Shown: in pieces, positions 1 through 49,522 of the stretch
Position numbering within the stretch: the first letter of the stretch is position 1
Layout: every line of letters begins with the position of its first letter
NCBI GenBank assembly: GCA_016744535.1
Contig: JADGEE010000010.1
Span: 1-49,522 of the forward strand
Source of the DNA: Campylobacteraceae bacterium
GTDB lineage: Bacteria; Campylobacterota; Campylobacteria; Campylobacterales; BB28
Length of the DNA stretch: 49,522 nt
Direction of reading: 5' to 3'
The notes under the pieces: model-generated
Told to the model about the DNA's origin: nothing
Seen by the model: only the letters and a program-made list of their open reading frames with translations
The model's database searches: none
Program-made: the position numbers and the translations under genes

Positions 1-161
1 CATTATAACTATTAATATATTTAACAGCAAAAATTATTCCAAAATAGAAATAATAAAAATTATTGATTAAAAATAATAAGAAAAAAAATTAAAAATAAAG
101 AAAAATATAGTAAAAAAAAGTATAATAAAAAGAGATAAAAAATTTAAATAAAGGAGTTATA

Positions 162-308
162 ATGGATGAAAATGAAGTTAAAGAAAAATTCATAGAAGAG
201 ATAAAAAGTAAAAAAACTTACGATGAAGCTTATGAAATTGCTATGGAGTATCTTGAAAAATATGGTTATTATTTAATTAATTTAATCAATAAAGATGATT
301 ATAAATAA
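162..308 (+). CDS. Small hypothetical protein (48 aa)
   Basis: A short acidic, helix-rich protein that starts MDENEVKEKF and ends NKDDYK. The ATG has a clear AAGGAG site at 151-156. It is the first of a run of small + strand genes with good ribosome binding sites, and the first palindrome lies 3 bp after its stop. No family is recognised. Confidence 0.6.
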   Translation: MDENEVKEKFIEEIKSKKTYDEAYEIAMEYLEKYGYYLINLINKDDYK

Positions 309-311
309 AAC

Positions 312-334
312 TATCTGATGAAATTAATCAGATA
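312..334. repeat. 23-bp palindrome, copy 1
   Basis: Arms TATCTGAT and ATCAGATA around 7 bases. It sits between two + strand genes, 15 bp before the ATG at 350, with the ribosome binding site of that gene between. It is the first of ten copies in the element; function is inferred to be an operator or a ParB-type binding site. Confidence 0.8.
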
Positions 335-349
335 AAAAAGGAGTAAAAG

Positions 350-559
350 ATGTTAAGTAAAAAATTAAAAAATATTTTAGGATTAAATAAAGGAGTTGAA
401 ATAAATAGATACAAAGTATTTTATTTTGATAAAAAAGATAAAATAAAACAAAAATACTTTAGAAATCCAAAAGAAGCATTGAGTTTTTTCAATAAAATAG
501 ATGATAATGATGTGTATTTAGATAGTTTATTGTTAAATAAAAATTTAAAAAGTAAATGA
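350..559 (+). CDS. Small hypothetical protein (69 aa)
   Basis: A lysine-rich protein starting MLSKKLKNILGLNKG. The AAGGAG site at 339-344 supports the ATG. Its N-terminal IlGLNKG segment resembles the start of the unknown protein at 6562-6975 (IIGLNKED), a short likeness that may be chance. No family is recognised. It lies directly behind palindrome copy 1, so it may be controlled through that site. Confidence 0.6.
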   Translation: MLSKKLKNILGLNKGVEINRYKVFYFDKKDKIKQKYFRNPKEALSFFNKIDDNDVYLDSLLLNKNLKSK

Positions 560-569
560 AAGGAAAATA

Positions 570-800
570 ATGAAATTAGTTTGTTTATTATATGAAACTG
601 ATGAATATGGTTCAAAAGATAGTGTAGAAAATAGAGGTATATTTGAAGATATAGAAAAAGCTAAAAAAGCAATAGAAGAGGAGTATGAAGATGAAAAGTT
701 AGAATTAGATTATGAAGCAAATGAAAAAATAATTTATAAAAATAAAGATGGTAATTTAAAAATTGTAATTGAAAAGTTTAGATTAGATTATTTATATTAA
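570..800 (+). CDS. Small acidic hypothetical protein (76 aa)
   Basis: A Glu-rich protein whose first half has a predicted-looking strand (KLVCLLYETDEYG) followed by an acidic helix. A GAAAGGAA site precedes the ATG by a few bases. It follows the 350-559 gene by 10 bp, so the two are probably co-transcribed. No family is recognised. Confidence 0.6.
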   Translation: MKLVCLLYETDEYGSKDSVENRGIFEDIEKAKKAIEEEYEDEKLELDYEANEKIIYKNKDGNLKIVIEKFRLDYLY

Positions 801-815
801 TAAAAAGGAATTGAA

Positions 816-1229
816 ATGGAATTAAATTGGGATACAAAAGAAGTAATAAGTTAGTTTTCAAATGATGAAGATATGTATAATGTAGGTTTAAAAGCAGAAG
901 ATGAAAATGAGATAGAACAAATTTGGAAAGATTTAAATCCAAATAAAGAGGTAGATATTAATAAAGTAGATTGGGAAGAAGTTTTAAAAGATTTACAAGA
1001 AGATGAAGACGAAATTAAAATGGAAACAATAATTGAAAGTATCATCATTGGGCAAAAAATACAAGCATTAAGTCGATTAGATAATAGTAATTTTAATTTT
1101 ATAGATTTAATCAGAGAATTAAAAGGATTAGGAATGATTGATGAAGTAATAATAATGATAAGTGTGCTTGATAGTAAAATAGACTTAGACAAAAAGTTAG
1201 ATGAATATTTTAAAAATGGAGGAAAATAA
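816..1229 (+). pseudogene. Acidic hypothetical gene interrupted by an in-frame TAG
   Basis: The ATG at 816 has a ribosome binding site (AAAAAGGAA, 801-810) and reads MELNWDTKEVIS, then a TAG at 852-854. The same frame stays open to the stop at 1227-1229, giving a 137-codon frame with one internal amber codon. The next ATG (873) has no ribosome binding site, so the longer frame looks like the original gene. Three other element genes end in TAG, so amber is a normal stop here and a nonsense mutation is the simplest reading. The downstream 118-residue part is acidic and helical, without a recognised family. Confidence 0.6.
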
Positions 1230-1231
1230 TA

Positions 1232-1495
1232 ATGAAATTAGAAACAATAACTGGAAAAGCTAAAGTAAAATATATTGCAAAAGATAAAAGGTTTACATTT
1301 AAAGTTAGTTGTAAAGAGTTAAAAATTAGAGATAAAAAATTTAACTCTTTAGAAGAGTATAAAAAGTTTAAAGATGATTTAATGAATGATGGAAAATATT
1401 TATTAATTAATATAAAACCAATAAATCTAACAAATAAAAACAGACAAAAATTTATAAAACTTGTAGAAAATTACAATAAAATTAATAAAGAATAA
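1232..1495 (+). CDS. Hypothetical protein (87 aa)
   Basis: A small basic protein (starts MKLETITGKAKVKYIAKD), beta-strand-like at the front and helical later. The ATG follows the previous stop by 2 bp, and a GGAGG (1219-1223) inside the end of the previous frame serves as its ribosome binding site. This suggests translational coupling in an operon. No family is recognised. Confidence 0.6.
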   Translation: MKLETITGKAKVKYIAKDKRFTFKVSCKELKIRDKKFNSLEEYKKFKDDLMNDGKYLLINIKPINLTNKNRQKFIKLVENYNKINKE

Positions 1496-1508
1496 GAGGA
1501 AGTAAAAG

Positions 1509-1775
1509 ATGAAATTAGAAGAAGCAAATAAATGTTTTAAAAATGGAAAGTTTTTAAAGTTAGATAATGACTTTAAACAAGGGCATATAGTTGTAGATAT
1601 ATTAGATAATGGAAAAGAAGTTTATCAAGTTCAAAAAATAACTAAAACTAAAATTATAGTAGCTAGATTGGATAAAGAGGGTAACAAAATAAGAGATGGT
1701 ATCTATCCTGAAGTAGAAGTTGCAGACCCTAATCAATTAAAAATAATAGGTATTAATAAATTTTATACTTATTAA
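1509..1775 (+). CDS. Hypothetical protein (88 aa), possible small beta-barrel
   Basis: The middle of the protein alternates hydrophobic and polar residues (HIVVDILDNGKEVYQVQKI and KIIVARLDKEGNK), as in a small beta-barrel. The start is supported by AGAGGAAG before the ATG. It is 13 bp behind the preceding gene, and palindrome copy 2 starts 4 bp after its stop. No family is recognised. Confidence 0.6.
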   Translation: MKLEEANKCFKNGKFLKLDNDFKQGHIVVDILDNGKEVYQVQKITKTKIIVARLDKEGNKIRDGIYPEVEVADPNQLKIIGINKFYTY

Positions 1776-1778
1776 ATA

Positions 1779-1801
1779 TATCTGATTAGTTTAGTCAGAT
1801 A
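1779..1801. repeat. 23-bp palindrome, copy 2
   Basis: Arms TATCTGAT and GTCAGATA (one arm base changed). It lies 24 bp before the TTG start of the Com-like gene at 1826. Confidence 0.8.
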
Positions 1802-1825
1802 AAAAATAGAAAGGAGGAAAAAAGA

Positions 1826-1957
1826 TTGAGTTGTAATATAGAAAAAAAGTACAAAGAAATTAAATGTAAAAATTGTAAACAAAGATTTGCATTATATCAA
1901 GATGAAGAAAAAGAAATTATTAAATGTAAAATATGTCAAAAAAAAATTAAATTATAA
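1826..1957 (+). CDS. Com-like zinc-ribbon protein (43 aa)
   Basis: A 43-residue zinc ribbon with CKNC at residues 14-17 and CKIC at 34-37, separated by 16 residues. This is the layout of phage Com-type regulators such as Mu Com, which controls translation of mom. The start is a TTG with a strong AAGGAGG site at 1811-1817. In Mu, Com acts on mRNA; here no mom-like gene is next to it, so the target is unknown. It could equally be a generic small zinc ribbon. Confidence 0.55.
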   Translation: MSCNIEKKYKEIKCKNCKQRFALYQDEEKEIIKCKICQKKIKL

Positions 1958-1984
1958 AATTTTTAACCTGCAAAATATAACCTA

Positions 1985-2170
1985 TAATTGTGCAACCCGC
2001 ACAAATACCTTTAATAAACTCTCTGTATATGAGCTCAACAAGTTGAGGGGGGAACACATATAGGGGGGAAAGATGATGGAAAAATAATACTTAAATAAAA
2101 TAATAAATTTTATAAGTTTCAATCTTTTAAAGTAAGGAGATGGGGAACTTATACCCCATAAATGGGGTGA
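1985..2170. other. Structured intergenic region with three hairpins
   Basis: In this AT-rich sequence there are GC-rich islands that fold: TTGTGC (1988-1993) with GCACAA (1999-2004), CTCAAC (2034-2039) with GTTGAG (2042-2047), and CCCCAT (2154-2159) with ATGGGG (2162-2167). The CCCCA can instead pair with TGGGG at 2141-2145, so two stems exclude each other. No open frame fills the region. It may be a small RNA, a transfer origin or a double terminator between the convergent genes on each side. Confidence 0.4.
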
Positions 2171-2185
2171 GGGATAGAAAAGAGA

Positions 2186-3328
2186 TTAAGAAGCTTGTAA
2201 TTTGTTCTTATCTTTTAATCTATCCGCTAAAGTTCTAACTTTTGGAGTTGATGGAGACTTAGGAACACTAAAAGATGTTACTCTTTTAAATGATTGAATA
2301 TATCCATCTTTATAATAAAATCTAATTTCATCATTACCAATAAGAGCCTTTTTAATAGTCAATCCGCTATCCTCATAATAAATACCGTTTTGGTGTTTTA
2401 TTTGATATTTATTTTCAATTTCTTTCTCTAAATTTTGAAGTTCATTAAATAAATTATTCTCTCTAAGAAAATATAAAAGAGTATTTGAATTTACTAATTT
2501 ATAAGAGTATTTAACAGCACCGCCAAAATTAAAACGCTCATTAACTAAATAAAGTTCATTATCAAGAGTTACGCCAATTTCAATAAAAAAATTATTTGTA
2601 ACTTCGTTAGTGTATTCATTAACTTTACTATTCAAAAGTAATAAATCCCTTTTAGATAAAATATTATCTAACTCACTATCGTCTAAAATATCCTCCCAAT
2701 TACTAGAGACACGATTAGAAACAGATTTTAAATAAGTGTTATACTCATCTTTAGTGATAAACTGCCATTTCATTAAATCCTTATCATATCGCATTATATA
2801 GCCACCAAATGACATAATATAACCACCCTCTAAACTCTCTAACGATAAGTTAAACTTTTGATTTTTAGCACTCAATAAAATATCTCTCGAAGTAAGACCA
2901 AATTTAAAAAGCACTTTTGAAATTTCAACTAAATCATCATAAGAATTTAACTCATTAGATGATAAACCACTTTGAAAAGAACCACTAAAAAAGCTATCAT
3001 CAAAAGATAAATTAGAAATTCTCTCACTATCATTATTTAAAATATTAGCTGATGAACTCTCACTATTTTCAATTAAATCAATTAAATTATTATCTATACT
3101 TTTGTCTCGCTCATTGATGTTATTAAAAAAATAATCATAAGCACTTTTATACGCACCAGTTAAAAAGATTTTTTTTACATCCTCTAAATTAAATTTAACA
3201 TCACTCTCTATATAACCTAACTCTAAAGATTTAGAAACAGCTTTTGAAATTCTATCTATACTTAAACTTTTACCGTTTAAAGAGCCATATTTAACTAAAT
3301 CTTCTATTTTAAAAATTTCTTTACGCAT
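2186..3328 (-). CDS. Hypothetical protein sharing a domain with the ParB-like protein (380 aa)
   Basis: The first ~75 residues (IFKIEDLVKYGSL through KSAYDYFFNN) align by eye with residues ~128-195 of the ParB-like protein at 7586-9562. Both keep a pattern of SL near the front, KA in the middle and IF..a.Y..AYD.F at the end. The middle is Ser/Asn/Asp-rich and probably flexible (residues ~85-130). The rest is mixed, with a basic tail (TPKVRTLADRLKDKNKL). No enzyme motif is seen. It faces the + strand operon and has its own leader at 3329-3454. The shared domain hints at a link to the segregation or regulation machinery. Confidence 0.65.
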   Translation of the reverse strand: MRKEIFKIEDLVKYGSLNGKSLSIDRISKAVSKSLELGYIESDVKFNLEDVKKIFLTGAYKSAYDYFFNNINERDKSIDNNLIDLIENSESSSANILNNDSERISNLSFDDSFFSGSFQSGLSSNELNSYDDLVEISKVLFKFGLTSRDILLSAKNQKFNLSLESLEGGYIMSFGGYIMRYDKDLMKWQFITKDEYNTYLKSVSNRVSSNWEDILDDSELDNILSKRDLLLLNSKVNEYTNEVTNNFFIEIGVTLDNELYLVNERFNFGGAVKYSYKLVNSNTLLYFLRENNLFNELQNLEKEIENKYQIKHQNGIYYEDSGLTIKKALIGNDEIRFYYKDGYIQSFKRVTSFSVPKSPSTPKVRTLADRLKDKNKLQAS

Positions 3329-3424
3329 TTAACTATCCTTATTTTTTTATTTATTTAACAAATTAATAAGGTATAATCCACAATCAAGTTTGTGACTTTT
3401 ATGTGAAAAATACCAAACAATAAA

Positions 3425-3454
3425 GTTATTAAGTAATTACAGTTACTTAGTAAC
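3425..3454 (-). terminator. Stem-loop terminator candidate after the 3455-3976 operon
   Basis: Arms 3425-3436 and 3443-3454 pair over 12 bp with one G-U pair, with a 6-base loop. It starts directly after the stop of the last - strand gene. The following - strand bases are only moderately T-rich, so termination strength is uncertain. Confidence 0.5.
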
Positions 3455-3604
3455 TTAACTTTTTAACCAAATTTTAGCCTCTTCATAAGTTTCAAACCAA
3501 TCACCATAAATATCATCCATTTCAAGATAAAAAGCTTCTAAATTTAAAATATTATCATAAAAGTTACTAAGAATTTCACCATCTTGTAAATAAAAAATTC
3601 TCAT
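3455..3604 (-). CDS. Small acidic hypothetical protein (49 aa)
   Basis: The frame starts MRIFYLQDGEIL and ends EEAKIWLKS. Its ATG overlaps the stop of the gene before it by one base (TAATG), which indicates translational coupling. It is the last of three small genes read from the promoter at 4007-4035 and is followed at once by a stem-loop. No family is recognised. Confidence 0.55.
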   Translation of the reverse strand: MRIFYLQDGEILSNFYDNILNLEAFYLEMDDIYGDWFETYEEAKIWLKS

Positions 3605-3726
3605 TAATGCCCTTTACCATATCTATAAATAACACAAACTTCAATACCTTCTTTTAAACATTTTAAAGCGAAAGCTCTACTATAATAATCCCAACAACCA
3701 TTAATAAAAACTAAATAATTAAACAC
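3604..3726 (-). CDS. Small hypothetical protein (40 aa), GTG start
   Basis: This short frame reads (V/M)FNYLVFINGCWDYYS and ends YRYGKGH. The GTG start lies inside the last codons of the upstream gene (8-base overlap) and the stop overlaps the next ATG by one base. The tight packing in a three-gene set argues that it is real. No family is recognised; two cysteines flank a possible strand-helix unit. Confidence 0.5.
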   Translation of the reverse strand: MFNYLVFINGCWDYYSRAFALKCLKEGIEVCVIYRYGKGH

Positions 3727-3976
3727 CGCAACCCCTTTGCATTAAATTATGAAAGTGATTTTTTTTATCTTCAATAACTTTCAAAACCTTATTAACTATC
3801 ACAACCATAACCGAAATTTTAGCACCTCTTTTAAAAGTTTCTCTAACTATAAACCAAGCTTGTTTAAGTGATATTTTAAATTTATGAACAAGCGTAAAAG
3901 CTAATTTTCTTTTGTTTACTTTACCGTTTATAATGCAACTGCTAACCAAGTTTTTTAAGTCTTTTGATTTAAACAT
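3719..3976 (-). CDS. Basic hypothetical protein (85 aa)
   Basis: A basic, helix-rich protein starting MFKSKDLKNLVSSC, with a hydrophobic stretch at ~55-66 (KISVMVVIVNKVLKVI). The ATG has AAGGAG upstream and a consensus promoter lies 31 bp before it. It heads a three-gene operon. No family is recognised; a DNA-binding or membrane-associated role is possible but unproven. Confidence 0.6.
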   Translation of the reverse strand: MFKSKDLKNLVSSCIINGKVNKRKLAFTLVHKFKISLKQAWFIVRETFKRGAKISVMVVIVNKVLKVIEDKKNHFHNLMQRGCGV

Positions 3977-4006
3977 CTTCTTAACTCCTTTCTCTTTATA
4001 CCTATA

Positions 4007-4035
4007 ATTATAGCTGAACTTATTTTAAATGTCAA
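4007..4035 (-). promoter_or_regulatory. Consensus sigma-70 promoter for the 3455-3976 operon
   Basis: On the - strand TTGACA (4030-4035) and TATAAT (4007-4012) are both perfect matches with a 17-base spacer. Such a strong -35 box is unusual in Campylobacterota, where -35 boxes are usually weak. The predicted transcript would start about 25 bases before the gene at 3976. Confidence 0.75.
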
Positions 4036-4044
4036 TAGAAAAGT

Positions 4045-4099
4045 AATAATAATATACCTTTTTTTTAAAATTAATGATAAAAAGAAATAATAATATACC
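4045..4099. repeat. Direct repeat AATAATAATATACC x2 upstream of the promoter
   Basis: The 14-mer occurs at 4045-4058 and 4086-4099, 41 bp apart, and a looser copy (GTAATAATATTTATAC) follows at 4162-4177. They lie between the divergent - strand promoter and the + strand gene at 4243, so they may be operator sites. AT-rich chance similarity cannot be excluded. Confidence 0.35.
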
Positions 4100-4242
4100 C
4101 TAATTTAAGCTAACTTTAAGAAAAAAATTTTTCAGCGAAATAATCATTACGGAAAATTAGAGTAATAATATTTATACTAAATAAAAAATTTTAAAGATAA
4201 AAAGTATATAATTAAGTAAAAATAAAAAAAGGAATAAAAAAA

Positions 4243-4515
4243 ATGAATAAAATAAAAGATGTTGAAATTGCTCCATTGAGTGAATATGAAATAGGTGCTT
4301 TTAAACAAATGAAAAAAGCACATCTTAAAAGATACAAAATTTTAAAAAATGGAGCATTAGCTGAAAAAGAGAATGTAAATTATGAAGAGTTGTGTGAATT
4401 ACTAGATTTTAGAAATGAGATAAAAAAGAAAAATATCAATTATGAAGATTTACCAAAGATAATTGAGTATTGGGAAATGATGAGAAAAGAGGCTAAAAAG
4501 TTTATGAATAATTAA
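4243..4515 (+). CDS. Small hypothetical protein (90 aa)
   Basis: A charged, helical protein starting MNKIKDVEIAPLSEYE. It has AAAAAAGGAA before the ATG. Its 3' end overlaps the end of the convergent YwqK-like gene by 4 bases. Two similar phrases (NYEELCELLDF and NYEDLPKIIEY, about 24 residues apart) suggest an internal repeat. No family is recognised. Confidence 0.6.
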   Translation: MNKIKDVEIAPLSEYEIGAFKQMKKAHLKRYKILKNGALAEKENVNYEELCELLDFRNEIKKKNINYEDLPKIIEYWEMMRKEAKKFMNN

Positions 4516-5492
4516 TTTTTATCATAAATTTTAATACCTATTTTATGAAATTCACCATCTTTAAAATTTTCAGTTTTAAATACATAATCTTTTGAATTTA
4601 ATTTAACAATTTTATCATCTATTATAAAAGTATTCTTTGAAATATATTGAGCCATCTTATATTTAAATTTAGGCTCTTTTATCAAAGGAAATTTTTTTAT
4701 AATAGATTTAATGTTAGCAACTTTTTTATATTCAAGCTGACTAAATATTTTAGCTTTAGCTTTATCACTAATAGTAAAAAATAATAATTTATTAGTGTTT
4801 TTATAGCTTAAAAATTCACTATAAACGGTTAATAAAGTTTTATTAGTATCATAATGAATATTTAGAATTTTATCATCTCTAATCAATTTAGATACATTTA
4901 CAAGTAACTTATAATCATATCGAATAGAAGGATATTTTTTATATGAAAGTTCAGATTTATTGTCAATAGAAGTTAAACTATTAGAATTAGAATAATATTT
5001 AGTTTCTATTTCATAATCGTTTTCCTCATAATCTTTATATATAATTTTATCCTCATAAAGTAAACTAATACCATCTTTTAGATAATGCCTAACAAAATAA
5101 GGAAGATTGTTTTTATATTCAGTTTCACTAAATAATGTACCATTTTCTCTATAACTCTTTGAAAAAATCTCATAACCATTTTTATAAATACTTTCACTAT
5201 TTAAAACACCATTCTTATGATAGGATTTATAAGATACTCTTTTACCACCTTTATAAATATATTCTCTTCTTAAATCACCATTTTTATAATACTCATAAGA
5301 AGATAAAGTAATATCATCCTTATAATACTCAATAGTTTTCAATTCGCCACTTTTATAATAATGAGCTCTATAAATCTTATTTTTATTTTCAAAAACAACT
5401 TCAACTTTAATACCACTATAATATCGTATTTCAGAAGTAAATTTGCCATAAACAAAATTAAAAAATAAAATAAAAATAAAAAAATATCTCAT
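4512..5492 (-). CDS. Exported MORN/YwqK-like repeat protein (326 aa)
   Basis: A signal peptide (MRYFFIFILFFNFVYG) is followed at about residues 40-150 by four or five ~20-residue repeats of the form YYKNGxLxxexxYKnG, typical of MORN_2/YwqK-type proteins. The C-terminal half is less regular and of unknown fold. Proteins of this type are often named YwqK family antitoxins, but here the signal peptide places it outside the cytoplasm, so an antitoxin role is doubtful. It is 17 bp behind the 5510-6043 gene and probably co-transcribed. In a mobile element it is best viewed as cargo. Confidence 0.75.
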   Translation of the reverse strand: MRYFFIFILFFNFVYGKFTSEIRYYSGIKVEVVFENKNKIYRAHYYKSGELKTIEYYKDDITLSSYEYYKNGDLRREYIYKGGKRVSYKSYHKNGVLNSESIYKNGYEIFSKSYRENGTLFSETEYKNNLPYFVRHYLKDGISLLYEDKIIYKDYEENDYEIETKYYSNSNSLTSIDNKSELSYKKYPSIRYDYKLLVNVSKLIRDDKILNIHYDTNKTLLTVYSEFLSYKNTNKLLFFTISDKAKAKIFSQLEYKKVANIKSIIKKFPLIKEPKFKYKMAQYISKNTFIIDDKIVKLNSKDYVFKTENFKDGEFHKIGIKIYDKN

Positions 5493-5509
5493 AAAAAACC
5501 TTTATTAAA

Positions 5510-6043
5510 TTATCTATCACAACTTTCTAATTTCTCTTTAGCATTTCTAATAACTTCAATATCATTACCATCTTTTACTAACTCTTCTAATGCTTTTCTA
5601 GGAATTTCATAATTTTTAGAAAGAGTTAATTTAACAGAATTATGAGGACATTTAGCTAATTCAACACTAACAATCTGTCTATTTTTATCGTGTAATTTTT
5701 CAACATAATTAGCAATGACATCTAAATTATCAACTGATGAAAATTTAATTAAATGCTTAATAATATCAATATCTATATATGTGATATATTCAGTATTATT
5801 AAGTAAAACAGAAACTACATTTGAATTACACTCTTTAAAAATATGAATAACAATATCTTTAGGTAAATCAGAATAATTAGCAACATTTTTTTGTATTACT
5901 TCATCTTCATTAAGTAACTCAAAATAAACTTCTTTCAAACCTTTAACATCTTTTGAATATTCAGGAAGATTAGAAGATATAACCTCTAATAACGAATGAT
6001 TAATATTGAATAAACTTTTATCATTAACACTTAATTGAAACAT
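5510..6043 (-). CDS. Alpha-helical repeat protein (177 aa)
   Basis: Repeating units of ~22 residues (e.g. NYSDLPKDIVIHIFKECNSN) resemble leucine-rich-variant or HEAT-like helical repeats, a protein-binding fold. The frame is open up to a TTG at 6073, but the ATG at 6043 has AAAAGGA at the right distance, so it is taken as the start. It is followed by the MORN-repeat gene; the pair may act together. No precise family is recognised. Confidence 0.6.
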   Translation of the reverse strand: MFQLSVNDKSLFNINHSLLEVISSNLPEYSKDVKGLKEVYFELLNEDEVIQKNVANYSDLPKDIVIHIFKECNSNVVSVLLNNTEYITYIDIDIIKHLIKFSSVDNLDVIANYVEKLHDKNRQIVSVELAKCPHNSVKLTLSKNYEIPRKALEELVKDGNDIEVIRNAKEKLESCDR

Positions 6044-6181
6044 AGATAAATCCTTTTTAATTGAATCTAACAAAAATTAAATTAAAATCACAAAGAAAGT
6101 CTTAAATAAGTATGAAAAAATATTTAAGTGTGTAAAATTTAAACATATTTTAAAATTGTGATTTTTTAGTGAAATTTAAAC

Positions 6182-6204
6182 TATCTGATTAAATTTGTCA
6201 GATA
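6182..6204. repeat. 23-bp palindrome, copy 3
   Basis: Arms TATCTGAT and GTCAGATA. It lies between the - strand gene pair and the next + strand genes, 45 bp before a small ATG frame at 6250. Confidence 0.8.
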
Positions 6205-6317
6205 AATTAAATCAAAAGTTAAAAAATATTAAAATTAGAAAGAGAAAAAATGAATAATTTAAAAAAAGAGTTTAAAAGATAAAACAAAACAAAAAAAGCA
6301 TTGAAAATAAGTTTAAA

Positions 6318-6542
6318 ATGCTTCATATTTGTAGATTTATTTTTCTAAATAGTAATTTTAAAAAATATGAAAAGTTTTTAAGTCTTAGGAGTTTAAATGC
6401 ACTTAAAATAGATTCAATTAAAACACCTTATGATTATTTTAAATCATTAAATAATAAAGGTAGGTCAAATACTAGAAACTTTGGATTTAAAAGTCATAGT
6501 GAAATGAAAATATTATTTGCAAAATATGGATTTGTAATTTAA
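6318..6542 (+). CDS. Small basic hypothetical protein, possibly 5'-disrupted (74 aa)
   Basis: A basic protein ending SEMKILFAKYGFVI. The ATG at 6318 has no ribosome binding site, yet the frame is open back to 6276. A better-placed ATG at 6250 opens a ten-codon frame (MNNLKKEFKR) that stops at 6282 in another frame. A one-base change near the TTTAAAA run would join the two, so this may be a frameshifted gene. No family is recognised. Confidence 0.4.
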   Translation: MLHICRFIFLNSNFKKYEKFLSLRSLNALKIDSIKTPYDYFKSLNNKGRSNTRNFGFKSHSEMKILFAKYGFVI

Positions 6543-6561
6543 AATAATCAAAGGGTTGAAG

Positions 6562-6975
6562 TTGAATATAAAAGGAATTATAGGATTAAATAAAGAGGAT
6601 ATTGAAAAAATAGAAAAAATGATAAACAAAAAAGTTCCATTTAGCTTTTATAAAGAAAAAGTAAATGAAAAAGGAAGTTTTAAATACTATTTAGATTTCA
6701 AAGGAATAAATGAAAAAATTAAGTTAGTAGATAATTTGGAAGCACTTTTTAGTGAACTTACTTTAAATTACTATTGGAGAAAAAAGCCTTATAAATATTT
6801 CTATATAGAAATTGAAAATGGAATTGTAAAAAAACTTGAATCAATAGTTGAATTTAAAGATAAATGGAAAAATAATATTCTAACATTCAGAGGTAAAAAG
6901 ACAAATTTAAATTTACCAAAAATAGAAGAGATATTTTTCATAACAAATGATAGAGTAAGAAGTTATAAATGGTAA
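6562..6975 (+). CDS. Hypothetical protein (137 aa), TTG start
   Basis: Starts NIKGIIGLNKEDIEKIEK and ends NDRVRSYKW. Two TTG codons are possible (6556 and 6562); the second is 6 bases from AAGGG at 6551-6555 and is preferred. The sequence mixes helices and strands. The next gene starts within its last codons, so they are coupled. No family is recognised. Confidence 0.55.
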   Translation: MNIKGIIGLNKEDIEKIEKMINKKVPFSFYKEKVNEKGSFKYYLDFKGINEKIKLVDNLEALFSELTLNYYWRKKPYKYFYIEIENGIVKKLESIVEFKDKWKNNILTFRGKKTNLNLPKIEEIFFITNDRVRSYKW

Positions 6976-7172
6976 AAAAAATAATCATCAAAATACCAAA
7001 ATTAGATGAATTAAAGTCAATAAATATAGAACATAATCGACTAAGTGAAGATGAAGAGATTTATTTAATAAATCATAAAAGTTTATCAAAAATAAGGGAT
7101 AAATCAAATCAAAAAAAGTTAATAAAGGATATGAGAAATGTAAAAATAGCAGTAACTATCAAAGATTTGTAA
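6969..7172 (+). CDS. Small basic hypothetical protein (67 aa)
   Basis: A lysine-rich protein (starts MVKKIIIKIPKLDEL) whose ATG overlaps the end of the gene before by 7 bases, which indicates translational coupling. Palindrome copy 4 begins 9 bp after its stop. No family is recognised. Confidence 0.55.
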   Translation: MVKKIIIKIPKLDELKSINIEHNRLSEDEEIYLINHKSLSKIRDKSNQKKLIKDMRNVKIAVTIKDL

Positions 7173-7181
7173 TTAAAAATA

Positions 7182-7204
7182 TATCTGATTAATTTAGTCA
7201 GATA
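7182..7204. repeat. 23-bp palindrome, copy 4
   Basis: Arms TATCTGAT and GTCAGATA, 22 bp before the TTG start at 7227, which leads into the large ParB-like gene. This places a putative ParB-type site directly upstream of the parB-like operon. Confidence 0.8.
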
Positions 7205-7226
7205 AGATTAAAAAAGAGGAAATAAA

Positions 7227-7571
7227 TTGAATAACTTTAAAATAAAAAATATAAAAACTTGTGAAAATTGTTTAAAATTAAATGAATGTGAAATTGTAGA
7301 TAAAAAAAATACAAATAAGACTTGTTTTTATTGTTCTTGGTTTTATAGTAAAAAAACACCTGAATTACTGTTTGAAATTAAAAGTAGAGAAGAATTAAAG
7401 ACTATAATTGAATATGTTCAAAATACATATAGGTATTATAGAACACACATTTATGGAGAAAGTATAAAAATAATATTTAAAGTAATAAAAGAAAAAGGAA
7501 AAGTTTTACTAAATGAAAAATTGGAAATAATAGAAAAACCAAAAGAAAATGACTTTATAGTTAAAATTTAA
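7227..7571 (+). CDS. Zinc-ribbon-like hypothetical protein (114 aa), TTG start
   Basis: N-terminal cysteines CENCLKLNEC (residues ~12-21) and CFYC (~32-35) suggest a treble-clef or zinc-ribbon site. The rest is a mixed alpha/beta domain (SREELKTIIEYVQNTYRYY). The TTG has AGAGGA upstream. It ends 14 bp before the ParB-like gene and follows palindrome copy 4, so both are probably co-regulated. No named family. Confidence 0.6.
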   Translation: MNNFKIKNIKTCENCLKLNECEIVDKKNTNKTCFYCSWFYSKKTPELLFEIKSREELKTIIEYVQNTYRYYRTHIYGESIKIIFKVIKEKGKVLLNEKLEIIEKPKENDFIVKI

Positions 7572-7585
7572 AAAGGAGATAAAAA

Positions 7586-9562
7586 ATGAAAATAGTAAAA
7601 ATGAGAAAAATACACGAGTTTGAAAAAACAAATTTAGTAACTACTCCCAAAGGTGATAAATATAAATGTAAAAAATGTGGAATTGAAGGTTGGAGAGAGG
7701 GTTTAACAGATGATATAAAAATAACAAAAGGAACAGAAAAGTTAATTAATGAGTGTAAAGGATATGTATTTAAAAGCATAAAAATAAAATTAACTAAAGT
7801 TTTACCAATTAAAGAAAAAACAGAAATAGGGCAAATATTTAATACAATTGAACCTAGTGATAAAAAGTTTTTAAACAAAGAGGGTGTATGTATAAAAATA
7901 GTTAAAGAAGAAGTTAGAGTATTAGATAAAGAATACGAAGAAATCAAAGAAGAGAAAAAACAGATAAAACTATATAGTGTAGTAGAATTAGCGGATTTAG
8001 GTGCAATAGGTAATGCCTCATTAAATTTAGGAAAAATTGAAAAAGCAATTGTAGAACTTCAAACAGAGTTAAAAGGTAAAGGAGAAATTAGTAGTTTCAC
8101 AAAAGATGAAGCTAAAATAATTTTTGAAAAAGCTGGGTATGAAAAAGCTTATGATAGATTTAGAAAAAAAGCTGGATATGAAAAAGTTTATGATAATTTT
8201 ATTAAAAAAGCTGAAAAAGAAAAACCAATAAAGTTAGTTGAAGATAAAACAGAGTGGGAAATACATAATAAATTATTAGATGAAAACTCATTAATGTCTA
8301 TTTTAAGTAAAACAGAAGCTAACAAATTATTTGAGCAAGGTTTTATAATATTTGCAACATCAAAAGATGTAAGATTTAAACATAAAAATGAAATGTTAGA
8401 ATGTTTAGAAAAATTTGATGAAAAAATTAATTTTGATGAAAATTATAAATATTTTGAACAATCAATATCAGCAATTGGAAAAATAGATTTATATTATTCA
8501 AAAGAAAAAGTTTATAATTCAAAACCTAATGATATATCTATACTTGAAATAACTAATATTACAATAGATGAAAATTTACAAAATAGAGTTCAAAAAACAG
8601 ATTTACAAGTAGTTGAACAATACAAAGAGAGTTTAAATCAAAATGATAAATTTCCTCCAATAGTTGTATTTAAAATAGATGAAGAAATTAAGTTAGTAGA
8701 CGGATTTCATAGATATAGAGCATATAAAGAGTTAGGTATAACAAGAGTAGAAGTTAAAATAATTGAGGGTAATTATAGAGAAGCTACACTATATAGTTTA
8801 ACAGAAGCTAACAGTAAACACGGCGTAAGAAAAAGTACAGAAGATATAATCGAAACTATCAAAAAATTACTTAATGATGAAGAGTGGAAAGATTGGAGTG
8901 AAAGAGAGATAGCTAGAAGAGTCGTAACTACTACTTACATGGTTCAAAAAGTAAAAAAGATGATTGAATTTATAGAGCCTGATGTTGTAAAAGCTAATAG
9001 AAATGGTAAAGTTATTGAGCAGAAAAGAGAAAAAAAGCCAAAAAGTGAAAAACCAATAGATGAACCTAGCTTACCATTTGAAGAGATTCAAAAAGAAAAA
9101 ACAGAAAATAATGATGAAACAAAAGATGAAATTGAAAATCCACCATTACCATTTGAAGAGCCTCAAAATGAAAATAAAAATGATAATTTAGAAGAGCAAT
9201 ATAAAGAGATGGATTTAGAAGTTGAGTTAGAAAAACTTAAACCTAAAATTAAAGGAATAATGAAATATAACTATGAAAAAATATATGGAAAAACAAAAGC
9301 AAATTCAATTGAAATAGAAAATGGATTTTTAATTGCAAAAAAAGGTAATGAAATTATTGAAACAAAATCATTACTAGAGTTAGAAAAAGATATTGAAAAT
9401 AAACTCATAATTGAAATGTCTAAAAATGATTTATTAAAAATTGAATATATGGATAAAAAATGGTATATAGAATTTTTAAAAGAAAATATACTACATATAG
9501 CAACTAAAGAGAAAACTAAATTAGAGGCATTAATCACTATATTAAAAAAATATGAATTTTGA
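7586..9562 (+). CDS. Large ParB-like protein with zinc ribbon (658 aa)
   Basis: The ParB/Spo0J N-terminal-like core is at residues ~350-410 and contains LVDGFHRYRAYKELG (the equivalent of the GERR-type CTP-binding motif, here GFHR at 373-376) and ANSKHG. A helix-turn-helix follows at ~440-460 (SEREIARRVVTTTYMVQ). In front are a zinc-ribbon-like CKKC (28-31) and, at ~128-195, a domain shared with the 380-aa protein at 2186-3328. Residues ~182-207 are a 13-residue tandem duplication. A long acidic linker holds two copies of LPFEE, and the tail is a separate small domain. At more than twice normal ParB length it is unusual. ParB or KorB proteins bind palindromic sites for segregation or repression; the ten 23-bp palindromes are candidate sites. 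No ParA-type ATPase is adjacent. Confidence 0.8.
   Translation: MKIVKMRKIHEFEKTNLVTTPKGDKYKCKKCGIEGWREGLTDDIKITKGTEKLINECKGYVFKSIKIKLTKVLPIKEKTEIGQIFNTIEPSDKKFLNKEGVCIKIVKEEVRVLDKEYEEIKEEKKQIKLYSVVELADLGAIGNASLNLGKIEKAIVELQTELKGKGEISSFTKDEAKIIFEKAGYEKAYDRFRKKAGYEKVYDNFIKKAEKEKPIKLVEDKTEWEIHNKLLDENSLMSILSKTEANKLFEQGFIIFATSKDVRFKHKNEMLECLEKFDEKINFDENYKYFEQSISAIGKIDLYYSKEKVYNSKPNDISILEITNITIDENLQNRVQKTDLQVVEQYKESLNQNDKFPPIVVFKIDEEIKLVDGFHRYRAYKELGITRVEVKIIEGNYREATLYSLTEANSKHGVRKSTEDIIETIKKLLNDEEWKDWSEREIARRVVTTTYMVQKVKKMIEFIEPDVVKANRNGKVIEQKREKKPKSEKPIDEPSLPFEEIQKEKTENNDETKDEIENPPLPFEEPQNENKNDNLEEQYKEMDLEVELEKLKPKIKGIMKYNYEKIYGKTKANSIEIENGFLIAKKGNEIIETKSLLELEKDIENKLIIEMSKNDLLKIEYMDKKWYIEFLKENILHIATKEKTKLEALITILKKYEF
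8129..8206 (+). repeat. 39-bp in-frame tandem duplication in the ParB-like gene
   Basis: Two consecutive 39-bp units encode KAGYEKAYDRFRK and KAGYEKVYDNFIK. They keep the frame and duplicate the last helix of the domain shared with the 380-aa protein. Confidence 0.75.
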
Positions 9563-9631
9563 AATTATCTCTAAAAGCGAAAGCTTTATTTTATTAGTTC
9601 TCTTTTCTATTTCTATCTAATGTGTAATAAA

Positions 9632-9653
9632 AAACACTTTGTAAAAAGTGTTT
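9632..9653. terminator. Stem-loop terminator candidate after the ParB-like gene
   Basis: AAACACTTT (9632-9640) pairs with AAAGTGTTT (9645-9653) around a GTAA loop, a perfect 9-bp stem. It lies about 70 bp after the stop at 9562. The following T-run is weak, but an A-rich tract precedes it. Confidence 0.5.
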
Positions 9654-9720
9654 CAATAATGTAGACAATTATTATCTCTTATTCTCTTTTTGAGAAACAA
9701 ATTTATTACTGTTTTGCGAC

Positions 9721-9780
9721 CATAGGAGCAAAAGATAGAAGCTATTGCGTAAGCAATACTTCCTAAGCATCCCCTATGCG
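9721..9780. other. Long hairpin in the replication origin region
   Basis: Outer arms CATAGG (9721-9726) and CCTATG (9773-9778) enclose GAAG-c-TATTGC (9738-9748) and GCAATA-CTTC (9753-9762) around a GTAA loop. The ~58-base structure lies in the 468-bp gene-free stretch before rep (9563-10030). It may be an origin structure or a countertranscribed RNA that controls copy number. The rest of that stretch is AT-rich spacer apart from the listed hairpins and iterons. Confidence 0.45.
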
Positions 9781-9897
9781 AAAAAGTAAAAAATTATATG
9801 AATTATTAAGCTTAAATTAAACTTAAAGAGTAGTTGTTTTATATTTTTCTCTTTTTTAATAATTTTAGAGATTTTAAGAAGTTTTCCGAGCGATTTA

Positions 9898-9917
9898 AGC
9901 CCCAAGTGGTGGGGGCT
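9898..9917. other. GC-rich hairpin next to the iterons
   Basis: AGCCCC (9898-9903) pairs with GGGGCT (9912-9917) over an 8-base loop, ending 9 bp before the first iteron. It stands out in AT-rich surroundings. It could be a terminator protecting the origin or a structural part of it. Confidence 0.45.
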
Positions 9918-9926
9918 AGAGAAAAG

Positions 9927-10014
9927 CAATAGCACCCTTTACAATACCAAATAGCACCGTTTACAATACCAAATGACACCCTTTACAATACCAAATAGCA
10001 CCGTTTACAATACC
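9927..10014 (+). repeat. Four 22-bp iterons of the replication origin
   Basis: Four head-to-tail units (9927-9948, 9949-9970, 9971-9992, 9993-10014) match the form AAATAGCACC(C/G)TTTACAATACC. Units alternate CCC and CCG in the middle, and unit 3 has GAC for AGC. They end 16 bp before the rep start. This is the typical layout of iteron plasmids, where the Rep protein binds the iterons to start replication and to repress its own gene. Confidence 0.9.
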
Positions 10015-10030
10015 AATAAAAAGAGGTCTT

Positions 10031-10978
10031 ATGGAAGAAAAAAATGAAGAAATAAAAATCTTTCAAAAGAAAAATGAGATAAGAAAACATAATAGTTTGA
10101 TTAGATGTGACAATAAACTTACAGCATTGCAGAGAAAAAGCTTTAATATATTGATTAAAAATAGTATAGAACAAATTAAAGAAGATGGATTAAAAAGATA
10201 CTATACTCTTAATTTAGCAGAGTACAAAGAGAATATAGGATATTCTAAAAATGACAAAAATAATGTTGATATAAGAGATTCAATTAAAGAATTGGTTAAT
10301 AAAAGCTTAGAGTGGAATTTAGATAAGTTTGGAAATGGAACAGTAGCACCAATGTTGGGAGGATTTGAGATAAAAAACGGTATTTTAACTTGGTCTTTAT
10401 CTCCATTTTTAGAAGATAAAATATTAAAAGATGGATTTACAATTTTAAAATTAAAAATATTAACATCTTTAGATAGTACATATTCAATAGCACTATACGA
10501 ACTTTTACAGCAATGGAAAAAGAGAAAATGGGTAAAATTTGAGTTAAAAGAATTTAAAAAATTAATGGGAATAAAAGAGGAGCAATATAAAAGAATGGAA
10601 CTTTTTAAGAGAAAAGTTTTATTAATTGCAATAAACGAAATAAATGAGAAAACAGACTTAAAAGTTTATTATGATGATATTAAAATGGGAACAAAAATTA
10701 CAGATTTTAAATTTACTTTTAATGTATTAAGTATAAATGAAATAAGAGAGAGAGATAAAAAGTTAAAAGAGTTAGAAAATTATATAAAAATATATGGTGT
10801 AAATATAGGTAAAAAGTATAATATAGATGGATGGCACACTCTTACAAAATACGGATTAAAATATAGAGGTAAAATTAATATGAATTTTATAGAGAGCGTA
10901 GATTATATATTGAAACTAAAAGAAGAAAAGTTACTAAAAGAAGAAGATATAAAAGATAAAAAAGATATTATTGTATAA
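10031..10978 (+). CDS. Rep_3-family replication initiator (315 aa)
   Basis: The sequence fits Rep_3 (PF01051) initiators: an N-terminal NSLIRCDNKLTALQRKSFN segment, a first winged-helix domain (to ~120), then FTILKLKILTSLDSTYSIAL and WVKFELKEFKKLMGI of the second winged helix. Length is normal for the family. The ATG has AAGAGG upstream and four iterons end 16 bp before the start, so the protein should bind them. It points to theta, plasmid-like replication of the whole element. Two genes follow within 20-90 bp. Confidence 0.92.
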   Translation: MEEKNEEIKIFQKKNEIRKHNSLIRCDNKLTALQRKSFNILIKNSIEQIKEDGLKRYYTLNLAEYKENIGYSKNDKNNVDIRDSIKELVNKSLEWNLDKFGNGTVAPMLGGFEIKNGILTWSLSPFLEDKILKDGFTILKLKILTSLDSTYSIALYELLQQWKKRKWVKFELKEFKKLMGIKEEQYKRMELFKRKVLLIAINEINEKTDLKVYYDDIKMGTKITDFKFTFNVLSINEIRERDKKLKELENYIKIYGVNIGKKYNIDGWHTLTKYGLKYRGKINMNFIESVDYILKLKEEKLLKEEDIKDKKDIIV

Positions 10979-10995
10979 AATTTTGGAAAGAAAAA

Positions 10996-11295
10996 ATGAG
11001 CAATAAATATAGACACGAAGGTAAAATATATAATAATCAAGATAGAGGTAATTTTCAAACTTTTTCTATTAGTGTATCATCAAAAGATAAAGATGGTGAC
11101 TGGCATAATATATTCATAAATTGTGTATATAATGGAGATATGGACTTAGAAGATAGAGCAGAGTATGAATTAAAGGGATTTTTAGGAGTTAATGCACCTT
11201 ATAAAAAATATAAAGAGAGTCTGAAATTTGTAGTTTCAGAGGCATCAAAAATAAAAAATCAATCAACAACAACAAAGGATATGAATAAATGGTAA
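10996..11295 (+). CDS. Hypothetical protein, possible OB-fold (99 aa)
   Basis: Starts MSNKYRHEGKIYNNQ and has alternating strands (FQTFSISVSSKDKDGDW, NIFINCVYNGDM) with a C-terminal KFVVSEASK. The pattern could fit a small single-stranded-DNA-binding OB-fold, which would suit its place 17 bp after rep, but no signature residues settle this. GGAAAGAA precedes the ATG. Confidence 0.55.
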   Translation: MSNKYRHEGKIYNNQDRGNFQTFSISVSSKDKDGDWHNIFINCVYNGDMDLEDRAEYELKGFLGVNAPYKKYKESLKFVVSEASKIKNQSTTTKDMNKW

Positions 11296-11381
11296 AAATA
11301 ATTAAATACTTAAAATTAAAACAAAGTTACACTTAAATTAGTTGATTTATAAAACAAAATAAATTAAAATTAGGAGTAAAA

Positions 11382-11630
11382 ATGGTTAAAGCATTTATAA
11401 CATACATACACATAGAGAATGAGTTTATCAAAAAAGATTTAATGAAAAATAATAATGAAAAAATCATTGATTTAGAGTTTTTAAGAACATCAATAAAAAA
11501 GAAAAAAGATGAAATAGGTGATACAGATTATGAATATATCAATAAAAAATTATGTGAAATAGATAGTCATAATGATGAAGAAAATGATAATGAGAAAAAA
11601 ATAGACACAATTCTATTAACTCATATATAG
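11382..11630 (+). CDS. Small charged hypothetical protein (82 aa)
   Basis: Starts MVKAFITYIHIENEFIKK and ends in an acidic tail; TAG stop. A strong TTAGGAG site precedes the ATG. Palindrome copy 5 begins 4 bp after the stop. No family is recognised. Confidence 0.55.
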   Translation: MVKAFITYIHIENEFIKKDLMKNNNEKIIDLEFLRTSIKKKKDEIGDTDYEYINKKLCEIDSHNDEENDNEKKIDTILLTHI

Positions 11631-11634
11631 ATTT

Positions 11635-11657
11635 TATCTGATTAAATTTATCAGATG
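11635..11657. repeat. 23-bp palindrome, copy 5
   Basis: Arms TATCTGAT and ATCAGATG. It lies 38 bp before the ATG of the frameshifted gene that is coupled to the helicase. Confidence 0.8.
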
Positions 11658-11695
11658 ACTTCTATTCTCTTTCACTAAAATAACAAAGGTTTAAA

Positions 11696-12000
11696 ATGAA
11701 ATTTTTAATATACAATAAAAAAAAAGAGATGAGCATTATTTTATTAATGCTGAAAATGAAGATGATTGCTATAATAAAATATTAAAAAAATTTGATAATT
11801 CAAAAAAATGGATATTTTATGATTTAAATTATCTTTTAAAAACTTATAATAAAATATGTGAGATAAATAATTTTGATTATGAATTTATTTATGTTGATGA
11901 TATTATAAACAATGAGGGTGCATTTCAAGAAATATTGGATTTAATGAAAAGATACCCAAATATAAGATTATCTAAGAAAAAAATAAAAGACTTAAAATGA
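11696..12000 (+). pseudogene. Frameshifted hypothetical gene coupled to the helicase
   Basis: The ATG at 11696 reads MKFLIYNKKK and then a run of nine A (11717-11725). In that frame it soon becomes low-quality coding and stops. In the -1 frame coding-like sequence begins (DEHYFINAENEDDCYNKILK) and runs 91 codons to a TGA that overlaps the helicase ATG (ATGA, 11997-12000). One extra A, or a -1 ribosomal slip on the A-run, would give an intact ~101-residue protein. The tight coupling to the helicase supports a real gene. It may be a sequencing error, a mutation or programmed frameshifting. Confidence 0.6.
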
Positions 12001-13466
12001 AAGATTTATTTAAATATGCAGATAGAATGCAATTGACAAATCAACAAGAAGAGATTATAAAATGTAATGATGATTTAATAATAATTAATGCACTTGCCGG
12101 AACTGGTAAAACAAGCACACTAATAGAGTATGTTAAAGCTAGACCAAGTAAAAGATTTTTATATATAGTTTTTAATAAAAGTATGCAAAAAGAGGCTGAA
12201 TTAAAAATGAAAGGTTTTAGAAATATTGAGATAAAAACGGCTCACTCAATAGCTTTTCAAAAAACCAAAGATAAATTAAAATTAATGGAAAGAATGAATA
12301 AAAAAACATTAAATTCATTTAATATATTCCAAGTAAACGACTTTTTAAGAGTTAGTAACTTTTTTATATCAAAAATATTTATAAATGTATTAAATGAATT
12401 TTTATTTAGTGAATATAAAATAGATGACTTTGTTAAAAGATTTAATTCAGAATATTTTAGCAATGAAACAGTAATGAAAAATAAAAATAAAATATCATAT
12501 TTTGTAGAGAATGGTCACTTAAAAAGATTTATATTTAAATGTGCAAGAGATACAGATATACATATATCACACGATTTTTACTTAAAGTTTTTTCAAATAA
12601 ATAAAATAGATTTAGGTTACGATATAGTATTGACAGATGAAGCACAAGATATAAGCCCACAAATGAAAAATATCATATTAAATCAAAGTGCTAAAAAGAT
12701 ATTTGTAGGCGATAAATATCAATCAATTTATAAATTTAGAGGTGCAGTAAATGCGTTAGAAAAGATAGAAAACGCAAAACAATTTTATTTAACAAATACA
12801 TTCAGGTTTCAAAAAAATAGCACTATGGAGAGATGGGCAAATGTAATACTAGAAAGTTTAGGAGAGAAAAATATTTTATCAGCTAGAGGCTCATATAAAG
12901 AAATTGGCACAAAAGCAATAATAAGTAGAACAAATTCAGCACTATTTGAAAAAGCACATCAACTGGTAAGCAATGGTAAAAAAATATATTTTGAAGGTGG
13001 AATAACAGGATATAATTTTAATGTAATAACTGACATAGTTCAACTAAAGAACAGACAGTTAAATAAGATATATAATGCAACAGTTAAAAAATTTAAACAT
13101 ATAGATGAGTTTGAAGAGTACACAGAACAAACAGAAGAACAACAGCTCAAAACAGCCCTTAAATTAGCTAAAAAACATAATACCTATATATATGTTATGT
13201 TGAATGAAATTAAAGAGAATTTGGCTAAACATAAAGAGAACGCGGATTATATTTTAACAACAGCTCATAAGAGTAAAGGGCAAGAGTATGGAATGGTAGA
13301 GTTATTAAGTGGATTTAACATATTAGATAAAGAGACAAAAGTGATGAATGAAGATGAAGCAAATCTATTATATGTAGCAATTACAAGAGCAGTAAATGGA
13401 ATATGGATAAATGAGAAGATTGAAGAGCAATTAATTAAAATTGAAGTGGGAGATTATGTAAAATGA
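11997..13466 (+). CDS. UvrD-like SF1 DNA helicase (489 aa)
   Basis: Walker A is AGTGKT (residues 34-39), Walker B DEAQD (214-218), then GDKYQSIYKFRGA (motif III region) and VAITRA near the end (motif VI). It is shorter than cellular UvrD (~700 residues) and resembles small phage or FBH1-like UvrD helicases. It should move along single-stranded DNA with ATP and probably serves replication of the element. It overlaps the gene before by 4 bases and the gene after by 4 bases, so the three are coupled. A separate chromosomal UvrD is at 35999-38086. Confidence 0.9.
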   Translation: MKDLFKYADRMQLTNQQEEIIKCNDDLIIINALAGTGKTSTLIEYVKARPSKRFLYIVFNKSMQKEAELKMKGFRNIEIKTAHSIAFQKTKDKLKLMERMNKKTLNSFNIFQVNDFLRVSNFFISKIFINVLNEFLFSEYKIDDFVKRFNSEYFSNETVMKNKNKISYFVENGHLKRFIFKCARDTDIHISHDFYLKFFQINKIDLGYDIVLTDEAQDISPQMKNIILNQSAKKIFVGDKYQSIYKFRGAVNALEKIENAKQFYLTNTFRFQKNSTMERWANVILESLGEKNILSARGSYKEIGTKAIISRTNSALFEKAHQLVSNGKKIYFEGGITGYNFNVITDIVQLKNRQLNKIYNATVKKFKHIDEFEEYTEQTEEQQLKTALKLAKKHNTYIYVMLNEIKENLAKHKENADYILTTAHKSKGQEYGMVELLSGFNILDKETKVMNEDEANLLYVAITRAVNGIWINEKIEEQLIKIEVGDYVK

Positions 13467-13648
13467 TTGAAGATGATTTAAACAACACAGCAAAAAACTT
13501 AGAAGAGACTAAAAAACTAATTCAAAAATTAGATATAACAAAAGACGAACAAAACATAGAAAAATTATTAGAAATAAATAATAATATGAATAGTGTAATA
13601 AAATTCATTAAAAGATTTGAAAAAAAGCTAAGAGAAATAGATGGATAA
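13463..13648 (+). CDS. Small coiled-coil protein (61 aa)
   Basis: A short helical protein with heptad-like spacing (starts MIEDDLNNTAKNLEETKKL). Its ATG overlaps the helicase stop (ATGA), so it is translationally coupled and may be a helicase partner. It ends 8 bp before the convergent M15 peptidase gene. No family is recognised. Confidence 0.55.
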   Translation: MIEDDLNNTAKNLEETKKLIQKLDITKDEQNIEKLLEINNNMNSVIKFIKRFEKKLREIDG

Positions 13649-13656
13649 AATACTTA

Positions 13657-14172
13657 TTATTTGTAAATCCAACAGACATTTTTATCTTTAGACATATCAA
13701 TATCTACATGAATAAAAGTTTTAGATATTCCAATTCTTATAAATCCAACATCTAAAAGAGACTTTAAAAGTCTTAAATTTTTATCATTAGTAAATCGAGT
13801 TGAATTACCAAAAGTTTCAATTAATTTTTTCAAAAAATTAAATCTTTCTATTGAATTATTTGGAATATCAAATGATTCAAACATATTTAAAATAAACTCA
13901 TTATTATTTCTAATATCAACAGCTAAACACTCTTTATACTCTAAATTTAGTTTTTGTATTAAATGGCTACTGGTTAAACTCCATCCTCTTTTTTTAGTGT
14001 AGAAAATACACCTACAAGCTGAATTTATTCCAAAAGGAGTATTTGATTGAGTTCTAGCTTTTTGAAGCATTTGCATTAAATTAAAGCTAATTGTATTAAC
14101 TCCACAACAAGGACAAACAAACTCGCTAGGTTTGAAATTTGGAAACTTTTTAAATTGTTCTTTTAAATTCAT
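13657..14172 (-). CDS. M15-type D-Ala-D-Ala peptidase, likely endolysin (171 aa)
   Basis: The sequence fits the Peptidase_M15_3 family: FKPSEFVCPCCG at the front and zinc ligands visible as H70 (TSSH), D86 (CLAVDI) and H155 (FIHVDID). The segment between H70 and D86 is longer than the usual SxHxxGxAxD. Such enzymes cut peptidoglycan cross-bridges and serve phages as endolysins or tail lysins. It has no signal peptide, so export would need a holin; a candidate is at 14834-15184. It is the last gene of the structural module. Confidence 0.85.
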   Translation of the reverse strand: MNLKEQFKKFPNFKPSEFVCPCCGVNTISFNLMQMLQKARTQSNTPFGINSACRCIFYTKKRGWSLTSSHLIQKLNLEYKECLAVDIRNNNEFILNMFESFDIPNNSIERFNFLKKLIETFGNSTRFTNDKNLRLLKSLLDVGFIRIGISKTFIHVDIDMSKDKNVCWIYK

Positions 14173-14183
14173 ATTTTAAACCT

Positions 14184-14816
14184 CTAAAAATATTTAATGA
14201 TATGTTTTATAGTTGCAAGTTTTACATTTTCATAAGATATATCCCCATTAAAACCAGTAGCATAACTTACATCTGAAATATTAGGTAAATTAAAAGTATT
14301 AACTCCATCACCACCAAAACTATTACCAATTACATTGAATAATTTTGGATAAAGCTTAACTGATAACTCTCTACCATCACATTCAAACCAACCAAAAGGG
14401 ATAGATGAACCTACAAACTCTTGAATTGAACCTACTGGAACATTCATAACACTCTCCAAATCAAAAATTTTATAACTATCTACATCAAATTTAATTAAGT
14501 AACCAAAACTTTTATCAAAAACAAAATCACCTTTAGCTATCAAAAGTAATTCAAAATTTATATCATCAATAACAAGGCTATCTTTAATAAGATTAGCTAA
14601 ATCAAATAAATCATCAAATCTAGTATTATTATTATAAAGTTCAATACTTAAAGTACCTTCGTAATAATCAACAACTATTTCAGCATCAGAAAAAGAAGTA
14701 AATTTATGATTAACAAAAGTTGATGGAGTTAAAGCAAGTTGATTATTAATATTTTTTAAAATATTTTGAGGCAAATTAATTTGATTGACATTTTTTGATT
14801 TTAGATAAAATTCCAT
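14184..14816 (-). CDS. Phage tail-collar protein with shared N-terminal module (210 aa)
   Basis: Residues ~125-185 match the tail-collar (Collar/MdpB-type) domain: PVGSIQEFVGSSIPFGWFEC, then GRELS, YPKLFNVIG and FNLPNI. Residues 1-~120 (SKNVNQINLP start) are the same module as in the proteins at 15957-16676 and 16697-17095. The natural reading is an N-terminal anchor fused to a receptor-binding or fibre-tip domain. It lies 11 bp before the peptidase gene. This is the clearest phage-virion signature in the window. Confidence 0.85.
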   Translation of the reverse strand: MEFYLKSKNVNQINLPQNILKNINNQLALTPSTFVNHKFTSFSDAEIVVDYYEGTLSIELYNNNTRFDDLFDLANLIKDSLVIDDINFELLLIAKGDFVFDKSFGYLIKFDVDSYKIFDLESVMNVPVGSIQEFVGSSIPFGWFECDGRELSVKLYPKLFNVIGNSFGGDGVNTFNLPNISDVSYATGFNGDISYENVKLATIKHIIKYF

Positions 14817-14833
14817 ACAATTAACCTTTTAAT

Positions 14834-15184
14834 CTATTTAATTTTATCCCAAATTTTATCCAATTTGGATTCAACATTATCTTTAATTTCTTTCTCTAAA
14901 TGGTCAATTTTTCCATTTAATTCAGTTCTAAAAAGAACAAATTCCTCTTTTTGCAAATAATCAACTTCAACATTATGAACTTTTTCTTTAAGTTCTTTTA
15001 GATCTTTTCTTGTTTCAGCTTTTGCTTCTTTAATATAAGTAAAAAGTTTAGATTCTAATTTTTCTTTCTCTTTAGATATAAGTTCATTAACTTTACTCAT
15101 AACTTTATAATTAAAAAAAGTCTGTAATGCTCCAAGAATAAGACCTAAAACAGTTAAAAGACCTGCTAATTCACCCCAATACAT
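14834..15184 (-). CDS. Holin-like membrane coiled-coil protein (116 aa)
   Basis: One membrane segment at residues ~6-26 (LAGLLTVLGLILGALQTFF) is followed by a long charged coiled coil (~35-116). This layout resembles small phage holins of the BhlA type, though sequence identity is not evident. Its position next to the collar and peptidase genes fits a lysis cassette. It could instead be a spanin-like or tail-associated protein. Confidence 0.55.
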   Translation of the reverse strand: MYWGELAGLLTVLGLILGALQTFFNYKVMSKVNELISKEKEKLESKLFTYIKEAKAETRKDLKELKEKVHNVEVDYLQKEEFVLFRTELNGKIDHLEKEIKDNVESKLDKIWDKIK

Positions 15185-15208
15185 AAAAAACCTTTATCTA
15201 AATTTATT

Positions 15209-15871
15209 TTAACCTTCACCAACATCAGCTTCAAAAGAGATACTAAAAGTTTTTTGTCCTGTTCTCTCTATTATTATATCTCCTCCAGTACCATCAGAAG
15301 AAAATTTAAATAATCCTGATGTATCTGAAAAAGTACAAATAGGTAAATTATTTTTACTTGCAGAACCATCTTCTAAAGTTCTAATATTAAATGATACAGA
15401 ATCATCATAGGAATTATAATAAGCAACTAATTCAACACTTGTATAAGTGATTCCATTAAAAACCAAATGAGTATGATTTAAAGATGGAAGAGTTAAATTA
15501 TTTATAGTATCAATAATATTTTCATCATTAGTAGTAATTTCATAATCTCCATCTAATGTGCTAAAATCAATCTCTCTAAGTAAATTTGTAAGATAATAAC
15601 TTTCATAGTTCATAGGAAAATAATTTGATATTAATCCACCACTTACACCACCAACTCCAACATTAGGCATTTCAAATCCATTTTTAACATTAATTAAAAA
15701 ACTATCTCCAGCTTGAAGTTGATTTAAGTTGAAGTTATAAGTTAATTTAGAATTATAAAGTTTCATAGCACCATTTTCAAACTTATAAACTTTATCTATG
15801 TTAGTTTTAAAATCATCTAAATTAATTAATGCTTGTGACGTGACAATAGAATAACCACTTGTTAATAACAT
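15209..15871 (-). CDS. Putative virion/fibre protein (220 aa)
   Basis: A strand-rich protein that starts MLLTSGYSIVTSQALINLDDF and contains a Gly/Val-rich turn (VGVGGVSGG). It is Asn/Thr/Ser-rich and has no cysteine cluster or signal peptide. It lies between the attachment-module protein at 15957 and the holin-like gene, and palindrome copy 6 is 39 bp before its start. A structural role is inferred from position and composition; no family is recognised. Confidence 0.55.
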   Translation of the reverse strand: MLLTSGYSIVTSQALINLDDFKTNIDKVYKFENGAMKLYNSKLTYNFNLNQLQAGDSFLINVKNGFEMPNVGVGGVSGGLISNYFPMNYESYYLTNLLREIDFSTLDGDYEITTNDENIIDTINNLTLPSLNHTHLVFNGITYTSVELVAYYNSYDDSVSFNIRTLEDGSASKNNLPICTFSDTSGLFKFSSDGTGGDIIIERTGQKTFSISFEADVGEG

Positions 15872-15910
15872 AAAAAATCCTTAAAATTAAATATTCTTAT
15901 CTAATAAATC

Positions 15911-15933
15911 TATCTGAATAAATTTATCAGATA
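15911..15933. repeat. 23-bp palindrome, copy 6
   Basis: Arms TATCTGAA and ATCAGATA. It lies on the leader of the - strand gene starting at 15871 and directly beside a second hairpin at 15931-15960. Confidence 0.8.
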
Positions 15934-15960
15934 AGAGTAAAAGGAGAAAATTACTCTTAT
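15931..15960 (-). terminator. Perfect 10-bp stem-loop at a gene end
   Basis: ATAAGAGTAA (15931-15940) pairs with TTACTCTTAT (15951-15960) over a 10-base loop. It includes the stop codon of the gene at 15957-16676 and shares 3 bases with palindrome copy 6. No T-run follows, so it may shape or stabilise mRNA rather than end it. Confidence 0.4.
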
Positions 15961-16676
15961 TCAGATGTTAAATCAGCAATATCTACACTTGCACCATCTG
16001 TATCTGATAAAGTTCCACTAAAAATACCATTAGATATTCTAACTCTAAAATCTTTACCAACATAAGATGGAGTATAATTTATTTGTCCTATTCCTGTTGC
16101 ACCATCAACTATATTAATACTCATAACAGTATTTACAGCTTCACTAGCACCTAAAGTATCAATTTCAAGGTAACCAGTACCAGTACCCATTGCAAAAGAT
16201 ACATTATCAATAGCAGTATCAGCAGTTTTAAGAAGTGTATCTCCAATAAATGAAGAACCACCACCTAAAACAGCACCACTTTCAACCCATTTGCTATCGA
16301 GTTTCACTACTTCATAAGCATCAACACCATTAGTTCTAATAAGATAAGCAAAGTTTCTATCATCAACAGCATCACCAACTACATAAAAGATAATTTCAGC
16401 AGTAGAATCACCAGCGTGGTTCATATTAGTTACCATTAAATCAGAAAAATCTTTTAAATCATCATATTGAGAATTATCATTAGGTATATCAATTTCAATA
16501 GTAGATAAATCTTCATCTATCGAAACAACAGCATTTTTTAATGTGTTCCACTTTAAAGCATCAGAACTTGAAACTTCGCTAGGACTAATTGCAAGTGAAT
16601 CATTTACAATTGCTAAACCAGCAGGTTGAAAGTTAGCATTATTAACATTTTTAGAAAAAAGTCTTAATTCAGCCAT
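15957..16676 (-). CDS. Attachment-module protein with extra C-terminal domain (239 aa)
   Basis: Residues 1-~125 (LRLFSKNVNNANFQ to VDAYEVVKL) align with the modules at 14184-14816 and 16697-17095: SKNVN near the start, IVN..L.I.PSE, a D.STIEIDI.NDN strand, a YDDL..F...M helix and a final F.YLI strand. A different ~110-residue domain follows, Gly/Ser/Thr-rich with TGTGYLEIDTLG, fibre-like. It is the middle copy of three. A virion role is inferred. Confidence 0.65.
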   Translation of the reverse strand: MAELRLFSKNVNNANFQPAGLAIVNDSLAISPSEVSSSDALKWNTLKNAVVSIDEDLSTIEIDIPNDNSQYDDLKDFSDLMVTNMNHAGDSTAEIIFYVVGDAVDDRNFAYLIRTNGVDAYEVVKLDSKWVESGAVLGGGSSFIGDTLLKTADTAIDNVSFAMGTGTGYLEIDTLGASEAVNTVMSINIVDGATGIGQINYTPSYVGKDFRVRISNGIFSGTLSDTDGASVDIADLTSE

Positions 16677-16696
16677 TTTATCCCTTTAATTTATAA

Positions 16697-17095
16697 TTAT
16701 GCTAACGCAACACCTTCAGTTTTAACGAATGTAATTGGAAATGCTTTATAAGCATCAGTATCCCATTTGATTAAAAAACCTCTTGGTTTTTCAGTCATTA
16801 AATCACCATTAGCGACAAACAAAATTTCAGCAGTTTTGTCAGTAGCACCATCTAAATTATCTCTGAAAAGTTTTGTTACATCTTCTAAATCTGAATAACT
16901 TCCATTATCATTATCAAGATTAACATCTATAGTAGATGTATCTTCATCGTGAGTAGCTTCTGCATTTGCAAATGTATCCCAAGGAGAAGAAGCAAATTCA
17001 GCAGGGTCAATTTGTAACTCTTCATTTACAATAGTTTGTTTAGCAAGTGGAAAATTAGTAAGATTAACATTTTTAGAAACAACTTTTAGTTCCAT
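16697..17095 (-). CDS. Free-standing attachment-module protein (132 aa)
   Basis: This protein consists only of the ~120-residue module found at the N-termini of its two downstream neighbours (SKNVNLTNFPLAKQTIVN, then STIDVNLDNDNGSYSDLEDV and GFLIKWDTDAYKAF). The ATG at 17095 is 6 bases from AAGGA and is preferred over the TTG at 17101. It heads a sub-operon with its own phased-repeat promoter (17153-17218), so high expression and a tube- or shaft-like role are plausible but unproven. Confidence 0.65.
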   Translation of the reverse strand: MELKVVSKNVNLTNFPLAKQTIVNEELQIDPAEFASSPWDTFANAEATHDEDTSTIDVNLDNDNGSYSDLEDVTKLFRDNLDGATDKTAEILFVANGDLMTEKPRGFLIKWDTDAYKAFPITFVKTEGVALA

Positions 17096-17152
17096 AAACA
17101 ATCCTTAATTAAATTATTAACCTTATTTGGTTAATATTTTGTAACAAATTAA

Positions 17153-17218
17153 ATTATACAAAATATTAAAAATATAATATATATTTACAAATAAATACAT
17201 AAAAATACTTTTTAATAC
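17153..17218 (-). promoter_or_regulatory. Putative late promoter with 10-bp phased repeats (copy 1)
   Basis: On the - strand a TATAAT (17153-17158) is preceded, after 22 bases, by TGTAAATAT (17181-17189). Hexamers GTAAAT, GTATTT, GTATTT and GTATTA begin exactly 10 bp apart (+ strand 17183, 17193, 17203, 17213). There is no normal -35 box. The same arrangement and spacing recur at 19231-19286. Phasing on one DNA face suggests an activator bound as a row of subunits. It would drive the gene at 17095 and those after it. Confidence 0.6.
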
Positions 17219-17235
17219 AGAAAAAAGGTTTAAAA

Positions 17236-17406
17236 ATGGAAGAAAATAATAAAGAACAATTTTGTAGCAGAATAGAAAATAAGTTTATAAAAGAAATAAG
17301 AGAAACAAATAAAATAACTGGATTACCAATTCAAAAAATAGTAAATATGATTTTTGAAAAATATTTAAAAGAAGAATGTGAAAATATTGTAAAAAAATAT
17401 AAATAA
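17236..17406 (+). CDS. Small putative ribbon-helix-helix protein (56 aa)
   Basis: Starts MEENNKEQFCSRIENKFIKE; a short strand is followed by two helices with a TGLPIQKIV turn, as in Arc/CopG-type repressors. The ATG has AAAAGG upstream. It is a lone + strand gene inside the - strand structural module and reads away from the late promoter. Palindrome copy 7 lies 3 bp after its stop. A regulator role fits but is not proven. Confidence 0.55.
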   Translation: MEENNKEQFCSRIENKFIKEIRETNKITGLPIQKIVNMIFEKYLKEECENIVKKYK

Positions 17407-17409
17407 AAA

Positions 17410-17432
17410 CATCTGATTAAATTTATCAGATA
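17410..17432. repeat. 23-bp palindrome, copy 7
   Basis: Arms CATCTGAT and ATCAGATA. It lies between two convergent genes and contains the stop codon of the - strand gene (17426-17428). It is the only copy not directly before a gene start. Confidence 0.8.
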
Positions 17433-18127
17433 TAAAAATATTTAACTAAAGCTTTTACTTTTTTATTATAACTTTTAGATAGAGTAAGAGTTAAATTTGA
17501 AATAGTAATATCACTATTAATATTTAAATGATGTAAATCTTCAAGTTTTCTATTTGGATAAATGTCATCTTTATAAACTTCAAAAGAGAATATTTTACCA
17601 ATTGGAGCATTAGATAAATCAAGTGTATTACCAATTAAATCTAAAAACTCTATTTCAGGTTTTAGAGTAGGAGTATCAATATTATCTACATAATTAAATC
17701 CACTCATTTCATATATAAAATAATCGTTATTATTTAAAAAATAATATGCAACTCCATTAATTACTAAAAAATTAAAAATAGTATCATTTAAACTATAAGC
17801 AGTAAAATAAAAATCATTTAACTTTTTTCTATTAAGAGTTCCGTTAAATTCAAAATACAAGTAACTATTATCATGATAAAAAGAAAATTCATCATTAGTA
17901 ATTTTAACATCAAATAGAGAGAAATTATAAATAACATAAAGATTATTATCACGATATAAGAAAACATAATCAACTCCATTTTTAGAATATATATTAGTAA
18001 TTCCATTGTTATTATTAAAAGACTCATCAACTCCGTTTATTTTAACTACTATCTCAAATATACTTTCACTCACAAACTCAAAACTAATTCCATTGATAGA
18101 TTTAGAAGTATCTAACTTTATTACCAT
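17426..18127 (-). CDS. Beta-rich putative fibre protein (233 aa)
   Basis: Many short strands rich in Tyr, Phe and Asn (YVFLYRDNNLYVIYNFSLF, SYLYFEFNGTLN). The second half has a Gly/Pro turn region (NAPIGKIFSFEVY). The TGA stop is inside palindrome copy 7. It is flanked by + strand genes on both sides, so it may be its own unit. Composition resembles the 25-29 kb proteins; no family is recognised. Confidence 0.55.
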   Translation of the reverse strand: MVIKLDTSKSINGISFEFVSESIFEIVVKINGVDESFNNNNGITNIYSKNGVDYVFLYRDNNLYVIYNFSLFDVKITNDEFSFYHDNSYLYFEFNGTLNRKKLNDFYFTAYSLNDTIFNFLVINGVAYYFLNNNDYFIYEMSGFNYVDNIDTPTLKPEIEFLDLIGNTLDLSNAPIGKIFSFEVYKDDIYPNRKLEDLHHLNINSDITISNLTLTLSKSYNKKVKALVKYFYI

Positions 18128-18176
18128 TATAATCCCTATATAAATAAATTAAAAATATTATATCAAAAGGAAATTT

Positions 18177-18419
18177 ATGAATAGATTGCAGTTTGAAAAA
18201 ATAATAAATGAAGGGTTTGAATATTACAAAGATATGGATAAAATAATTTGTATGCAATGCAGTAAAGAATTAAAATATTATAAATTAAATGAAAAAGTTG
18301 AAATGTTAAAATGTGAGAATAATCATAAATATAGTTTTACAGAGTGGTTGAAATATTGGAGTAAAACGATAGATGATACAGCAGACTTTTTAAACGAAAA
18401 AGAGAAGAACCAGTATTAA
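18177..18419 (+). CDS. Small zinc-ribbon-like protein (80 aa)
   Basis: CMQC (residues ~26-29) and a later C..NH (KCENNHKY, ~47-54) form a likely zinc site; the tail is helical (TEWLKYWSKTIDDTADFL). The ATG has AAAAGGAAA upstream. It is the second + strand gene inside the - strand module and overlaps the end of the convergent gene by 4 bases. A regulatory role is possible. Confidence 0.55.
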   Translation: MNRLQFEKIINEGFEYYKDMDKIICMQCSKELKYYKLNEKVEMLKCENNHKYSFTEWLKYWSKTIDDTADFLNEKEKNQY

Positions 18420-18763
18420 ACTGGGAAAGGTGAATTTTTAACAGCAACACCTCTTAAAATTTTATGAGAACCAAAAGCAGTAACACTTTCACCAAGAGTA
18501 TCAAGTTCAGCATCATTACTTTTACCTATAAAATTAACATATATTGATTGGTCTTTACTATTCTTTAAAATATAAGTTGTATGTCTACAATTAACTTTAG
18601 GAGTAATTGTATCAACACTTTTTTTAGTTTCAGCAACTCTGACACCAACACCATTCCAAATTTTACCAGAAACCATAGCCTCAACAGTAGATTTATCACC
18701 TGCTAAAGAATTAGTTATACTTTTACCATCTTTGAAAATTAATTTAACAATAACTTTACCCAT
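18416..18763 (-). CDS. Putative virion protein (115 aa)
   Basis: Starts MGKVIVKLIFKDGKSITN and ends RGVAVKNSPFPV. Strand-rich, with one cysteine and a Gly/Asp linker near NFIGKSNDAELDTLG. It follows the 18773 gene by 9 bp, behind the second phased-repeat promoter. Its strong promoter context suggests an abundant product such as a coat or tube protein. No family is recognised. Confidence 0.55.
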   Translation of the reverse strand: MGKVIVKLIFKDGKSITNSLAGDKSTVEAMVSGKIWNGVGVRVAETKKSVDTITPKVNCRHTTYILKNSKDQSIYVNFIGKSNDAELDTLGESVTAFGSHKILRGVAVKNSPFPV

Positions 18764-18772
18764 TTTAAACTC

Positions 18773-19195
18773 CTATTTCTTTTTTCTATGATTGCTATAC
18801 TTGTTATTAATATATTTAGCAGGTCTAATATCATCAGAAGAATCAGAATAACCACAATGAAACTTAGCAGAACCAACTTTAGTTCTAATATCATCAGTCG
18901 TTTTAGTTGGGTCTATATATTTAAGAGAAACTAAACAAGCATTATAAGCACCATCAACTCTCTCACCAACACCAAAACTAACAATACTAGGTTTTTCAGG
19001 GTAAGGTTGAGTAGCATTAGTACCACTAAGTTCTGAAACTTCCTTAATAGTGTAAGGACTAGCTAAATGTTTTTCAATCTCTTTAACAACAGGATCAGTA
19101 GATTTAACACCTTCAAGAAGCTGATAATTAGAAACACCATTTACTTTTTGGATTATAGCAGTTCCTTTGAGAACCCATTTTCCTGTAACAGCCAT
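18773..19195 (-). CDS. Putative virion protein headed by a late promoter (140 aa)
   Basis: Starts MAVTGKWVLKGTAIIQKVNG and ends in a basic tail (NNKYSNHRKKK). It contains NATQPYPEKPSIVSFGVGER, and the middle looks strand-rich. TAAAGGAAA precedes the ATG. The phased-repeat promoter is directly upstream, and the 18416 gene follows by 9 bp. The segment PNATHPY in the 119-aa protein at 19618 faintly echoes NATQPYP here. A structural role is inferred from context only. Confidence 0.55.
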   Translation of the reverse strand: MAVTGKWVLKGTAIIQKVNGVSNYQLLEGVKSTDPVVKEIEKHLASPYTIKEVSELSGTNATQPYPEKPSIVSFGVGERVDGAYNACLVSLKYIDPTKTTDDIRTKVGSAKFHCGYSDSSDDIRPAKYINNKYSNHRKKK

Positions 19196-19230
19196 AAATT
19201 TCCTTTATTATTTTAATAGTCTTAAAAAAA

Positions 19231-19286
19231 ATTATATAAAAATTTTAAAAAATAAAACATATTTACAAAGAAATACATTTAAATAC
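19231..19286 (-). promoter_or_regulatory. Putative late promoter with 10-bp phased repeats (copy 2)
   Basis: TATAAT at 19231-19236 (- strand), a 22-base spacer, TGTAAATAT at 19259-19267, and hexamers GTAAAT, GTATTT, GTATTT starting exactly 10 bp apart (+ strand 19261, 19271, 19281). Spacing from the -10 box equals that of copy 1 at 17153-17218. It lies between the stop at 19290 and the start at 19195. Confidence 0.6.
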
Positions 19287-19289
19287 ATT

Positions 19290-19637
19290 CTATAAATCAA
19301 ATATATGTGTTATCTTTTCACCATTTACAGATATATATCTCTTAATTAATTTATATAATCTCTTTTTAGAGACTTTAACATTATGAAATATAAATTGAAC
19401 AGAGTATTTTTTAGTAGAAACAATTAGAGTTACAAGAGGTATGGATTTATTATTTTCAACACTTTTTTTATAATCTCTATGTAATATTTTAGTGCAGTTT
19501 ATTACTTCATTTTTAGTAAACTTTTTATATAAATCTTCAACAACTTTCTCGTTTTTTGCTTCAACTTCAACAGTGTTGTTTCTACGACCTATTTTAAGAC
19601 TAGCTTGAACAAACATTTTATACTCCCTTAGGGTCAA
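19290..19637 (-). CDS. Basic hypothetical protein (115 aa)
   Basis: Strand-rich and basic (TVEVEAKNEKVVEDLYKKF, PLVTLIVSTKKYSVQFIFHN, KKRLYKLIKRYI); TAG stop. Its start overlaps the end of the gene before by 20 bases, a sign of coupling. Both this and the upstream 119-aa protein look like small alpha/beta domains of similar size. No family is recognised. Confidence 0.55.
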   Translation of the reverse strand: MTLREYKMFVQASLKIGRRNNTVEVEAKNEKVVEDLYKKFTKNEVINCTKILHRDYKKSVENNKSIPLVTLIVSTKKYSVQFIFHNVKVSKKRLYKLIKRYISVNGEKITHIFDL

Positions 19638-19977
19638 TTGTTAAAGTATTTATAACTCTCTCAATTGGTTTATCATTAACAAGCATATTTTCAAAAAGAT
19701 GATTTGCTATTTCATCTAATTTACCTTGAATAACATTATATAAATGTATAGGTTTACCCTCACCATTTTTGTTTATAACGGTAAATCTAACATAAGGATG
19801 GGTTGCATTAGGGTCATCAATATTTTTACTTGTTTTAAACTTTTTAAATTCAACTATTTTAGTTATTTCAGCACTAGAGATAATATTTAAAAAACTTATA
19901 CAATCTTGAAGATTTTTAGTTTCAACATATTCAATATATGTTTTACTACCTTCTTTAATACTAACTTTAAATCTCAT
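19618..19977 (-). CDS. Hypothetical protein (119 aa)
   Basis: Starts MRFKVSIKEGSKTYIEYVET; alternating strands with a final helix (LDEIANHLFENML). The ATG follows a TAAAGG site and a structured leader (19993-20050). It overlaps the next gene by 20 bases. No family is recognised; a role in virion assembly is inferred from its position. Confidence 0.55.
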   Translation of the reverse strand: MRFKVSIKEGSKTYIEYVETKNLQDCISFLNIISSAEITKIVEFKKFKTSKNIDDPNATHPYVRFTVINKNGEGKPIHLYNVIQGKLDEIANHLFENMLVNDKPIERVINTLTIDPKGV

Positions 19978-19992
19978 TAATAACCTTTAATT

Positions 19993-20050
19993 AAATGCTA
20001 ATAAATGGGCTTAGAGGCTAAAAGCCTCTGCACCCTATCCATTAGCATTT
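19993..20050 (-). promoter_or_regulatory. Structured RNA leader with a two-level hairpin
   Basis: Outer arms AAATGCTAA (19993-20001) and TTAGCATTT (20042-20050) enclose AGAGGC (20013-20018) and GCCTCT (20024-20029) around a TAAAA loop. It is GC-rich for this region. It overlaps the stop of the 20049 gene and ends 16 bases before the ATG at 19977, whose ribosome binding site lies just outside. No T-run follows, so a translation-control or mRNA-processing element is more likely than a terminator. Confidence 0.5.
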
Positions 20051-20492
20051 AAGCTCTATAAAAAAAGAATTTTTTCTTATCATAATCATAAAAAACAGCT
20101 GAATTAGGAGAGTCAGAAACAAGAAAAGGATAAGGAACTTCACCATTAGTATAACCTAAAGTTTTCATTACTGATTCATAGTTACCTATAAATTTAAAAG
20201 AAGAGTGAAAATCATAAGTATAAGTTTTAATAAAAGAGTTGAATAGATAAAGCTTTAAAATAAATTTATTATTAGAAGTAGAAAAAACTAATTTAATGCT
20301 ATCTTCATAATAAAGTGTGTTTTTAGTAAAACTTTTAATTTTTAAAGAATTGGAACTTAATTTTGAATCAGTCTCTATTTTTTGATATAGATAATGATAT
20401 TTAGTAGATGTACCTTTGTTATAAATTTTATCTTTATCAGTTCCTACAAACTCACCATCTTTATTACCAACAAATTCAATAACTTTAGACAT
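20049..20492 (-). CDS. Hypothetical protein (147 aa)
   Basis: Starts MSKVIEFVGNKDGEFVGTDK; strand-rich and Lys/Tyr/Phe-rich, ending YDYDKKKFFFYRA. It is 4 bp after the 190-aa gene. No family is recognised. Position suggests part of the virion-like set. Confidence 0.55.
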   Translation of the reverse strand: MSKVIEFVGNKDGEFVGTDKDKIYNKGTSTKYHYLYQKIETDSKLSSNSLKIKSFTKNTLYYEDSIKLVFSTSNNKFILKLYLFNSFIKTYTYDFHSSFKFIGNYESVMKTLGYTNGEVPYPFLVSDSPNSAVFYDYDKKKFFFYRA

Positions 20493-20496
20493 AATC

Positions 20497-21069
20497 TTAC
20501 TTATTGTGCATATATAAACGATTAATTAAACCACCCAATAAAGAGGCTAACCCTTTATCTATCTTACCATCAACATCTTTTAATAAAAATGCTTCACTAA
20601 ATTTATTAACTTCATCAGCAGTAGTATTGATAAGACCTATCTCTTTAACATCCTTATCAGTTAATTTACCACTTAAAAACTTTATTAACATATAATTATT
20701 ATTGCTATCAGTAGAGTTTTTAGGTTTAAGTAAATCAGTTTTTAGCTTAAGTTTTTCAGCTTTTAAACTTAATATTTCAAGTCGTTGAGATGTTAAGTTA
20801 TTCTCTAAATCTAGCATAGTCTTTTTATATTCAAGCCCAAATTTTTTAATATTAAGTGCATGTTCTTTTTTAGCAACGGTAGATATTTCAAGTTGAGATG
20901 TTGCAATCATAGCTAAGTACTGAGTAATTTTACCCAAAAAACTAAGTTTAGAATTTTCAATATTTATTTTTCTAACTTCAAGTAATTTTTTAGATACTTC
21001 AGTAGCAAGTTTTATCTTATTTTTAATACTCTCTATTCTACCAACACCTTTAGTTAAATCAACTTTCAT
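20497..21069 (-). CDS. Helical/coiled-coil protein (190 aa)
   Basis: Long helices with heptad spacing at ~55-115 (SQRLEILSLKAEKLKLKTDL) and a Gly-rich amphipathic end (GLASLLGGLINRLYMHN). A mid-length hydrophobic stretch (LSFLGKITQYLAMIATSQLE) may touch the membrane. It lies 4 bp behind the Cys-rich gene. A scaffold or tail-rod role is possible; no family is recognised. Confidence 0.55.
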   Translation of the reverse strand: MKVDLTKGVGRIESIKNKIKLATEVSKKLLEVRKINIENSKLSFLGKITQYLAMIATSQLEISTVAKKEHALNIKKFGLEYKKTMLDLENNLTSQRLEILSLKAEKLKLKTDLLKPKNSTDSNNNYMLIKFLSGKLTDKDVKEIGLINTTADEVNKFSEAFLLKDVDGKIDKGLASLLGGLINRLYMHNK

Positions 21070-21073
21070 AATA

Positions 21074-21502
21074 TCAACCTATATGGATAGAAGATGTAAT
21101 AATATCTAAAACACGACCAGCAATGCCACTACTATTATTAATAGTATTTCGTGTAAAAGAGTTATTTTGAAGTAACATATCTTTAAGTCTTTCAGTAATC
21201 ATTCTACAATCAAACATAATATCTAATTCTAAACAATGAATCATACCATCACCTCTAAATTGAAAACCAGTAGGTAAACCATCTTGACCTATTGTGTTAA
21301 ATCTATCTATAAGTCTGTCATAACAAGGGTCTTTTTGTCCTATCATATTATCAGGACAATTGCAATCTTTTTTAACCTCTTTATCTAAATCATTTTTTTT
21401 ACAATCTTCAACAGCTTCAACATAATTGACTATACCTTCAATTTCGTCTTTCTTGTAACCTAAATTAAAAAGTATAGATTCTAATTGAGCATCATTAACC
21501 AT
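21074..21502 (-). CDS. Cysteine-rich hypothetical protein (142 aa)
   Basis: Cysteines cluster in KKDCNCPDNMIGQKDPCYDR, with more at MIHCLELDIMFDC. The front is acidic. Disulphides or a metal site would fit an external virion part. Its ATG lies inside the end of a 27-codon membrane-peptide frame (21495-21578), so it is translationally coupled to it. No family is recognised. Confidence 0.55.
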   Translation of the reverse strand: MVNDAQLESILFNLGYKKDEIEGIVNYVEAVEDCKKNDLDKEVKKDCNCPDNMIGQKDPCYDRLIDRFNTIGQDGLPTGFQFRGDGMIHCLELDIMFDCRMITERLKDMLLQNNSFTRNTINNSSGIAGRVLDIITSSIHIG

Positions 21503-21578
21503 TTTGAACCTTTTGAATTAAATAATCGAGACTAAAAAATAAAAAAGAAACTATTAAAAGATAAAATATAAAATCCAT
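21495..21578 (-). CDS. 27-aa single-span membrane peptide
   Basis: Reads MDFIFYLLIVSFLFFSLDYL then IQKVQNG, one membrane span with a short tail. Its ATG overlaps the stop of the 565-aa gene by one base and its stop overlaps the start region of the 142-aa gene by 8 bases. Such tight nesting in a gap otherwise free of genes supports it. It could be a small membrane or virion peptide. It is too short for most gene finders. Confidence 0.5.
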   Translation of the reverse strand: MDFIFYLLIVSFLFFSLDYLIQKVQNG

Positions 21579-23275
21579 TATTTTTTACTATTTTTAGATT
21601 TAGATAAATTATTTATTGTATTCTCATTATCATCAAAAACAGGGTCTACAATAAGAGTATCAGCTAAATTAAGAGCAGTAACAAGAGCATCATAATCATC
21701 ATCAAAATTATTTTCACTATAAAACTTTTGTAGTCCAGCTTTTTCAAACATAGCTTTTATCTCTATTGGAGAGTAAGAACCTGTAATATTACCCTTAGCA
21801 TCTACACGAGGTTTAAAAGCACTTTTAGTTGTAAGCTTTTTAACTATATCTAAAAATCCATCTTTTAGTTTTGAGCCTAATATCTCTTTTGTAGCCATAA
21901 CTAAAGGATGAGTATTATCAATTTTATTAGCTTCAATGGCTTTAGTAAGACTAGATAAATCAATTTTAACTTCTTTAAGATTTGGAACTTCAATAACTTT
22001 AGTATCTTCTTTTATCTCATATTTAATCATATCTAAATTTTCAGTTTTTCCAAATACACTTATGCCAGTAATTGGAGTTTTTAAATCAACTACATTACCT
22101 TTAACATTTACACCAGTTATAATATTATCTAATGTAATTAAATTTTCCTTAACTTGATAGTGAGGAACTGAAATATTCTCTTTTTCTCTTTTAACTACAA
22201 ATTTAGGAATAGTTATATTGCTTTTTTCCTCTTTAATGGTTAGTTTTGGTATAACTACTTTTTCAGATTTAAAAGAAGTAATAATTTTAGGTATAACTAT
22301 TTTTTCATCTTTTCTAATAACTTTAACTTTAGGAACAGTAATAATTTCTTCTTTATCAATAACTTTAATACTAGTGATAGCTTTAACATCTCCCTCTTTG
22401 CCTATGAATTGATTAGATTTAATACTTTCACTAACTTTAGTAGCTGAATTATCAATAGCTTTAACTACTTTATCAAGTGGAGCTTCAACTTTAATATTAT
22501 GTTCGTGTCTATTAGTAACTTTTTGAGTAGTAACTCTAACATCAGGACAACGACTAGTTATGTTATTGTTTATAGTTGGACTTGATTTTTTAGTAAATAA
22601 ATTATGTAAAGCTTCTATAACACTTTCAGGCTTACGACCTAATGCTCCCATATCATCCTCCTTACATTTATCAGGTTTTTTAGCTTCATAAGGATTTTCA
22701 GGGTCAAAATAAGCATCTTGGCAATCCTTAAGTTTTTTTTCTAACTGTTTTTTTTCTCTTTCTAATTTATCTATATAATCTTGTAAACCACTATCATTTT
22801 TTAAATCATCTAATTTATCTTGAAGTTTATCTCTTTGAGTAATTAAATCATTATAATCTTTAGATTTAATATCAAATTTATCTTCAAGTCTATCTATTTC
22901 ACTTTTTAAATCATTTATTTTATCATCATTAGATTTATTAACCCAATCCATACCCTCTTTTCTGCCATCGCTTCTAGCTTTTTCTAAATCATCAAAAGTA
23001 TAATTAAGTTCATTATCAACTTGCAACTGATTAACTTTATTTTCAAGTAAATCAATTTTATTTTGTAATTTATCTATATCAACTTGTGTGTATATGTTTT
23101 CATCACTACCAAAAAACTCACTAAAAACTTCATTTAAAAAATTACCTATTTCAAAAGCAGTAGCAATACAATCAGCAATATCTAACTTACTTCTTCTACA
23201 TTTAATAATAATTCTACCTAAATATAAAGTAAAACGAACAGCTACAATACCAATAATAGCAGGAATTTGAACCAT
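21578..23275 (-). CDS. Large membrane/coiled-coil protein with 14-residue repeats (565 aa)
   Basis: An N-terminal membrane segment (PAIIGIVAVRFTLYLGRIII) is followed by a long coiled coil (~60-190), then a low-complexity linker. From ~300 to ~370 there are 14-residue units such as ITVPKVKVIRKDEK, IVIPKIITSFKSEK, VVIPKLTIKEEKSN and ITIPKFVVKREKEN, then decaying copies. Strand-turn units of this kind suggest a beta-solenoid or fibre shaft. Near the C-terminus, IEIKAMFEKAGLQKFY resembles the AGYEKAYDRF part of the shared ParB-protein domain. It is the largest structural-module gene and might be a tape-measure or spike analogue; no family is recognised. Confidence 0.65.
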   Translation of the reverse strand: MVQIPAIIGIVAVRFTLYLGRIIIKCRRSKLDIADCIATAFEIGNFLNEVFSEFFGSDENIYTQVDIDKLQNKIDLLENKVNQLQVDNELNYTFDDLEKARSDGRKEGMDWVNKSNDDKINDLKSEIDRLEDKFDIKSKDYNDLITQRDKLQDKLDDLKNDSGLQDYIDKLEREKKQLEKKLKDCQDAYFDPENPYEAKKPDKCKEDDMGALGRKPESVIEALHNLFTKKSSPTINNNITSRCPDVRVTTQKVTNRHEHNIKVEAPLDKVVKAIDNSATKVSESIKSNQFIGKEGDVKAITSIKVIDKEEIITVPKVKVIRKDEKIVIPKIITSFKSEKVVIPKLTIKEEKSNITIPKFVVKREKENISVPHYQVKENLITLDNIITGVNVKGNVVDLKTPITGISVFGKTENLDMIKYEIKEDTKVIEVPNLKEVKIDLSSLTKAIEANKIDNTHPLVMATKEILGSKLKDGFLDIVKKLTTKSAFKPRVDAKGNITGSYSPIEIKAMFEKAGLQKFYSENNFDDDYDALVTALNLADTLIVDPVFDDNENTINNLSKSKNSKK

Positions 23276-23285
23276 ATTAAAAACC

Positions 23286-23308
23286 TATCTGATTAATTTA
23301 TTCAGATG
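23286..23308. repeat. 23-bp palindrome, copy 8
   Basis: Arms TATCTGAT and TTCAGATG. It contains the stop of the 72-aa module gene (23298-23300) and lies 10 bp before the start of the 565-aa gene at 23275. Confidence 0.8.
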
Positions 23309-23516
23309 AATCAGAAACATATAAATCATCTTCTTGAACTATGATTTTTCTACTATCTTTTTCAATTTGATAAGAGACTATACTGTTTTCTGTATTGTCT
23401 AAATAAAAACTACCAAGTATAGTCCAATCAATACCAAACTTTTGACTATTGACAACTTCTCCATCAACCCAAATACTACCGTTACCATTAAGACTATCAA
23501 TAGATATTATTGCCAT
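23298..23516 (-). CDS. Free-standing 'SLNGNG' module protein (72 aa)
   Basis: The whole protein (SIDSLNGNGSIWVDGEVVNS, then YQIEKDSRKIIVQEDDLYV) matches the C-terminal modules of the proteins at 24332-25024 and 27962-28717. The pattern of short strands with a G.V.. / V.Y.V.KG / V.E..L layout looks like a small SH3-type barrel. Its ATG overlaps the previous stop by one base. No named family; probably a binding or capping domain. Confidence 0.6.
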   Translation of the reverse strand: MAIISIDSLNGNGSIWVDGEVVNSQKFGIDWTILGSFYLDNTENSIVSYQIEKDSRKIIVQEDDLYVSDSSE

Positions 23517-24145
23517 TATTCACTCCCAACTTCATAATTTTCTAATTCATCATTAAAAATAAAACTTTTATTAGTTTCATCAGATGTTGTGTAAAGATTA
23601 ATATCAACATCACTTAAATTATTATCTCTAGCGTAAGCTGTGTTTTTTACTTTAGAGTAAACAATTGGATTAGATTTTTGTATCTCTTCGCATTGATTAA
23701 TCCACTCTTGTAACTGTTTAGATAAATTTTCATTAGCTTTTTCAATAAGTTCATATCCATCTACTACAATAAATGTATTGCCTTTATTGTAACCTAAAAC
23801 AGTGACTTTTTCAACACGAGAATAAGTTATGCCCACAAAACCTAAGTTAATTCCTGATTGTAAAATATTACCTTTACTATCAAAAAAAGGACAAGGGTTA
23901 TGTGCTATATACTCTAAAGTTTTTTCTATTATAAATCTTTTAACACCATCAATAATAGAAAAACCAGTTTTAACATTGTTATCTAAATTATTACTATAAG
24001 TAGCTTCCCAATCTGAATCAGGATAATTATTTACAGTAGGAAAAGATAATTTATTTCTACTGGTGCTAGTTCCATCAGATATAGTAAAATTTAAAGGTTT
24101 AAAATTACCTCTATTATCGAGTTTTAAAGTATATAATTTATTCAC
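23516..24145 (-). CDS. Hypothetical structural-module protein (209 aa)
   Basis: Starts MNKLYTLKLDNRGNFKPLNF. The central part has a CPFFDSKGN loop and hydrophobic strands (VTVLGYNKGNTFIVVDGYEL), and ends acidic. The stop overlaps the next start by one base and the gene before by one base, so it is tightly coupled. No family is recognised; it follows the fibre-like genes. Confidence 0.55.
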   Translation of the reverse strand: MNKLYTLKLDNRGNFKPLNFTISDGTSTSRNKLSFPTVNNYPDSDWEATYSNNLDNNVKTGFSIIDGVKRFIIEKTLEYIAHNPCPFFDSKGNILQSGINLGFVGITYSRVEKVTVLGYNKGNTFIVVDGYELIEKANENLSKQLQEWINQCEEIQKSNPIVYSKVKNTAYARDNNLSDVDINLYTTSDETNKSFIFNDELENYEVGSE

Positions 24146-24339
24146 TAATTACTCTTAGGTTTAAAATCACTACTTAAAGATTTAGCAATAAATTCAACTG
24201 CAAAAGCAATTCTATCTAAAGCAATTTGTTGCTTATCGCTAGATTCTTTTGTAGAAGTAGATATATCATTTAATTTAGAAGAAATATCACTTATATCATC
24301 TGACATATTTTTTAAAATATTTTCACAAGTATCAGCCAT
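24145..24339 (-). CDS. Small helical protein (64 aa)
   Basis: A short alpha-helical protein with heptad-like residues (starts MADTCENILKNMSDDISDIS, ends SLSSDFKPKSN). It overlaps the gene before by 8 bases and the gene after by 1 base. It may be a connector or chaperone; no family is recognised. Confidence 0.55.
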   Translation of the reverse strand: MADTCENILKNMSDDISDISSKLNDISTSTKESSDKQQIALDRIAFAVEFIAKSLSSDFKPKSN

Positions 24340-25024
24340 TATTAAACCTTATTAATTCATTTTCAGGAACATATAAAACACTATTTCCTTTTTGAACTTC
24401 ATAAAAAACATTATAGCTACCATATCCTAAAAAAACTCTAAATGAATAATTTATAATATATTTAGTATCATAATCAGATATATTAACTAATTCACCATCT
24501 AAATATAAGCAACCATTACCATTAAGACTTGTTATATGCTCACTTTTATAATCATTAGCATTCAGAGTAAAAACTTTATTTTGAAGTATATTTATAGCTT
24601 GATTTGTGTTTTCTACTAATTGCCTAAAAGAGTTATTAACTGTCGATACATAAAATTTAATATTTATAAAACCATCAAAATTAGATATAGATATAATTAA
24701 ATCTTCATGATGATAAATAGAGTTATGAATATCTATTAAATCATTTAAAGTAAAAGAGTTTTCAGATAAATTTATTTTAAATTTAGTCAAATAAAAATCA
24801 ACTTCACTATCTTTTATAGATATAAAAAATGAATCAAAATTATCTATATCTAAAATAGAAACTTCAAAGTTTTGAGTAAAAGAAAATTTAGCATAATCTT
24901 TTTTTTCATTTAAAATTATCTTTTGTAATGGATAATCTTCATTAGAAAAATGAAATTTTTTACCTTCAACAATAGATAAATAAAATGGTAATTCATCCGA
25001 ACCACGAGTAAGAAAATATTGCAT
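24332..25024 (-). CDS. Protein with C-terminal 'SLNGNG' module (230 aa)
   Basis: The last ~65 residues (SLNGNGCLYLDGELVN, then VFYEVQKGNSVLYVPENELI) match the free-standing 72-aa module and the end of the 251-aa protein. The first ~160 residues are strand-rich, with SLYH-type Phe/Asn-rich runs (SFTQNFEVSILDIDNFDSFF). The N-terminal part and the 251-aa protein also look similar in layout. A fibre or tail-tip role is inferred. Confidence 0.6.
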   Translation of the reverse strand: MQYFLTRGSDELPFYLSIVEGKKFHFSNEDYPLQKIILNEKKDYAKFSFTQNFEVSILDIDNFDSFFISIKDSEVDFYLTKFKINLSENSFTLNDLIDIHNSIYHHEDLIISISNFDGFINIKFYVSTVNNSFRQLVENTNQAINILQNKVFTLNANDYKSEHITSLNGNGCLYLDGELVNISDYDTKYIINYSFRVFLGYGSYNVFYEVQKGNSVLYVPENELIRFNNG

Positions 25025-25033
25025 AAAAAACTC

Positions 25034-25486
25034 CTATTTTAAAAAAGTATCAATAATAAATATAGTATTATTTTTATTATCAATAAATTGATATATAAAA
25101 CCAAACAGACCACCACCTTTATAATATCTCTTTTTTTTACCAGTAAATTTAAAATCTATATCATTTATTTTAAGAGTATAGTTTTTATCAATTTGAGTAA
25201 AGTTTTCATCATAAATATTAATATATTTAAAATAAAGCTTATGGTCAATATCATAACTAGATAGGCAATATTTAAAAGATTGAACAAAATAGTTAAATTT
25301 GTTGATTTTATAGTTAAAATTAAAATTGAAAGAGTTAAATTCAATAGAGATAGAATAGTTAAAATTTAAAGCATTTAAATTTAGAAAGTCTTCAATAGTA
25401 TATTCAAAAGAGTGATTAAAATATGGAGTTGTAATAAAATAGGGACTATATCCATAAAGTTCATAATTAAATTCAAAACTAAACAT
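25034..25486 (-). CDS. Phe/Asn/Tyr strand-repeat protein (150 aa)
   Basis: The first ~75 residues are irregular repeats around F-x-F-N-Y (MFSFEFNYELYGYSPYF, NFNYSISIEF, FNFNFNYKINKFNYF). The end (DIDFKFTGKKKRYYKGGG, then FIYQFIDNKNNTIFIID) may be another small SH3-like module. The start MFSFEFNYELYGYSP parallels MLNLQFNYTLSGYSLNG in the 485-aa protein. A beta-fibre structure is inferred; no family is recognised. Confidence 0.6.
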   Translation of the reverse strand: MFSFEFNYELYGYSPYFITTPYFNHSFEYTIEDFLNLNALNFNYSISIEFNSFNFNFNYKINKFNYFVQSFKYCLSSYDIDHKLYFKYINIYDENFTQIDKNYTLKINDIDFKFTGKKKRYYKGGGLFGFIYQFIDNKNNTIFIIDTFLK

Positions 25487-25900
25487 TTATAACTCCAAAC
25501 AATATTGAGTTCTAAGATTATTACATTGAGATACTAAATCATCTAAAGAGTAAGTTGAAGCGTAAGCTTTATCAGAAAAAGATAAACAGACATATTTATC
25601 ACTAATTTCAACATCATAACTAAAATTTGTTAATATATTTCCTAAAGCAAAAAGAGAATTAAATATTTCAATATCAAAATAAATAAAGAAACTTTTAGGG
25701 CAAGAAAAGTCTAATATATTTATAGATATGGTTTTATTTATATAATCAAATTTAAACTCTAAATAATCAAAAGTTTTATCATTAAAACAAGATGTTTTAA
25801 GTACATAATTTAAATTCTTATTTATACTAAATTTTTGACTATTATTATCACCAATACCAAAATGCCAAAAAAGTTCATCTCTATTTACATAAAAATTCAT
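25487..25900 (-). CDS. Hypothetical structural-module protein (137 aa)
   Basis: Starts MNFYVNRDELFWHFGIGDNN; rich in Phe, Tyr, Asn and Lys with strand periodicity, and ends with a short helix (LDDLVSQCNNLRTQYCLEL). It overlaps the gene before by 4 bases and ends 1 base before the start of the next. It resembles the N-terminal half of the 230- and 251-aa proteins in composition. No family is recognised. Confidence 0.55.
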   Translation of the reverse strand: MNFYVNRDELFWHFGIGDNNSQKFSINKNLNYVLKTSCFNDKTFDYLEFKFDYINKTISINILDFSCPKSFFIYFDIEIFNSLFALGNILTNFSYDVEISDKYVCLSFSDKAYASTYSLDDLVSQCNNLRTQYCLEL

Positions 25901-27354
25901 TTATTAATGACTCTTTCAATAGCAAATAGATATCTGTTATTGCCTCTATGTAGCTGATAAACTAAGTAATATTTAGATTTAGCAAATAGGATAAAAAGTA
26001 TATTTACAACAGTAAATTTAATTGGAAAACCGATAACTTTAACACTATCACCAATATTAAATTTTGGAACAATTCCGTGATATGGATTTTTATTATAAAG
26101 AGAGATTTTAGATAAACGATTGATTGTAACTTTTTTAAGAAGAGATTTTAAATAATCTAATTTAGTTTCAACTATTAAATAACTTTTATCATCACTCATA
26201 GTATAAAACTTATTAGCACCAATAAAAAGATTACCATTATTAAAAAAATACTTAACATAAATATCATCAAATTTATAAAATTGATTTTCAAATTCAGATA
26301 GAGAAATGCCATTAATAAATATATTTTCAAAAGAGATATTAGCATTTAAATAGAATTTATTTATAAAAAATTTAATTGCAGATTTAAAATGTTTGAGTTC
26401 TATATATAATTTATTTTCTCTAATAGAAATAGAGAAGCTATCAATAATAAGACCAAGTTCATTTATAGTTTTTTTAGTATATTTAGAATCAATAAAAAAG
26501 TTATTTAATTTAAGAGATGAGCCAAAAAAAGATATTTCATAATCATAATAAAATTTATCATTTATAGAGAGTACATAACTAAAAAAACAATCAAATTCAA
26601 GAGGTGCAGTTCTAATTAATTCATAAGTAAAGCTATTATTAAAGTTATAATAAAAATCTTTAGAATAATTAAATTTAAAATTGAAATCAACAAAAGTATA
26701 TAAGTAATCATAATTAAATTGAAAGTTAAAATTAAAAATATTATTTGAAATATCATAATTAAATTCTTTATTGAAACAGATAGATTTTTCTATTTTATAA
26801 TCAAATTGAAAATTAAAACTATTAATAAAAATTGGATAGTTACAATAAGCTTTAAATTTAGAGTAAGGATTACCTTCACGAGCAGAAACAACAAAATAAG
26901 GAAATTCAAAAGAATTAATATTATTAAATTCAATATCATCATATATAGAAATTAAATTCCTATAAGTTGTGCAATTATTAGGATATGGCACATAAGGAAA
27001 AGCTGATTTGACTTCATAAGCAGGTATAGAGACATCGGTTCTAAAAAATTCAAGTGGTTCACAAATAGAATTTAAATAAGTAAAAAAAATACGATTAACT
27101 GTATTGAAAACTATTTTAATATCAGTAAATCCAATAGTTGGTTTAAACAATAAACCACTTCCACCAACCCAAGCGTATTTACCATTACCTCGTTTTACAT
27201 CTAAAACTACATATCCATCACTATCTATATAACTACTACCATTTGCATTTCTAGTTACAATATCTGATTCTTTGAGTTGATACCAACCATTAAGAGAGTA
27301 ACCGCTTAGTGTGTAGTTGAATTGTAAGTTAAGCATTGAAAATAACAATTTCAT
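25897..27354 (-). CDS. Large Phe/Asn/Tyr strand-repeat protein (485 aa)
   Basis: From ~residue 180 to 290 irregular 13-17 residue repeats of the FNFxFNY type follow one another (FNFQFDYKIEKSI, FNKEFNYDISNN, FNFNFQFNYDYLYT, FVDFNFKFNYS). The end (FNIGDSVKVIGFPIKF, YYLVYQLHRGNNRYLFAIE) looks like a small beta-barrel. Two starts are possible: ATG at 27354, or ATG at 27336, which gives MLNLQFNYTLSGYS and parallels the 150-aa protein; neither has a clear ribosome binding site, and both overlap the gene before. Fibre or adhesin role inferred. Confidence 0.6.
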   Translation of the reverse strand: MKLLFSMLNLQFNYTLSGYSLNGWYQLKESDIVTRNANGSSYIDSDGYVVLDVKRGNGKYAWVGGSGLLFKPTIGFTDIKIVFNTVNRIFFTYLNSICEPLEFFRTDVSIPAYEVKSAFPYVPYPNNCTTYRNLISIYDDIEFNNINSFEFPYFVVSAREGNPYSKFKAYCNYPIFINSFNFQFDYKIEKSICFNKEFNYDISNNIFNFNFQFNYDYLYTFVDFNFKFNYSKDFYYNFNNSFTYELIRTAPLEFDCFFSYVLSINDKFYYDYEISFFGSSLKLNNFFIDSKYTKKTINELGLIIDSFSISIRENKLYIELKHFKSAIKFFINKFYLNANISFENIFINGISLSEFENQFYKFDDIYVKYFFNNGNLFIGANKFYTMSDDKSYLIVETKLDYLKSLLKKVTINRLSKISLYNKNPYHGIVPKFNIGDSVKVIGFPIKFTVVNILFILFAKSKYYLVYQLHRGNNRYLFAIERVINK

Positions 27355-27952
27355 ACATAGTAACTAATACTTTATAAGTATAAGAACCTATTTTTTCAAT
27401 ATCTTGAACAAGATAATAATTACTAGGAACAGAAAAATAAAATGAACAACTAACACCACTATCAAGATGACGAGGGTCTTCATATCTTGTACACTCACGA
27501 CTTTCAATATCTTTAAAAGAAAGAGAAAAAACAAGTGTCTCTTTACCATTAATAGGATTAACAGAATAAATTTTAATAAAATATGATGAATAATAATCAG
27601 GAATATTATTTGAAAATGTTGAGAAAAACCAGCCACCATTAACATATTCAGAAGCAGGACGAGCGTGAATTGCTTCCACATTAGTATCAGTATAAAAATC
27701 ATAATCATTACTAATATATCTATATCTAAAATATTCAAAAGTTTCACTAACAAGAGTAGGACAACCAAAACAATATTTAAAAATTCCAATATATTTTTTA
27801 ATAGATTTAATTTTTATATTTCTAGGAACAGAAGTAGCAATTACTTCACCAAAACACATATAACCTTTATCACCACACTTTAAACACTTACCTCTACCTT
27901 GTTTATCAATAACAAATTTACCACCACTATTTATACACTCTTGTTTAGTCAT
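27329..27952 (-). CDS. Cys-containing hypothetical structural-module protein (207 aa)
   Basis: The N-terminus has CINSGGKFVIDKQGRGKC followed by LKCGDKGYMCFG, which could bind zinc or form disulphides, and more cysteines occur at KYCFGCP. The rest is strand-rich with Tyr/Phe/Ser. The ATG lies 9 bases before the stop codon of the 251-aa gene, after palindrome copy 9. No family is recognised. Confidence 0.55.
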   Translation of the reverse strand: MTKQECINSGGKFVIDKQGRGKCLKCGDKGYMCFGEVIATSVPRNIKIKSIKKYIGIFKYCFGCPTLVSETFEYFRYRYISNDYDFYTDTNVEAIHARPASEYVNGGWFFSTFSNNIPDYYSSYFIKIYSVNPINGKETLVFSLSFKDIESRECTRYEDPRHLDSGVSCSFYFSVPSNYYLVQDIEKIGSYTYKVLVTMYEIVIFNA

Positions 27953-27961
27953 AAGAAAACC

Positions 27962-28717
27962 CTAATCTATCTGACTAAATTTATCAGATAGAAAATGTTC
28001 AGGTAAATGTATAATTTGATTACCTTTTCTAAGTCCATATATGACATTAGAAAAATCATTACCAAATATACTAAAAAAACTATATATAACTTCCCAATTA
28101 TCACCATGTTTATCAACATTAACAAAAACACCATCACTATATTTACAACCATTGCCATTAAGACTAATTGGATAAATTATATTGCCTTCACCTTGATTAC
28201 TTATAGTTAAAGTTTTAGAGTTATAATCAAATTTAAATATTATATTTCTACCATTAGAATTATAAACCCAACTCTTTGGATTAAAATTATAAAAAGGTAA
28301 AAATGATATAGCTTTAAGAGGTGTTGAGCCACTTAAATTAGATAAATCAAAATCCTCATAAAATATAAAATCAACTGATTTAATATTATCTTCAAATCTA
28401 AATTTTAAATTAAATACTTTTAAACTATAAATATATTGAACTAAATTAAATAAAGAAAAAAAGTAAAAAGAGATAGATTGTTTATCCTTATCAAAATAGA
28501 AATAAAAAAATTTATTATTATTTTCTATTGTATCAGATAGAGCATAAGAACCAAACGGAAATAATTCATCATTAAAATTTGGATGAGTTTCTGCATTAGT
28601 AAAATTATCAAATGGAGTAGCTGAATTATCATCATTATAATTAGCAACTTCTTTATATTCAAATAATTTATTTAATTCGTGATATTGAGTTAAAAACTTT
28701 TTACTATAAATAGACAT
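27962..28717 (-). CDS. Protein with C-terminal 'SLNGNG' module (251 aa)
   Basis: The last ~65 residues (SLNGNGCKYSDGVFVN, then VIYGLRKGNQIIHLPEHFL) match the modules at 23298-23516 and 24332-25024. The first ~180 residues are strand-rich (FYFYFDKDKQSISFYFFSLF). The final codons and TAG stop run through palindrome copy 9. It overlaps the start of the 302-aa gene's end by 14 bases. Fibre/tail-tip role inferred. Confidence 0.6.
   Translation of the reverse strand: MSIYSKKFLTQYHELNKLFEYKEVANYNDDNSATPFDNFTNAETHPNFNDELFPFGSYALSDTIENNNKFFYFYFDKDKQSISFYFFSLFNLVQYIYSLKVFNLKFRFEDNIKSVDFIFYEDFDLSNLSGSTPLKAISFLPFYNFNPKSWVYNSNGRNIIFKFDYNSKTLTISNQGEGNIIYPISLNGNGCKYSDGVFVNVDKHGDNWEVIYSFFSIFGNDFSNVIYGLRKGNQIIHLPEHFLSDKFSQID
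27968..27990. repeat. 23-bp palindrome, copy 9
   Basis: Arms TATCTGAC and ATCAGATA. It codes for the last residues (SDKFSQI) of the 251-aa protein and lies 15 bp before the start at 27952, so it is both coding and a leader element. Confidence 0.8.
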
Positions 28718-29612
28718 CTATCATATCCTCCAAAACTGAAATATGTTTACCATCACTTTTTTGAACTATAAAAACTTTTTTATACGTTTTTTCATCACTC
28801 ATGGTGTTAAGTAAAAATTTAATTATGCACTCACCTTTAATACCTTTAACTAAAACTTTGCTATTTACTAGATTAGAAAAGTCATAATTTACAAATTCAT
28901 TTAATTCACTAAAATCATATTGTTTATAACCAATTGGCTTAGGTAAATCTAAAATATGTGAATAGTGTTTATAAAAATGATTTTTAAGTCTTATAAATAA
29001 GTATTGATAATATAGATAAATCTTATCATTAAGTATAGTATTATCAATAGAGTTATTTTCATCAACATCTAAAAAAGGATGAATTTCAGAGTAAAAATCA
29101 ACACCAATCGAGGATAAATGGTCTTTAAATCTATCTGCAATAATATCTAATCTATGTTTATAAAAAAGAGACATCTTTATAATATCAGAAAACATTGGTT
29201 TATATTTATATTTAAGAGATAAAAAAGAGATGTTTGGATTAGGTAAATTATAAGCATAAGAAAGATTAAAAATAGTATGAGATTTATAAAAATTCTTATA
29301 CTTATAATTTAAATCAAAAAACTCAAATTTATCAAGATTAATAAAATACTCATATTTTAAATTAAAAGTATCAATATTAAGATTAGAGTTTTCATAAGAG
29401 TAATGCAATAAAGATGTTGAAATTTCAGTTGATGAATTTGAGTAAGAGTATTTTAAATCAAACAGAGATATGTTAGATATATTTGATTTATATTTATAAG
29501 GTAAAGATAATAAATTTATATTAGAATTATTGTTTAAAATATTATATTTTAAATCAAATAGAGAAATATCTCTGTTTGAAGAAAGATATTTATAAGATAG
29601 TAAATAAACCAA
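28704..29612 (-). CDS. 16-residue tandem-repeat protein (302 aa)
   Basis: Residues ~16-153 form an unbroken run of nearly nine 16-residue units with I/F at position 1, L at 6 and Y at 8 and often 10 (ISLFDLKYNILNNNSN, INLLSLPYKYKSNISN, ISLFDLKYSYSNSSTE), preceded by a partial unit at ~1-15. No unit gains or loses a residue. The C-terminus (VLVKGIKGECIIKF, VFIVQKSDGKHISVLEDM) resembles a small barrel module. A beta-solenoid or stacked-strand fibre is the natural reading. It lies 1 bp after the 260-aa gene. No family is recognised. Confidence 0.65.
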   Translation of the reverse strand: MVYLLSYKYLSSNRDISLFDLKYNILNNNSNINLLSLPYKYKSNISNISLFDLKYSYSNSSTEISTSLLHYSYENSNLNIDTFNLKYEYFINLDKFEFFDLNYKYKNFYKSHTIFNLSYAYNLPNPNISFLSLKYKYKPMFSDIIKMSLFYKHRLDIIADRFKDHLSSIGVDFYSEIHPFLDVDENNSIDNTILNDKIYLYYQYLFIRLKNHFYKHYSHILDLPKPIGYKQYDFSELNEFVNYDFSNLVNSKVLVKGIKGECIIKFLLNTMSDEKTYKKVFIVQKSDGKHISVLEDMIDVYL

Positions 29613-29613
29613 C

Positions 29614-30396
29614 TTAATTACCTAAATGATTCCAAGCACCAAGCACAAAAGAGTTAGTTTCAATACCATCTAATGAGATATAAGATTCAAGTTTATGTTC
29701 AACCCAAATAGAAAAATAATCATTAGGTGCTAAAGAGCCGAAGGTGTAAATTTTTGAAACAAGGGCGTTAGAAAGAATTGATATTGCAGATGAAGTAAGA
29801 GTAATAGGAACATCATAACTAATAACTGCATCTGCATCATAACCATCTTTGTAAATTTTAAGACCATCAGAATTAAAAGAAAATTTAAAAGACATAGTAT
29901 CCATATCTATAACACCAAATTCACCCTTATAAAAATCAATTTCATTTAATAGTTCCGAATGAATTTGAGAATTAAGAGTAGAAGGAGAAGCATTATAAAA
30001 TTCTATTTGATACCTAGAATTTTTATGAACACCTTTTGTAAAAGCACCAAAAGCATTTGAAGCTAAAAAAGTTTCATCACTAAATAGAGATGTTTTAGAA
30101 ATTGCAGGATAAAAAAGATGTCTCTCTCTAGGATTGTTTTCACTAACTTTAAATTGAGTAACTTTTAAATTTTGAATAGTTTCAGTTCCTTCGTTTCTAA
30201 GATGAATTTTATACCATCTTTTGCCACCAAACTCACTTAAATGAGTAGATACATCAGGCAGTCCATTATCAGGACTTGAAATATCAATAGGCGAATTTAA
30301 ATCTATATCACCACCTTTAAAATAAAAATCACCATTTTCACTATCTTCTAAATAAGTAATATCTTTACTATTGTAAAATTTTAAATTTAATGCCAT
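29614..30396 (-). CDS. Paralogous putative virion protein A1 (260 aa)
   Basis: Aligns with the neighbour at 30424-31131: LKFYNSKD start, a GGDID motif, GGKRWYKIHLRNEGTETIQN (the neighbour has GGSRYYKFFVKNENNTDTA), FYPAISKTS, and an end with LAPNDYFSIWVEHKL (the neighbour LAPETYSGFWFKHTI). The family of two resembles phage tail or baseplate-type immunoglobulin-like proteins in composition, but no domain is certain. It is the second gene of the long - strand operon. Confidence 0.65.
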   Translation of the reverse strand: MALNLKFYNSKDITYLEDSENGDFYFKGGDIDLNSPIDISSPDNGLPDVSTHLSEFGGKRWYKIHLRNEGTETIQNLKVTQFKVSENNPRERHLFYPAISKTSLFSDETFLASNAFGAFTKGVHKNSRYQIEFYNASPSTLNSQIHSELLNEIDFYKGEFGVIDMDTMSFKFSFNSDGLKIYKDGYDADAVISYDVPITLTSSAISILSNALVSKIYTFGSLAPNDYFSIWVEHKLESYISLDGIETNSFVLGAWNHLGN

Positions 30397-30423
30397 TAAT
30401 TACTCCTAAATATATTTATATTA

Positions 30424-31131
30424 TTAAACTTTATCAAAAAATCCACCAATATTAAAAGTATCATTTGAAACATATCTAGCAAAAGGCATAATAGTATGCT
30501 TAAACCAAAAACCCGAATAAGTTTCAGGTGCTAAATCTCCAATCTCTAAAGTTCCACTAACATTAGTGTTTGTTAAATCTACATATTCAGGTAAATCTTC
30601 AACTACAATTAAATCAAATTCATTAAAACTATCAACATTTGAAATATTTGCAACACTTGAAACAGTTAAAGTAACAACTTTAGATAAAGTAGTTTTATCA
30701 AAAAAAGTTATTTCATATCCACTTTTAAATATTTCAATTGGATTAGATTTAGTTTTTAATTTAACTGTTTTCGTACTTCTATTAAAAATAGTTATAGTTT
30801 CAGCAATACCACATATTTGAGAGTTAGTAAAATTCTCATCTACAAGTTTTGAAGTATTTGAACTAGCTTTAATAATTTCTACATACTCCATTCCTTGAGG
30901 TGCTTTTTGTAAAATTAAATTTAAAGCTAATGCAGTATCAGTATTGTTTTCATTTTTAACAAAAAATTTATAATATCTACTTCCACCACTTTCAGCTAAA
31001 GAACTTGTAACATTTTTAATATCTGTATTTATAGATAATCTATCTATATCACCACCGTTATTAGTTCCGTCACCATCAATTTCTTTATTAATAGAAACAT
31101 AAAACTTTAAATCACTATCAGCAATAGCCAT
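30424..31131 (-). CDS. Paralogous putative virion protein A2 (235 aa)
   Basis: This is the first gene of the ~8-kb - strand operon. It is a paralogue of the 260-aa protein, with DLKFYVSINKEIDGD, GGDIDRLSIN, ESGGSRYYKFFVKN and LAPETYSGFWFKHTIMPFA. Palindrome copy 10 ends its leader 15 bp upstream. Tandem duplication followed by divergence is evident. A virion component is inferred from the operon. Confidence 0.65.
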   Translation of the reverse strand: MAIADSDLKFYVSINKEIDGDGTNNGGDIDRLSINTDIKNVTSSLAESGGSRYYKFFVKNENNTDTALALNLILQKAPQGMEYVEIIKASSNTSKLVDENFTNSQICGIAETITIFNRSTKTVKLKTKSNPIEIFKSGYEITFFDKTTLSKVVTLTVSSVANISNVDSFNEFDLIVVEDLPEYVDLTNTNVSGTLEIGDLAPETYSGFWFKHTIMPFARYVSNDTFNIGGFFDKV

Positions 31132-31146
31132 AAGAAAACCCTTATT

Positions 31147-31169
31147 TATCTGATTAAATTAGTCAGATA
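31147..31169. repeat. 23-bp palindrome, copy 10
   Basis: Arms TATCTGAT and GTCAGATA. It lies 15 bp before the first gene of the structural operon (31131, - strand), between it and the divergent second parB-like gene. A run of eight T follows on the + strand. Confidence 0.8.
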
Positions 31170-31214
31170 GTTTTTTTTATTTAAAAACTTAATAAATTTA
31201 TATGATTTTAAATC

Positions 31215-31270
31215 AATATCATATATTATCTAAATAACGAATATCATATATTTTAATTTAAAATGATATT
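31215..31270 (+). promoter_or_regulatory. AATATCAT operator-like repeats before the second ParB gene
   Basis: The 13-mer AATATCATATATT occurs at 31215-31227 and 31240-31252 (25 bp apart), and an inverted AATATCAT half is at 31263-31270. They lie in the divergent gap between the structural operon and the gene at 31296. They could bind a regulator of either gene. The region is AT-rich, so the evidence is moderate. Confidence 0.45.
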
Positions 31271-31295
31271 TAAATAAATATTAAAAAGGAATTAA

Positions 31296-32159
31296 ATGAA
31301 AAATTTAGAATTAAGTAAAATTTATGAGGATGATAGGTTACAAATAAGGGTAAATACAAATGAAGATAAGATAAGTGAATATCAAGAAGAGATAGAAAAA
31401 AATAAAAAAATCAAAGATGATTATAAAAACTTAAAAGATGGAATTTTAGAATTAAAAGAGGGTGATGAAGAGAACATAACAAAAGATTATGAAGCATTAA
31501 AAGAGTTTGACCCTATTGAAGTTTGGAAGATAGGTTCAAGACACTATGTAGTTGATGGATTTCATAGACTTAAGGCTTATAAAAAAGCTGGATTTGAAAA
31601 GATAAAAGTAAATTTAGTAGGTACAAGTGAAGAGGATAATTTTAATTATGCGATATTATACGCACTAAAAGCTAATTCTACTCACGGTATGCCAAGAACA
31701 AAAGAAGATGTAGAAAATGCAATAAAAAAAGTATTAGAACATCCTAACTGGAAAGGATGGAGTAATAGAGAAATAGCTAGAAGATGTAATACTACTCCTC
31801 ACATAATAAATAAAGTTAAAGCTAAAATTGATTTTAAAGAGTTACCAACAGACAAAAGAATGGTTCAAAGAGGTGATGTAGTATATGAACAAAATATAAA
31901 TAAAAAAGGAACTAAAAGTAAAATTAGTAAAGAGTTAGCTTATGTTATGTTTGGAACTGAAAAAGAGATTGAAAAAATAACTGAAAAAGATAAAGAGATT
32001 ATATTTAAATATAAAGGTGATGATAAAGAGTATAAAAGAAGTAAAAAAGATATAGGAAAATTATTAAGAACTAGAATAGAGGAAAAATTAAAAAATAATA
32101 AAGAAGAAGATGAGTATGAATTATTAACTCAAATAGCTAGGAAATATTTATTGAAATAA
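31296..32159 (+). CDS. ParB-like DNA-binding protein (287 aa)
   Basis: Residues ~70-110 hold the ParB N-terminal core with VVDGFHRLKAYKKAG (GFHR at 88-91) and ANSTHGMPRTKEDVENAI; a helix-turn-helix follows at ~150-170 (SNREIARRCNTTPHIIN). It is a shorter cousin of the 658-aa protein at 7586 with the same GFHR and ANSxHG motifs and lacks the zinc ribbon and long linker. It may bind the 23-bp palindromes or the AATATCAT repeats in its own leader. No ParA is present. It is the last gene of the element. Confidence 0.8.
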   Translation: MKNLELSKIYEDDRLQIRVNTNEDKISEYQEEIEKNKKIKDDYKNLKDGILELKEGDEENITKDYEALKEFDPIEVWKIGSRHYVVDGFHRLKAYKKAGFEKIKVNLVGTSEEDNFNYAILYALKANSTHGMPRTKEDVENAIKKVLEHPNWKGWSNREIARRCNTTPHIINKVKAKIDFKELPTDKRMVQRGDVVYEQNINKKGTKSKISKELAYVMFGTEKEIEKITEKDKEIIFKYKGDDKEYKRSKKDIGKLLRTRIEEKLKNNKEEDEYELLTQIARKYLLK

Positions 32160-32189
32160 TATAAACTGTGTCAAAATTGTGCCAGTAAT

Positions 32190-32225
32190 AAGTGTTTTTA
32201 TTGAAAGTAAAATAAAGACACTTTT
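32190..32225 (+). terminator. Intrinsic terminator at the right end of the element
   Basis: AAGTGTTTTTATT (32190-32202) pairs with AATAAAGACACTT (32211-32223) over an 8-base loop, 13 bp with one G-U pair, followed by TTTT. It ends the ParB-like gene 31 bp after its stop. The rest of the gap to 32359 shows no clear promoter. Confidence 0.65.
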
Positions 32226-32358
32226 GTGTTAAGTTTAGATAGATAGGGAGTTTTATCTTTATTTTATAGTTTAAAAAAATACTTTCGACTTAACATAAAA
32301 TTAACAAAAATATTTTAAGATTGGCTACTTACAACTTCGTTATAAAAAGGTAGCTAAA

Positions 32359-34398
32359 ATGAAAAAAGCTTTACTAACTTCAACACTTTTAGCTTCTGCC
32401 CTTTTGGGTGAAAGCATAAAAATAGATAAAATCTTAATAGAAGAGTCTTCAATAAAAGAGACTAAAAGAGTTTCAACTCAAGAGATAAAATTCACAAGAC
32501 AGAGTGATTTAGCAGAGATATTATCAGAAACATTTCCTGAAATTACACATGTTAGAAGTAGTGGAATAGGGAGTGATATAATATTAAGAGGTTTTGAGCG
32601 AGATAATTTAAACATATTAATTGATGGAGCAAAGGTTCACGGTGCTTGTCCAAATAGAATGGATCCACCTGCAATGCACATCTCTTCAAATCAAATTAAA
32701 GAGATTAAAGTTAATGAAGGTCCTTTTGATGTGGTAAATTTTGGGGGAATTGGCGGATTAATTGAAGTCAATACAAAAGAACCCAGAGAGGAGTTTGGGG
32801 GAGAGGCTTCATTTCATATTGGAAGTTTTGAATATAATAAAGCCTCAATAAATGTTGAGGGTGGAGATGATAAATTAAAAGTTCTATTTGGTTATTCTCG
32901 TGAGCAATCAAATCAATATGTAGATGGAGATGGTAATACTTTAGCCGAACAAATTGAAAAAATTTCAGCAAATGAGATAAATAACTATAAAGATAATGAT
33001 TTAGATGCTTACAAAAGAGAGACTATAATATTAAAAGCTGTCTCAAATTTAAGTGAAAATCAAAAATTAACTTTAAGTTACTTTAGAGATAGTGCCGATG
33101 ATGTCTTATATCCTGCTTTTTCAATGGATGCACAAATCGATAATACAGATATTTTTAATATAGAGTATTCTTATAAAGATTTAAAAGTAAAACTTTATCA
33201 TTCAGAGGTAGAACACGAAATGGGAACTGAATTTAGAAAAGAGTCCAATAATCCTATGCTTTTTAGAACTCACAAAATTGAGAGTAAAATTAGTGGTGTA
33301 AAAGTTGAAAATAGATTTAATTTAGATATGTTTAATTTAACTACTGGTATTGATGCATCTCTTAGAAATTGGAATGGAAGATGTTTAAGTGAATCAAGTA
33401 GAAATTTTAGACAGAGTAGAATTCCTGATGTGGATACTAAGAATATAGCACTCTACTCAAAAGTTGCTAAAAATATTGATAATTTAAATTTAAACTTTGG
33501 CGTAAGAGTTGATAAGACAGAGATAAAAGCTAATAGAAATTTAGTTTTAAATAGTGCAAATGCTGAATCGATTAAAATGATGTATCAAAACATAGATAGT
33601 ACAAAAGATTATGAAAATGTTAGTGCAAATTTTATGGCAAAATATAATTTAGACAAAGCAAATATATTTTTTGGAGTTGGTCAAAGTGTTAGAGTTCCTG
33701 ATGCAAAAGAGGCATTTTTTATCGCAGGTATGCCAAAAGATGGACAATTTATGTGGAGAATTAAAGGAAATGAAAATTTAAAAGAGGTTATAAATAGAGA
33801 AGTAGATCTAGGAGTAGAGTATTTTATAGATGATTCTAGTTCACTTAAAACAACTCTATTTTATAGCGATTTAACAGATTTTATTTACGCTTATAAAAAC
33901 TCTATGAATACGCTTACATTTGCAAATATTGATGCAAATATTTATGGTTTTGATATAAATTATTTTAGAGAGTTGAGTGATGAGTGGCTAATAGATGTAA
34001 GCTTTGCTTATCAAAGAGGTCAAAAAGATACTCTCATAATTGGTCAAAAAGATAAAGACTTAGCAGGTATTCCTCCACTTCAAGCAAGAGTTGCATTCAC
34101 TTATGAAAGAGATAATTACTCTGCAATGATTGAAGCATTAGGAGCAGGTAAGCAAAAAGATATAGATTCAGATAATGGTGAACAAAAAATTGATGGTTAT
34201 GCTACTTTAAATTTAAAAGGTGGATACGAAGTTACTAAAGATTTATCTTTAAATATTGGAATAGATAATATATTTGATGAGACTTACGCAGTTAATAACT
34301 CTTATGTAGGAAGAGGGGTTATCGCCTCAACTAGTGAACCTATGGTTTTAAATGAAGCTGGAAGAGTTGTTTACGCAAATTTAAACTTTAAGTTTTAA
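32359..34398 (+). CDS. TonB-dependent copper receptor, OprC/NosA-like (679 aa)
   Basis: A signal peptide (MKKALLTSTLLASALLG) precedes a plug domain and a 22-strand-type barrel ending in F. The motif ACPNRMDPP (C97, M101) matches the C-P-N-R-M copper site known from OprC, and the family is typified by OprC/NosA outer-membrane copper receptors. Uptake would be driven by TonB-ExbBD, not encoded here. Length is normal. It is the first gene right of the mobile element and is alone on its strand; the - strand signalling genes converge on it. Confidence 0.85.
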   Translation: MKKALLTSTLLASALLGESIKIDKILIEESSIKETKRVSTQEIKFTRQSDLAEILSETFPEITHVRSSGIGSDIILRGFERDNLNILIDGAKVHGACPNRMDPPAMHISSNQIKEIKVNEGPFDVVNFGGIGGLIEVNTKEPREEFGGEASFHIGSFEYNKASINVEGGDDKLKVLFGYSREQSNQYVDGDGNTLAEQIEKISANEINNYKDNDLDAYKRETIILKAVSNLSENQKLTLSYFRDSADDVLYPAFSMDAQIDNTDIFNIEYSYKDLKVKLYHSEVEHEMGTEFRKESNNPMLFRTHKIESKISGVKVENRFNLDMFNLTTGIDASLRNWNGRCLSESSRNFRQSRIPDVDTKNIALYSKVAKNIDNLNLNFGVRVDKTEIKANRNLVLNSANAESIKMMYQNIDSTKDYENVSANFMAKYNLDKANIFFGVGQSVRVPDAKEAFFIAGMPKDGQFMWRIKGNENLKEVINREVDLGVEYFIDDSSSLKTTLFYSDLTDFIYAYKNSMNTLTFANIDANIYGFDINYFRELSDEWLIDVSFAYQRGQKDTLIIGQKDKDLAGIPPLQARVAFTYERDNYSAMIEALGAGKQKDIDSDNGEQKIDGYATLNLKGGYEVTKDLSLNIGIDNIFDETYAVNNSYVGRGVIASTSEPMVLNEAGRVVYANLNFKF

Positions 34399-34410
34399 TA
34401 TTTCTATTTT

Positions 34411-34443
34411 TTTCTATTTTCTACAAATTATTAAAAATAGAAA
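34411..34443. terminator. Bidirectional terminator candidate between convergent genes
   Basis: TTTCTATTTT (34411-34420) pairs perfectly with AAAATAGAAA (34434-34443) over a 13-base loop, with T-rich sequence on one side. It lies between the receptor and the convergent HD-GYP gene. Confidence 0.4.
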
Positions 34444-34474
34444 GATAGAGATAAAAGTATTTATAATTGAGAAT

Positions 34475-35572
34475 TTAATCTGAATATGTATCTTTAAATT
34501 CTCTTTTTATAGATAAAATTTCATCTAAATTTTTAAAAAATATATTAATTAATTCTCCATCAAAATGTCTATTTTTTTCACTTTTTAAAAGCTCTAATAC
34601 TCTCTCTAATTCCCAAGCTTTTTTATAGACTCTATCACTTCCTAGTGCATCAAAAACATCTGCAATTGCTGTAATTCTTCCATAGATATGAATATTATTA
34701 CCTTTTAATCCTCTAGGGTAGCCAGTTCCATCGAATTTTTCGTGATGAGTATAAGCTACAATTGCTGCTGTTTTGAAAAATTCTCTATCTGATCCTTTTA
34801 GCATTTCATAACCATAATCTGTATGTTTTTTCATAAGTTCAAACTCTTCTGGAGTTAATTTTCCCGGTTTGTTTAATATATTATCTGGAATTGCAATTTT
34901 TCCAATATCGTGCATAGCTGAAGCATTTTTTAAAAGTTCAACTTCATTTTTATTAAGCCCATATCCAGTAGCTATAACTTTTGAAAACTTTGCAACTCTT
35001 TTTACGTGATTTCCTGTCTCTTTTGAGCGAACCTCTGCCATACCACCTAAAGTAAATAGAACCTCTTTTAGTGTATCATCTATCTCTTGGTTAAGTGTAA
35101 CTATCTCTTTAGTTTTAAGTGTAACTAACTCTTGCAAATGGTTTTGATAGTTAATTAACTCTTTTTCCTCTTTGACTTTTTTAGCACTTTTGTATAAAAC
35201 TTCTATAACTTGCATAGGCTCAATCGGTTTAATAATATAACCATCAATATTTAATTTTATAGCTCTCATTAAATAATTTTCAAAATTAAATGCTGTAACA
35301 AAAATAATATTTTGATTCTCTTTAATCTTTTTTATCTCTTCTACCATCTCCATGCCATCTAACTTTGGCATTTGAATATCACTTATAACAATATCAAAAT
35401 CTTTATACTCTTTGTATAATTCTAATCCCTCTTCTCCATTGGTAGCTACTACTATGTCTTTAAAAAAATTATCCAAAAATTTTAAAAACATATCTCTGAC
35501 TTCTTTTTGGTCTTCTACATATAAAATTTTTTGACCTACTGAAACCTCTCTTAACATTTTTGCATTAATCAT
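34475..35572 (-). CDS. Response regulator with HD-GYP domain (365 aa)
   Basis: The receiver domain is residues ~12-135 (acidic E20-D21, phospho-acceptor D65 in ISDIQMPKLDG, K116 in IIKPIEP). The HD-GYP domain follows at ~170-355 with MHDIGKIAIPDNIL and HHEKFDGTGYPRGLKG. Such proteins hydrolyse cyclic di-GMP when phosphorylated; the partner kinase is not in the window. Its start overlaps the stop of the rhodanese gene by 4 bases. Length is normal. Confidence 0.9.
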   Translation of the reverse strand: MINAKMLREVSVGQKILYVEDQKEVRDMFLKFLDNFFKDIVVATNGEEGLELYKEYKDFDIVISDIQMPKLDGMEMVEEIKKIKENQNIIFVTAFNFENYLMRAIKLNIDGYIIKPIEPMQVIEVLYKSAKKVKEEKELINYQNHLQELVTLKTKEIVTLNQEIDDTLKEVLFTLGGMAEVRSKETGNHVKRVAKFSKVIATGYGLNKNEVELLKNASAMHDIGKIAIPDNILNKPGKLTPEEFELMKKHTDYGYEMLKGSDREFFKTAAIVAYTHHEKFDGTGYPRGLKGNNIHIYGRITAIADVFDALGSDRVYKKAWELERVLELLKSEKNRHFDGELINIFFKNLDEILSIKREFKDTYSD

Positions 35573-35961
35573 TTTTTATATTTACTGAATTTATAACCAG
35601 TTCCTTTTAAATACATAACACCACCAACTAAATTTATAACTTTATAACCTATATTTCCTAAATAAGTTGAAATAGTTCTAGTTCTGCTTCCTGTTCTACA
35701 AATTAGTGCAAACTCTTCATTAAACTCTACATTTTTATTTAACTCTTTTAAAAATTTATTAATATCATAACCACCTCTTTCATCAAAAAAAGTAATAGGT
35801 ATAGAATCCGCAACAATTCCAGTCTCTTTCCACTCACCTTTAGTTCTAATATCAATAACTTTTATCCCACTTTTTAAAAAACTTTTTGAAGGTTCTATGT
35901 GTTTAACCTCTGCAACTATTGTTGTAACAAATACAAGTAATATAAAAACTAATTTTTTCAA
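35569..35961 (-). CDS. Periplasmic rhodanese-like protein (130 aa)
   Basis: A signal peptide (MKKLVFILLVFVTTIVAEV) is followed by a single rhodanese domain with catalytic C88 in LICRTGSRTR and VIDIRTKGEW at ~35-44. Single-domain periplasmic rhodaneses handle sulfane sulfur; the exact substrate is unknown. It is co-transcribed with the HD-GYP gene (4-base overlap) and its leader follows uvrD by 37 bp. Confidence 0.85.
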   Translation of the reverse strand: MKKLVFILLVFVTTIVAEVKHIEPSKSFLKSGIKVIDIRTKGEWKETGIVADSIPITFFDERGGYDINKFLKELNKNVEFNEEFALICRTGSRTRTISTYLGNIGYKVINLVGGVMYLKGTGYKFSKYKK

Positions 35962-35998
35962 TTTTTCTCCTTAAATTTGATTTTAAATTTTAACAAAA

Positions 35999-38086
35999 TT
36001 AAACTTTTTGTACAAATGAAGATACAATATCTTTTACACCATTTGCAAAATTTATTTTTAGTTTAAAATCTCTACCAATTTTGCTAACTTCGATTATATT
36101 TCCGATTCCAAATATTTTATGTTTTACAACTTCACCTCTTTTAAATTTTGCATTGCCTGAATTATTTATATTAGCATTAAATTTTATATTATTAGATTTA
36201 AATTTATTCTCTTTTATGAGTCCTGATTCTATTAAAAATCTACTCTTTTGTAGAGTTGTCCGCTCACCTCTGTAAAACCTTGAATTTACAAAACTAAGGA
36301 TTAAATCTCTTTTTGCTCTTGTAATTGCCACATAAGCAATTCGTCTCTCCTCTTCAATCTCTATATCATCGTGCAGTAGTGGAAAAAATCCCTCTTCTAA
36401 TCCAATAATAAATACATATCCAAACTCAAGCCCTTTACTGGCGTGAATAGTCATTAATGATACACTTTCATTATTTGCTAAATCATCATTGCTCTCTAGT
36501 GAAATATTATTTAAGAAAACTTCTAAAGTATCTTCTCTATCAGCAAACATTGCATAAAATTCATCAATATTAGCAATTTTTTCACTACTTTCACTATAAA
36601 ATGCTTTTAATTTAATTCTATTCTCAAATTCATAAATTAAAGTTTTTTTATCTCCACTATCTACAACTTTTTTAAGTTCATTTAAATTATTAATCAACTC
36701 TTTTAGTGTAGCACACGATTTTTTACCTATTAGCTTATCTAATTCACTTTGATTTATCTCATTTAAAAAGTTAAATAGAGATTTATCTTCTTTTGCATTT
36801 TGAAGTTTTTCTAGCGTAACTTTTCCGATTTTTCTTCTTGGCTTATTTATTATTCTTTTAAATGAAAAATCATCATTAGAGTTAATTATAGAGTTAAAAT
36901 AACTAATAATATCTTTTATCTCTTCTCTCTCATAAAATCTTATGCCACCTATCATCTCATAATTCATATTTGCTTTTCTTAAAGCTTCCTCAATTGAGCG
37001 ACTTAATGCCCCAACTCTAAATAAAACTGCAATCTCTTTTGGATTTACTCCATTTAAAATTAACTCTTGTATTTTATATGTTATGCTTGAAGATTCTTCA
37101 TTTTCATCATAAAAAGAGGATACTTTTACCTCTTTATGTGAAATTTCACTAAATAAATTTTTTGAATATCTATTTTTATTATTAGATATTAAAGTATTAG
37201 CAACTTTTAAAATTTCTTGACTTGAGCGATAGTTTTGTTCAAGTTTTATAACGGAACTTTTAAACTTATCAGCAAAATTTAAAATATTATCTATCTTTGC
37301 ACCACGAAAACTATAAATACTCTGATCATCATCTCCAACTACACATAAGTTATTATGTGTAAAACACAATGCTTTTAATAATCTACTTTGTAATTCATTT
37401 GTATCTTGATACTCATCGACCATAATATACTTATATTTTTCACTAACTTCTTTTGCTATATCTTCAAATTGACTTAATATTTTATAAGGAAGTAATAATA
37501 AATCATCAAAATCTAATAAATTGTTCTCTAATAAGTTTTCTTGATATAATTCATAAATTTTATTTAAAACAACCTCTTCAATATCTCTACTTTCAATTTC
37601 ATTTGGCATAATTACTGAATTTTTATACTCTGAAATTTTTGTACTAATTACTGAATTTTTTAAATTATACTCATCTAATATCTTTTTAAAATTTGTATCT
37701 AAATTAAAAATTATCTCTTTAAGTATTTTCTTTTTATCATCACTATCTATTATTAAAAAAGAGTTTTTTCTATTTAATAAATAAATATATCTCTTTAAAA
37801 AAAGAAGACCAAATTTATGAAAAGTACATAGTAATGGTGGGAATATAAGAGTATTTGCTATTAAATTTAAAGCTCTCTCTCGCATCTCTTTAGCCGCTTT
37901 ATTACTAAAAGTTAGAGTTAAAATATTATCTGTTGGAATACCAACCTCTTTTATTAAATATGCTACTCTTGAAGTTATTGTTTTTGTCTTTCCACTTCCA
38001 GCCCCTGCTAAAATTAAAAGTGGATTATCAATATGTTTTACTGCTTTGGCTTGATTAGGATTTAAATCATTAAAAAAGTTTTTCAT
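35999..38086 (-). CDS. uvrD: UvrD/PcrA-type DNA helicase (695 aa)
   Basis: Walker A is AGAGSGKTKT near residue 28, Walker B VDEYQDTN, motif III GDDDQSIYSFRGAKI, and VAITRAKRDL near the end. The tail (FKRGEVVKHKIFGIGNIIEV) is the usual UvrD/PcrA C-terminal part. It unwinds DNA in repair and replication. Full length for the family. It is the first gene of a - strand group; Rep versus UvrD cannot be settled by eye. Confidence 0.9.
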   Translation of the reverse strand: MKNFFNDLNPNQAKAVKHIDNPLLILAGAGSGKTKTITSRVAYLIKEVGIPTDNILTLTFSNKAAKEMRERALNLIANTLIFPPLLCTFHKFGLLFLKRYIYLLNRKNSFLIIDSDDKKKILKEIIFNLDTNFKKILDEYNLKNSVISTKISEYKNSVIMPNEIESRDIEEVVLNKIYELYQENLLENNLLDFDDLLLLPYKILSQFEDIAKEVSEKYKYIMVDEYQDTNELQSRLLKALCFTHNNLCVVGDDDQSIYSFRGAKIDNILNFADKFKSSVIKLEQNYRSSQEILKVANTLISNNKNRYSKNLFSEISHKEVKVSSFYDENEESSSITYKIQELILNGVNPKEIAVLFRVGALSRSIEEALRKANMNYEMIGGIRFYEREEIKDIISYFNSIINSNDDFSFKRIINKPRRKIGKVTLEKLQNAKEDKSLFNFLNEINQSELDKLIGKKSCATLKELINNLNELKKVVDSGDKKTLIYEFENRIKLKAFYSESSEKIANIDEFYAMFADREDTLEVFLNNISLESNDDLANNESVSLMTIHASKGLEFGYVFIIGLEEGFFPLLHDDIEIEEERRIAYVAITRAKRDLILSFVNSRFYRGERTTLQKSRFLIESGLIKENKFKSNNIKFNANINNSGNAKFKRGEVVKHKIFGIGNIIEVSKIGRDFKLKINFANGVKDIVSSFVQKV

Positions 38087-38159
38087 TTAAAAAATTTCCC
38101 TATTTTTTATAAATTATAACGAAAAAGTTTATAAAAAAAACTTATTTAATATAAATTTA

Positions 38160-38188
38160 TTGTAATATTCATAAATTCTTGTTATAAT
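38160..38188 (+). promoter_or_regulatory. Promoter for the LysR-type gene
   Basis: TTGTAA (38160-38165) and TATAAT (38183-38188) with a 17-base spacer, 25 bp before the ATG at 38214. It lies in the divergent gap with uvrD. Confidence 0.55.
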
Positions 38189-38213
38189 AATAAAAATTTT
38201 ATAAGGAACTATA

Positions 38214-39104
38214 ATGCTAAAAGATTTTACAAAATTAGAAACATTTTTAACTGTGGTAAAAGAGAGAAGTTTCTCTAAAGCTTCAGCAAAATTAGGAATT
38301 TCACAACCAGCCGTAACACAACAAATTAAATTTATAGAAGAGTATCTTGATACTAGAATTATAGAAAGAAAGAAAAATGGTATAAAACTTACAAAAGAGG
38401 GAGAAAAGCTTTTAAGTATTACAAATAAAATCGATAAGTGTCTTAATAATGCTGAAAAAGAAATAATTAAAATTGTAAAAAAAGAGTTAACTTTTGTAAT
38501 TGGTGCATCTTTTACAATTGGTAATTATATTTTGCCAAACTGTTTAAATGATATAAAAGATAGTATAAAAAATGATGTATTAATTAAAGTTGATAAGTCT
38601 GAACTTTTAATTGATGAAATTATAGAAAAGAGAATCGATTTAGCAGTATTAGAATCTCCTGTATTTAAAGATGGAGTATTATTTAGAGAGTGGATTGAAG
38701 ATGAATTAGTACTTTTTTCTAATGTTCCAATTTCAAGGTATGTTAAAAAAGATGATTTATATAAATTTGATTGGATTTGTAGAGATGAAGAGTCACATAC
38801 TAGAAAAATAGTAGGTGAAATGTTTGATGAGATGGGAGTTGAGTGTAACTCATTTAAAGTTAAAAGTGTAGTTGGAAGTTCGACTGCTGTTAAACAGACA
38901 ATTTTAAAAAGTCCTAAAGAGGGAAGACCAACAGCATCTATTATCTCTAAAAGTGTAATTGCTGATGAAGTTCAACAAGGTTTACTTTTTGAAGCTAGAG
39001 TTAGAAATTTTAAATTAAAGAGAAAATTTTATATAGCTTATTCAAAAGAGAGAAAGCACGATGCGTTTATTGAGAGTGTTGTAAATTACTTAATGAATAT
39101 TTAA
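38214..39104 (+). CDS. LysR-family transcriptional regulator (296 aa)
   Basis: The N-terminal winged helix-turn-helix is clear (FLTVVKERSFSKASAKLGIS, QPAVTQQIKFIEEYL, LTKEGEKLL), and the rest is a periplasmic-binding-type effector domain. Length is normal. LysR regulators usually control a divergent gene; here uvrD is divergent and the COG3400 gene converges, so the target is open. AAGGAAC precedes the ATG. Confidence 0.9.
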   Translation: MLKDFTKLETFLTVVKERSFSKASAKLGISQPAVTQQIKFIEEYLDTRIIERKKNGIKLTKEGEKLLSITNKIDKCLNNAEKEIIKIVKKELTFVIGASFTIGNYILPNCLNDIKDSIKNDVLIKVDKSELLIDEIIEKRIDLAVLESPVFKDGVLFREWIEDELVLFSNVPISRYVKKDDLYKFDWICRDEESHTRKIVGEMFDEMGVECNSFKVKSVVGSSTAVKQTILKSPKEGRPTASIISKSVIADEVQQGLLFEARVRNFKLKRKFYIAYSKERKHDAFIESVVNYLMNI

Positions 39105-40511
39105 TCAAATTGAAACAGGAATAAAGAGTTGATTATAATCATTTAATTTAAAATATAGTCTCTCTATGTCATTTGAAAAAATTGAAAATATATTTGGTTT
39201 TGTAATATCTTTTGTAAATGGAATAAAGTGTAGAAAGTTTTCAATTTTTCTAGCTTCTCGAATTGGATTTGCTTTTGATGTTACGATGTTTATATCTTTA
39301 GAGAAGATTCTAGAGAGATTTTTAAAATACTCGATAGATTTATCTTTAAAATCTTCTTCAGGGTCTAAATCTAAAATTGTTATATTTAAATCAAGTTGTG
39401 AAGATACATCAAATATTACAGATGAGATTTTTTCTAATGCTCTATTTTTAGATGGAATTACAACACCATCTTTTAAACTATTAAGACTTTTTTCCCCTAT
39501 TTTAAGTATAGGTAGATCTATATCATATAAATTTTCTCTAATATTTCTCTGTTTAAATAGATTATTTGAAATTAATATAAGACCTATGCTATATCTCATA
39601 TTATCTATTAGTAATAACTCTTTTAACTCTTTTGACTCATAATTTATATAAACTATAATATTTTTATCATAATTTTTTATATACTCTAAACTTTCAATAC
39701 TGTTTGGATGGATGATTGAAACTATTAATTTTTTATTTTTTATTTTTGAATGAATATATTTTACACTATTTAACAGTATTTTGATACTTTTTAAATTATC
39801 AAATCTCATATCTATTAATAGATAAATATTACTTCCAAAAGGTGTAGGAAATTGTCCTATCTCTTTTTTTATAACTTTATATACATTTTTTAAAACTTTT
39901 GGATTACCAATAATTAATAATACATCATTTGGTTGAAGCATAAGTGTGTCTCTAGCGATAATCATTTGATTATTTCTATAAATTGCAACTATTTTCCAAT
40001 CTCGCTGTTCAATACTTGAAATATGTCTATATACATAAGAGCTTGTAAATGGAATAGATACTTCCATAATTTCACCAAGTCCAAGTCCTATATTTTGAGC
40101 AATTACAGGGATATTTGGAAGAGTGTGTGTTAATCTATTTACAATCACATCATTAATATTAACTCTTATAATACTCTTCTCTTTTAACTTTAAATTCCAC
40201 TTATCCATTACAATAATAGGAATATTTTTTTTAACCATTCTAATATTTTTAATAACCTCTTCAACATTTGTCTTATTAGGAAGTACAATTGTTATTTGGA
40301 AAAAAGTTTCACTTTTAAGTAAGAGAGAAAGTTTTACAAAACTGGTGGGGTCAAATTTAAAAAATTTAAAATTTTCAGGCTTTTTTTCAGGTAATACATC
40401 ATCTTCATAATAGACTACAAAATACTCATTTGTACTAGTTAAGTTTTTAACAATTCTATCTAAAAATTGTTTACCATTTAATCCATTTATAATAAGTAAT
40501 ATCTTTTTCAT
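39105..40511 (-). CDS. COG3400-type TrkA/RCK domain protein (468 aa)
   Basis: A Rossmann-like TrkA-N part (MKKILLIINGLNGKQFLDRI) is followed by a TrkA-C/RCK-C domain at ~150-215 (IMEVSIPFTSSYVYRHISSI, RDTLMLQPNDVLLIIG) and a Campylobacterota-type C-terminal domain. Such proteins are widespread in this phylum and annotated COG3400. They may gate a K+ channel or sense nucleotides; the partner is not here. It converges with the LysR gene with no gap. Confidence 0.85.
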   Translation of the reverse strand: MKKILLIINGLNGKQFLDRIVKNLTSTNEYFVVYYEDDVLPEKKPENFKFFKFDPTSFVKLSLLLKSETFFQITIVLPNKTNVEEVIKNIRMVKKNIPIIVMDKWNLKLKEKSIIRVNINDVIVNRLTHTLPNIPVIAQNIGLGLGEIMEVSIPFTSSYVYRHISSIEQRDWKIVAIYRNNQMIIARDTLMLQPNDVLLIIGNPKVLKNVYKVIKKEIGQFPTPFGSNIYLLIDMRFDNLKSIKILLNSVKYIHSKIKNKKLIVSIIHPNSIESLEYIKNYDKNIIVYINYESKELKELLLIDNMRYSIGLILISNNLFKQRNIRENLYDIDLPILKIGEKSLNSLKDGVVIPSKNRALEKISSVIFDVSSQLDLNITILDLDPEEDFKDKSIEYFKNLSRIFSKDINIVTSKANPIREARKIENFLHFIPFTKDITKPNIFSIFSNDIERLYFKLNDYNQLFIPVSI

Positions 40512-40582
40512 AAAAACCTTTATTTATTAGCTATAATAAAATTATAGTAAAATTCTAACATAAAAATATAAAAAGGCTTAAA

Positions 40583-41830
40583 TTGGAATTTGATTTTACG
40601 CTTATCTTTTTGTCTATTTTACTTATCTTATCAGGGCTTTTTTCAGGAAGTGAAGTAGCACTTCTTTCACTTTCTGATGGAAAAGTACACGCTATGGTAG
40701 AAGAGAAATTAAGTGGGGCTTTAAGTGTTAAAGAGTTAAAAGATAATCCAAATAAGATGTTAATTACAATATTAATTGGAAATAATTTAGTTAATATTGG
40801 GGCATCTGTTTTAACTACGGCTTGGGCAACTAAAACTTTTGGAAGTGAAATTTTAGGAGTTATAACGGGAGTTTTAACAATTTTAATTTTAATTTTTGGT
40901 GAGATATTTCCAAAAGTTTTTGCACAACGATATGCTGAAAATGTATCTAGGATTATTGCTAAACCTTTACTTATAATTAGTTATATTTTCTATCCCATCA
41001 TTATTTTATTAGAGCTTTTATTAGAGTTTGCAATGAAGTTTGCAGGTAAAGATAAAGAGGCGTCAAAAGGTTTCTTAAGTGAAATAAAAGCTTTAACAAA
41101 GTTAGCTTCAAATAAGGGTTATATTGGAGATAGAAGTAAAGATATAATTTCAAATTCACTCTTTTTTACAAATATAAAAGCAAAAGATGTTATGACACTT
41201 GAGCCTCAAGTTTTAATGATTGATATAAATTCTCCATTAGAGATTTTAAAAGGTCTATTTATTCAATATGGTTACTCTAGGATTCCAGTCTATAAAAAAG
41301 AGATGAATGTTAATGTTAAAATTGTTGGAATTATAAATATGCAGATGTATCTAGAAGCAGAGCATAATTTAAAAACAAATGTAAATCAAATAGATTTTAT
41401 CCAACCTTTGATTGTTAAAGATGATTTAGAATTAGCTAAAATTTTAACAAAATTACAATCTATTAAACAGCAAATGGTAATAGTAGTTGATAAAGATGAC
41501 AAATTTAGTGGAATACTTACAATAGAGAATATTTTAGAAGAGATTGTTGGAGAGATGTTTGATGAGAAAGAGAGAGATGAAAATTTTATTAGAGTTATAG
41601 ATGAGAATAATTTTTATATAAAATTTGATTGTACTCTATTTGATTTTAGAAAACATTTTGAAAATTTTGAGAGTGAGTATTCAAATTTTAAATCTATTGG
41701 AAACTTTTTTATAAAAAATTTTAAAGATGATTTAAAAGTTGGTGCAAAATTAAAAAGAGATAATTATATAATAGAGATTTATAAAATGAAAAGAGGAGAT
41801 ATACTTCTTTTTAAAGTTACAAAACTATGA
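40583..41830 (+). CDS. CNNM/CorC (HlyC)-family membrane protein (415 aa)
   Basis: An N-terminal DUF21 membrane domain with four spans (LSILLILSGLFSGSEVALLS to SYIFYPIIILLELLLEFAM) is followed by two CBS domains (~190-310) and a CorC_HlyC domain (~330-415). The TTG start has AAAAGG upstream. The family includes magnesium or divalent-cation transporters and haemolysin-like proteins. Its stop overlaps the ATG of the aminotransferase gene, so they form an operon. Confidence 0.9.
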   Translation: MEFDFTLIFLSILLILSGLFSGSEVALLSLSDGKVHAMVEEKLSGALSVKELKDNPNKMLITILIGNNLVNIGASVLTTAWATKTFGSEILGVITGVLTILILIFGEIFPKVFAQRYAENVSRIIAKPLLIISYIFYPIIILLELLLEFAMKFAGKDKEASKGFLSEIKALTKLASNKGYIGDRSKDIISNSLFFTNIKAKDVMTLEPQVLMIDINSPLEILKGLFIQYGYSRIPVYKKEMNVNVKIVGIINMQMYLEAEHNLKTNVNQIDFIQPLIVKDDLELAKILTKLQSIKQQMVIVVDKDDKFSGILTIENILEEIVGEMFDEKERDENFIRVIDENNFYIKFDCTLFDFRKHFENFESEYSNFKSIGNFFIKNFKDDLKVGAKLKRDNYIIEIYKMKRGDILLFKVTKL

Positions 41831-42405
41831 AATGCTTTGAAACTATAAGAGTAGAAAATGGAAAAATTTTTAATATAAAGTTTCATAATTTTAGATTTAA
41901 TTTAACAAGAGAGAAGTTATTTAACTTAAAAAATAGATTAAATTTAGAAAATTTCATAACTCCACCTAAAGATAATATGTTATATAGATGTAAAGTTATT
42001 TATTCAAAAGAGGAAAATATAGAAAGCATTGAATATTTTAACTATAAAATAAAAGAGTTTAAAACTTTTAAAATTAAAACTATAAATTTTAATTATAAAT
42101 ATAAATTTATAAATAGAGAAGATATAGATTCTCTAAAATTAGATAATTTTGATGATATTATAATGGTTAAAAATGGATTTATAACTGATAGCTCTATAGC
42201 AAATATTGCTATTTTTTATAATAATAGTTGGCTAACTCCTAAAACTCCTCTATTATATGGGGTTACTAGAGAAAGATTATTAAGAGAAAAAAAATTAAAA
42301 GAGGCTAATTTAAAAATAGAAGATTTATTAAAAGCTGAAAAATTTGCAATTATGAATGCAATGATTGATTTTAAGGAGTTAAATAGTTGGAAAATATATC
42401 GTTAG
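41827..42405 (+). CDS. Class IV aminotransferase-like protein (192 aa)
   Basis: Starts MKCFETIRVENGKIF and holds FITDSSIANIAIFYNNSWLT, GVTRERLL and AIMNAMIDFKEL, the class IV (PabC/IlvE-like) pattern. It is shorter than PabC (~270), which is usual for the compact Campylobacterota form that may make 4-aminobenzoate with PabB. It overlaps the CorC gene by 4 bases and the patatin gene by 19. Confidence 0.85.
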   Translation: MKCFETIRVENGKIFNIKFHNFRFNLTREKLFNLKNRLNLENFITPPKDNMLYRCKVIYSKEENIESIEYFNYKIKEFKTFKIKTINFNYKYKFINREDIDSLKLDNFDDIIMVKNGFITDSSIANIAIFYNNSWLTPKTPLLYGVTRERLLREKKLKEANLKIEDLLKAEKFAIMNAMIDFKELNSWKIYR

Positions 42406-43139
42406 TACTTTCAGGTGGTGGAAGTAGATGCCTCTTTCAATTAGGTGTAATTAAATATTTAGAAGAGAGTAACATTAATATTTCGGCAATTTCAGGTAGT
42501 AGCGGAGGGGCAATTATTGGAAGTTTAATTGCAAGTGGTAAAACTTCAATCCAAGTTTTAGAGATGATTAAAGAGATAAATTTTAAAAAATTAGTTAAAT
42601 TTAATTATTTTAAAAATGGTTTTTTTCACTTAAGAGATGCGAATGTTTTTTTTGATGATTTACTTGAAATTAAAAATTTAGAAGAGTTACCAATAAAAAT
42701 GTTTATTACAGCTGTTGATTTAGCTTCAGGAGAGATAATCTATTTTGATAAAGGTAGAATTAGCCCATTAGTTATGGCTTCAAGTTCACTTCATCCAGTT
42801 TTTACACCATTTAAATATCAGGATAGATTTTATATTGATGGTGGATTTATGAATAATTTGCCGATTGAGCCGATAAAAAAATTAAATTTAAGTCAAAAAA
42901 TTTTAGCAATTAATGTTAATCCTTTGTTTGAATCTAAAAGAAAAAAGTGGAGTTTTAGCTCAACTATGAAGAGGTCCTTATATTTAATGTTTAATGCAAA
43001 TATACAAGTTAGAGTAAAAGAGACAGATATATATTTAGAACCAAAAGAGATAGCCAGATTTTCTATTTTTGACACAAAGTGTTTTGATATATGTTTTAAT
43101 ATGGGTTATAAATTTGCAAAAGATAATTTAGGATTATAA
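42387..43139 (+). CDS. Patatin-like phospholipase (250 aa)
   Basis: The oxyanion loop GGGSRCLFQLGV follows the TTG start, the nucleophile is the Ser in ISGSSGGAI (GxSxG), and DGGFMNNLP carries the catalytic Asp. This is a bacterial RssA/YchK-type patatin of normal length. The TTG has AAGGAG upstream within the end of the aminotransferase gene. It is the last gene of the CNNM-aminotransferase-patatin set. Confidence 0.88.
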   Translation: MENISLVLSGGGSRCLFQLGVIKYLEESNINISAISGSSGGAIIGSLIASGKTSIQVLEMIKEINFKKLVKFNYFKNGFFHLRDANVFFDDLLEIKNLEELPIKMFITAVDLASGEIIYFDKGRISPLVMASSSLHPVFTPFKYQDRFYIDGGFMNNLPIEPIKKLNLSQKILAINVNPLFESKRKKWSFSSTMKRSLYLMFNANIQVRVKETDIYLEPKEIARFSIFDTKCFDICFNMGYKFAKDNLGL

Positions 43140-43185
43140 ATTTATTTTTGTTATGATAATATTAAGTTAATAGGAGGAGAGTTTA

Positions 43186-43677
43186 ATGGCTATTGATGAT
43201 AGATATAAAATAATTGAACAGACAATGAAAAAATTGGGTTATAAGAGAGAGAGTTTAATTGAAACTTTACACACTGCACAAAAAGTTTTTGGATACTTAA
43301 ACATTCAAACTCTTAATTTTATCGCTAAAAAATTAAAACTTCCTTGTAGTAAAGTTTATGGAGTTGCTTCATTTTATCAATATTTTAAATTAAAACAATT
43401 TGGAAAACACACTTGTATAGTCTGCACTGGTACTACTTGTTATATTAAAGGTAGCGAGAGATTATTAAAAGCAATTGAGTATAAATTTAATATAAAAAGT
43501 GGAGAAACAACAAAAGATAATAATTTAACTTTAATGACTGCTAGATGTTTTGGCTCTTGTACTCTAGCCCCTGCTATTGCATTTGAGAGTTTTGAGGGGG
43601 AAATTTTAGGGAACTTAGATGAGGAGACTACAATTAATGCAATTGAAAGGATAGTAAATGAAGATAACAACTCTTGA
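43186..43677 (+). CDS. hoxE: NAD-linked hydrogenase subunit HoxE (163 aa)
   Basis: A thioredoxin-like [2Fe-2S] protein with CTGTTC and CFGSC, the four ligands of NuoE/HoxE. AGGAGGAG lies 8 bp before the ATG. HoxE is the small diaphorase subunit of bidirectional NAD(P)-linked [NiFe] hydrogenases. It overlaps hoxF by 20 bases and heads the operon. By order it is HoxE, not NuoE, since hoxYH follow. Confidence 0.9.
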   Translation: MAIDDRYKIIEQTMKKLGYKRESLIETLHTAQKVFGYLNIQTLNFIAKKLKLPCSKVYGVASFYQYFKLKQFGKHTCIVCTGTTCYIKGSERLLKAIEYKFNIKSGETTKDNNLTLMTARCFGSCTLAPAIAFESFEGEILGNLDEETTINAIERIVNEDNNS

Positions 43678-45265
43678 ACAATTACAAAAAGTTGCTAATA
43701 AAAAACAGAAATATAGAGATACTTTTGATAAAAAAATAGATATTTGCGTTGGTTCAACTTGTCTTGCAATGGGTTCAAAAAATTTAAAAATTGAATTAGA
43801 TAAAGCTTTAGCTGATAATAGAAAATGTTTAGTTAAAGGAGTTGGTTGTAGTGGTTTATGTAGTAGAGGTGCTTTAATTTCTATTAAATCAAAAGATAAT
43901 GAAATTGTATATCAAAAAGTAAAACAAGAAGATTTAAAAGATATTGTAAAATCTATTGAAAAAAATGAAATTATAGATAAACTTATTTTGGATACTAATA
44001 TCGAATTTTTTACAAAACAGAAAAAAATAGTTTTAGAAAATGCTGGTATTATAAACCCTGAATCTATCAATGATTATATTATAAATAATGGATATAAAGC
44101 ACTTTTTGATACTTTAACTAATTTTACTCCTCAAGAAGTAATAACACAAATTAAAATAAGTGAGTTAAGAGGTCGTGGTGGCGGAGGTTATCCAGTAGGG
44201 CTTAAATGGGATACAGTTTCAAAAGTAGAATCAAGTCAAAAATATGTAATTTGTAATGGCGATGAGGGTGACCCTGGGGCATTTATGGATAGGGCTATTA
44301 TGGAGACTGACCCTCATAAAATAATTGAAGGAATGGCGATTGCAGGTTATGCTGTTGGTGCTAATATAGGTTACATATATATTAGGGCAGAGTATCCACT
44401 AGCACTTAAAATGCTTCAAAAAGCTATCGAGGATGCTAATAAATTAGGAATTATTGGTAATAAAATTGTAGAGACTGATTTTAATTTTCATTTAGAGATT
44501 AGAATTGGTGGTGGTGCTTATGTTTGTGGCGAAACAACAGCCATTGTAACTTCAATTGAAGGAAATCGTGGACACCCAAGACAGAAACCTCCTCACCTTT
44601 CAGACCACGGACTTTACGGCGAACCAACAGTTTTAAATAATGTAGAGACCTTAGCGAATATTGCTCCTATTATTATAAATGGTGGAGAGTGGTACAGCTC
44701 TATTGGAACTGAAAACTCAAAAGGTACAAAAGTAATTTCACTATCAGGACAAATTAATAATACAGGAATCTTAGAAGTAGAGATGGGAACGACACTTAGA
44801 GATTTAGTTTTTAAAATTGGCGGTGGAACTATTGATGGCAAAAAATTTAAAGCACTACAAACTGGCGGTGCAAGTGGCGGATGTATTTCAGAGGAATTTT
44901 TAGATTTACCAATAGAGTATGAAGCTCTTAAAAAGATAGGTTCAATTATGGGAAGTGGCGGTTTTATCGTAATGGATGAGAGTTCCTCTATGGTTGATAT
45001 TGCTAAGTTTTATATGGAGTTTTGTAAAAGTGAGTCTTGTGGTAAATGTGTACCGTGTCGTGTAGGAACTACGCAAATGTATAATTTGCTCGATAAATTT
45101 ACCAAAAAAGAGGCAACTAAAAATGATTTAGATATGTTAATCCAACTCTGTGATGTAGTTGGAAATACTAGCCTTTGTGGACTTGGTCAAAGTGCGCCAA
45201 ATACGGTTTTAAGTACGATGAAATATTTTGAACAAGAGTATACTCAAGGATTGAGAGATGATTAA
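43658..45265 (+). CDS. hoxF: NAD-linked hydrogenase subunit HoxF (535 aa)
   Basis: An N-terminal [2Fe-2S] thioredoxin-like part (CVGSTC, CSGLC) is followed by the NADH/FMN domain with GRGGGGYPVGLKWD (from residue 172), and the [4Fe-4S] site ESCGKCVPCRVG near the end. This is the diaphorase core that passes electrons between NAD(H) and the hydrogenase. It overlaps hoxE by 20 bases and hoxU by 8. The start uses GAAAGGA. Length is normal. Confidence 0.93.
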   Translation: MKITTLEQLQKVANKKQKYRDTFDKKIDICVGSTCLAMGSKNLKIELDKALADNRKCLVKGVGCSGLCSRGALISIKSKDNEIVYQKVKQEDLKDIVKSIEKNEIIDKLILDTNIEFFTKQKKIVLENAGIINPESINDYIINNGYKALFDTLTNFTPQEVITQIKISELRGRGGGGYPVGLKWDTVSKVESSQKYVICNGDEGDPGAFMDRAIMETDPHKIIEGMAIAGYAVGANIGYIYIRAEYPLALKMLQKAIEDANKLGIIGNKIVETDFNFHLEIRIGGGAYVCGETTAIVTSIEGNRGHPRQKPPHLSDHGLYGEPTVLNNVETLANIAPIIINGGEWYSSIGTENSKGTKVISLSGQINNTGILEVEMGTTLRDLVFKIGGGTIDGKKFKALQTGGASGGCISEEFLDLPIEYEALKKIGSIMGSGGFIVMDESSSMVDIAKFYMEFCKSESCGKCVPCRVGTTQMYNLLDKFTKKEATKNDLDMLIQLCDVVGNTSLCGLGQSAPNTVLSTMKYFEQEYTQGLRDD

Positions 45266-45971
45266 AAGAGAGAGAGTAAAAACACTTAGAATTGATGGAA
45301 AAGATGTCAGTGGAAAATCAAGCCAAAGTATAATGGAAGTAGCAAGAGAGAATGGAATTGAGATTCCAGCACTCTGTTATTTAGAGGGAATCAGCAGTGT
45401 TGGGGCTTGTCGATTATGTTTAGTAGAAGTTTTAGGGGAGAGAAAATTAATATCAGCTTGTACTTACAAAATAAAGCAAGGTATGGAAATTACCACAAAT
45501 AGCGAAAAGCTTAAAAAATATAGAAGAGAAATTTTATCAATGATGTTTAGTGAGAGAAATCACACTTGTAGTGTTTGTGTTTCAAATGGGCATTGTGAAC
45601 TTCAAAATATGGCAGTTAAGCTTGATATGAACTATGTTCAATTTCCTTATCTATATCCATATTTAAAATTAGACGCTACAAATGAGAGATTTATTTCAGA
45701 CCCAAATAGATGTATTTTATGTACAAGATGTGTAAGAGTTTGTGATGAGATAGAAGGAGCACACACTTGGGATACGGCAAATATTGGAATAGATTCAAGG
45801 GTAGTTACTGATTTTGCTACAAATTGGGGAGATAGCCAAAGTTGTACAACTTGTGGAAAATGTGTGCAAGTTTGTCCAACTGGTGCATTATCCCAAAAAG
45901 GTGTTTCAGTTGCAGAGATGGCAAAAAAGAGAGACTTTTTACCATATTTAAAATTAAATAGAGGTAGATAA
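45258..45971 (+). CDS. hoxU: NAD-linked hydrogenase subunit HoxU (237 aa)
   Basis: A plant-type [2Fe-2S] domain (CYLEGISSVGACRLCLVE), the His/Cys-ligated [4Fe-4S] site (HTCSVCVSNGHCELQ), and two classical [4Fe-4S] sites (CILCTRCVRVC, CTTCGKCVQVCPTGA) match HoxU. It links diaphorase HoxEF to hydrogenase HoxYH. It overlaps hoxF by 8 bases. The next gene is not hoxY but a nuclease inserted after a 13-bp gap. Confidence 0.93.
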   Translation: MIKRERVKTLRIDGKDVSGKSSQSIMEVARENGIEIPALCYLEGISSVGACRLCLVEVLGERKLISACTYKIKQGMEITTNSEKLKKYRREILSMMFSERNHTCSVCVSNGHCELQNMAVKLDMNYVQFPYLYPYLKLDATNERFISDPNRCILCTRCVRVCDEIEGAHTWDTANIGIDSRVVTDFATNWGDSQSCTTCGKCVQVCPTGALSQKGVSVAEMAKKRDFLPYLKLNRGR

Positions 45972-45984
45972 AAAAGGATAAACA

Positions 45985-46914
45985 GTGTGTATGGTAATAA
46001 AAGATAAATATATTGACCCATTTACAGATTTTGGATTTAAATGGATATTTGGAACAGAAGAACATAAAGAGTTACTTATAAGTTTTTTAAATGATTTACT
46101 TGATATTAAATATAAAATTATAAATATTGAATATCGAAATTTAGAAAAGCTTGGTTTAAATGTAGTTGATAGAAAAGCAACTTTTGATATATATTGTACA
46201 GATGAGAAAGATAATCATTTTATAGTTGAACTTCAAAGAGTTAAACAAAAGTATTTTAAAGATAGAAGCTTATATTATACAAGTTTTCCAATTCAAGAAC
46301 AGTCAAAAAAAGGTAATTGGGATTATAGACTTAAAAAAATATTTTTTATTGGGATTTTAGAATTTGAAATGGAAGAGCATAAAAATAGTAAAAATTATTT
46401 AACAAAAGTTAAATTATGCAATATCGATACAAAAGAGATTTTTTACGATAAATTAACATATTATTATTTGGAGATGCCGAAATTCAAAAAGCAAGAGGAA
46501 GAGTTATCTAATCATCTCGATTATTGGTTATATTATTTAAATAATTTATCATATTTAAATAAAATTCCAGAAAAATTCAAAAAAGATAAAGTTATAAGAG
46601 AGGCTTTTAATATAGCTGAATTTTTAGCTCTTGATAAAGATAGACAATTTGTATATCAACAAAATTTAAAAGCAAGATGGGATAATCAAAATGTTTTAGA
46701 TTATGCAAAAGAGGAAGCCGAAAAAAAAGGATTAGAAAAAGGAATTAAAGAAGGAATTAAAGAAGGAATGCAAAAAGGAAAAATTGAGGGTGAAAAACAA
46801 AAAGCAATAGAGATTGCTAAAAAATTACTTTTAAAAGATTTAGATATTGAAACAATTATAAATTTAACAGATTTGAGTGTTGAAGAGATTAAGCAATTAA
46901 AAGATAAAAACTAA
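45985..46914 (+). CDS. Rpn/PD-(D/E)XK nuclease-family transposase-like protein (309 aa)
   Basis: Starts with the conserved FTDFGFKWIFGTEEHKELLI segment, then DRKATFDIYCTDEKDNHFIV-type nuclease core (D and E-Q in VELQRV), and ends with repeats GLEKGIKEGIKEGMQKG. These are hallmarks of PD-(D/E)XK nuclease-family transposase (Rpn/YhgA-like). Start is GTG 45985 or ATG 45991. It sits between hoxU and hoxY, where most hox operons have no gene, so it is a later insertion. No inverted repeats are obvious. Confidence 0.85.
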   Translation: MCMVIKDKYIDPFTDFGFKWIFGTEEHKELLISFLNDLLDIKYKIINIEYRNLEKLGLNVVDRKATFDIYCTDEKDNHFIVELQRVKQKYFKDRSLYYTSFPIQEQSKKGNWDYRLKKIFFIGILEFEMEEHKNSKNYLTKVKLCNIDTKEIFYDKLTYYYLEMPKFKKQEEELSNHLDYWLYYLNNLSYLNKIPEKFKKDKVIREAFNIAEFLALDKDRQFVYQQNLKARWDNQNVLDYAKEEAEKKGLEKGIKEGIKEGMQKGKIEGEKQKAIEIAKKLLLKDLDIETIINLTDLSVEEIKQLKDKN

Positions 46915-46978
46915 AAGTTTAGGAAAAAATGTTTAATATTAATTTTATTAGTAAGATTTGGAAATTTTGGAGGACAAT

Positions 46979-47494
46979 ATGAAAAGATTTGCTACTATTT
47001 GGCTAGATGGATGTTCTGGGTGTCATATGTCATTTTTAGATACAGATGAGAGAATAATTGATTTAGCACAACATATCGAAGTTCTTTATGGTCCAACGGT
47101 TGATTATAAAGTGTTTCCTGATAATGTAGATATTACTTTAGTTGAGGGTGCAGTCAGTACAGAAGAAGATTTAAAAAAAATAAAAGATATTAGAAAAAAG
47201 ACAAAACTCTTAATTGCTTTTGGAGATTGTGCAGTTACTGGAAATGTTTCAGCTATGAAAAATTTATATGGAACAGATTCAGTTTTAAGACGAGTTTATG
47301 GAAGTGTTGAATCAGCACCTAGCGAAGTTGTACCGAAATTATTAGATAGAGTTATGCCTATTCACGAAGTGATTAAAGTTGATTTCTTTTTACAAGGTTG
47401 TCCTCCTCCATCAGATGCGATTTTTTATGCTTTAAATGAAGTTGTAAATGACAGAATACCTGATATTAATGAACTTACTAGATTTGGAAAGTAG
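46979..47494 (+). CDS. hoxY: [NiFe] hydrogenase small subunit HoxY (171 aa)
   Basis: The ATG at 46979 has GGAGG at 46969-46973; the in-frame TTG at 46958 is less likely. The protein has CSGCHMSFLD (C12, C15), GDCAVTGN and GCPPPSD, ligands of the proximal [4Fe-4S] cluster. Small size and no Tat signal fit cytoplasmic HoxY. It is 64 bp after the inserted nuclease, so it may still be co-transcribed. hoxH follows by 8 bp. Confidence 0.93.
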   Translation: MKRFATIWLDGCSGCHMSFLDTDERIIDLAQHIEVLYGPTVDYKVFPDNVDITLVEGAVSTEEDLKKIKDIRKKTKLLIAFGDCAVTGNVSAMKNLYGTDSVLRRVYGSVESAPSEVVPKLLDRVMPIHEVIKVDFFLQGCPPPSDAIFYALNEVVNDRIPDINELTRFGK

Positions 47495-47502
47495 GAGAGT
47501 AG

Positions 47503-48924
47503 ATGAAAAAGATAATAATTGACCCAGTTACAAGAATAGAGGGACACGCTAAAATTACTATAAATGTAGATGATAATGGAATCGTTGAAGATGCAAAATT
47601 TCACGTAACTCAACTTAGAGGATTTGAAAAGTTTTGTGAAGGACGACCATTTACAGAAATGCCCTCAATTACTGCTAGGACTTGTGGAATTTGTCCAGTT
47701 TCACATCTTGTTGCATCTTCTAAAGCGTGTGACCAAATTTTAGGAGTTAGTATTCCTGAAACTGGTAAAAAATTAAGAGAAATTATACATTTAGCACAAA
47801 TGGCTCAATCTCACGCTTTAAGCTTTTTTTACTTATCTAGTCCTGATTTTTTAGCTGGAATGGATGCTCCAAAAGAGGAGAGAAATGTCTTTAATTTAAT
47901 GAAAACTCACCCTGATATTGTAAGAGATGGAATTAAACTTAGAAGTTTTGGACAAAAAATAATTGAAGCTTTAGGAGGAAAAAGAGTACACCCTAGTTGG
48001 ATAGTCCCTGGTGGAGTTAGTCATAAACTTGAAGCTGATATAAGAGATAATATTCGCTCTGGACTGCCTGAAATGATAAAAGTTGCAAAAAAGCATTTAG
48101 ATTGGTTTAAAATAGAACAAAACAAATTTAGTAATGAGATTATAAGTTTCGCAAATTTTCCAACTCTATTTATGGGGCTTGTGAATGATGAGGGTGGAGT
48201 TGAGTTTTATGATGGTAAATTAAGAGTAATTGATTCAACTGGTAAAATTATAGCTGATAGACTTGAGGGTAATAATTATCAAGATTTTATTAAAGAAGAA
48301 GTTGAGAGTGATTCATATCTGAAATCCCCATATTATAAGCCTTATGGATATGAAAAAGGAATGTATAGAGTAGGAACACTAGCGAGGCTTAATGTAGCTG
48401 ATAAGTGTGGGACACCTTTAGCGAATGATGAGTTAGCAGAGTTTAAAGCTATTGAGAGAGGTGCAGTTTTAAGTTCATTTTATTATCATCACGCAAGATT
48501 AATTGAATTACTTCACTCATTAGAAAAACTACAACTTATTTTAAGTGATAAAGATATATTAAATCCTCATATCAGAGCAAAAGCAGAAGTTAATAAATTT
48601 GAAGGAATTGGAGTTGCAGAAGCCCCAAGAGGAACGCTAATTCATCACTATAAAGTAGATGAGCAAGGCTTAATAACAAATGTAAATTTAATAATTGCCA
48701 CAGGAAATAATAATTTAGCAATGAACCGTGGAGTTAAACAAGTTGCAGAGAATTTTATAAGTGGTAAAGAGATAACAGAAGGAGCGTTAAATAGAGTTGA
48801 ATCAGTAATTAGAGCATTTGACCCGTGTTTAAGTTGTTCAACTCACGCATTAGGTGCAATGCCACTTGATGTTCGGCTTATTAATAAAGATGGCGAAGAG
48901 ATAGATAGAGTTATGAGAGGATGA
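47503..48924 (+). CDS. hoxH: [NiFe] hydrogenase large subunit HoxH (473 aa)
   Basis: The Ni-Fe site is visible as RTCGIC (C61, C64) near the front and DPCLSCSTH (C442, C445, H448) near the end. A 25-residue tail after H448 would be removed by an endopeptidase during maturation. No maturation genes (hyp, hoxW) are in the window. With HoxEFUY it forms the group 3d bidirectional NAD-reducing hydrogenase. GGAGAG precedes the ATG. Confidence 0.95.
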
Positions 48925-48930
48925 TTTAAA

Positions 48931-49389
48931 ATGAAAAAATTTTTAATTTTAATTTTTTTCTTAAGTTTCTCTTTTGCAAATGAGGGTGCAACTAAAAATG
49001 ATATAAAAATGTTAATTGATATTATGAAAGAGAATAACAGACAAATAGATAAAAGGCTTGAACAAGTTGATAAGAGATTTGAGCAAGTTGATAAACGCTT
49101 TGAAGATATGTATAGATATTCAGAAAAAAGCTTTGAAAAAATATATTGGATATTTGGAGTTATGATAACTATATTACTTACAGGTTTTGGCTGGATTATC
49201 GCTTATCTTATGAAAGAGAGAGTTAATATTAAAACAGAGATAGAAAAAGAGCTTAAATATGAAATTGATAAAAAAGCAAATATAGATTTAGTTGAAAAAA
49301 TTATAACTATATTTGAAGAGTTTGCAAAAACTAATAAAGATGTAGCAAAAATATTAAAAAAACATAATATTAATACAAATTTAAATTAA
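48931..49389 (+). CDS. Membrane coiled-coil protein after hoxH (152 aa)
   Basis: A signal-like start (MKKFLILIFFLSFSFANEG) is followed by a coiled coil with the repeat EQVDKRFEQVDKRFE at ~45-60 and one membrane span (FGVMITILLTGFGWIIAYLM), then a charged tail. It resembles Bdr-like or DUF1640-type coiled-coil membrane proteins. It lies 6 bp after hoxH, so it is probably in the operon. Function is unknown. Confidence 0.65.
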   Translation: MKKFLILIFFLSFSFANEGATKNDIKMLIDIMKENNRQIDKRLEQVDKRFEQVDKRFEDMYRYSEKSFEKIYWIFGVMITILLTGFGWIIAYLMKERVNIKTEIEKELKYEIDKKANIDLVEKIITIFEEFAKTNKDVAKILKKHNINTNLN

Positions 49390-49411
49390 AAAAACTTTTT
49401 CATTATTTGTT

Positions 49412-49522
49412 TTATAACTTAATTAGCTTTTTAGCTTCTTGAACCTCCTCGTGTAAATCACCAAGTATCATTCTAAACCCCTCCATATCTTTTTCATTAA
49501 AACAACAACCTTCAAAATTTGT
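49412..49522 (-). CDS. 3' end of an unknown gene (partial)
   Basis: The - strand frame is open to the window edge and ends LHEEVQEAKKLIKL, with CC near the edge (TNFEGCCFNEKDMEGFRM). It converges with the coiled-coil gene. Its start lies outside the window, and no family can be named from 36 residues. Confidence 0.5.
   Translation of the reverse strand, partial: TNFEGCCFNEKDMEGFRMILGDLHEEVQEAKKLIKL

Follow-up and report, generated by a model that had tools for sequence, protein, structure and literature searches.

Twelve dispersed palindromes at gene junctions of a Campylobacteraceae prophage as a putative operator set

In the Bacillus prophage SPbeta, a 15-bp motif called SPBRE lies in promoter regions and is read by MrpR (YopR), a prophage-encoded master repressor of recombinase fold that occupies SPBRE in about ten SPbeta promoter regions (PMC10516654). 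The stoperators of mycobacteriophage L5 are 13-bp asymmetric sites, oriented with transcription and bound by the repressor as a monomer in short intergenic spaces and promoter regions, where it is thought to halt both initiation and elongation (PMC9283540, PMC6550527). Regarding ParB-type systems, KorB of plasmid RK2 silences genes from dispersed operators, whose distance to the promoters downstream ranges from 4-10 bp to more than 1 kb (PMC11790492), and the linear plasmid prophage N15 has four inverted-repeat centromere sites (IR1-4), each a compact palindrome, together with SopA/SopB (PMC7205306).

Here we analyse a set of palindromes in a Campylobacteraceae bacterium. The window, which is the whole stretch of 49,522 nucleotides that was analysed, is one contig (C138) of a 3.02-Mb genome and holds the greater part of a prophage. 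The left end of this prophage is on another contig (C123); the two contig ends overlap by 18 bp (window 1..18 and C123 11396-11413). A tyrosine integrase is encoded on C123 beside an att-like repeat of 18 bp (C123 7929-7946), which is found again at 32289..32306 of the window, the presumed attR. Judging from the integrase and the att-like repeats, the element is integrated as a prophage; its right end is at ~32306 and host genes follow beyond.

The palindrome set and its confinement to the prophage

A sequence-only reading of this DNA had reported ten palindromes of exactly 23 bp in the window, and all ten were found again, each exactly at its reported start, with 0-2 mismatches to TATCTGAT-N7-ATCAGATA. 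Dinucleotide shuffles gave a mean of 1.08 matches to this pattern, and 0 of 100 shuffles reached ten. The length of 23 bp stands for the window but not for the whole set, which amounts to 12 palindromes in ~35.8 kb of prophage: two more are on C123, one of 23 bp at 10480-10502 (palindrome 11) and one of 22 bp at 9384-9405 (palindrome 12), with a spacer 1 bp shorter than in the other eleven copies. A search for ATCTGA-N8/9-TCAGAT over the 3.02 Mb returned 12 places, all of them in the prophage and none elsewhere in the chromosome, which bears out the specificity to the element that had been proposed. Nor was any copy found to the right of 31.2 kb, as had been noted.

The motif stands out within the prophage as well. 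ATCTGA-N9-TCAGAT is present there in 11 copies, and the next commonest gapped 6-mer palindrome (sub-frames excluded) in 4. Each copy consists of two inverted half-sites, (N)TCAGAT(R), which flank an A/T-rich spacer. The 12-bp core ATCTGA/TCAGAT is identical in all 24 half-sites, and one-mismatch versions of the core with spacers of 5-14 were absent from the prophage, except where copy 4 is spuriously read at an offset. In the 7-bp spacers G or C occupies 2 of 77 positions, below the expectation even for 15% G+C (P 4e-4). The palindromes are dyad-symmetric: every copy has one perfect half, and the deviations are one-sided and found on either side. The arms of palindrome 1 are perfect, whereas copy 8 has two deviations.

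Placement relative to genes

The palindromes are gene-junction elements and not centromere-like sites, because 10 of the 12 precede a gene start by 8-39 bp (counting plausible genes) and 10 of the 12 abut or overlap a stop codon, against a random expectation of ~8% near a start and ~8% at a stop. In six cases the distance from the site to the start is just 8-15 bp. Nine of the window copies had been described as lying before a start codon; we could confirm eight out of ten (10-39 bp), while copy 3 precedes only a 10-codon frame.

In the rightward left arm, palindrome 1 (312..334) is 3 bp past the stop of ORF 162-308, and ORF 350-559 begins 15 bp on. Palindrome 2 (1779..1801) is 3 bp past the stop of 1509-1775 and 24 bp ahead of a zinc-ribbon-like ORF with a TTG start (1826-1957). 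Palindrome 4 (7182..7204), 9 bp past the stop of 6969-7172, precedes by 22 bp the gene at 7227, in the operon of a 658-aa ParB-like protein, and palindrome 5 (11635..11657), 4 bp past the stop of 11382-11630, precedes by 38 bp ORF 11696 of the helicase block. Among leftward genes, palindrome 6 (15911..15933) is located between 15957-16676 and 15209-15871, 39 bp ahead of the start of the latter; palindrome 8 (23286..23308) overlaps the 3'-end of 23298-23516 (-) and is 10 bp ahead of 21578-23275 (-); palindrome 9 (27968..27990) falls within the last codons of 27962-28717 (-), 15 bp ahead of 27329-27952 (-). Palindrome 10 (31147..31169) is 15 bp ahead of 30424-31131, with which the leftward structural operon opens, and 126 bp ahead of the ParB-like gene at 31296 (+). 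Palindrome 3 (6182..6204) lies between the divergent gene at 6073 (-) and a rightward block, with the 10-codon frame 46 bp on and ORF 6318 113 bp on. Palindrome 7 (17410..17432), which has no gene start nearby, is 3 bp past the stop of an Arc-like ORF (17236-17406, +) and covers the stop of the leftward ORF 17426-18127. The gene positions thus confirm the earlier observation that copies 7, 8 and 9 overlap the ends of reading frames.

The junction placement is seen in the rightward left arm, in the leftward structural operon and in the Rep_1/xis-like/int operon of C123, which has sites at both joints behind its first gene and none ahead of that gene. There is no site immediately ahead of the units running against their neighbours (2186-3976, 4512-6073, 17236 and 18177), nor at some early units, namely the divergent region ahead of ORF 162 and the SSB-like gene, and Rep3. 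We did not find an excess of sigma-70-like promoters at the palindromes either: the mean score was 8.17 against 8.01 at random places, a weak test in a very AT-rich sequence and for a host whose consensus may differ. The lack of an excess suits a control of elongation. A perfect TTGACA-N17-TATAAT at 4035-4007 (-) is notable, although not clearly above chance in such AT-rich sequence, and a repeat present twice in the promoter region of the 287-aa ParB-like gene (ATATCATATATT) did not exceed the chance level when roughly tested against shuffles.

Candidate readers and competing explanations

Since the sites are specific to the element, invariant in their core and located at gene junctions, there is good support for reading them as dispersed regulatory sites of a protein that the element encodes. 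Of the earlier proposal, KorB-type operators or parS sites, this part is kept, whereas the parS part is not supported, given that no ParA was found on the prophage contigs, that the element has an integrase and that the sites follow the genes. We consider it somewhat more probable than not that all twelve palindromes serve as operators for a single DNA-binding regulator encoded by the prophage, which silences the lytic genes by blocking transcription, much as MrpR does at SPBRE or the L5 repressor at stoperators. In the lysogen, paired subunits of the regulator would most likely occupy each site and stop transcription entering the next gene or gene block, acting at least in part as a roadblock inside operons, so that lytic, replication and excision genes in both arms would be silenced at once. 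DNA binding by a protein, repression, partial roadblocking inside operons and the encoding of the regulator by the prophage are what we infer from this arrangement. The absence of sites directly ahead of the units running against their neighbours is in favour of this explanation. The early units that lack a site count against it, and so does the 22-bp copy, since a spacer 1 bp shorter is hard to reconcile with a rigid dimer.

Regarding the reader, it may possibly be the 56-aa ORF beside copy 7 (17236..17406, +), Arc-like, of ribbon-helix-helix (RHH) kind, by its PHROG matches, and another protein is just as possible. The best two PHROG matches of this ORF are Arc-like repressors, at weak E values (0.012 and 0.015), and no Pfam match was obtained. 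A single-sequence monomer model is a helical hairpin of two helices without an N-terminal strand, and no RHH structure was among the matches of a fold search with it. RHH strands pair only in the dimer, so that the model of a monomer counts for little in either direction. With E about 0.01 and a monomer model lacking that strand, the Arc-like assignment is weak.

One of the two ParB-fold proteins is a slightly less likely reader; none of the analyses ties them to the palindromes, and the Arc-like ORF is at least as good a candidate. One of them is a 287-aa protein with a ParB fold and an HTH (31296..32159, +), and the other is the 658-aa protein (7586..9562, +), in which residues ~316-490 form a ParB-fold and HTH segment. 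Both had been called ParB-like and are genuinely of this fold: they have ParB-like PHROG matches, and a low-confidence model of the 287-aa protein (pLDDT 68) matches ParB, Noc and KorB over ~190 columns. Nevertheless, they look more like a ParB/Srx side family (StrR- and SbnI-type), because DGFHRLK/DGFHRYR replaces the phosphate-binding motif GERRxR. The closest solved sequence relatives are sulfiredoxin and SbnI. Phages and plasmids have homologues of the ParB segment whose records carry the annotation of streptomycin-biosynthesis (StrR-type) regulators, a likeness limited to a 140-aa core with about 25-37% identity.

If one of these proteins bound the palindromes and acted on the whole element as its repressor or as a co-regulator, perhaps by spreading outward from them, the system would be KorB-type, which is a special case of the operator set with its reader named. 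We find this unlikely. Dispersed operators do silence plasmid genes in the KorB precedent (PMC11790492), the element encodes two proteins with ParB fold and HTH, the model of one of them resembles KorB, and sites lie directly ahead of the operon of the 658-aa gene and 126 bp ahead of the 287-aa gene. However, a CTP-binding ParB-family reader carries GERRxR/GARRYR (PMC11790492) and both proteins have DGFHR in its place, the nearest solved relatives are sulfiredoxin and SbnI, the model has low confidence, and the A/T-rich spacer splits the sites, in contrast to the compact palindrome of the N15 repeats. Furthermore, no ParA-type ATPase was found on the prophage contigs C138 and C123; a genome search with AAA_31 (PF13614) gave ten matches, all on other contigs. 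This last result also counts against dispersed parS sites of the N15 kind, by which the excised element would be maintained like a plasmid; we regard these as very improbable. The Rep3 initiator with iterons, together with the ParB-fold proteins, suggests a plasmid-like phase, but the element has a tyrosine integrase and att-like repeats, and its twelve sites are tied to gene junctions, against four compact IR sites with SopA/SopB in N15 (PMC7205306).

Activator sites or phage-specific promoters are a quite unlikely alternative, in which a StrR-like ParB protein or another lytic activator would switch on the genes behind the palindromes. The position of the sites 8-39 bp ahead of gene starts and the StrR-type annotation of the ParB-segment homologues are in its favour; nevertheless, a promoter excess near the sites is absent, and in six cases the 8-15 bp up to the start codon are too short to accommodate a -10 and a transcription start downstream of an activator site. 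It is still less probable that the palindromes act at the RNA level, each folding into an 8-bp stem-loop between two cistrons of the mRNA and serving as a translational operator or processing site. The stop-palindrome-start layout would fit, as would the loop length change of 1 bp tolerated in the 22-bp copy, and at 8 of the 12 sites the better fold is that of the sense and not of the antisense RNA. This excess is not significant, however (8 versus 4, sign test about 0.19 one-sided), and for the copies at 23286, 31147 and C123 10480 the sense fold is clearly the worse of the two. Moreover, the core sequence itself is fixed, without compensatory changes, and no gene begins behind copy 7.

Relatives and comparison with known systems

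No relative with these sites was found in the collections searched, therefore a co-variation of sites and reader is not demonstrable. In 84,980 genome species and IMG/VR the palindrome pattern had no repeated occurrence, only single chance matches. Neither the ParB-like proteins nor Rep_1 had a relative in about 300 genomes of the order, and scans of viral contigs with both ParB-like proteins, Rep_1 and the structural alignment returned no relatives of the element; one distant ParB-like match (L053) was without repeated palindromes. A genome of the same genus holds a distant prophage relative with integrase, collar and small structural genes and none of the palindromes. Gene order differs in this genome, so that an empty att site is not demonstrable there. 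The helicase gene is common to other genomes of the order, but its surrounding regions there, where fetched, have nothing else in common with the element.

The arrangement of the sites is known from other phages; the set described here is probably new, as is its putative reader. If our explanation is true, silencing of a prophage from many dispersed sites, and not from one switch region, has a further example here, in a host and a phage lineage that are AT-rich and unstudied, and the symmetry of the sites could let them block transcription whichever side it comes from. The set of sites is exact and seems to be complete, and it offers a ready assay for finding the reader, whose identity would show the role of ParA-less 'ParB-like' phage proteins, or that they are not involved. 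Rather improbably, a ParB-superfamily protein of StrR/SbnI-like type, without ParA or the canonical nucleotide motif, would be the master silencer of the prophage, blocking both directions from symmetric sites at gene joints; stoperators would then have a counterpart in the ParB family, and this in a phage lineage without a characterised member.

With the N15 repeats the set shares several separate inverted repeats in a prophage, and N15 also has a ParB-type reader. However, here the sites are twelve, the prophage is integrated, and of a parABS system we found the element-encoded protein with ParB fold and HTH but not the cognate ParA. The KorB operators (OB) are likewise dispersed palindromic sites on a mobile element with a ParB-fold global repressor as reader, whereas the ParB-fold proteins here lack a GARRYR-type motif and no ParA was found; we know of no long spacer in OB. 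StrR-type regulators resemble the ParB-fold proteins in joining a ParB domain to an HTH, and they control several operons by way of inverted repeats whose spacer is wide. StrR itself is an antibiotic-cluster activator, and its half-sites and spacer differ from those of the palindromes. As in temperate-phage operator sets, the copies are confined to the prophage, in short intergenic spaces or before genes. The likeness to SPBRE and MrpR consists in one short motif with many copies, only in the prophage and before genes; the difference is that the motif here is a palindrome of 22-23 bp, located where a stop and a start lie close together, with no excess of promoters and with a reader at candidate level. 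The stoperators of L5 and Cluster A are also many sites in short intergenic spaces, but a strict L5 stoperator is asymmetric and oriented with transcription, whereas the sites of this prophage are dyad-symmetric, longer and present in twelve copies.

The palindrome set

The palindromes are a real and highly specific set. All ten copies that the sequence-only reading had listed in the window (starting at 312, 1779, 6182, 7182, 11635, 15911, 17410, 23286, 27968 and 31147) were found in place, with 0-2 mismatches to TATCTGAT-N7-ATCAGATA, a pattern matched 1.08 times on average, and never ten times, in shuffled sequence. When all gapped 6-mer palindromes of the prophage were counted without bias, ATCTGA-N9-TCAGAT ranked first with 11 copies, the eleventh being on contig C123 (10480-10502), which holds the left end of the prophage; the next independent palindrome had 4. 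A twelfth copy (C123 9384-9405) has a spacer one base shorter (N8). The genome-wide search that the same reading had proposed, done with ATCTGA-N6..12-TCAGAT on the 3.02-Mb genome, returned these twelve copies and two matches with an N7 spacer outside the prophage contigs, on C104 and C122; the reversed control had zero matches. One-mismatch versions of the core with spacers of 5-14 were absent from the prophage, apart from an artefact of copy 4 read out of register. Furthermore, no repeated set of these palindromes was present in the other genomes (84,980 species) and viral contigs (IMG/VR) searched.

Each site consists of two inverted half-sites flanking an A/T-rich spacer. ATCTGA/TCAGAT is the same in all twelve copies, N9 and N8 alike, and the variable positions are 1/23 and 8/16, on one side.

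The prophage and its relative

The window is the whole of contig C138. Bases 1-18 of the window match the final 18 of C123, and the joined prophage would span ~35.8 kb, with a G+C of 23.5% (25% in the C123 part) versus 27% in the flanks. The 18-bp repeat CTTAACATAAAATTAACA occurs just past the integrase stop (C123 7929-7946) and again in the interval that separates the final gene of the element from a host TonB receptor (window 32289-32306). The pair may be read as the att repeats, their location counting as much as their length, since other 18-bp matches between both contigs occur by chance. The C123 part encodes the integrase, a small xis-like protein, a Rep_1 rolling-circle initiator and an acidic-tailed SSB-like protein; the window part encodes a Rep3 initiator with 22-bp iterons, a UvrD-type helicase, a tail-collar protein and an endolysin-like peptidase. 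The proteins scanned included nothing recognisable as a terminase, portal or capsid protein.

Regarding other features, four 22-bp direct repeats (AATAGCACCSTTTACAATACCA-like, 9928-10015) lie directly upstream of the Rep3-type plasmid initiator (10031-10978), and this integrated prophage has two replication systems, the other being Rep_1 rolling-circle (C123 9407-10471). Three paralogous structural proteins at 14184-17101 (the collar protein, 15957-16676 and 16697-17101) have a ~120-aa N-terminal domain in common. Two 69-bp blocks (17146-17214 and 19224-19292), 80% alike and both with TATAAT-like boxes, stand upstream of the leftward structural genes 17101 and 19195 and are perhaps a second promoter class. 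A full-consensus TTGACA-N17-TATAAT at 4035-4007 (-), alone not above chance, is a possible lysogeny promoter just ahead of the counter-running operon 3976-2186, whose first gene encodes 85 aa without family match. The last 77 window bases (49446-49522) equal an internal stretch of C123 (2358-2434); this is probably a repeat at which the assembled contigs overlap.

A short (~12 kb), distant relative of the prophage lies in a genome of the same genus (G001, contig C106, about 18041-29950, regions L066/L067), with XRE/CI-like genes nearby. Both have an integrase (29% identity), the collar and several small structural proteins; no capsid or terminase was recognised in the relative. It has structural genes in common with the prophage but no palindromes, so this lineage has probably either acquired the sites or lost them, along with their control system.

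Placement and probable mode of action

A start codon follows 8-39 bp downstream in 10 of the 12 sites, and 10 of the 12 either overlap the end of a frame or follow a stop codon by no more than 23 bp; random placement predicts ~8% for each. The start proximity is still in excess among placements not wholly coding (P 0.002). Sites run along the rightward left arm, occupy the head and four internal places of the leftward structural operon, and, within the leftward C123 operon, mark the two joints that follow the first gene. None stands immediately before the units running counter to their neighbours (2186-3976, 4512-6073, 17236 and 18177). There was no excess of sigma-70-like promoters at the palindromes, although this consensus may not be the host's and AT-richness limits the test. 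The ORF behind palindrome 5 (11696-11997) is open for just 29 codons and, past a nine-A run, a longer open frame continues in a different reading frame, which makes a frameshift or assembly error likely.

The palindromes are probably the control network of the prophage and are best read as dispersed operators that would silence it. Some at least may act on transcription already under way, as stoperators do, to judge by the sites that lie within operons, right at the gene joints, and by the lack of promoter enrichment; the symmetry of the sites would allow blocking from both sides. RNA hairpins are a possible but weaker explanation: the sense strand folds better at just 8 of the 12 sites and clearly worse at three. 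Partition, proposed earlier as parS-type dispersed sites, is disfavoured by the site placement and because an AAA_31 search yielded no ParA on C138 or C123.

Candidate readers and known systems

Two ParB-like proteins, of 287 aa (31296-32159, +) and 658 aa (7586-9562, +), are candidates for recognising the palindromes. Their ParB-fold and HTH segments are 43% identical over 127 aa, and the model of the 287-aa protein (pLDDT 68) matched ParB, Noc and KorB structures over ~190 columns. Both carry DGFHR at the position of GERRxR in partition ParBs and GARRYR in KorB (PMC11790492). Their sequence matches among solved structures, sulfiredoxin and SbnI, all weak, hint faintly at the non-partition side of the ParB superfamily. 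A further candidate is a 56-aa ORF (17236-17406, +), whose two best PHROG matches are Arc-like repressor families, weakly; its monomer model, two helices with no strand, says little either way about the fold. Copy 7, without a gene start nearby, sits 3 bp from its stop codon, where leftward late transcription would enter the gene; this position is suggestive of a reader, though not proof. With such a clean site set, identification of the reader should be straightforward.

On the tests made, the palindromes are assignable neither to parS nor to KorB/OB, the latter class also having been proposed from sequence, and DGFHR replaces the GARRYR of KorB. They would work most like the SPBRE/MrpR system of SPbeta (PMC10516654) and the L5 stoperators (PMC9283540, PMC6550527), although, being symmetric, they are not L5 stoperators in the strict sense. 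Dispersed prophage operators are an established kind, whereas this site set and its reader are new.

Follow-up and report, generated by a model that had tools for sequence, protein, structure and literature searches.

Two gene heads on the minus strand of a prophage-like element in a Campylobacter-group bacterium carry the same array of hexamers, repeated every 10 bp and placed at the same distance from a TATAAT box. This array is genuine, far from random and restricted to the element. Tentatively, and as a possible rather than a probable explanation, we read it as a tandem operator for an element-encoded regulator, which would activate the two late operons A and B via polymerase recruitment. 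The likeliest candidate for this regulator is a divergent Arc-like ORF of 56 aa.

The element and its two late promoters

The stretch of DNA that was analysed, here called the window, is one whole contig of 49,522 nucleotides, with host genes from about 32.3 kb on. Its left part encodes ParB, a replication initiator and a helicase; many other genes there have no known relatives. At its left end, the window shares 18 nt with the end of contig C123, into which the element seems to continue. C123 adds a tyrosine integrase gene and a gene for a rolling-circle-replication-like protein, the latter identified by eye. An 18-bp direct repeat, CTTAACATAAAATTAACA, was found at positions 7929-7946 of C123 and at 32289-32306 of the window; it may mark the ends of the element or its attachment site. 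Because of the continuation into C123, the integrase and the possible end repeats, the element is regarded as integrated, phage- or phage-plasmid-like and about 35 kb long.

Several further features of the window were observed. Tandem iteron-like repeats of 22 bp at 9928-10015 directly precede the replication initiator gene at 10031; they suggest a plasmid-type origin in the integrated element. The palindrome ATCTGA-N9-TCAGAT occurs in 11 copies and nowhere else in the genome. Ten of them are located in the window part of the element (312-334, 1779-1801, 6182-6204, 7182-7204, 11636-11656, 15911-15933, 17411-17431, 23287-23307, 27968-27990 and 31147-31169) and one on C123 (10481-10501). The copies are mostly intergenic; since several have no terminator T-run, they are perhaps dispersed repressor (stoperator-like) or partition sites. 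Between the divergent genes at 31131 (minus strand) and 31296 (plus strand), the region 31170-31300 contains several ATATGATATT/AATATCAT repeats, which may serve the first late promoter as an operator of another kind. A gene of the PD-(D/E)XK transposase family (45985-46914, plus strand) is inserted among the host genes of respiratory complex I (nuo).

The late cluster covers 13657-31131 on the minus strand. Among its proteins that were scanned, no capsid, portal or terminase was recognised in PHROGs or Pfam. With its tail-collar protein and endolysin, this long cluster possibly represents an undescribed virion type.

Direct reading of the minus strand identified TGTAAATAT-N22-TATAAT twice in the window, at 17153-17189 and 19231-19267. 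The pattern GTATTT-N4-GTATTT-N4-GTAAAT is located at 17183-17208 and 19261-19286, in both cases 24 bases from TATAAT. Promoter A (19231..19286, minus strand) comprises GTATTT at 19281-19286, GTATTT at 19271-19276, GTAAAT at 19261-19266 and TATAAT at 19231-19236. Promoter B (17153..17218, minus strand) comprises GTATTT at 17203-17208, GTATTT at 17193-17198, GTAAAT at 17183-17188 and TATAAT at 17153-17158, with GTATTA at 17213-17218 as an additional, imperfect hexamer, the fourth in this array. The -10 box of both promoters lies a short distance 5' of a gene start. The predicted transcription start of promoter A, at about 19224, leaves a leader of 29 bases to the ATG at 19195; that of promoter B, at about 17146, leaves 51 bases to the ATG at 17095.

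With the -10 box set as -12 to -7, the hexamers start at approximately -42, -52 and -62, and additionally at -72 in promoter B. Array and -10 box thus share one 10-bp register (-62, -52, -42, then -12). The self-match of both promoters peaked at a shift of 10 bp; a shift of 14 bp was nearly equal, being about level in the first promoter. For both promoters no TTGACA-like -35 box could be detected, with at most two of six matches in any hexamer at a spacing of 16-18 bp upstream of TATAAT. An extended -10 box (TGn, TGxTATAAT) is absent from both, which read TTATATAAT and TTGTATAAT. The sequence-only reading had described the common TATAAT, the gap and the phased hexamers at equal distance from the -10 box in both gene heads, and it had reported that a -35 box is missing. 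On rereading, all of these sequence details were correct.

Operon A starts with a gene for a protein of 140 aa (18773..19195, minus strand), which belongs to no known family and has a distant homologue in the related element described below. It is followed by a gene for a protein of 115 aa (18416..18763, minus strand), likewise of no known family. The first gene of operon B (16697..17095, minus strand) encodes a protein of 132 aa, which shares 42% identity with the N-terminal half of the protein encoded next, a fibre-like paralogue of 239 aa (15957..16676, minus strand). After these two fibre-like paralogues, operon B continues with a 220-aa protein, a protein with hydrophobic N-terminus, a tail-collar-domain protein of 210 aa (14184..14816, minus strand) and an endolysin/peptidase of 171 aa (13657..14172, minus strand; PHROG 894, E 3e-12). 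It was therefore reasonable to call the genes behind promoter B late genes, as the sequence-only reading had done. A similar N-terminal domain (SKNVN...) is found in three operon B proteins encoded within 14184-17095 on the minus strand; for the two paralogues the 42% identity was obtained by BLAST, and the resemblance of the collar protein to both was seen by eye. This common domain is perhaps the virion-attachment head of alternative fibres.

Rarity and conservation of the array

The chance expectation for the triple array, calculated for the element with a third-order Markov model, is about 2x10^-5 per element. In the whole genome of 3.02 Mb the exact array was found in two copies, and control patterns were not found at all. 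The search for array plus -10 box with up to three mismatches yielded genome-wide the same two copies only, and one control match. A two-strand host sample of 517 kb contained 817 GTATTT/GTAAAT hexamers, none of them paired at 10-bp spacing. The element holds four such pairs, all within the two arrays. A chance origin of the array was rejected on the basis of the Markov expectation, the whole-genome counts with controls and the pair count in the host sample. These results also support the proposal that the array is specific to this element. The lack of hexamer pairs at 10-bp spacing in the 517 kb of host sequence makes it unlikely that the array belongs to a host regulator whose regulon includes such sites on the chromosome. 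Of the intergenic TATAAT sites of the host, 59 were compared; the one nearest to the array differs from it by 6/18 mismatches, and GTA at -42 is present in none. Exact array matches were also obtained in 15 viral contigs; they are not accompanied by TATAAT at the distance seen here and appear to be chance matches.

The likeness of the two promoter regions is confined to a block of 69 nt, which is 80% identical. In promoters A and B, all 24 motif bases are identical, compared with 22 of the 32 remaining bases (Fisher p = 0.003). Between the first proteins of operons A and B no significant similarity was detected. Because the genes downstream of the two promoters are unrelated, we take the 69-nt block to be a control sequence common to both, whose retention or copying did not depend on the genes.

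Only one related element was found, on contig C106 of G001, another genome of the same genus (MAG record DZAZ01000010.1). Its late proteins are approximately 23-35% identical to those studied here, with a stretch of 46% in the collar protein. Further relatives of the late proteins could not be detected in viral contigs, genome contigs, phages or plasmids. The array is absent upstream of the corresponding gene of the related element, and neither the 56-aa nor a 74-aa protein discussed below was found on its contig. For the sequence-only reading, according to which related elements should keep the array, this result is mildly unfavourable. At such a distance between the late proteins the absence says little; it gives no support either.

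Host background and alternative explanations

The sequence-only reading had concluded from the missing -35 box and from the helical phasing that an activator is involved. Neither point implies an activator by itself, as a missing -35 box and an AT periodicity of roughly 10 bp are usual in sigma-70 promoters of Campylobacterota (PMC3656092; PMC3847290). In C. jejuni, a periodic AT-rich signal replaces the -35 box of these promoters (PMC3656092; PMC3847290), with peaks at -7, -17, -27 and -38 (PMC3847290). In this lineage the missing -35 box is not meaningful by itself. The two promoters resemble other Campylobacterota sigma-70 promoters in the TATAAT box, the missing -35 box and the upstream periodicity of about 10 bp (Petersen 2003; PMC3656092; PMC3847290). 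In contrast to them, they carry a specific hexamer with a phased G in three to four repeats. This fixed G per repeat, the reach to -62/-72 and the occurrence at no more than two promoters exceed the norm of the lineage. In E. coli, promoters without -35 box and without TGn tend toward activator dependence (PMC2613000). As neither promoter has the extended -10 box reported as C. jejuni consensus, a dependence on upstream contacts becomes more likely (compare PMC2613000). The array is located where activators or alpha-CTDs bind. In general, a row of activator subunits is a plausible reading of it, but it is one of several mechanisms that fit, and two of its arguments, the missing -35 box and the helical period, mostly reflect what is usual in the host. 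The same anatomy would also suit an extended UP element or the operator of a repressor.

Both sites might be ordinary sigma-70 promoters with a periodic AT signal, whose likeness results from a copied promoter segment and which require no dedicated regulator. The AT periodicity and the missing -35 box documented for C. jejuni (PMC3656092; PMC3847290), the register of the array with the -10 box together with the top self-match at a 10-bp shift, and the 80% identity of the 69-nt block, which is compatible with a duplication, agree with this explanation. We consider it quite unlikely, however, with regard to the phased G and the extension to -62/-72, which are absent from the 59 host TATAAT sites and from the host sample, and to the motif bases, which are more conserved than the rest of the block. 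An extended UP element is rather unlikely too. In this case host alpha-CTDs, possibly joined or replaced by an element-encoded homologue, would occupy one hexamer per turn and lead to high late expression without a separate activator. UP subsites extend from -45 to -37 and from -58 to -45 (PMC2613000), and alpha-CTD contacts about 6 bp across a minor groove (PMC2859248). The first two hexamers coincide with these subsites, and AT-rich sites one turn apart at -38 to -60 are found here as in UP elements. The array shares with UP elements (PMC2613000) the positions relative to the start, the AT-richness and the helical phasing; it differs in the conserved G of each hexamer, in three to four sites instead of two and in the alpha-CTD homologue encoded by the element. 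In comparison with the A-tract consensus, GTATTT/GTAAAT is AT-rich, yet has a fixed G in each hexamer, and a G so strongly conserved is unexpected for minor-groove recognition of A-tracts. The homologue, candidate regulator 2, is a putative stand-alone C-terminal domain of the RNA polymerase alpha subunit with 74 aa (6318..6542, plus strand). Its match to Pfam PF03118 (E 2e-4, 21.4 bits) is below the gathering cut-off of 23.8; the best NCBIfam family is rpoA (E 3e-4), and RpoA chains are among the best PDB sequence matches. Genome-wide, PF03118 matched rpoA and this ORF only. In an alignment with host RpoA the motifs RSxNxL and NxGxKSxxE are kept, of which we take RxxN and GxKSxxE to be the DNA-contact motifs of alpha-CTD. 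These host-like motifs argue for a UP-type contact. Against it stand the Pfam score, an AF2 model with a pLDDT of 64, which is too poor to use, the distance of about 11 kb between the ORF and the promoters, to which it has no link, and the related element, whose contig has neither array nor 74-aa protein. The order-wide search for this ORF gave its own copy only, apart from weak matches in unrelated reading frames or over stops; two matches in viral contigs were unrelated as well. It is very unlikely that a row of free element-encoded alpha-CTDs on phased 6-bp sites replaces a conventional activator and recruits polymerase to late promoters without -35 box. What is new here is this particular array and its combination with an alpha-CTD homologue, a putative but testable link. 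In the literature on phage-encoded alpha-CTD and on RHH late activators no matching paper was found.

Small phage proteins of the RHH and HTH type are usually repressors. An element protein could thus coat the array in the lysogen and keep operons A and B silent until induction. The start region of the 56-aa ORF within the array is a typical layout for autorepression. Nevertheless, repression is unlikely, as the array stays clear of -35/-10 and of the start site, lying at -37 and further upstream, outside the core promoter, and promoters without other recruitment elements are a better fit to activation. Head-to-tail repeats of 10-11 bp are bound by regulators of the OmpR/PhoB type, and a host protein of this type might bind the tandem repeats and couple late expression to a host signal. 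This is highly improbable: at three mismatches the host genome yielded no further site, and the host sample contained no pairs at 10-bp spacing. Late activators of phages, such as Mu C/Mor and P2 Ogr, coordinate late promoters that have a -10 box but no -35 box, and they bind dyad sites. The -10 box without -35 box at late promoters is common to these systems and the element, for which coordination by a phage protein is only proposed; instead of dyads, the array is head-to-tail. No homologues of these activators were detected in family searches of the proteins tested. Standard scans for -35/-10 boxes and terminators gave no more sites than shuffled sequence.

A candidate regulator encoded by the element

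Candidate regulator 1 is the 56-aa Arc-like ORF (17236..17406, plus strand), which is divergent from promoter B. The array stands between the start codons of this ORF and of the first operon B gene, and the start region of the ORF falls within the array. The two best PHROG matches, 582 and 3180, are annotated as 'Arc-like repressor'; they are weak (E 0.012 and 0.015) and nearly full length. No RHH family was found for this ORF in Pfam. The AlphaFold (AF2) model, calculated from the single sequence, is a confident two-helix hairpin without N-terminal strand, and a PDB fold search with it gave no useful match. With no RHH family assigned by Pfam and no strand in the hairpin, the RHH fold is a tentative assignment.

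Dimers of RHH proteins occupy several operator sites along the DNA in a cooperative manner; AvtR, an RHH protein of viral origin, acts as repressor of its own gene and as activator of a neighbouring one (PMC5569661). Because of these properties of RHH proteins and because of its position, the 56-aa ORF is the first suspect. As in the tandem operators of Arc, CopG and AvtR (PMC5569661), repeated sites lie beside a divergent gene for a small regulator and could form cooperative arrays along the DNA. In contrast, GTATTT and the exact head-to-tail spacing of 10 bp match no operator that was checked, and the RHH identity of the local ORF is putative. Candidate 3, an 80-aa ORF with the pattern C-X2-C-X17-C-X3-H (18177..18419, plus strand), is a possible zinc-ribbon regulator. 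It is the only other plus-strand ORF of such size in a gap of the minus-strand late cluster.

For the activation of the late genes, which we tentatively prefer, the following mechanism is proposed. Both sites would be sigma-70 promoters of two late operons in the integrated phage-like element, each with TATAAT and, in place of the -35 box, operator sites arranged head to tail at about -42, -52 and -62 (-72 in promoter B). The array would be read by an element-encoded regulator, whose units would sit beside RNA polymerase on the same face of the DNA, one for each helical turn. The bound regulator would most likely recruit polymerase to these -10-only promoters, and operons A and B would be switched on together. 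With the 56-aa Arc-like protein as the likeliest regulator, the overlap of the array with its own start region would allow autoregulation. Operator arrays upstream of -42 can serve repression as well, which counts against this mechanism, as does the absence of the array and of the 56-aa ORF from the distant related element.

The late genes of the element, for fibres and lysis, are probably controlled by one of its own small proteins. How phages and phage-plasmids of free-living Campylobacterota control their late genes is, to our knowledge, poorly understood. The 35-kb element offers a control sequence, the two operons that it targets and candidate proteins side by side, which makes a direct test of the circuit possible. 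Involvement of the alpha-CTD homologue would mean that a mobile element captures the RNA polymerase of its host by a new route.
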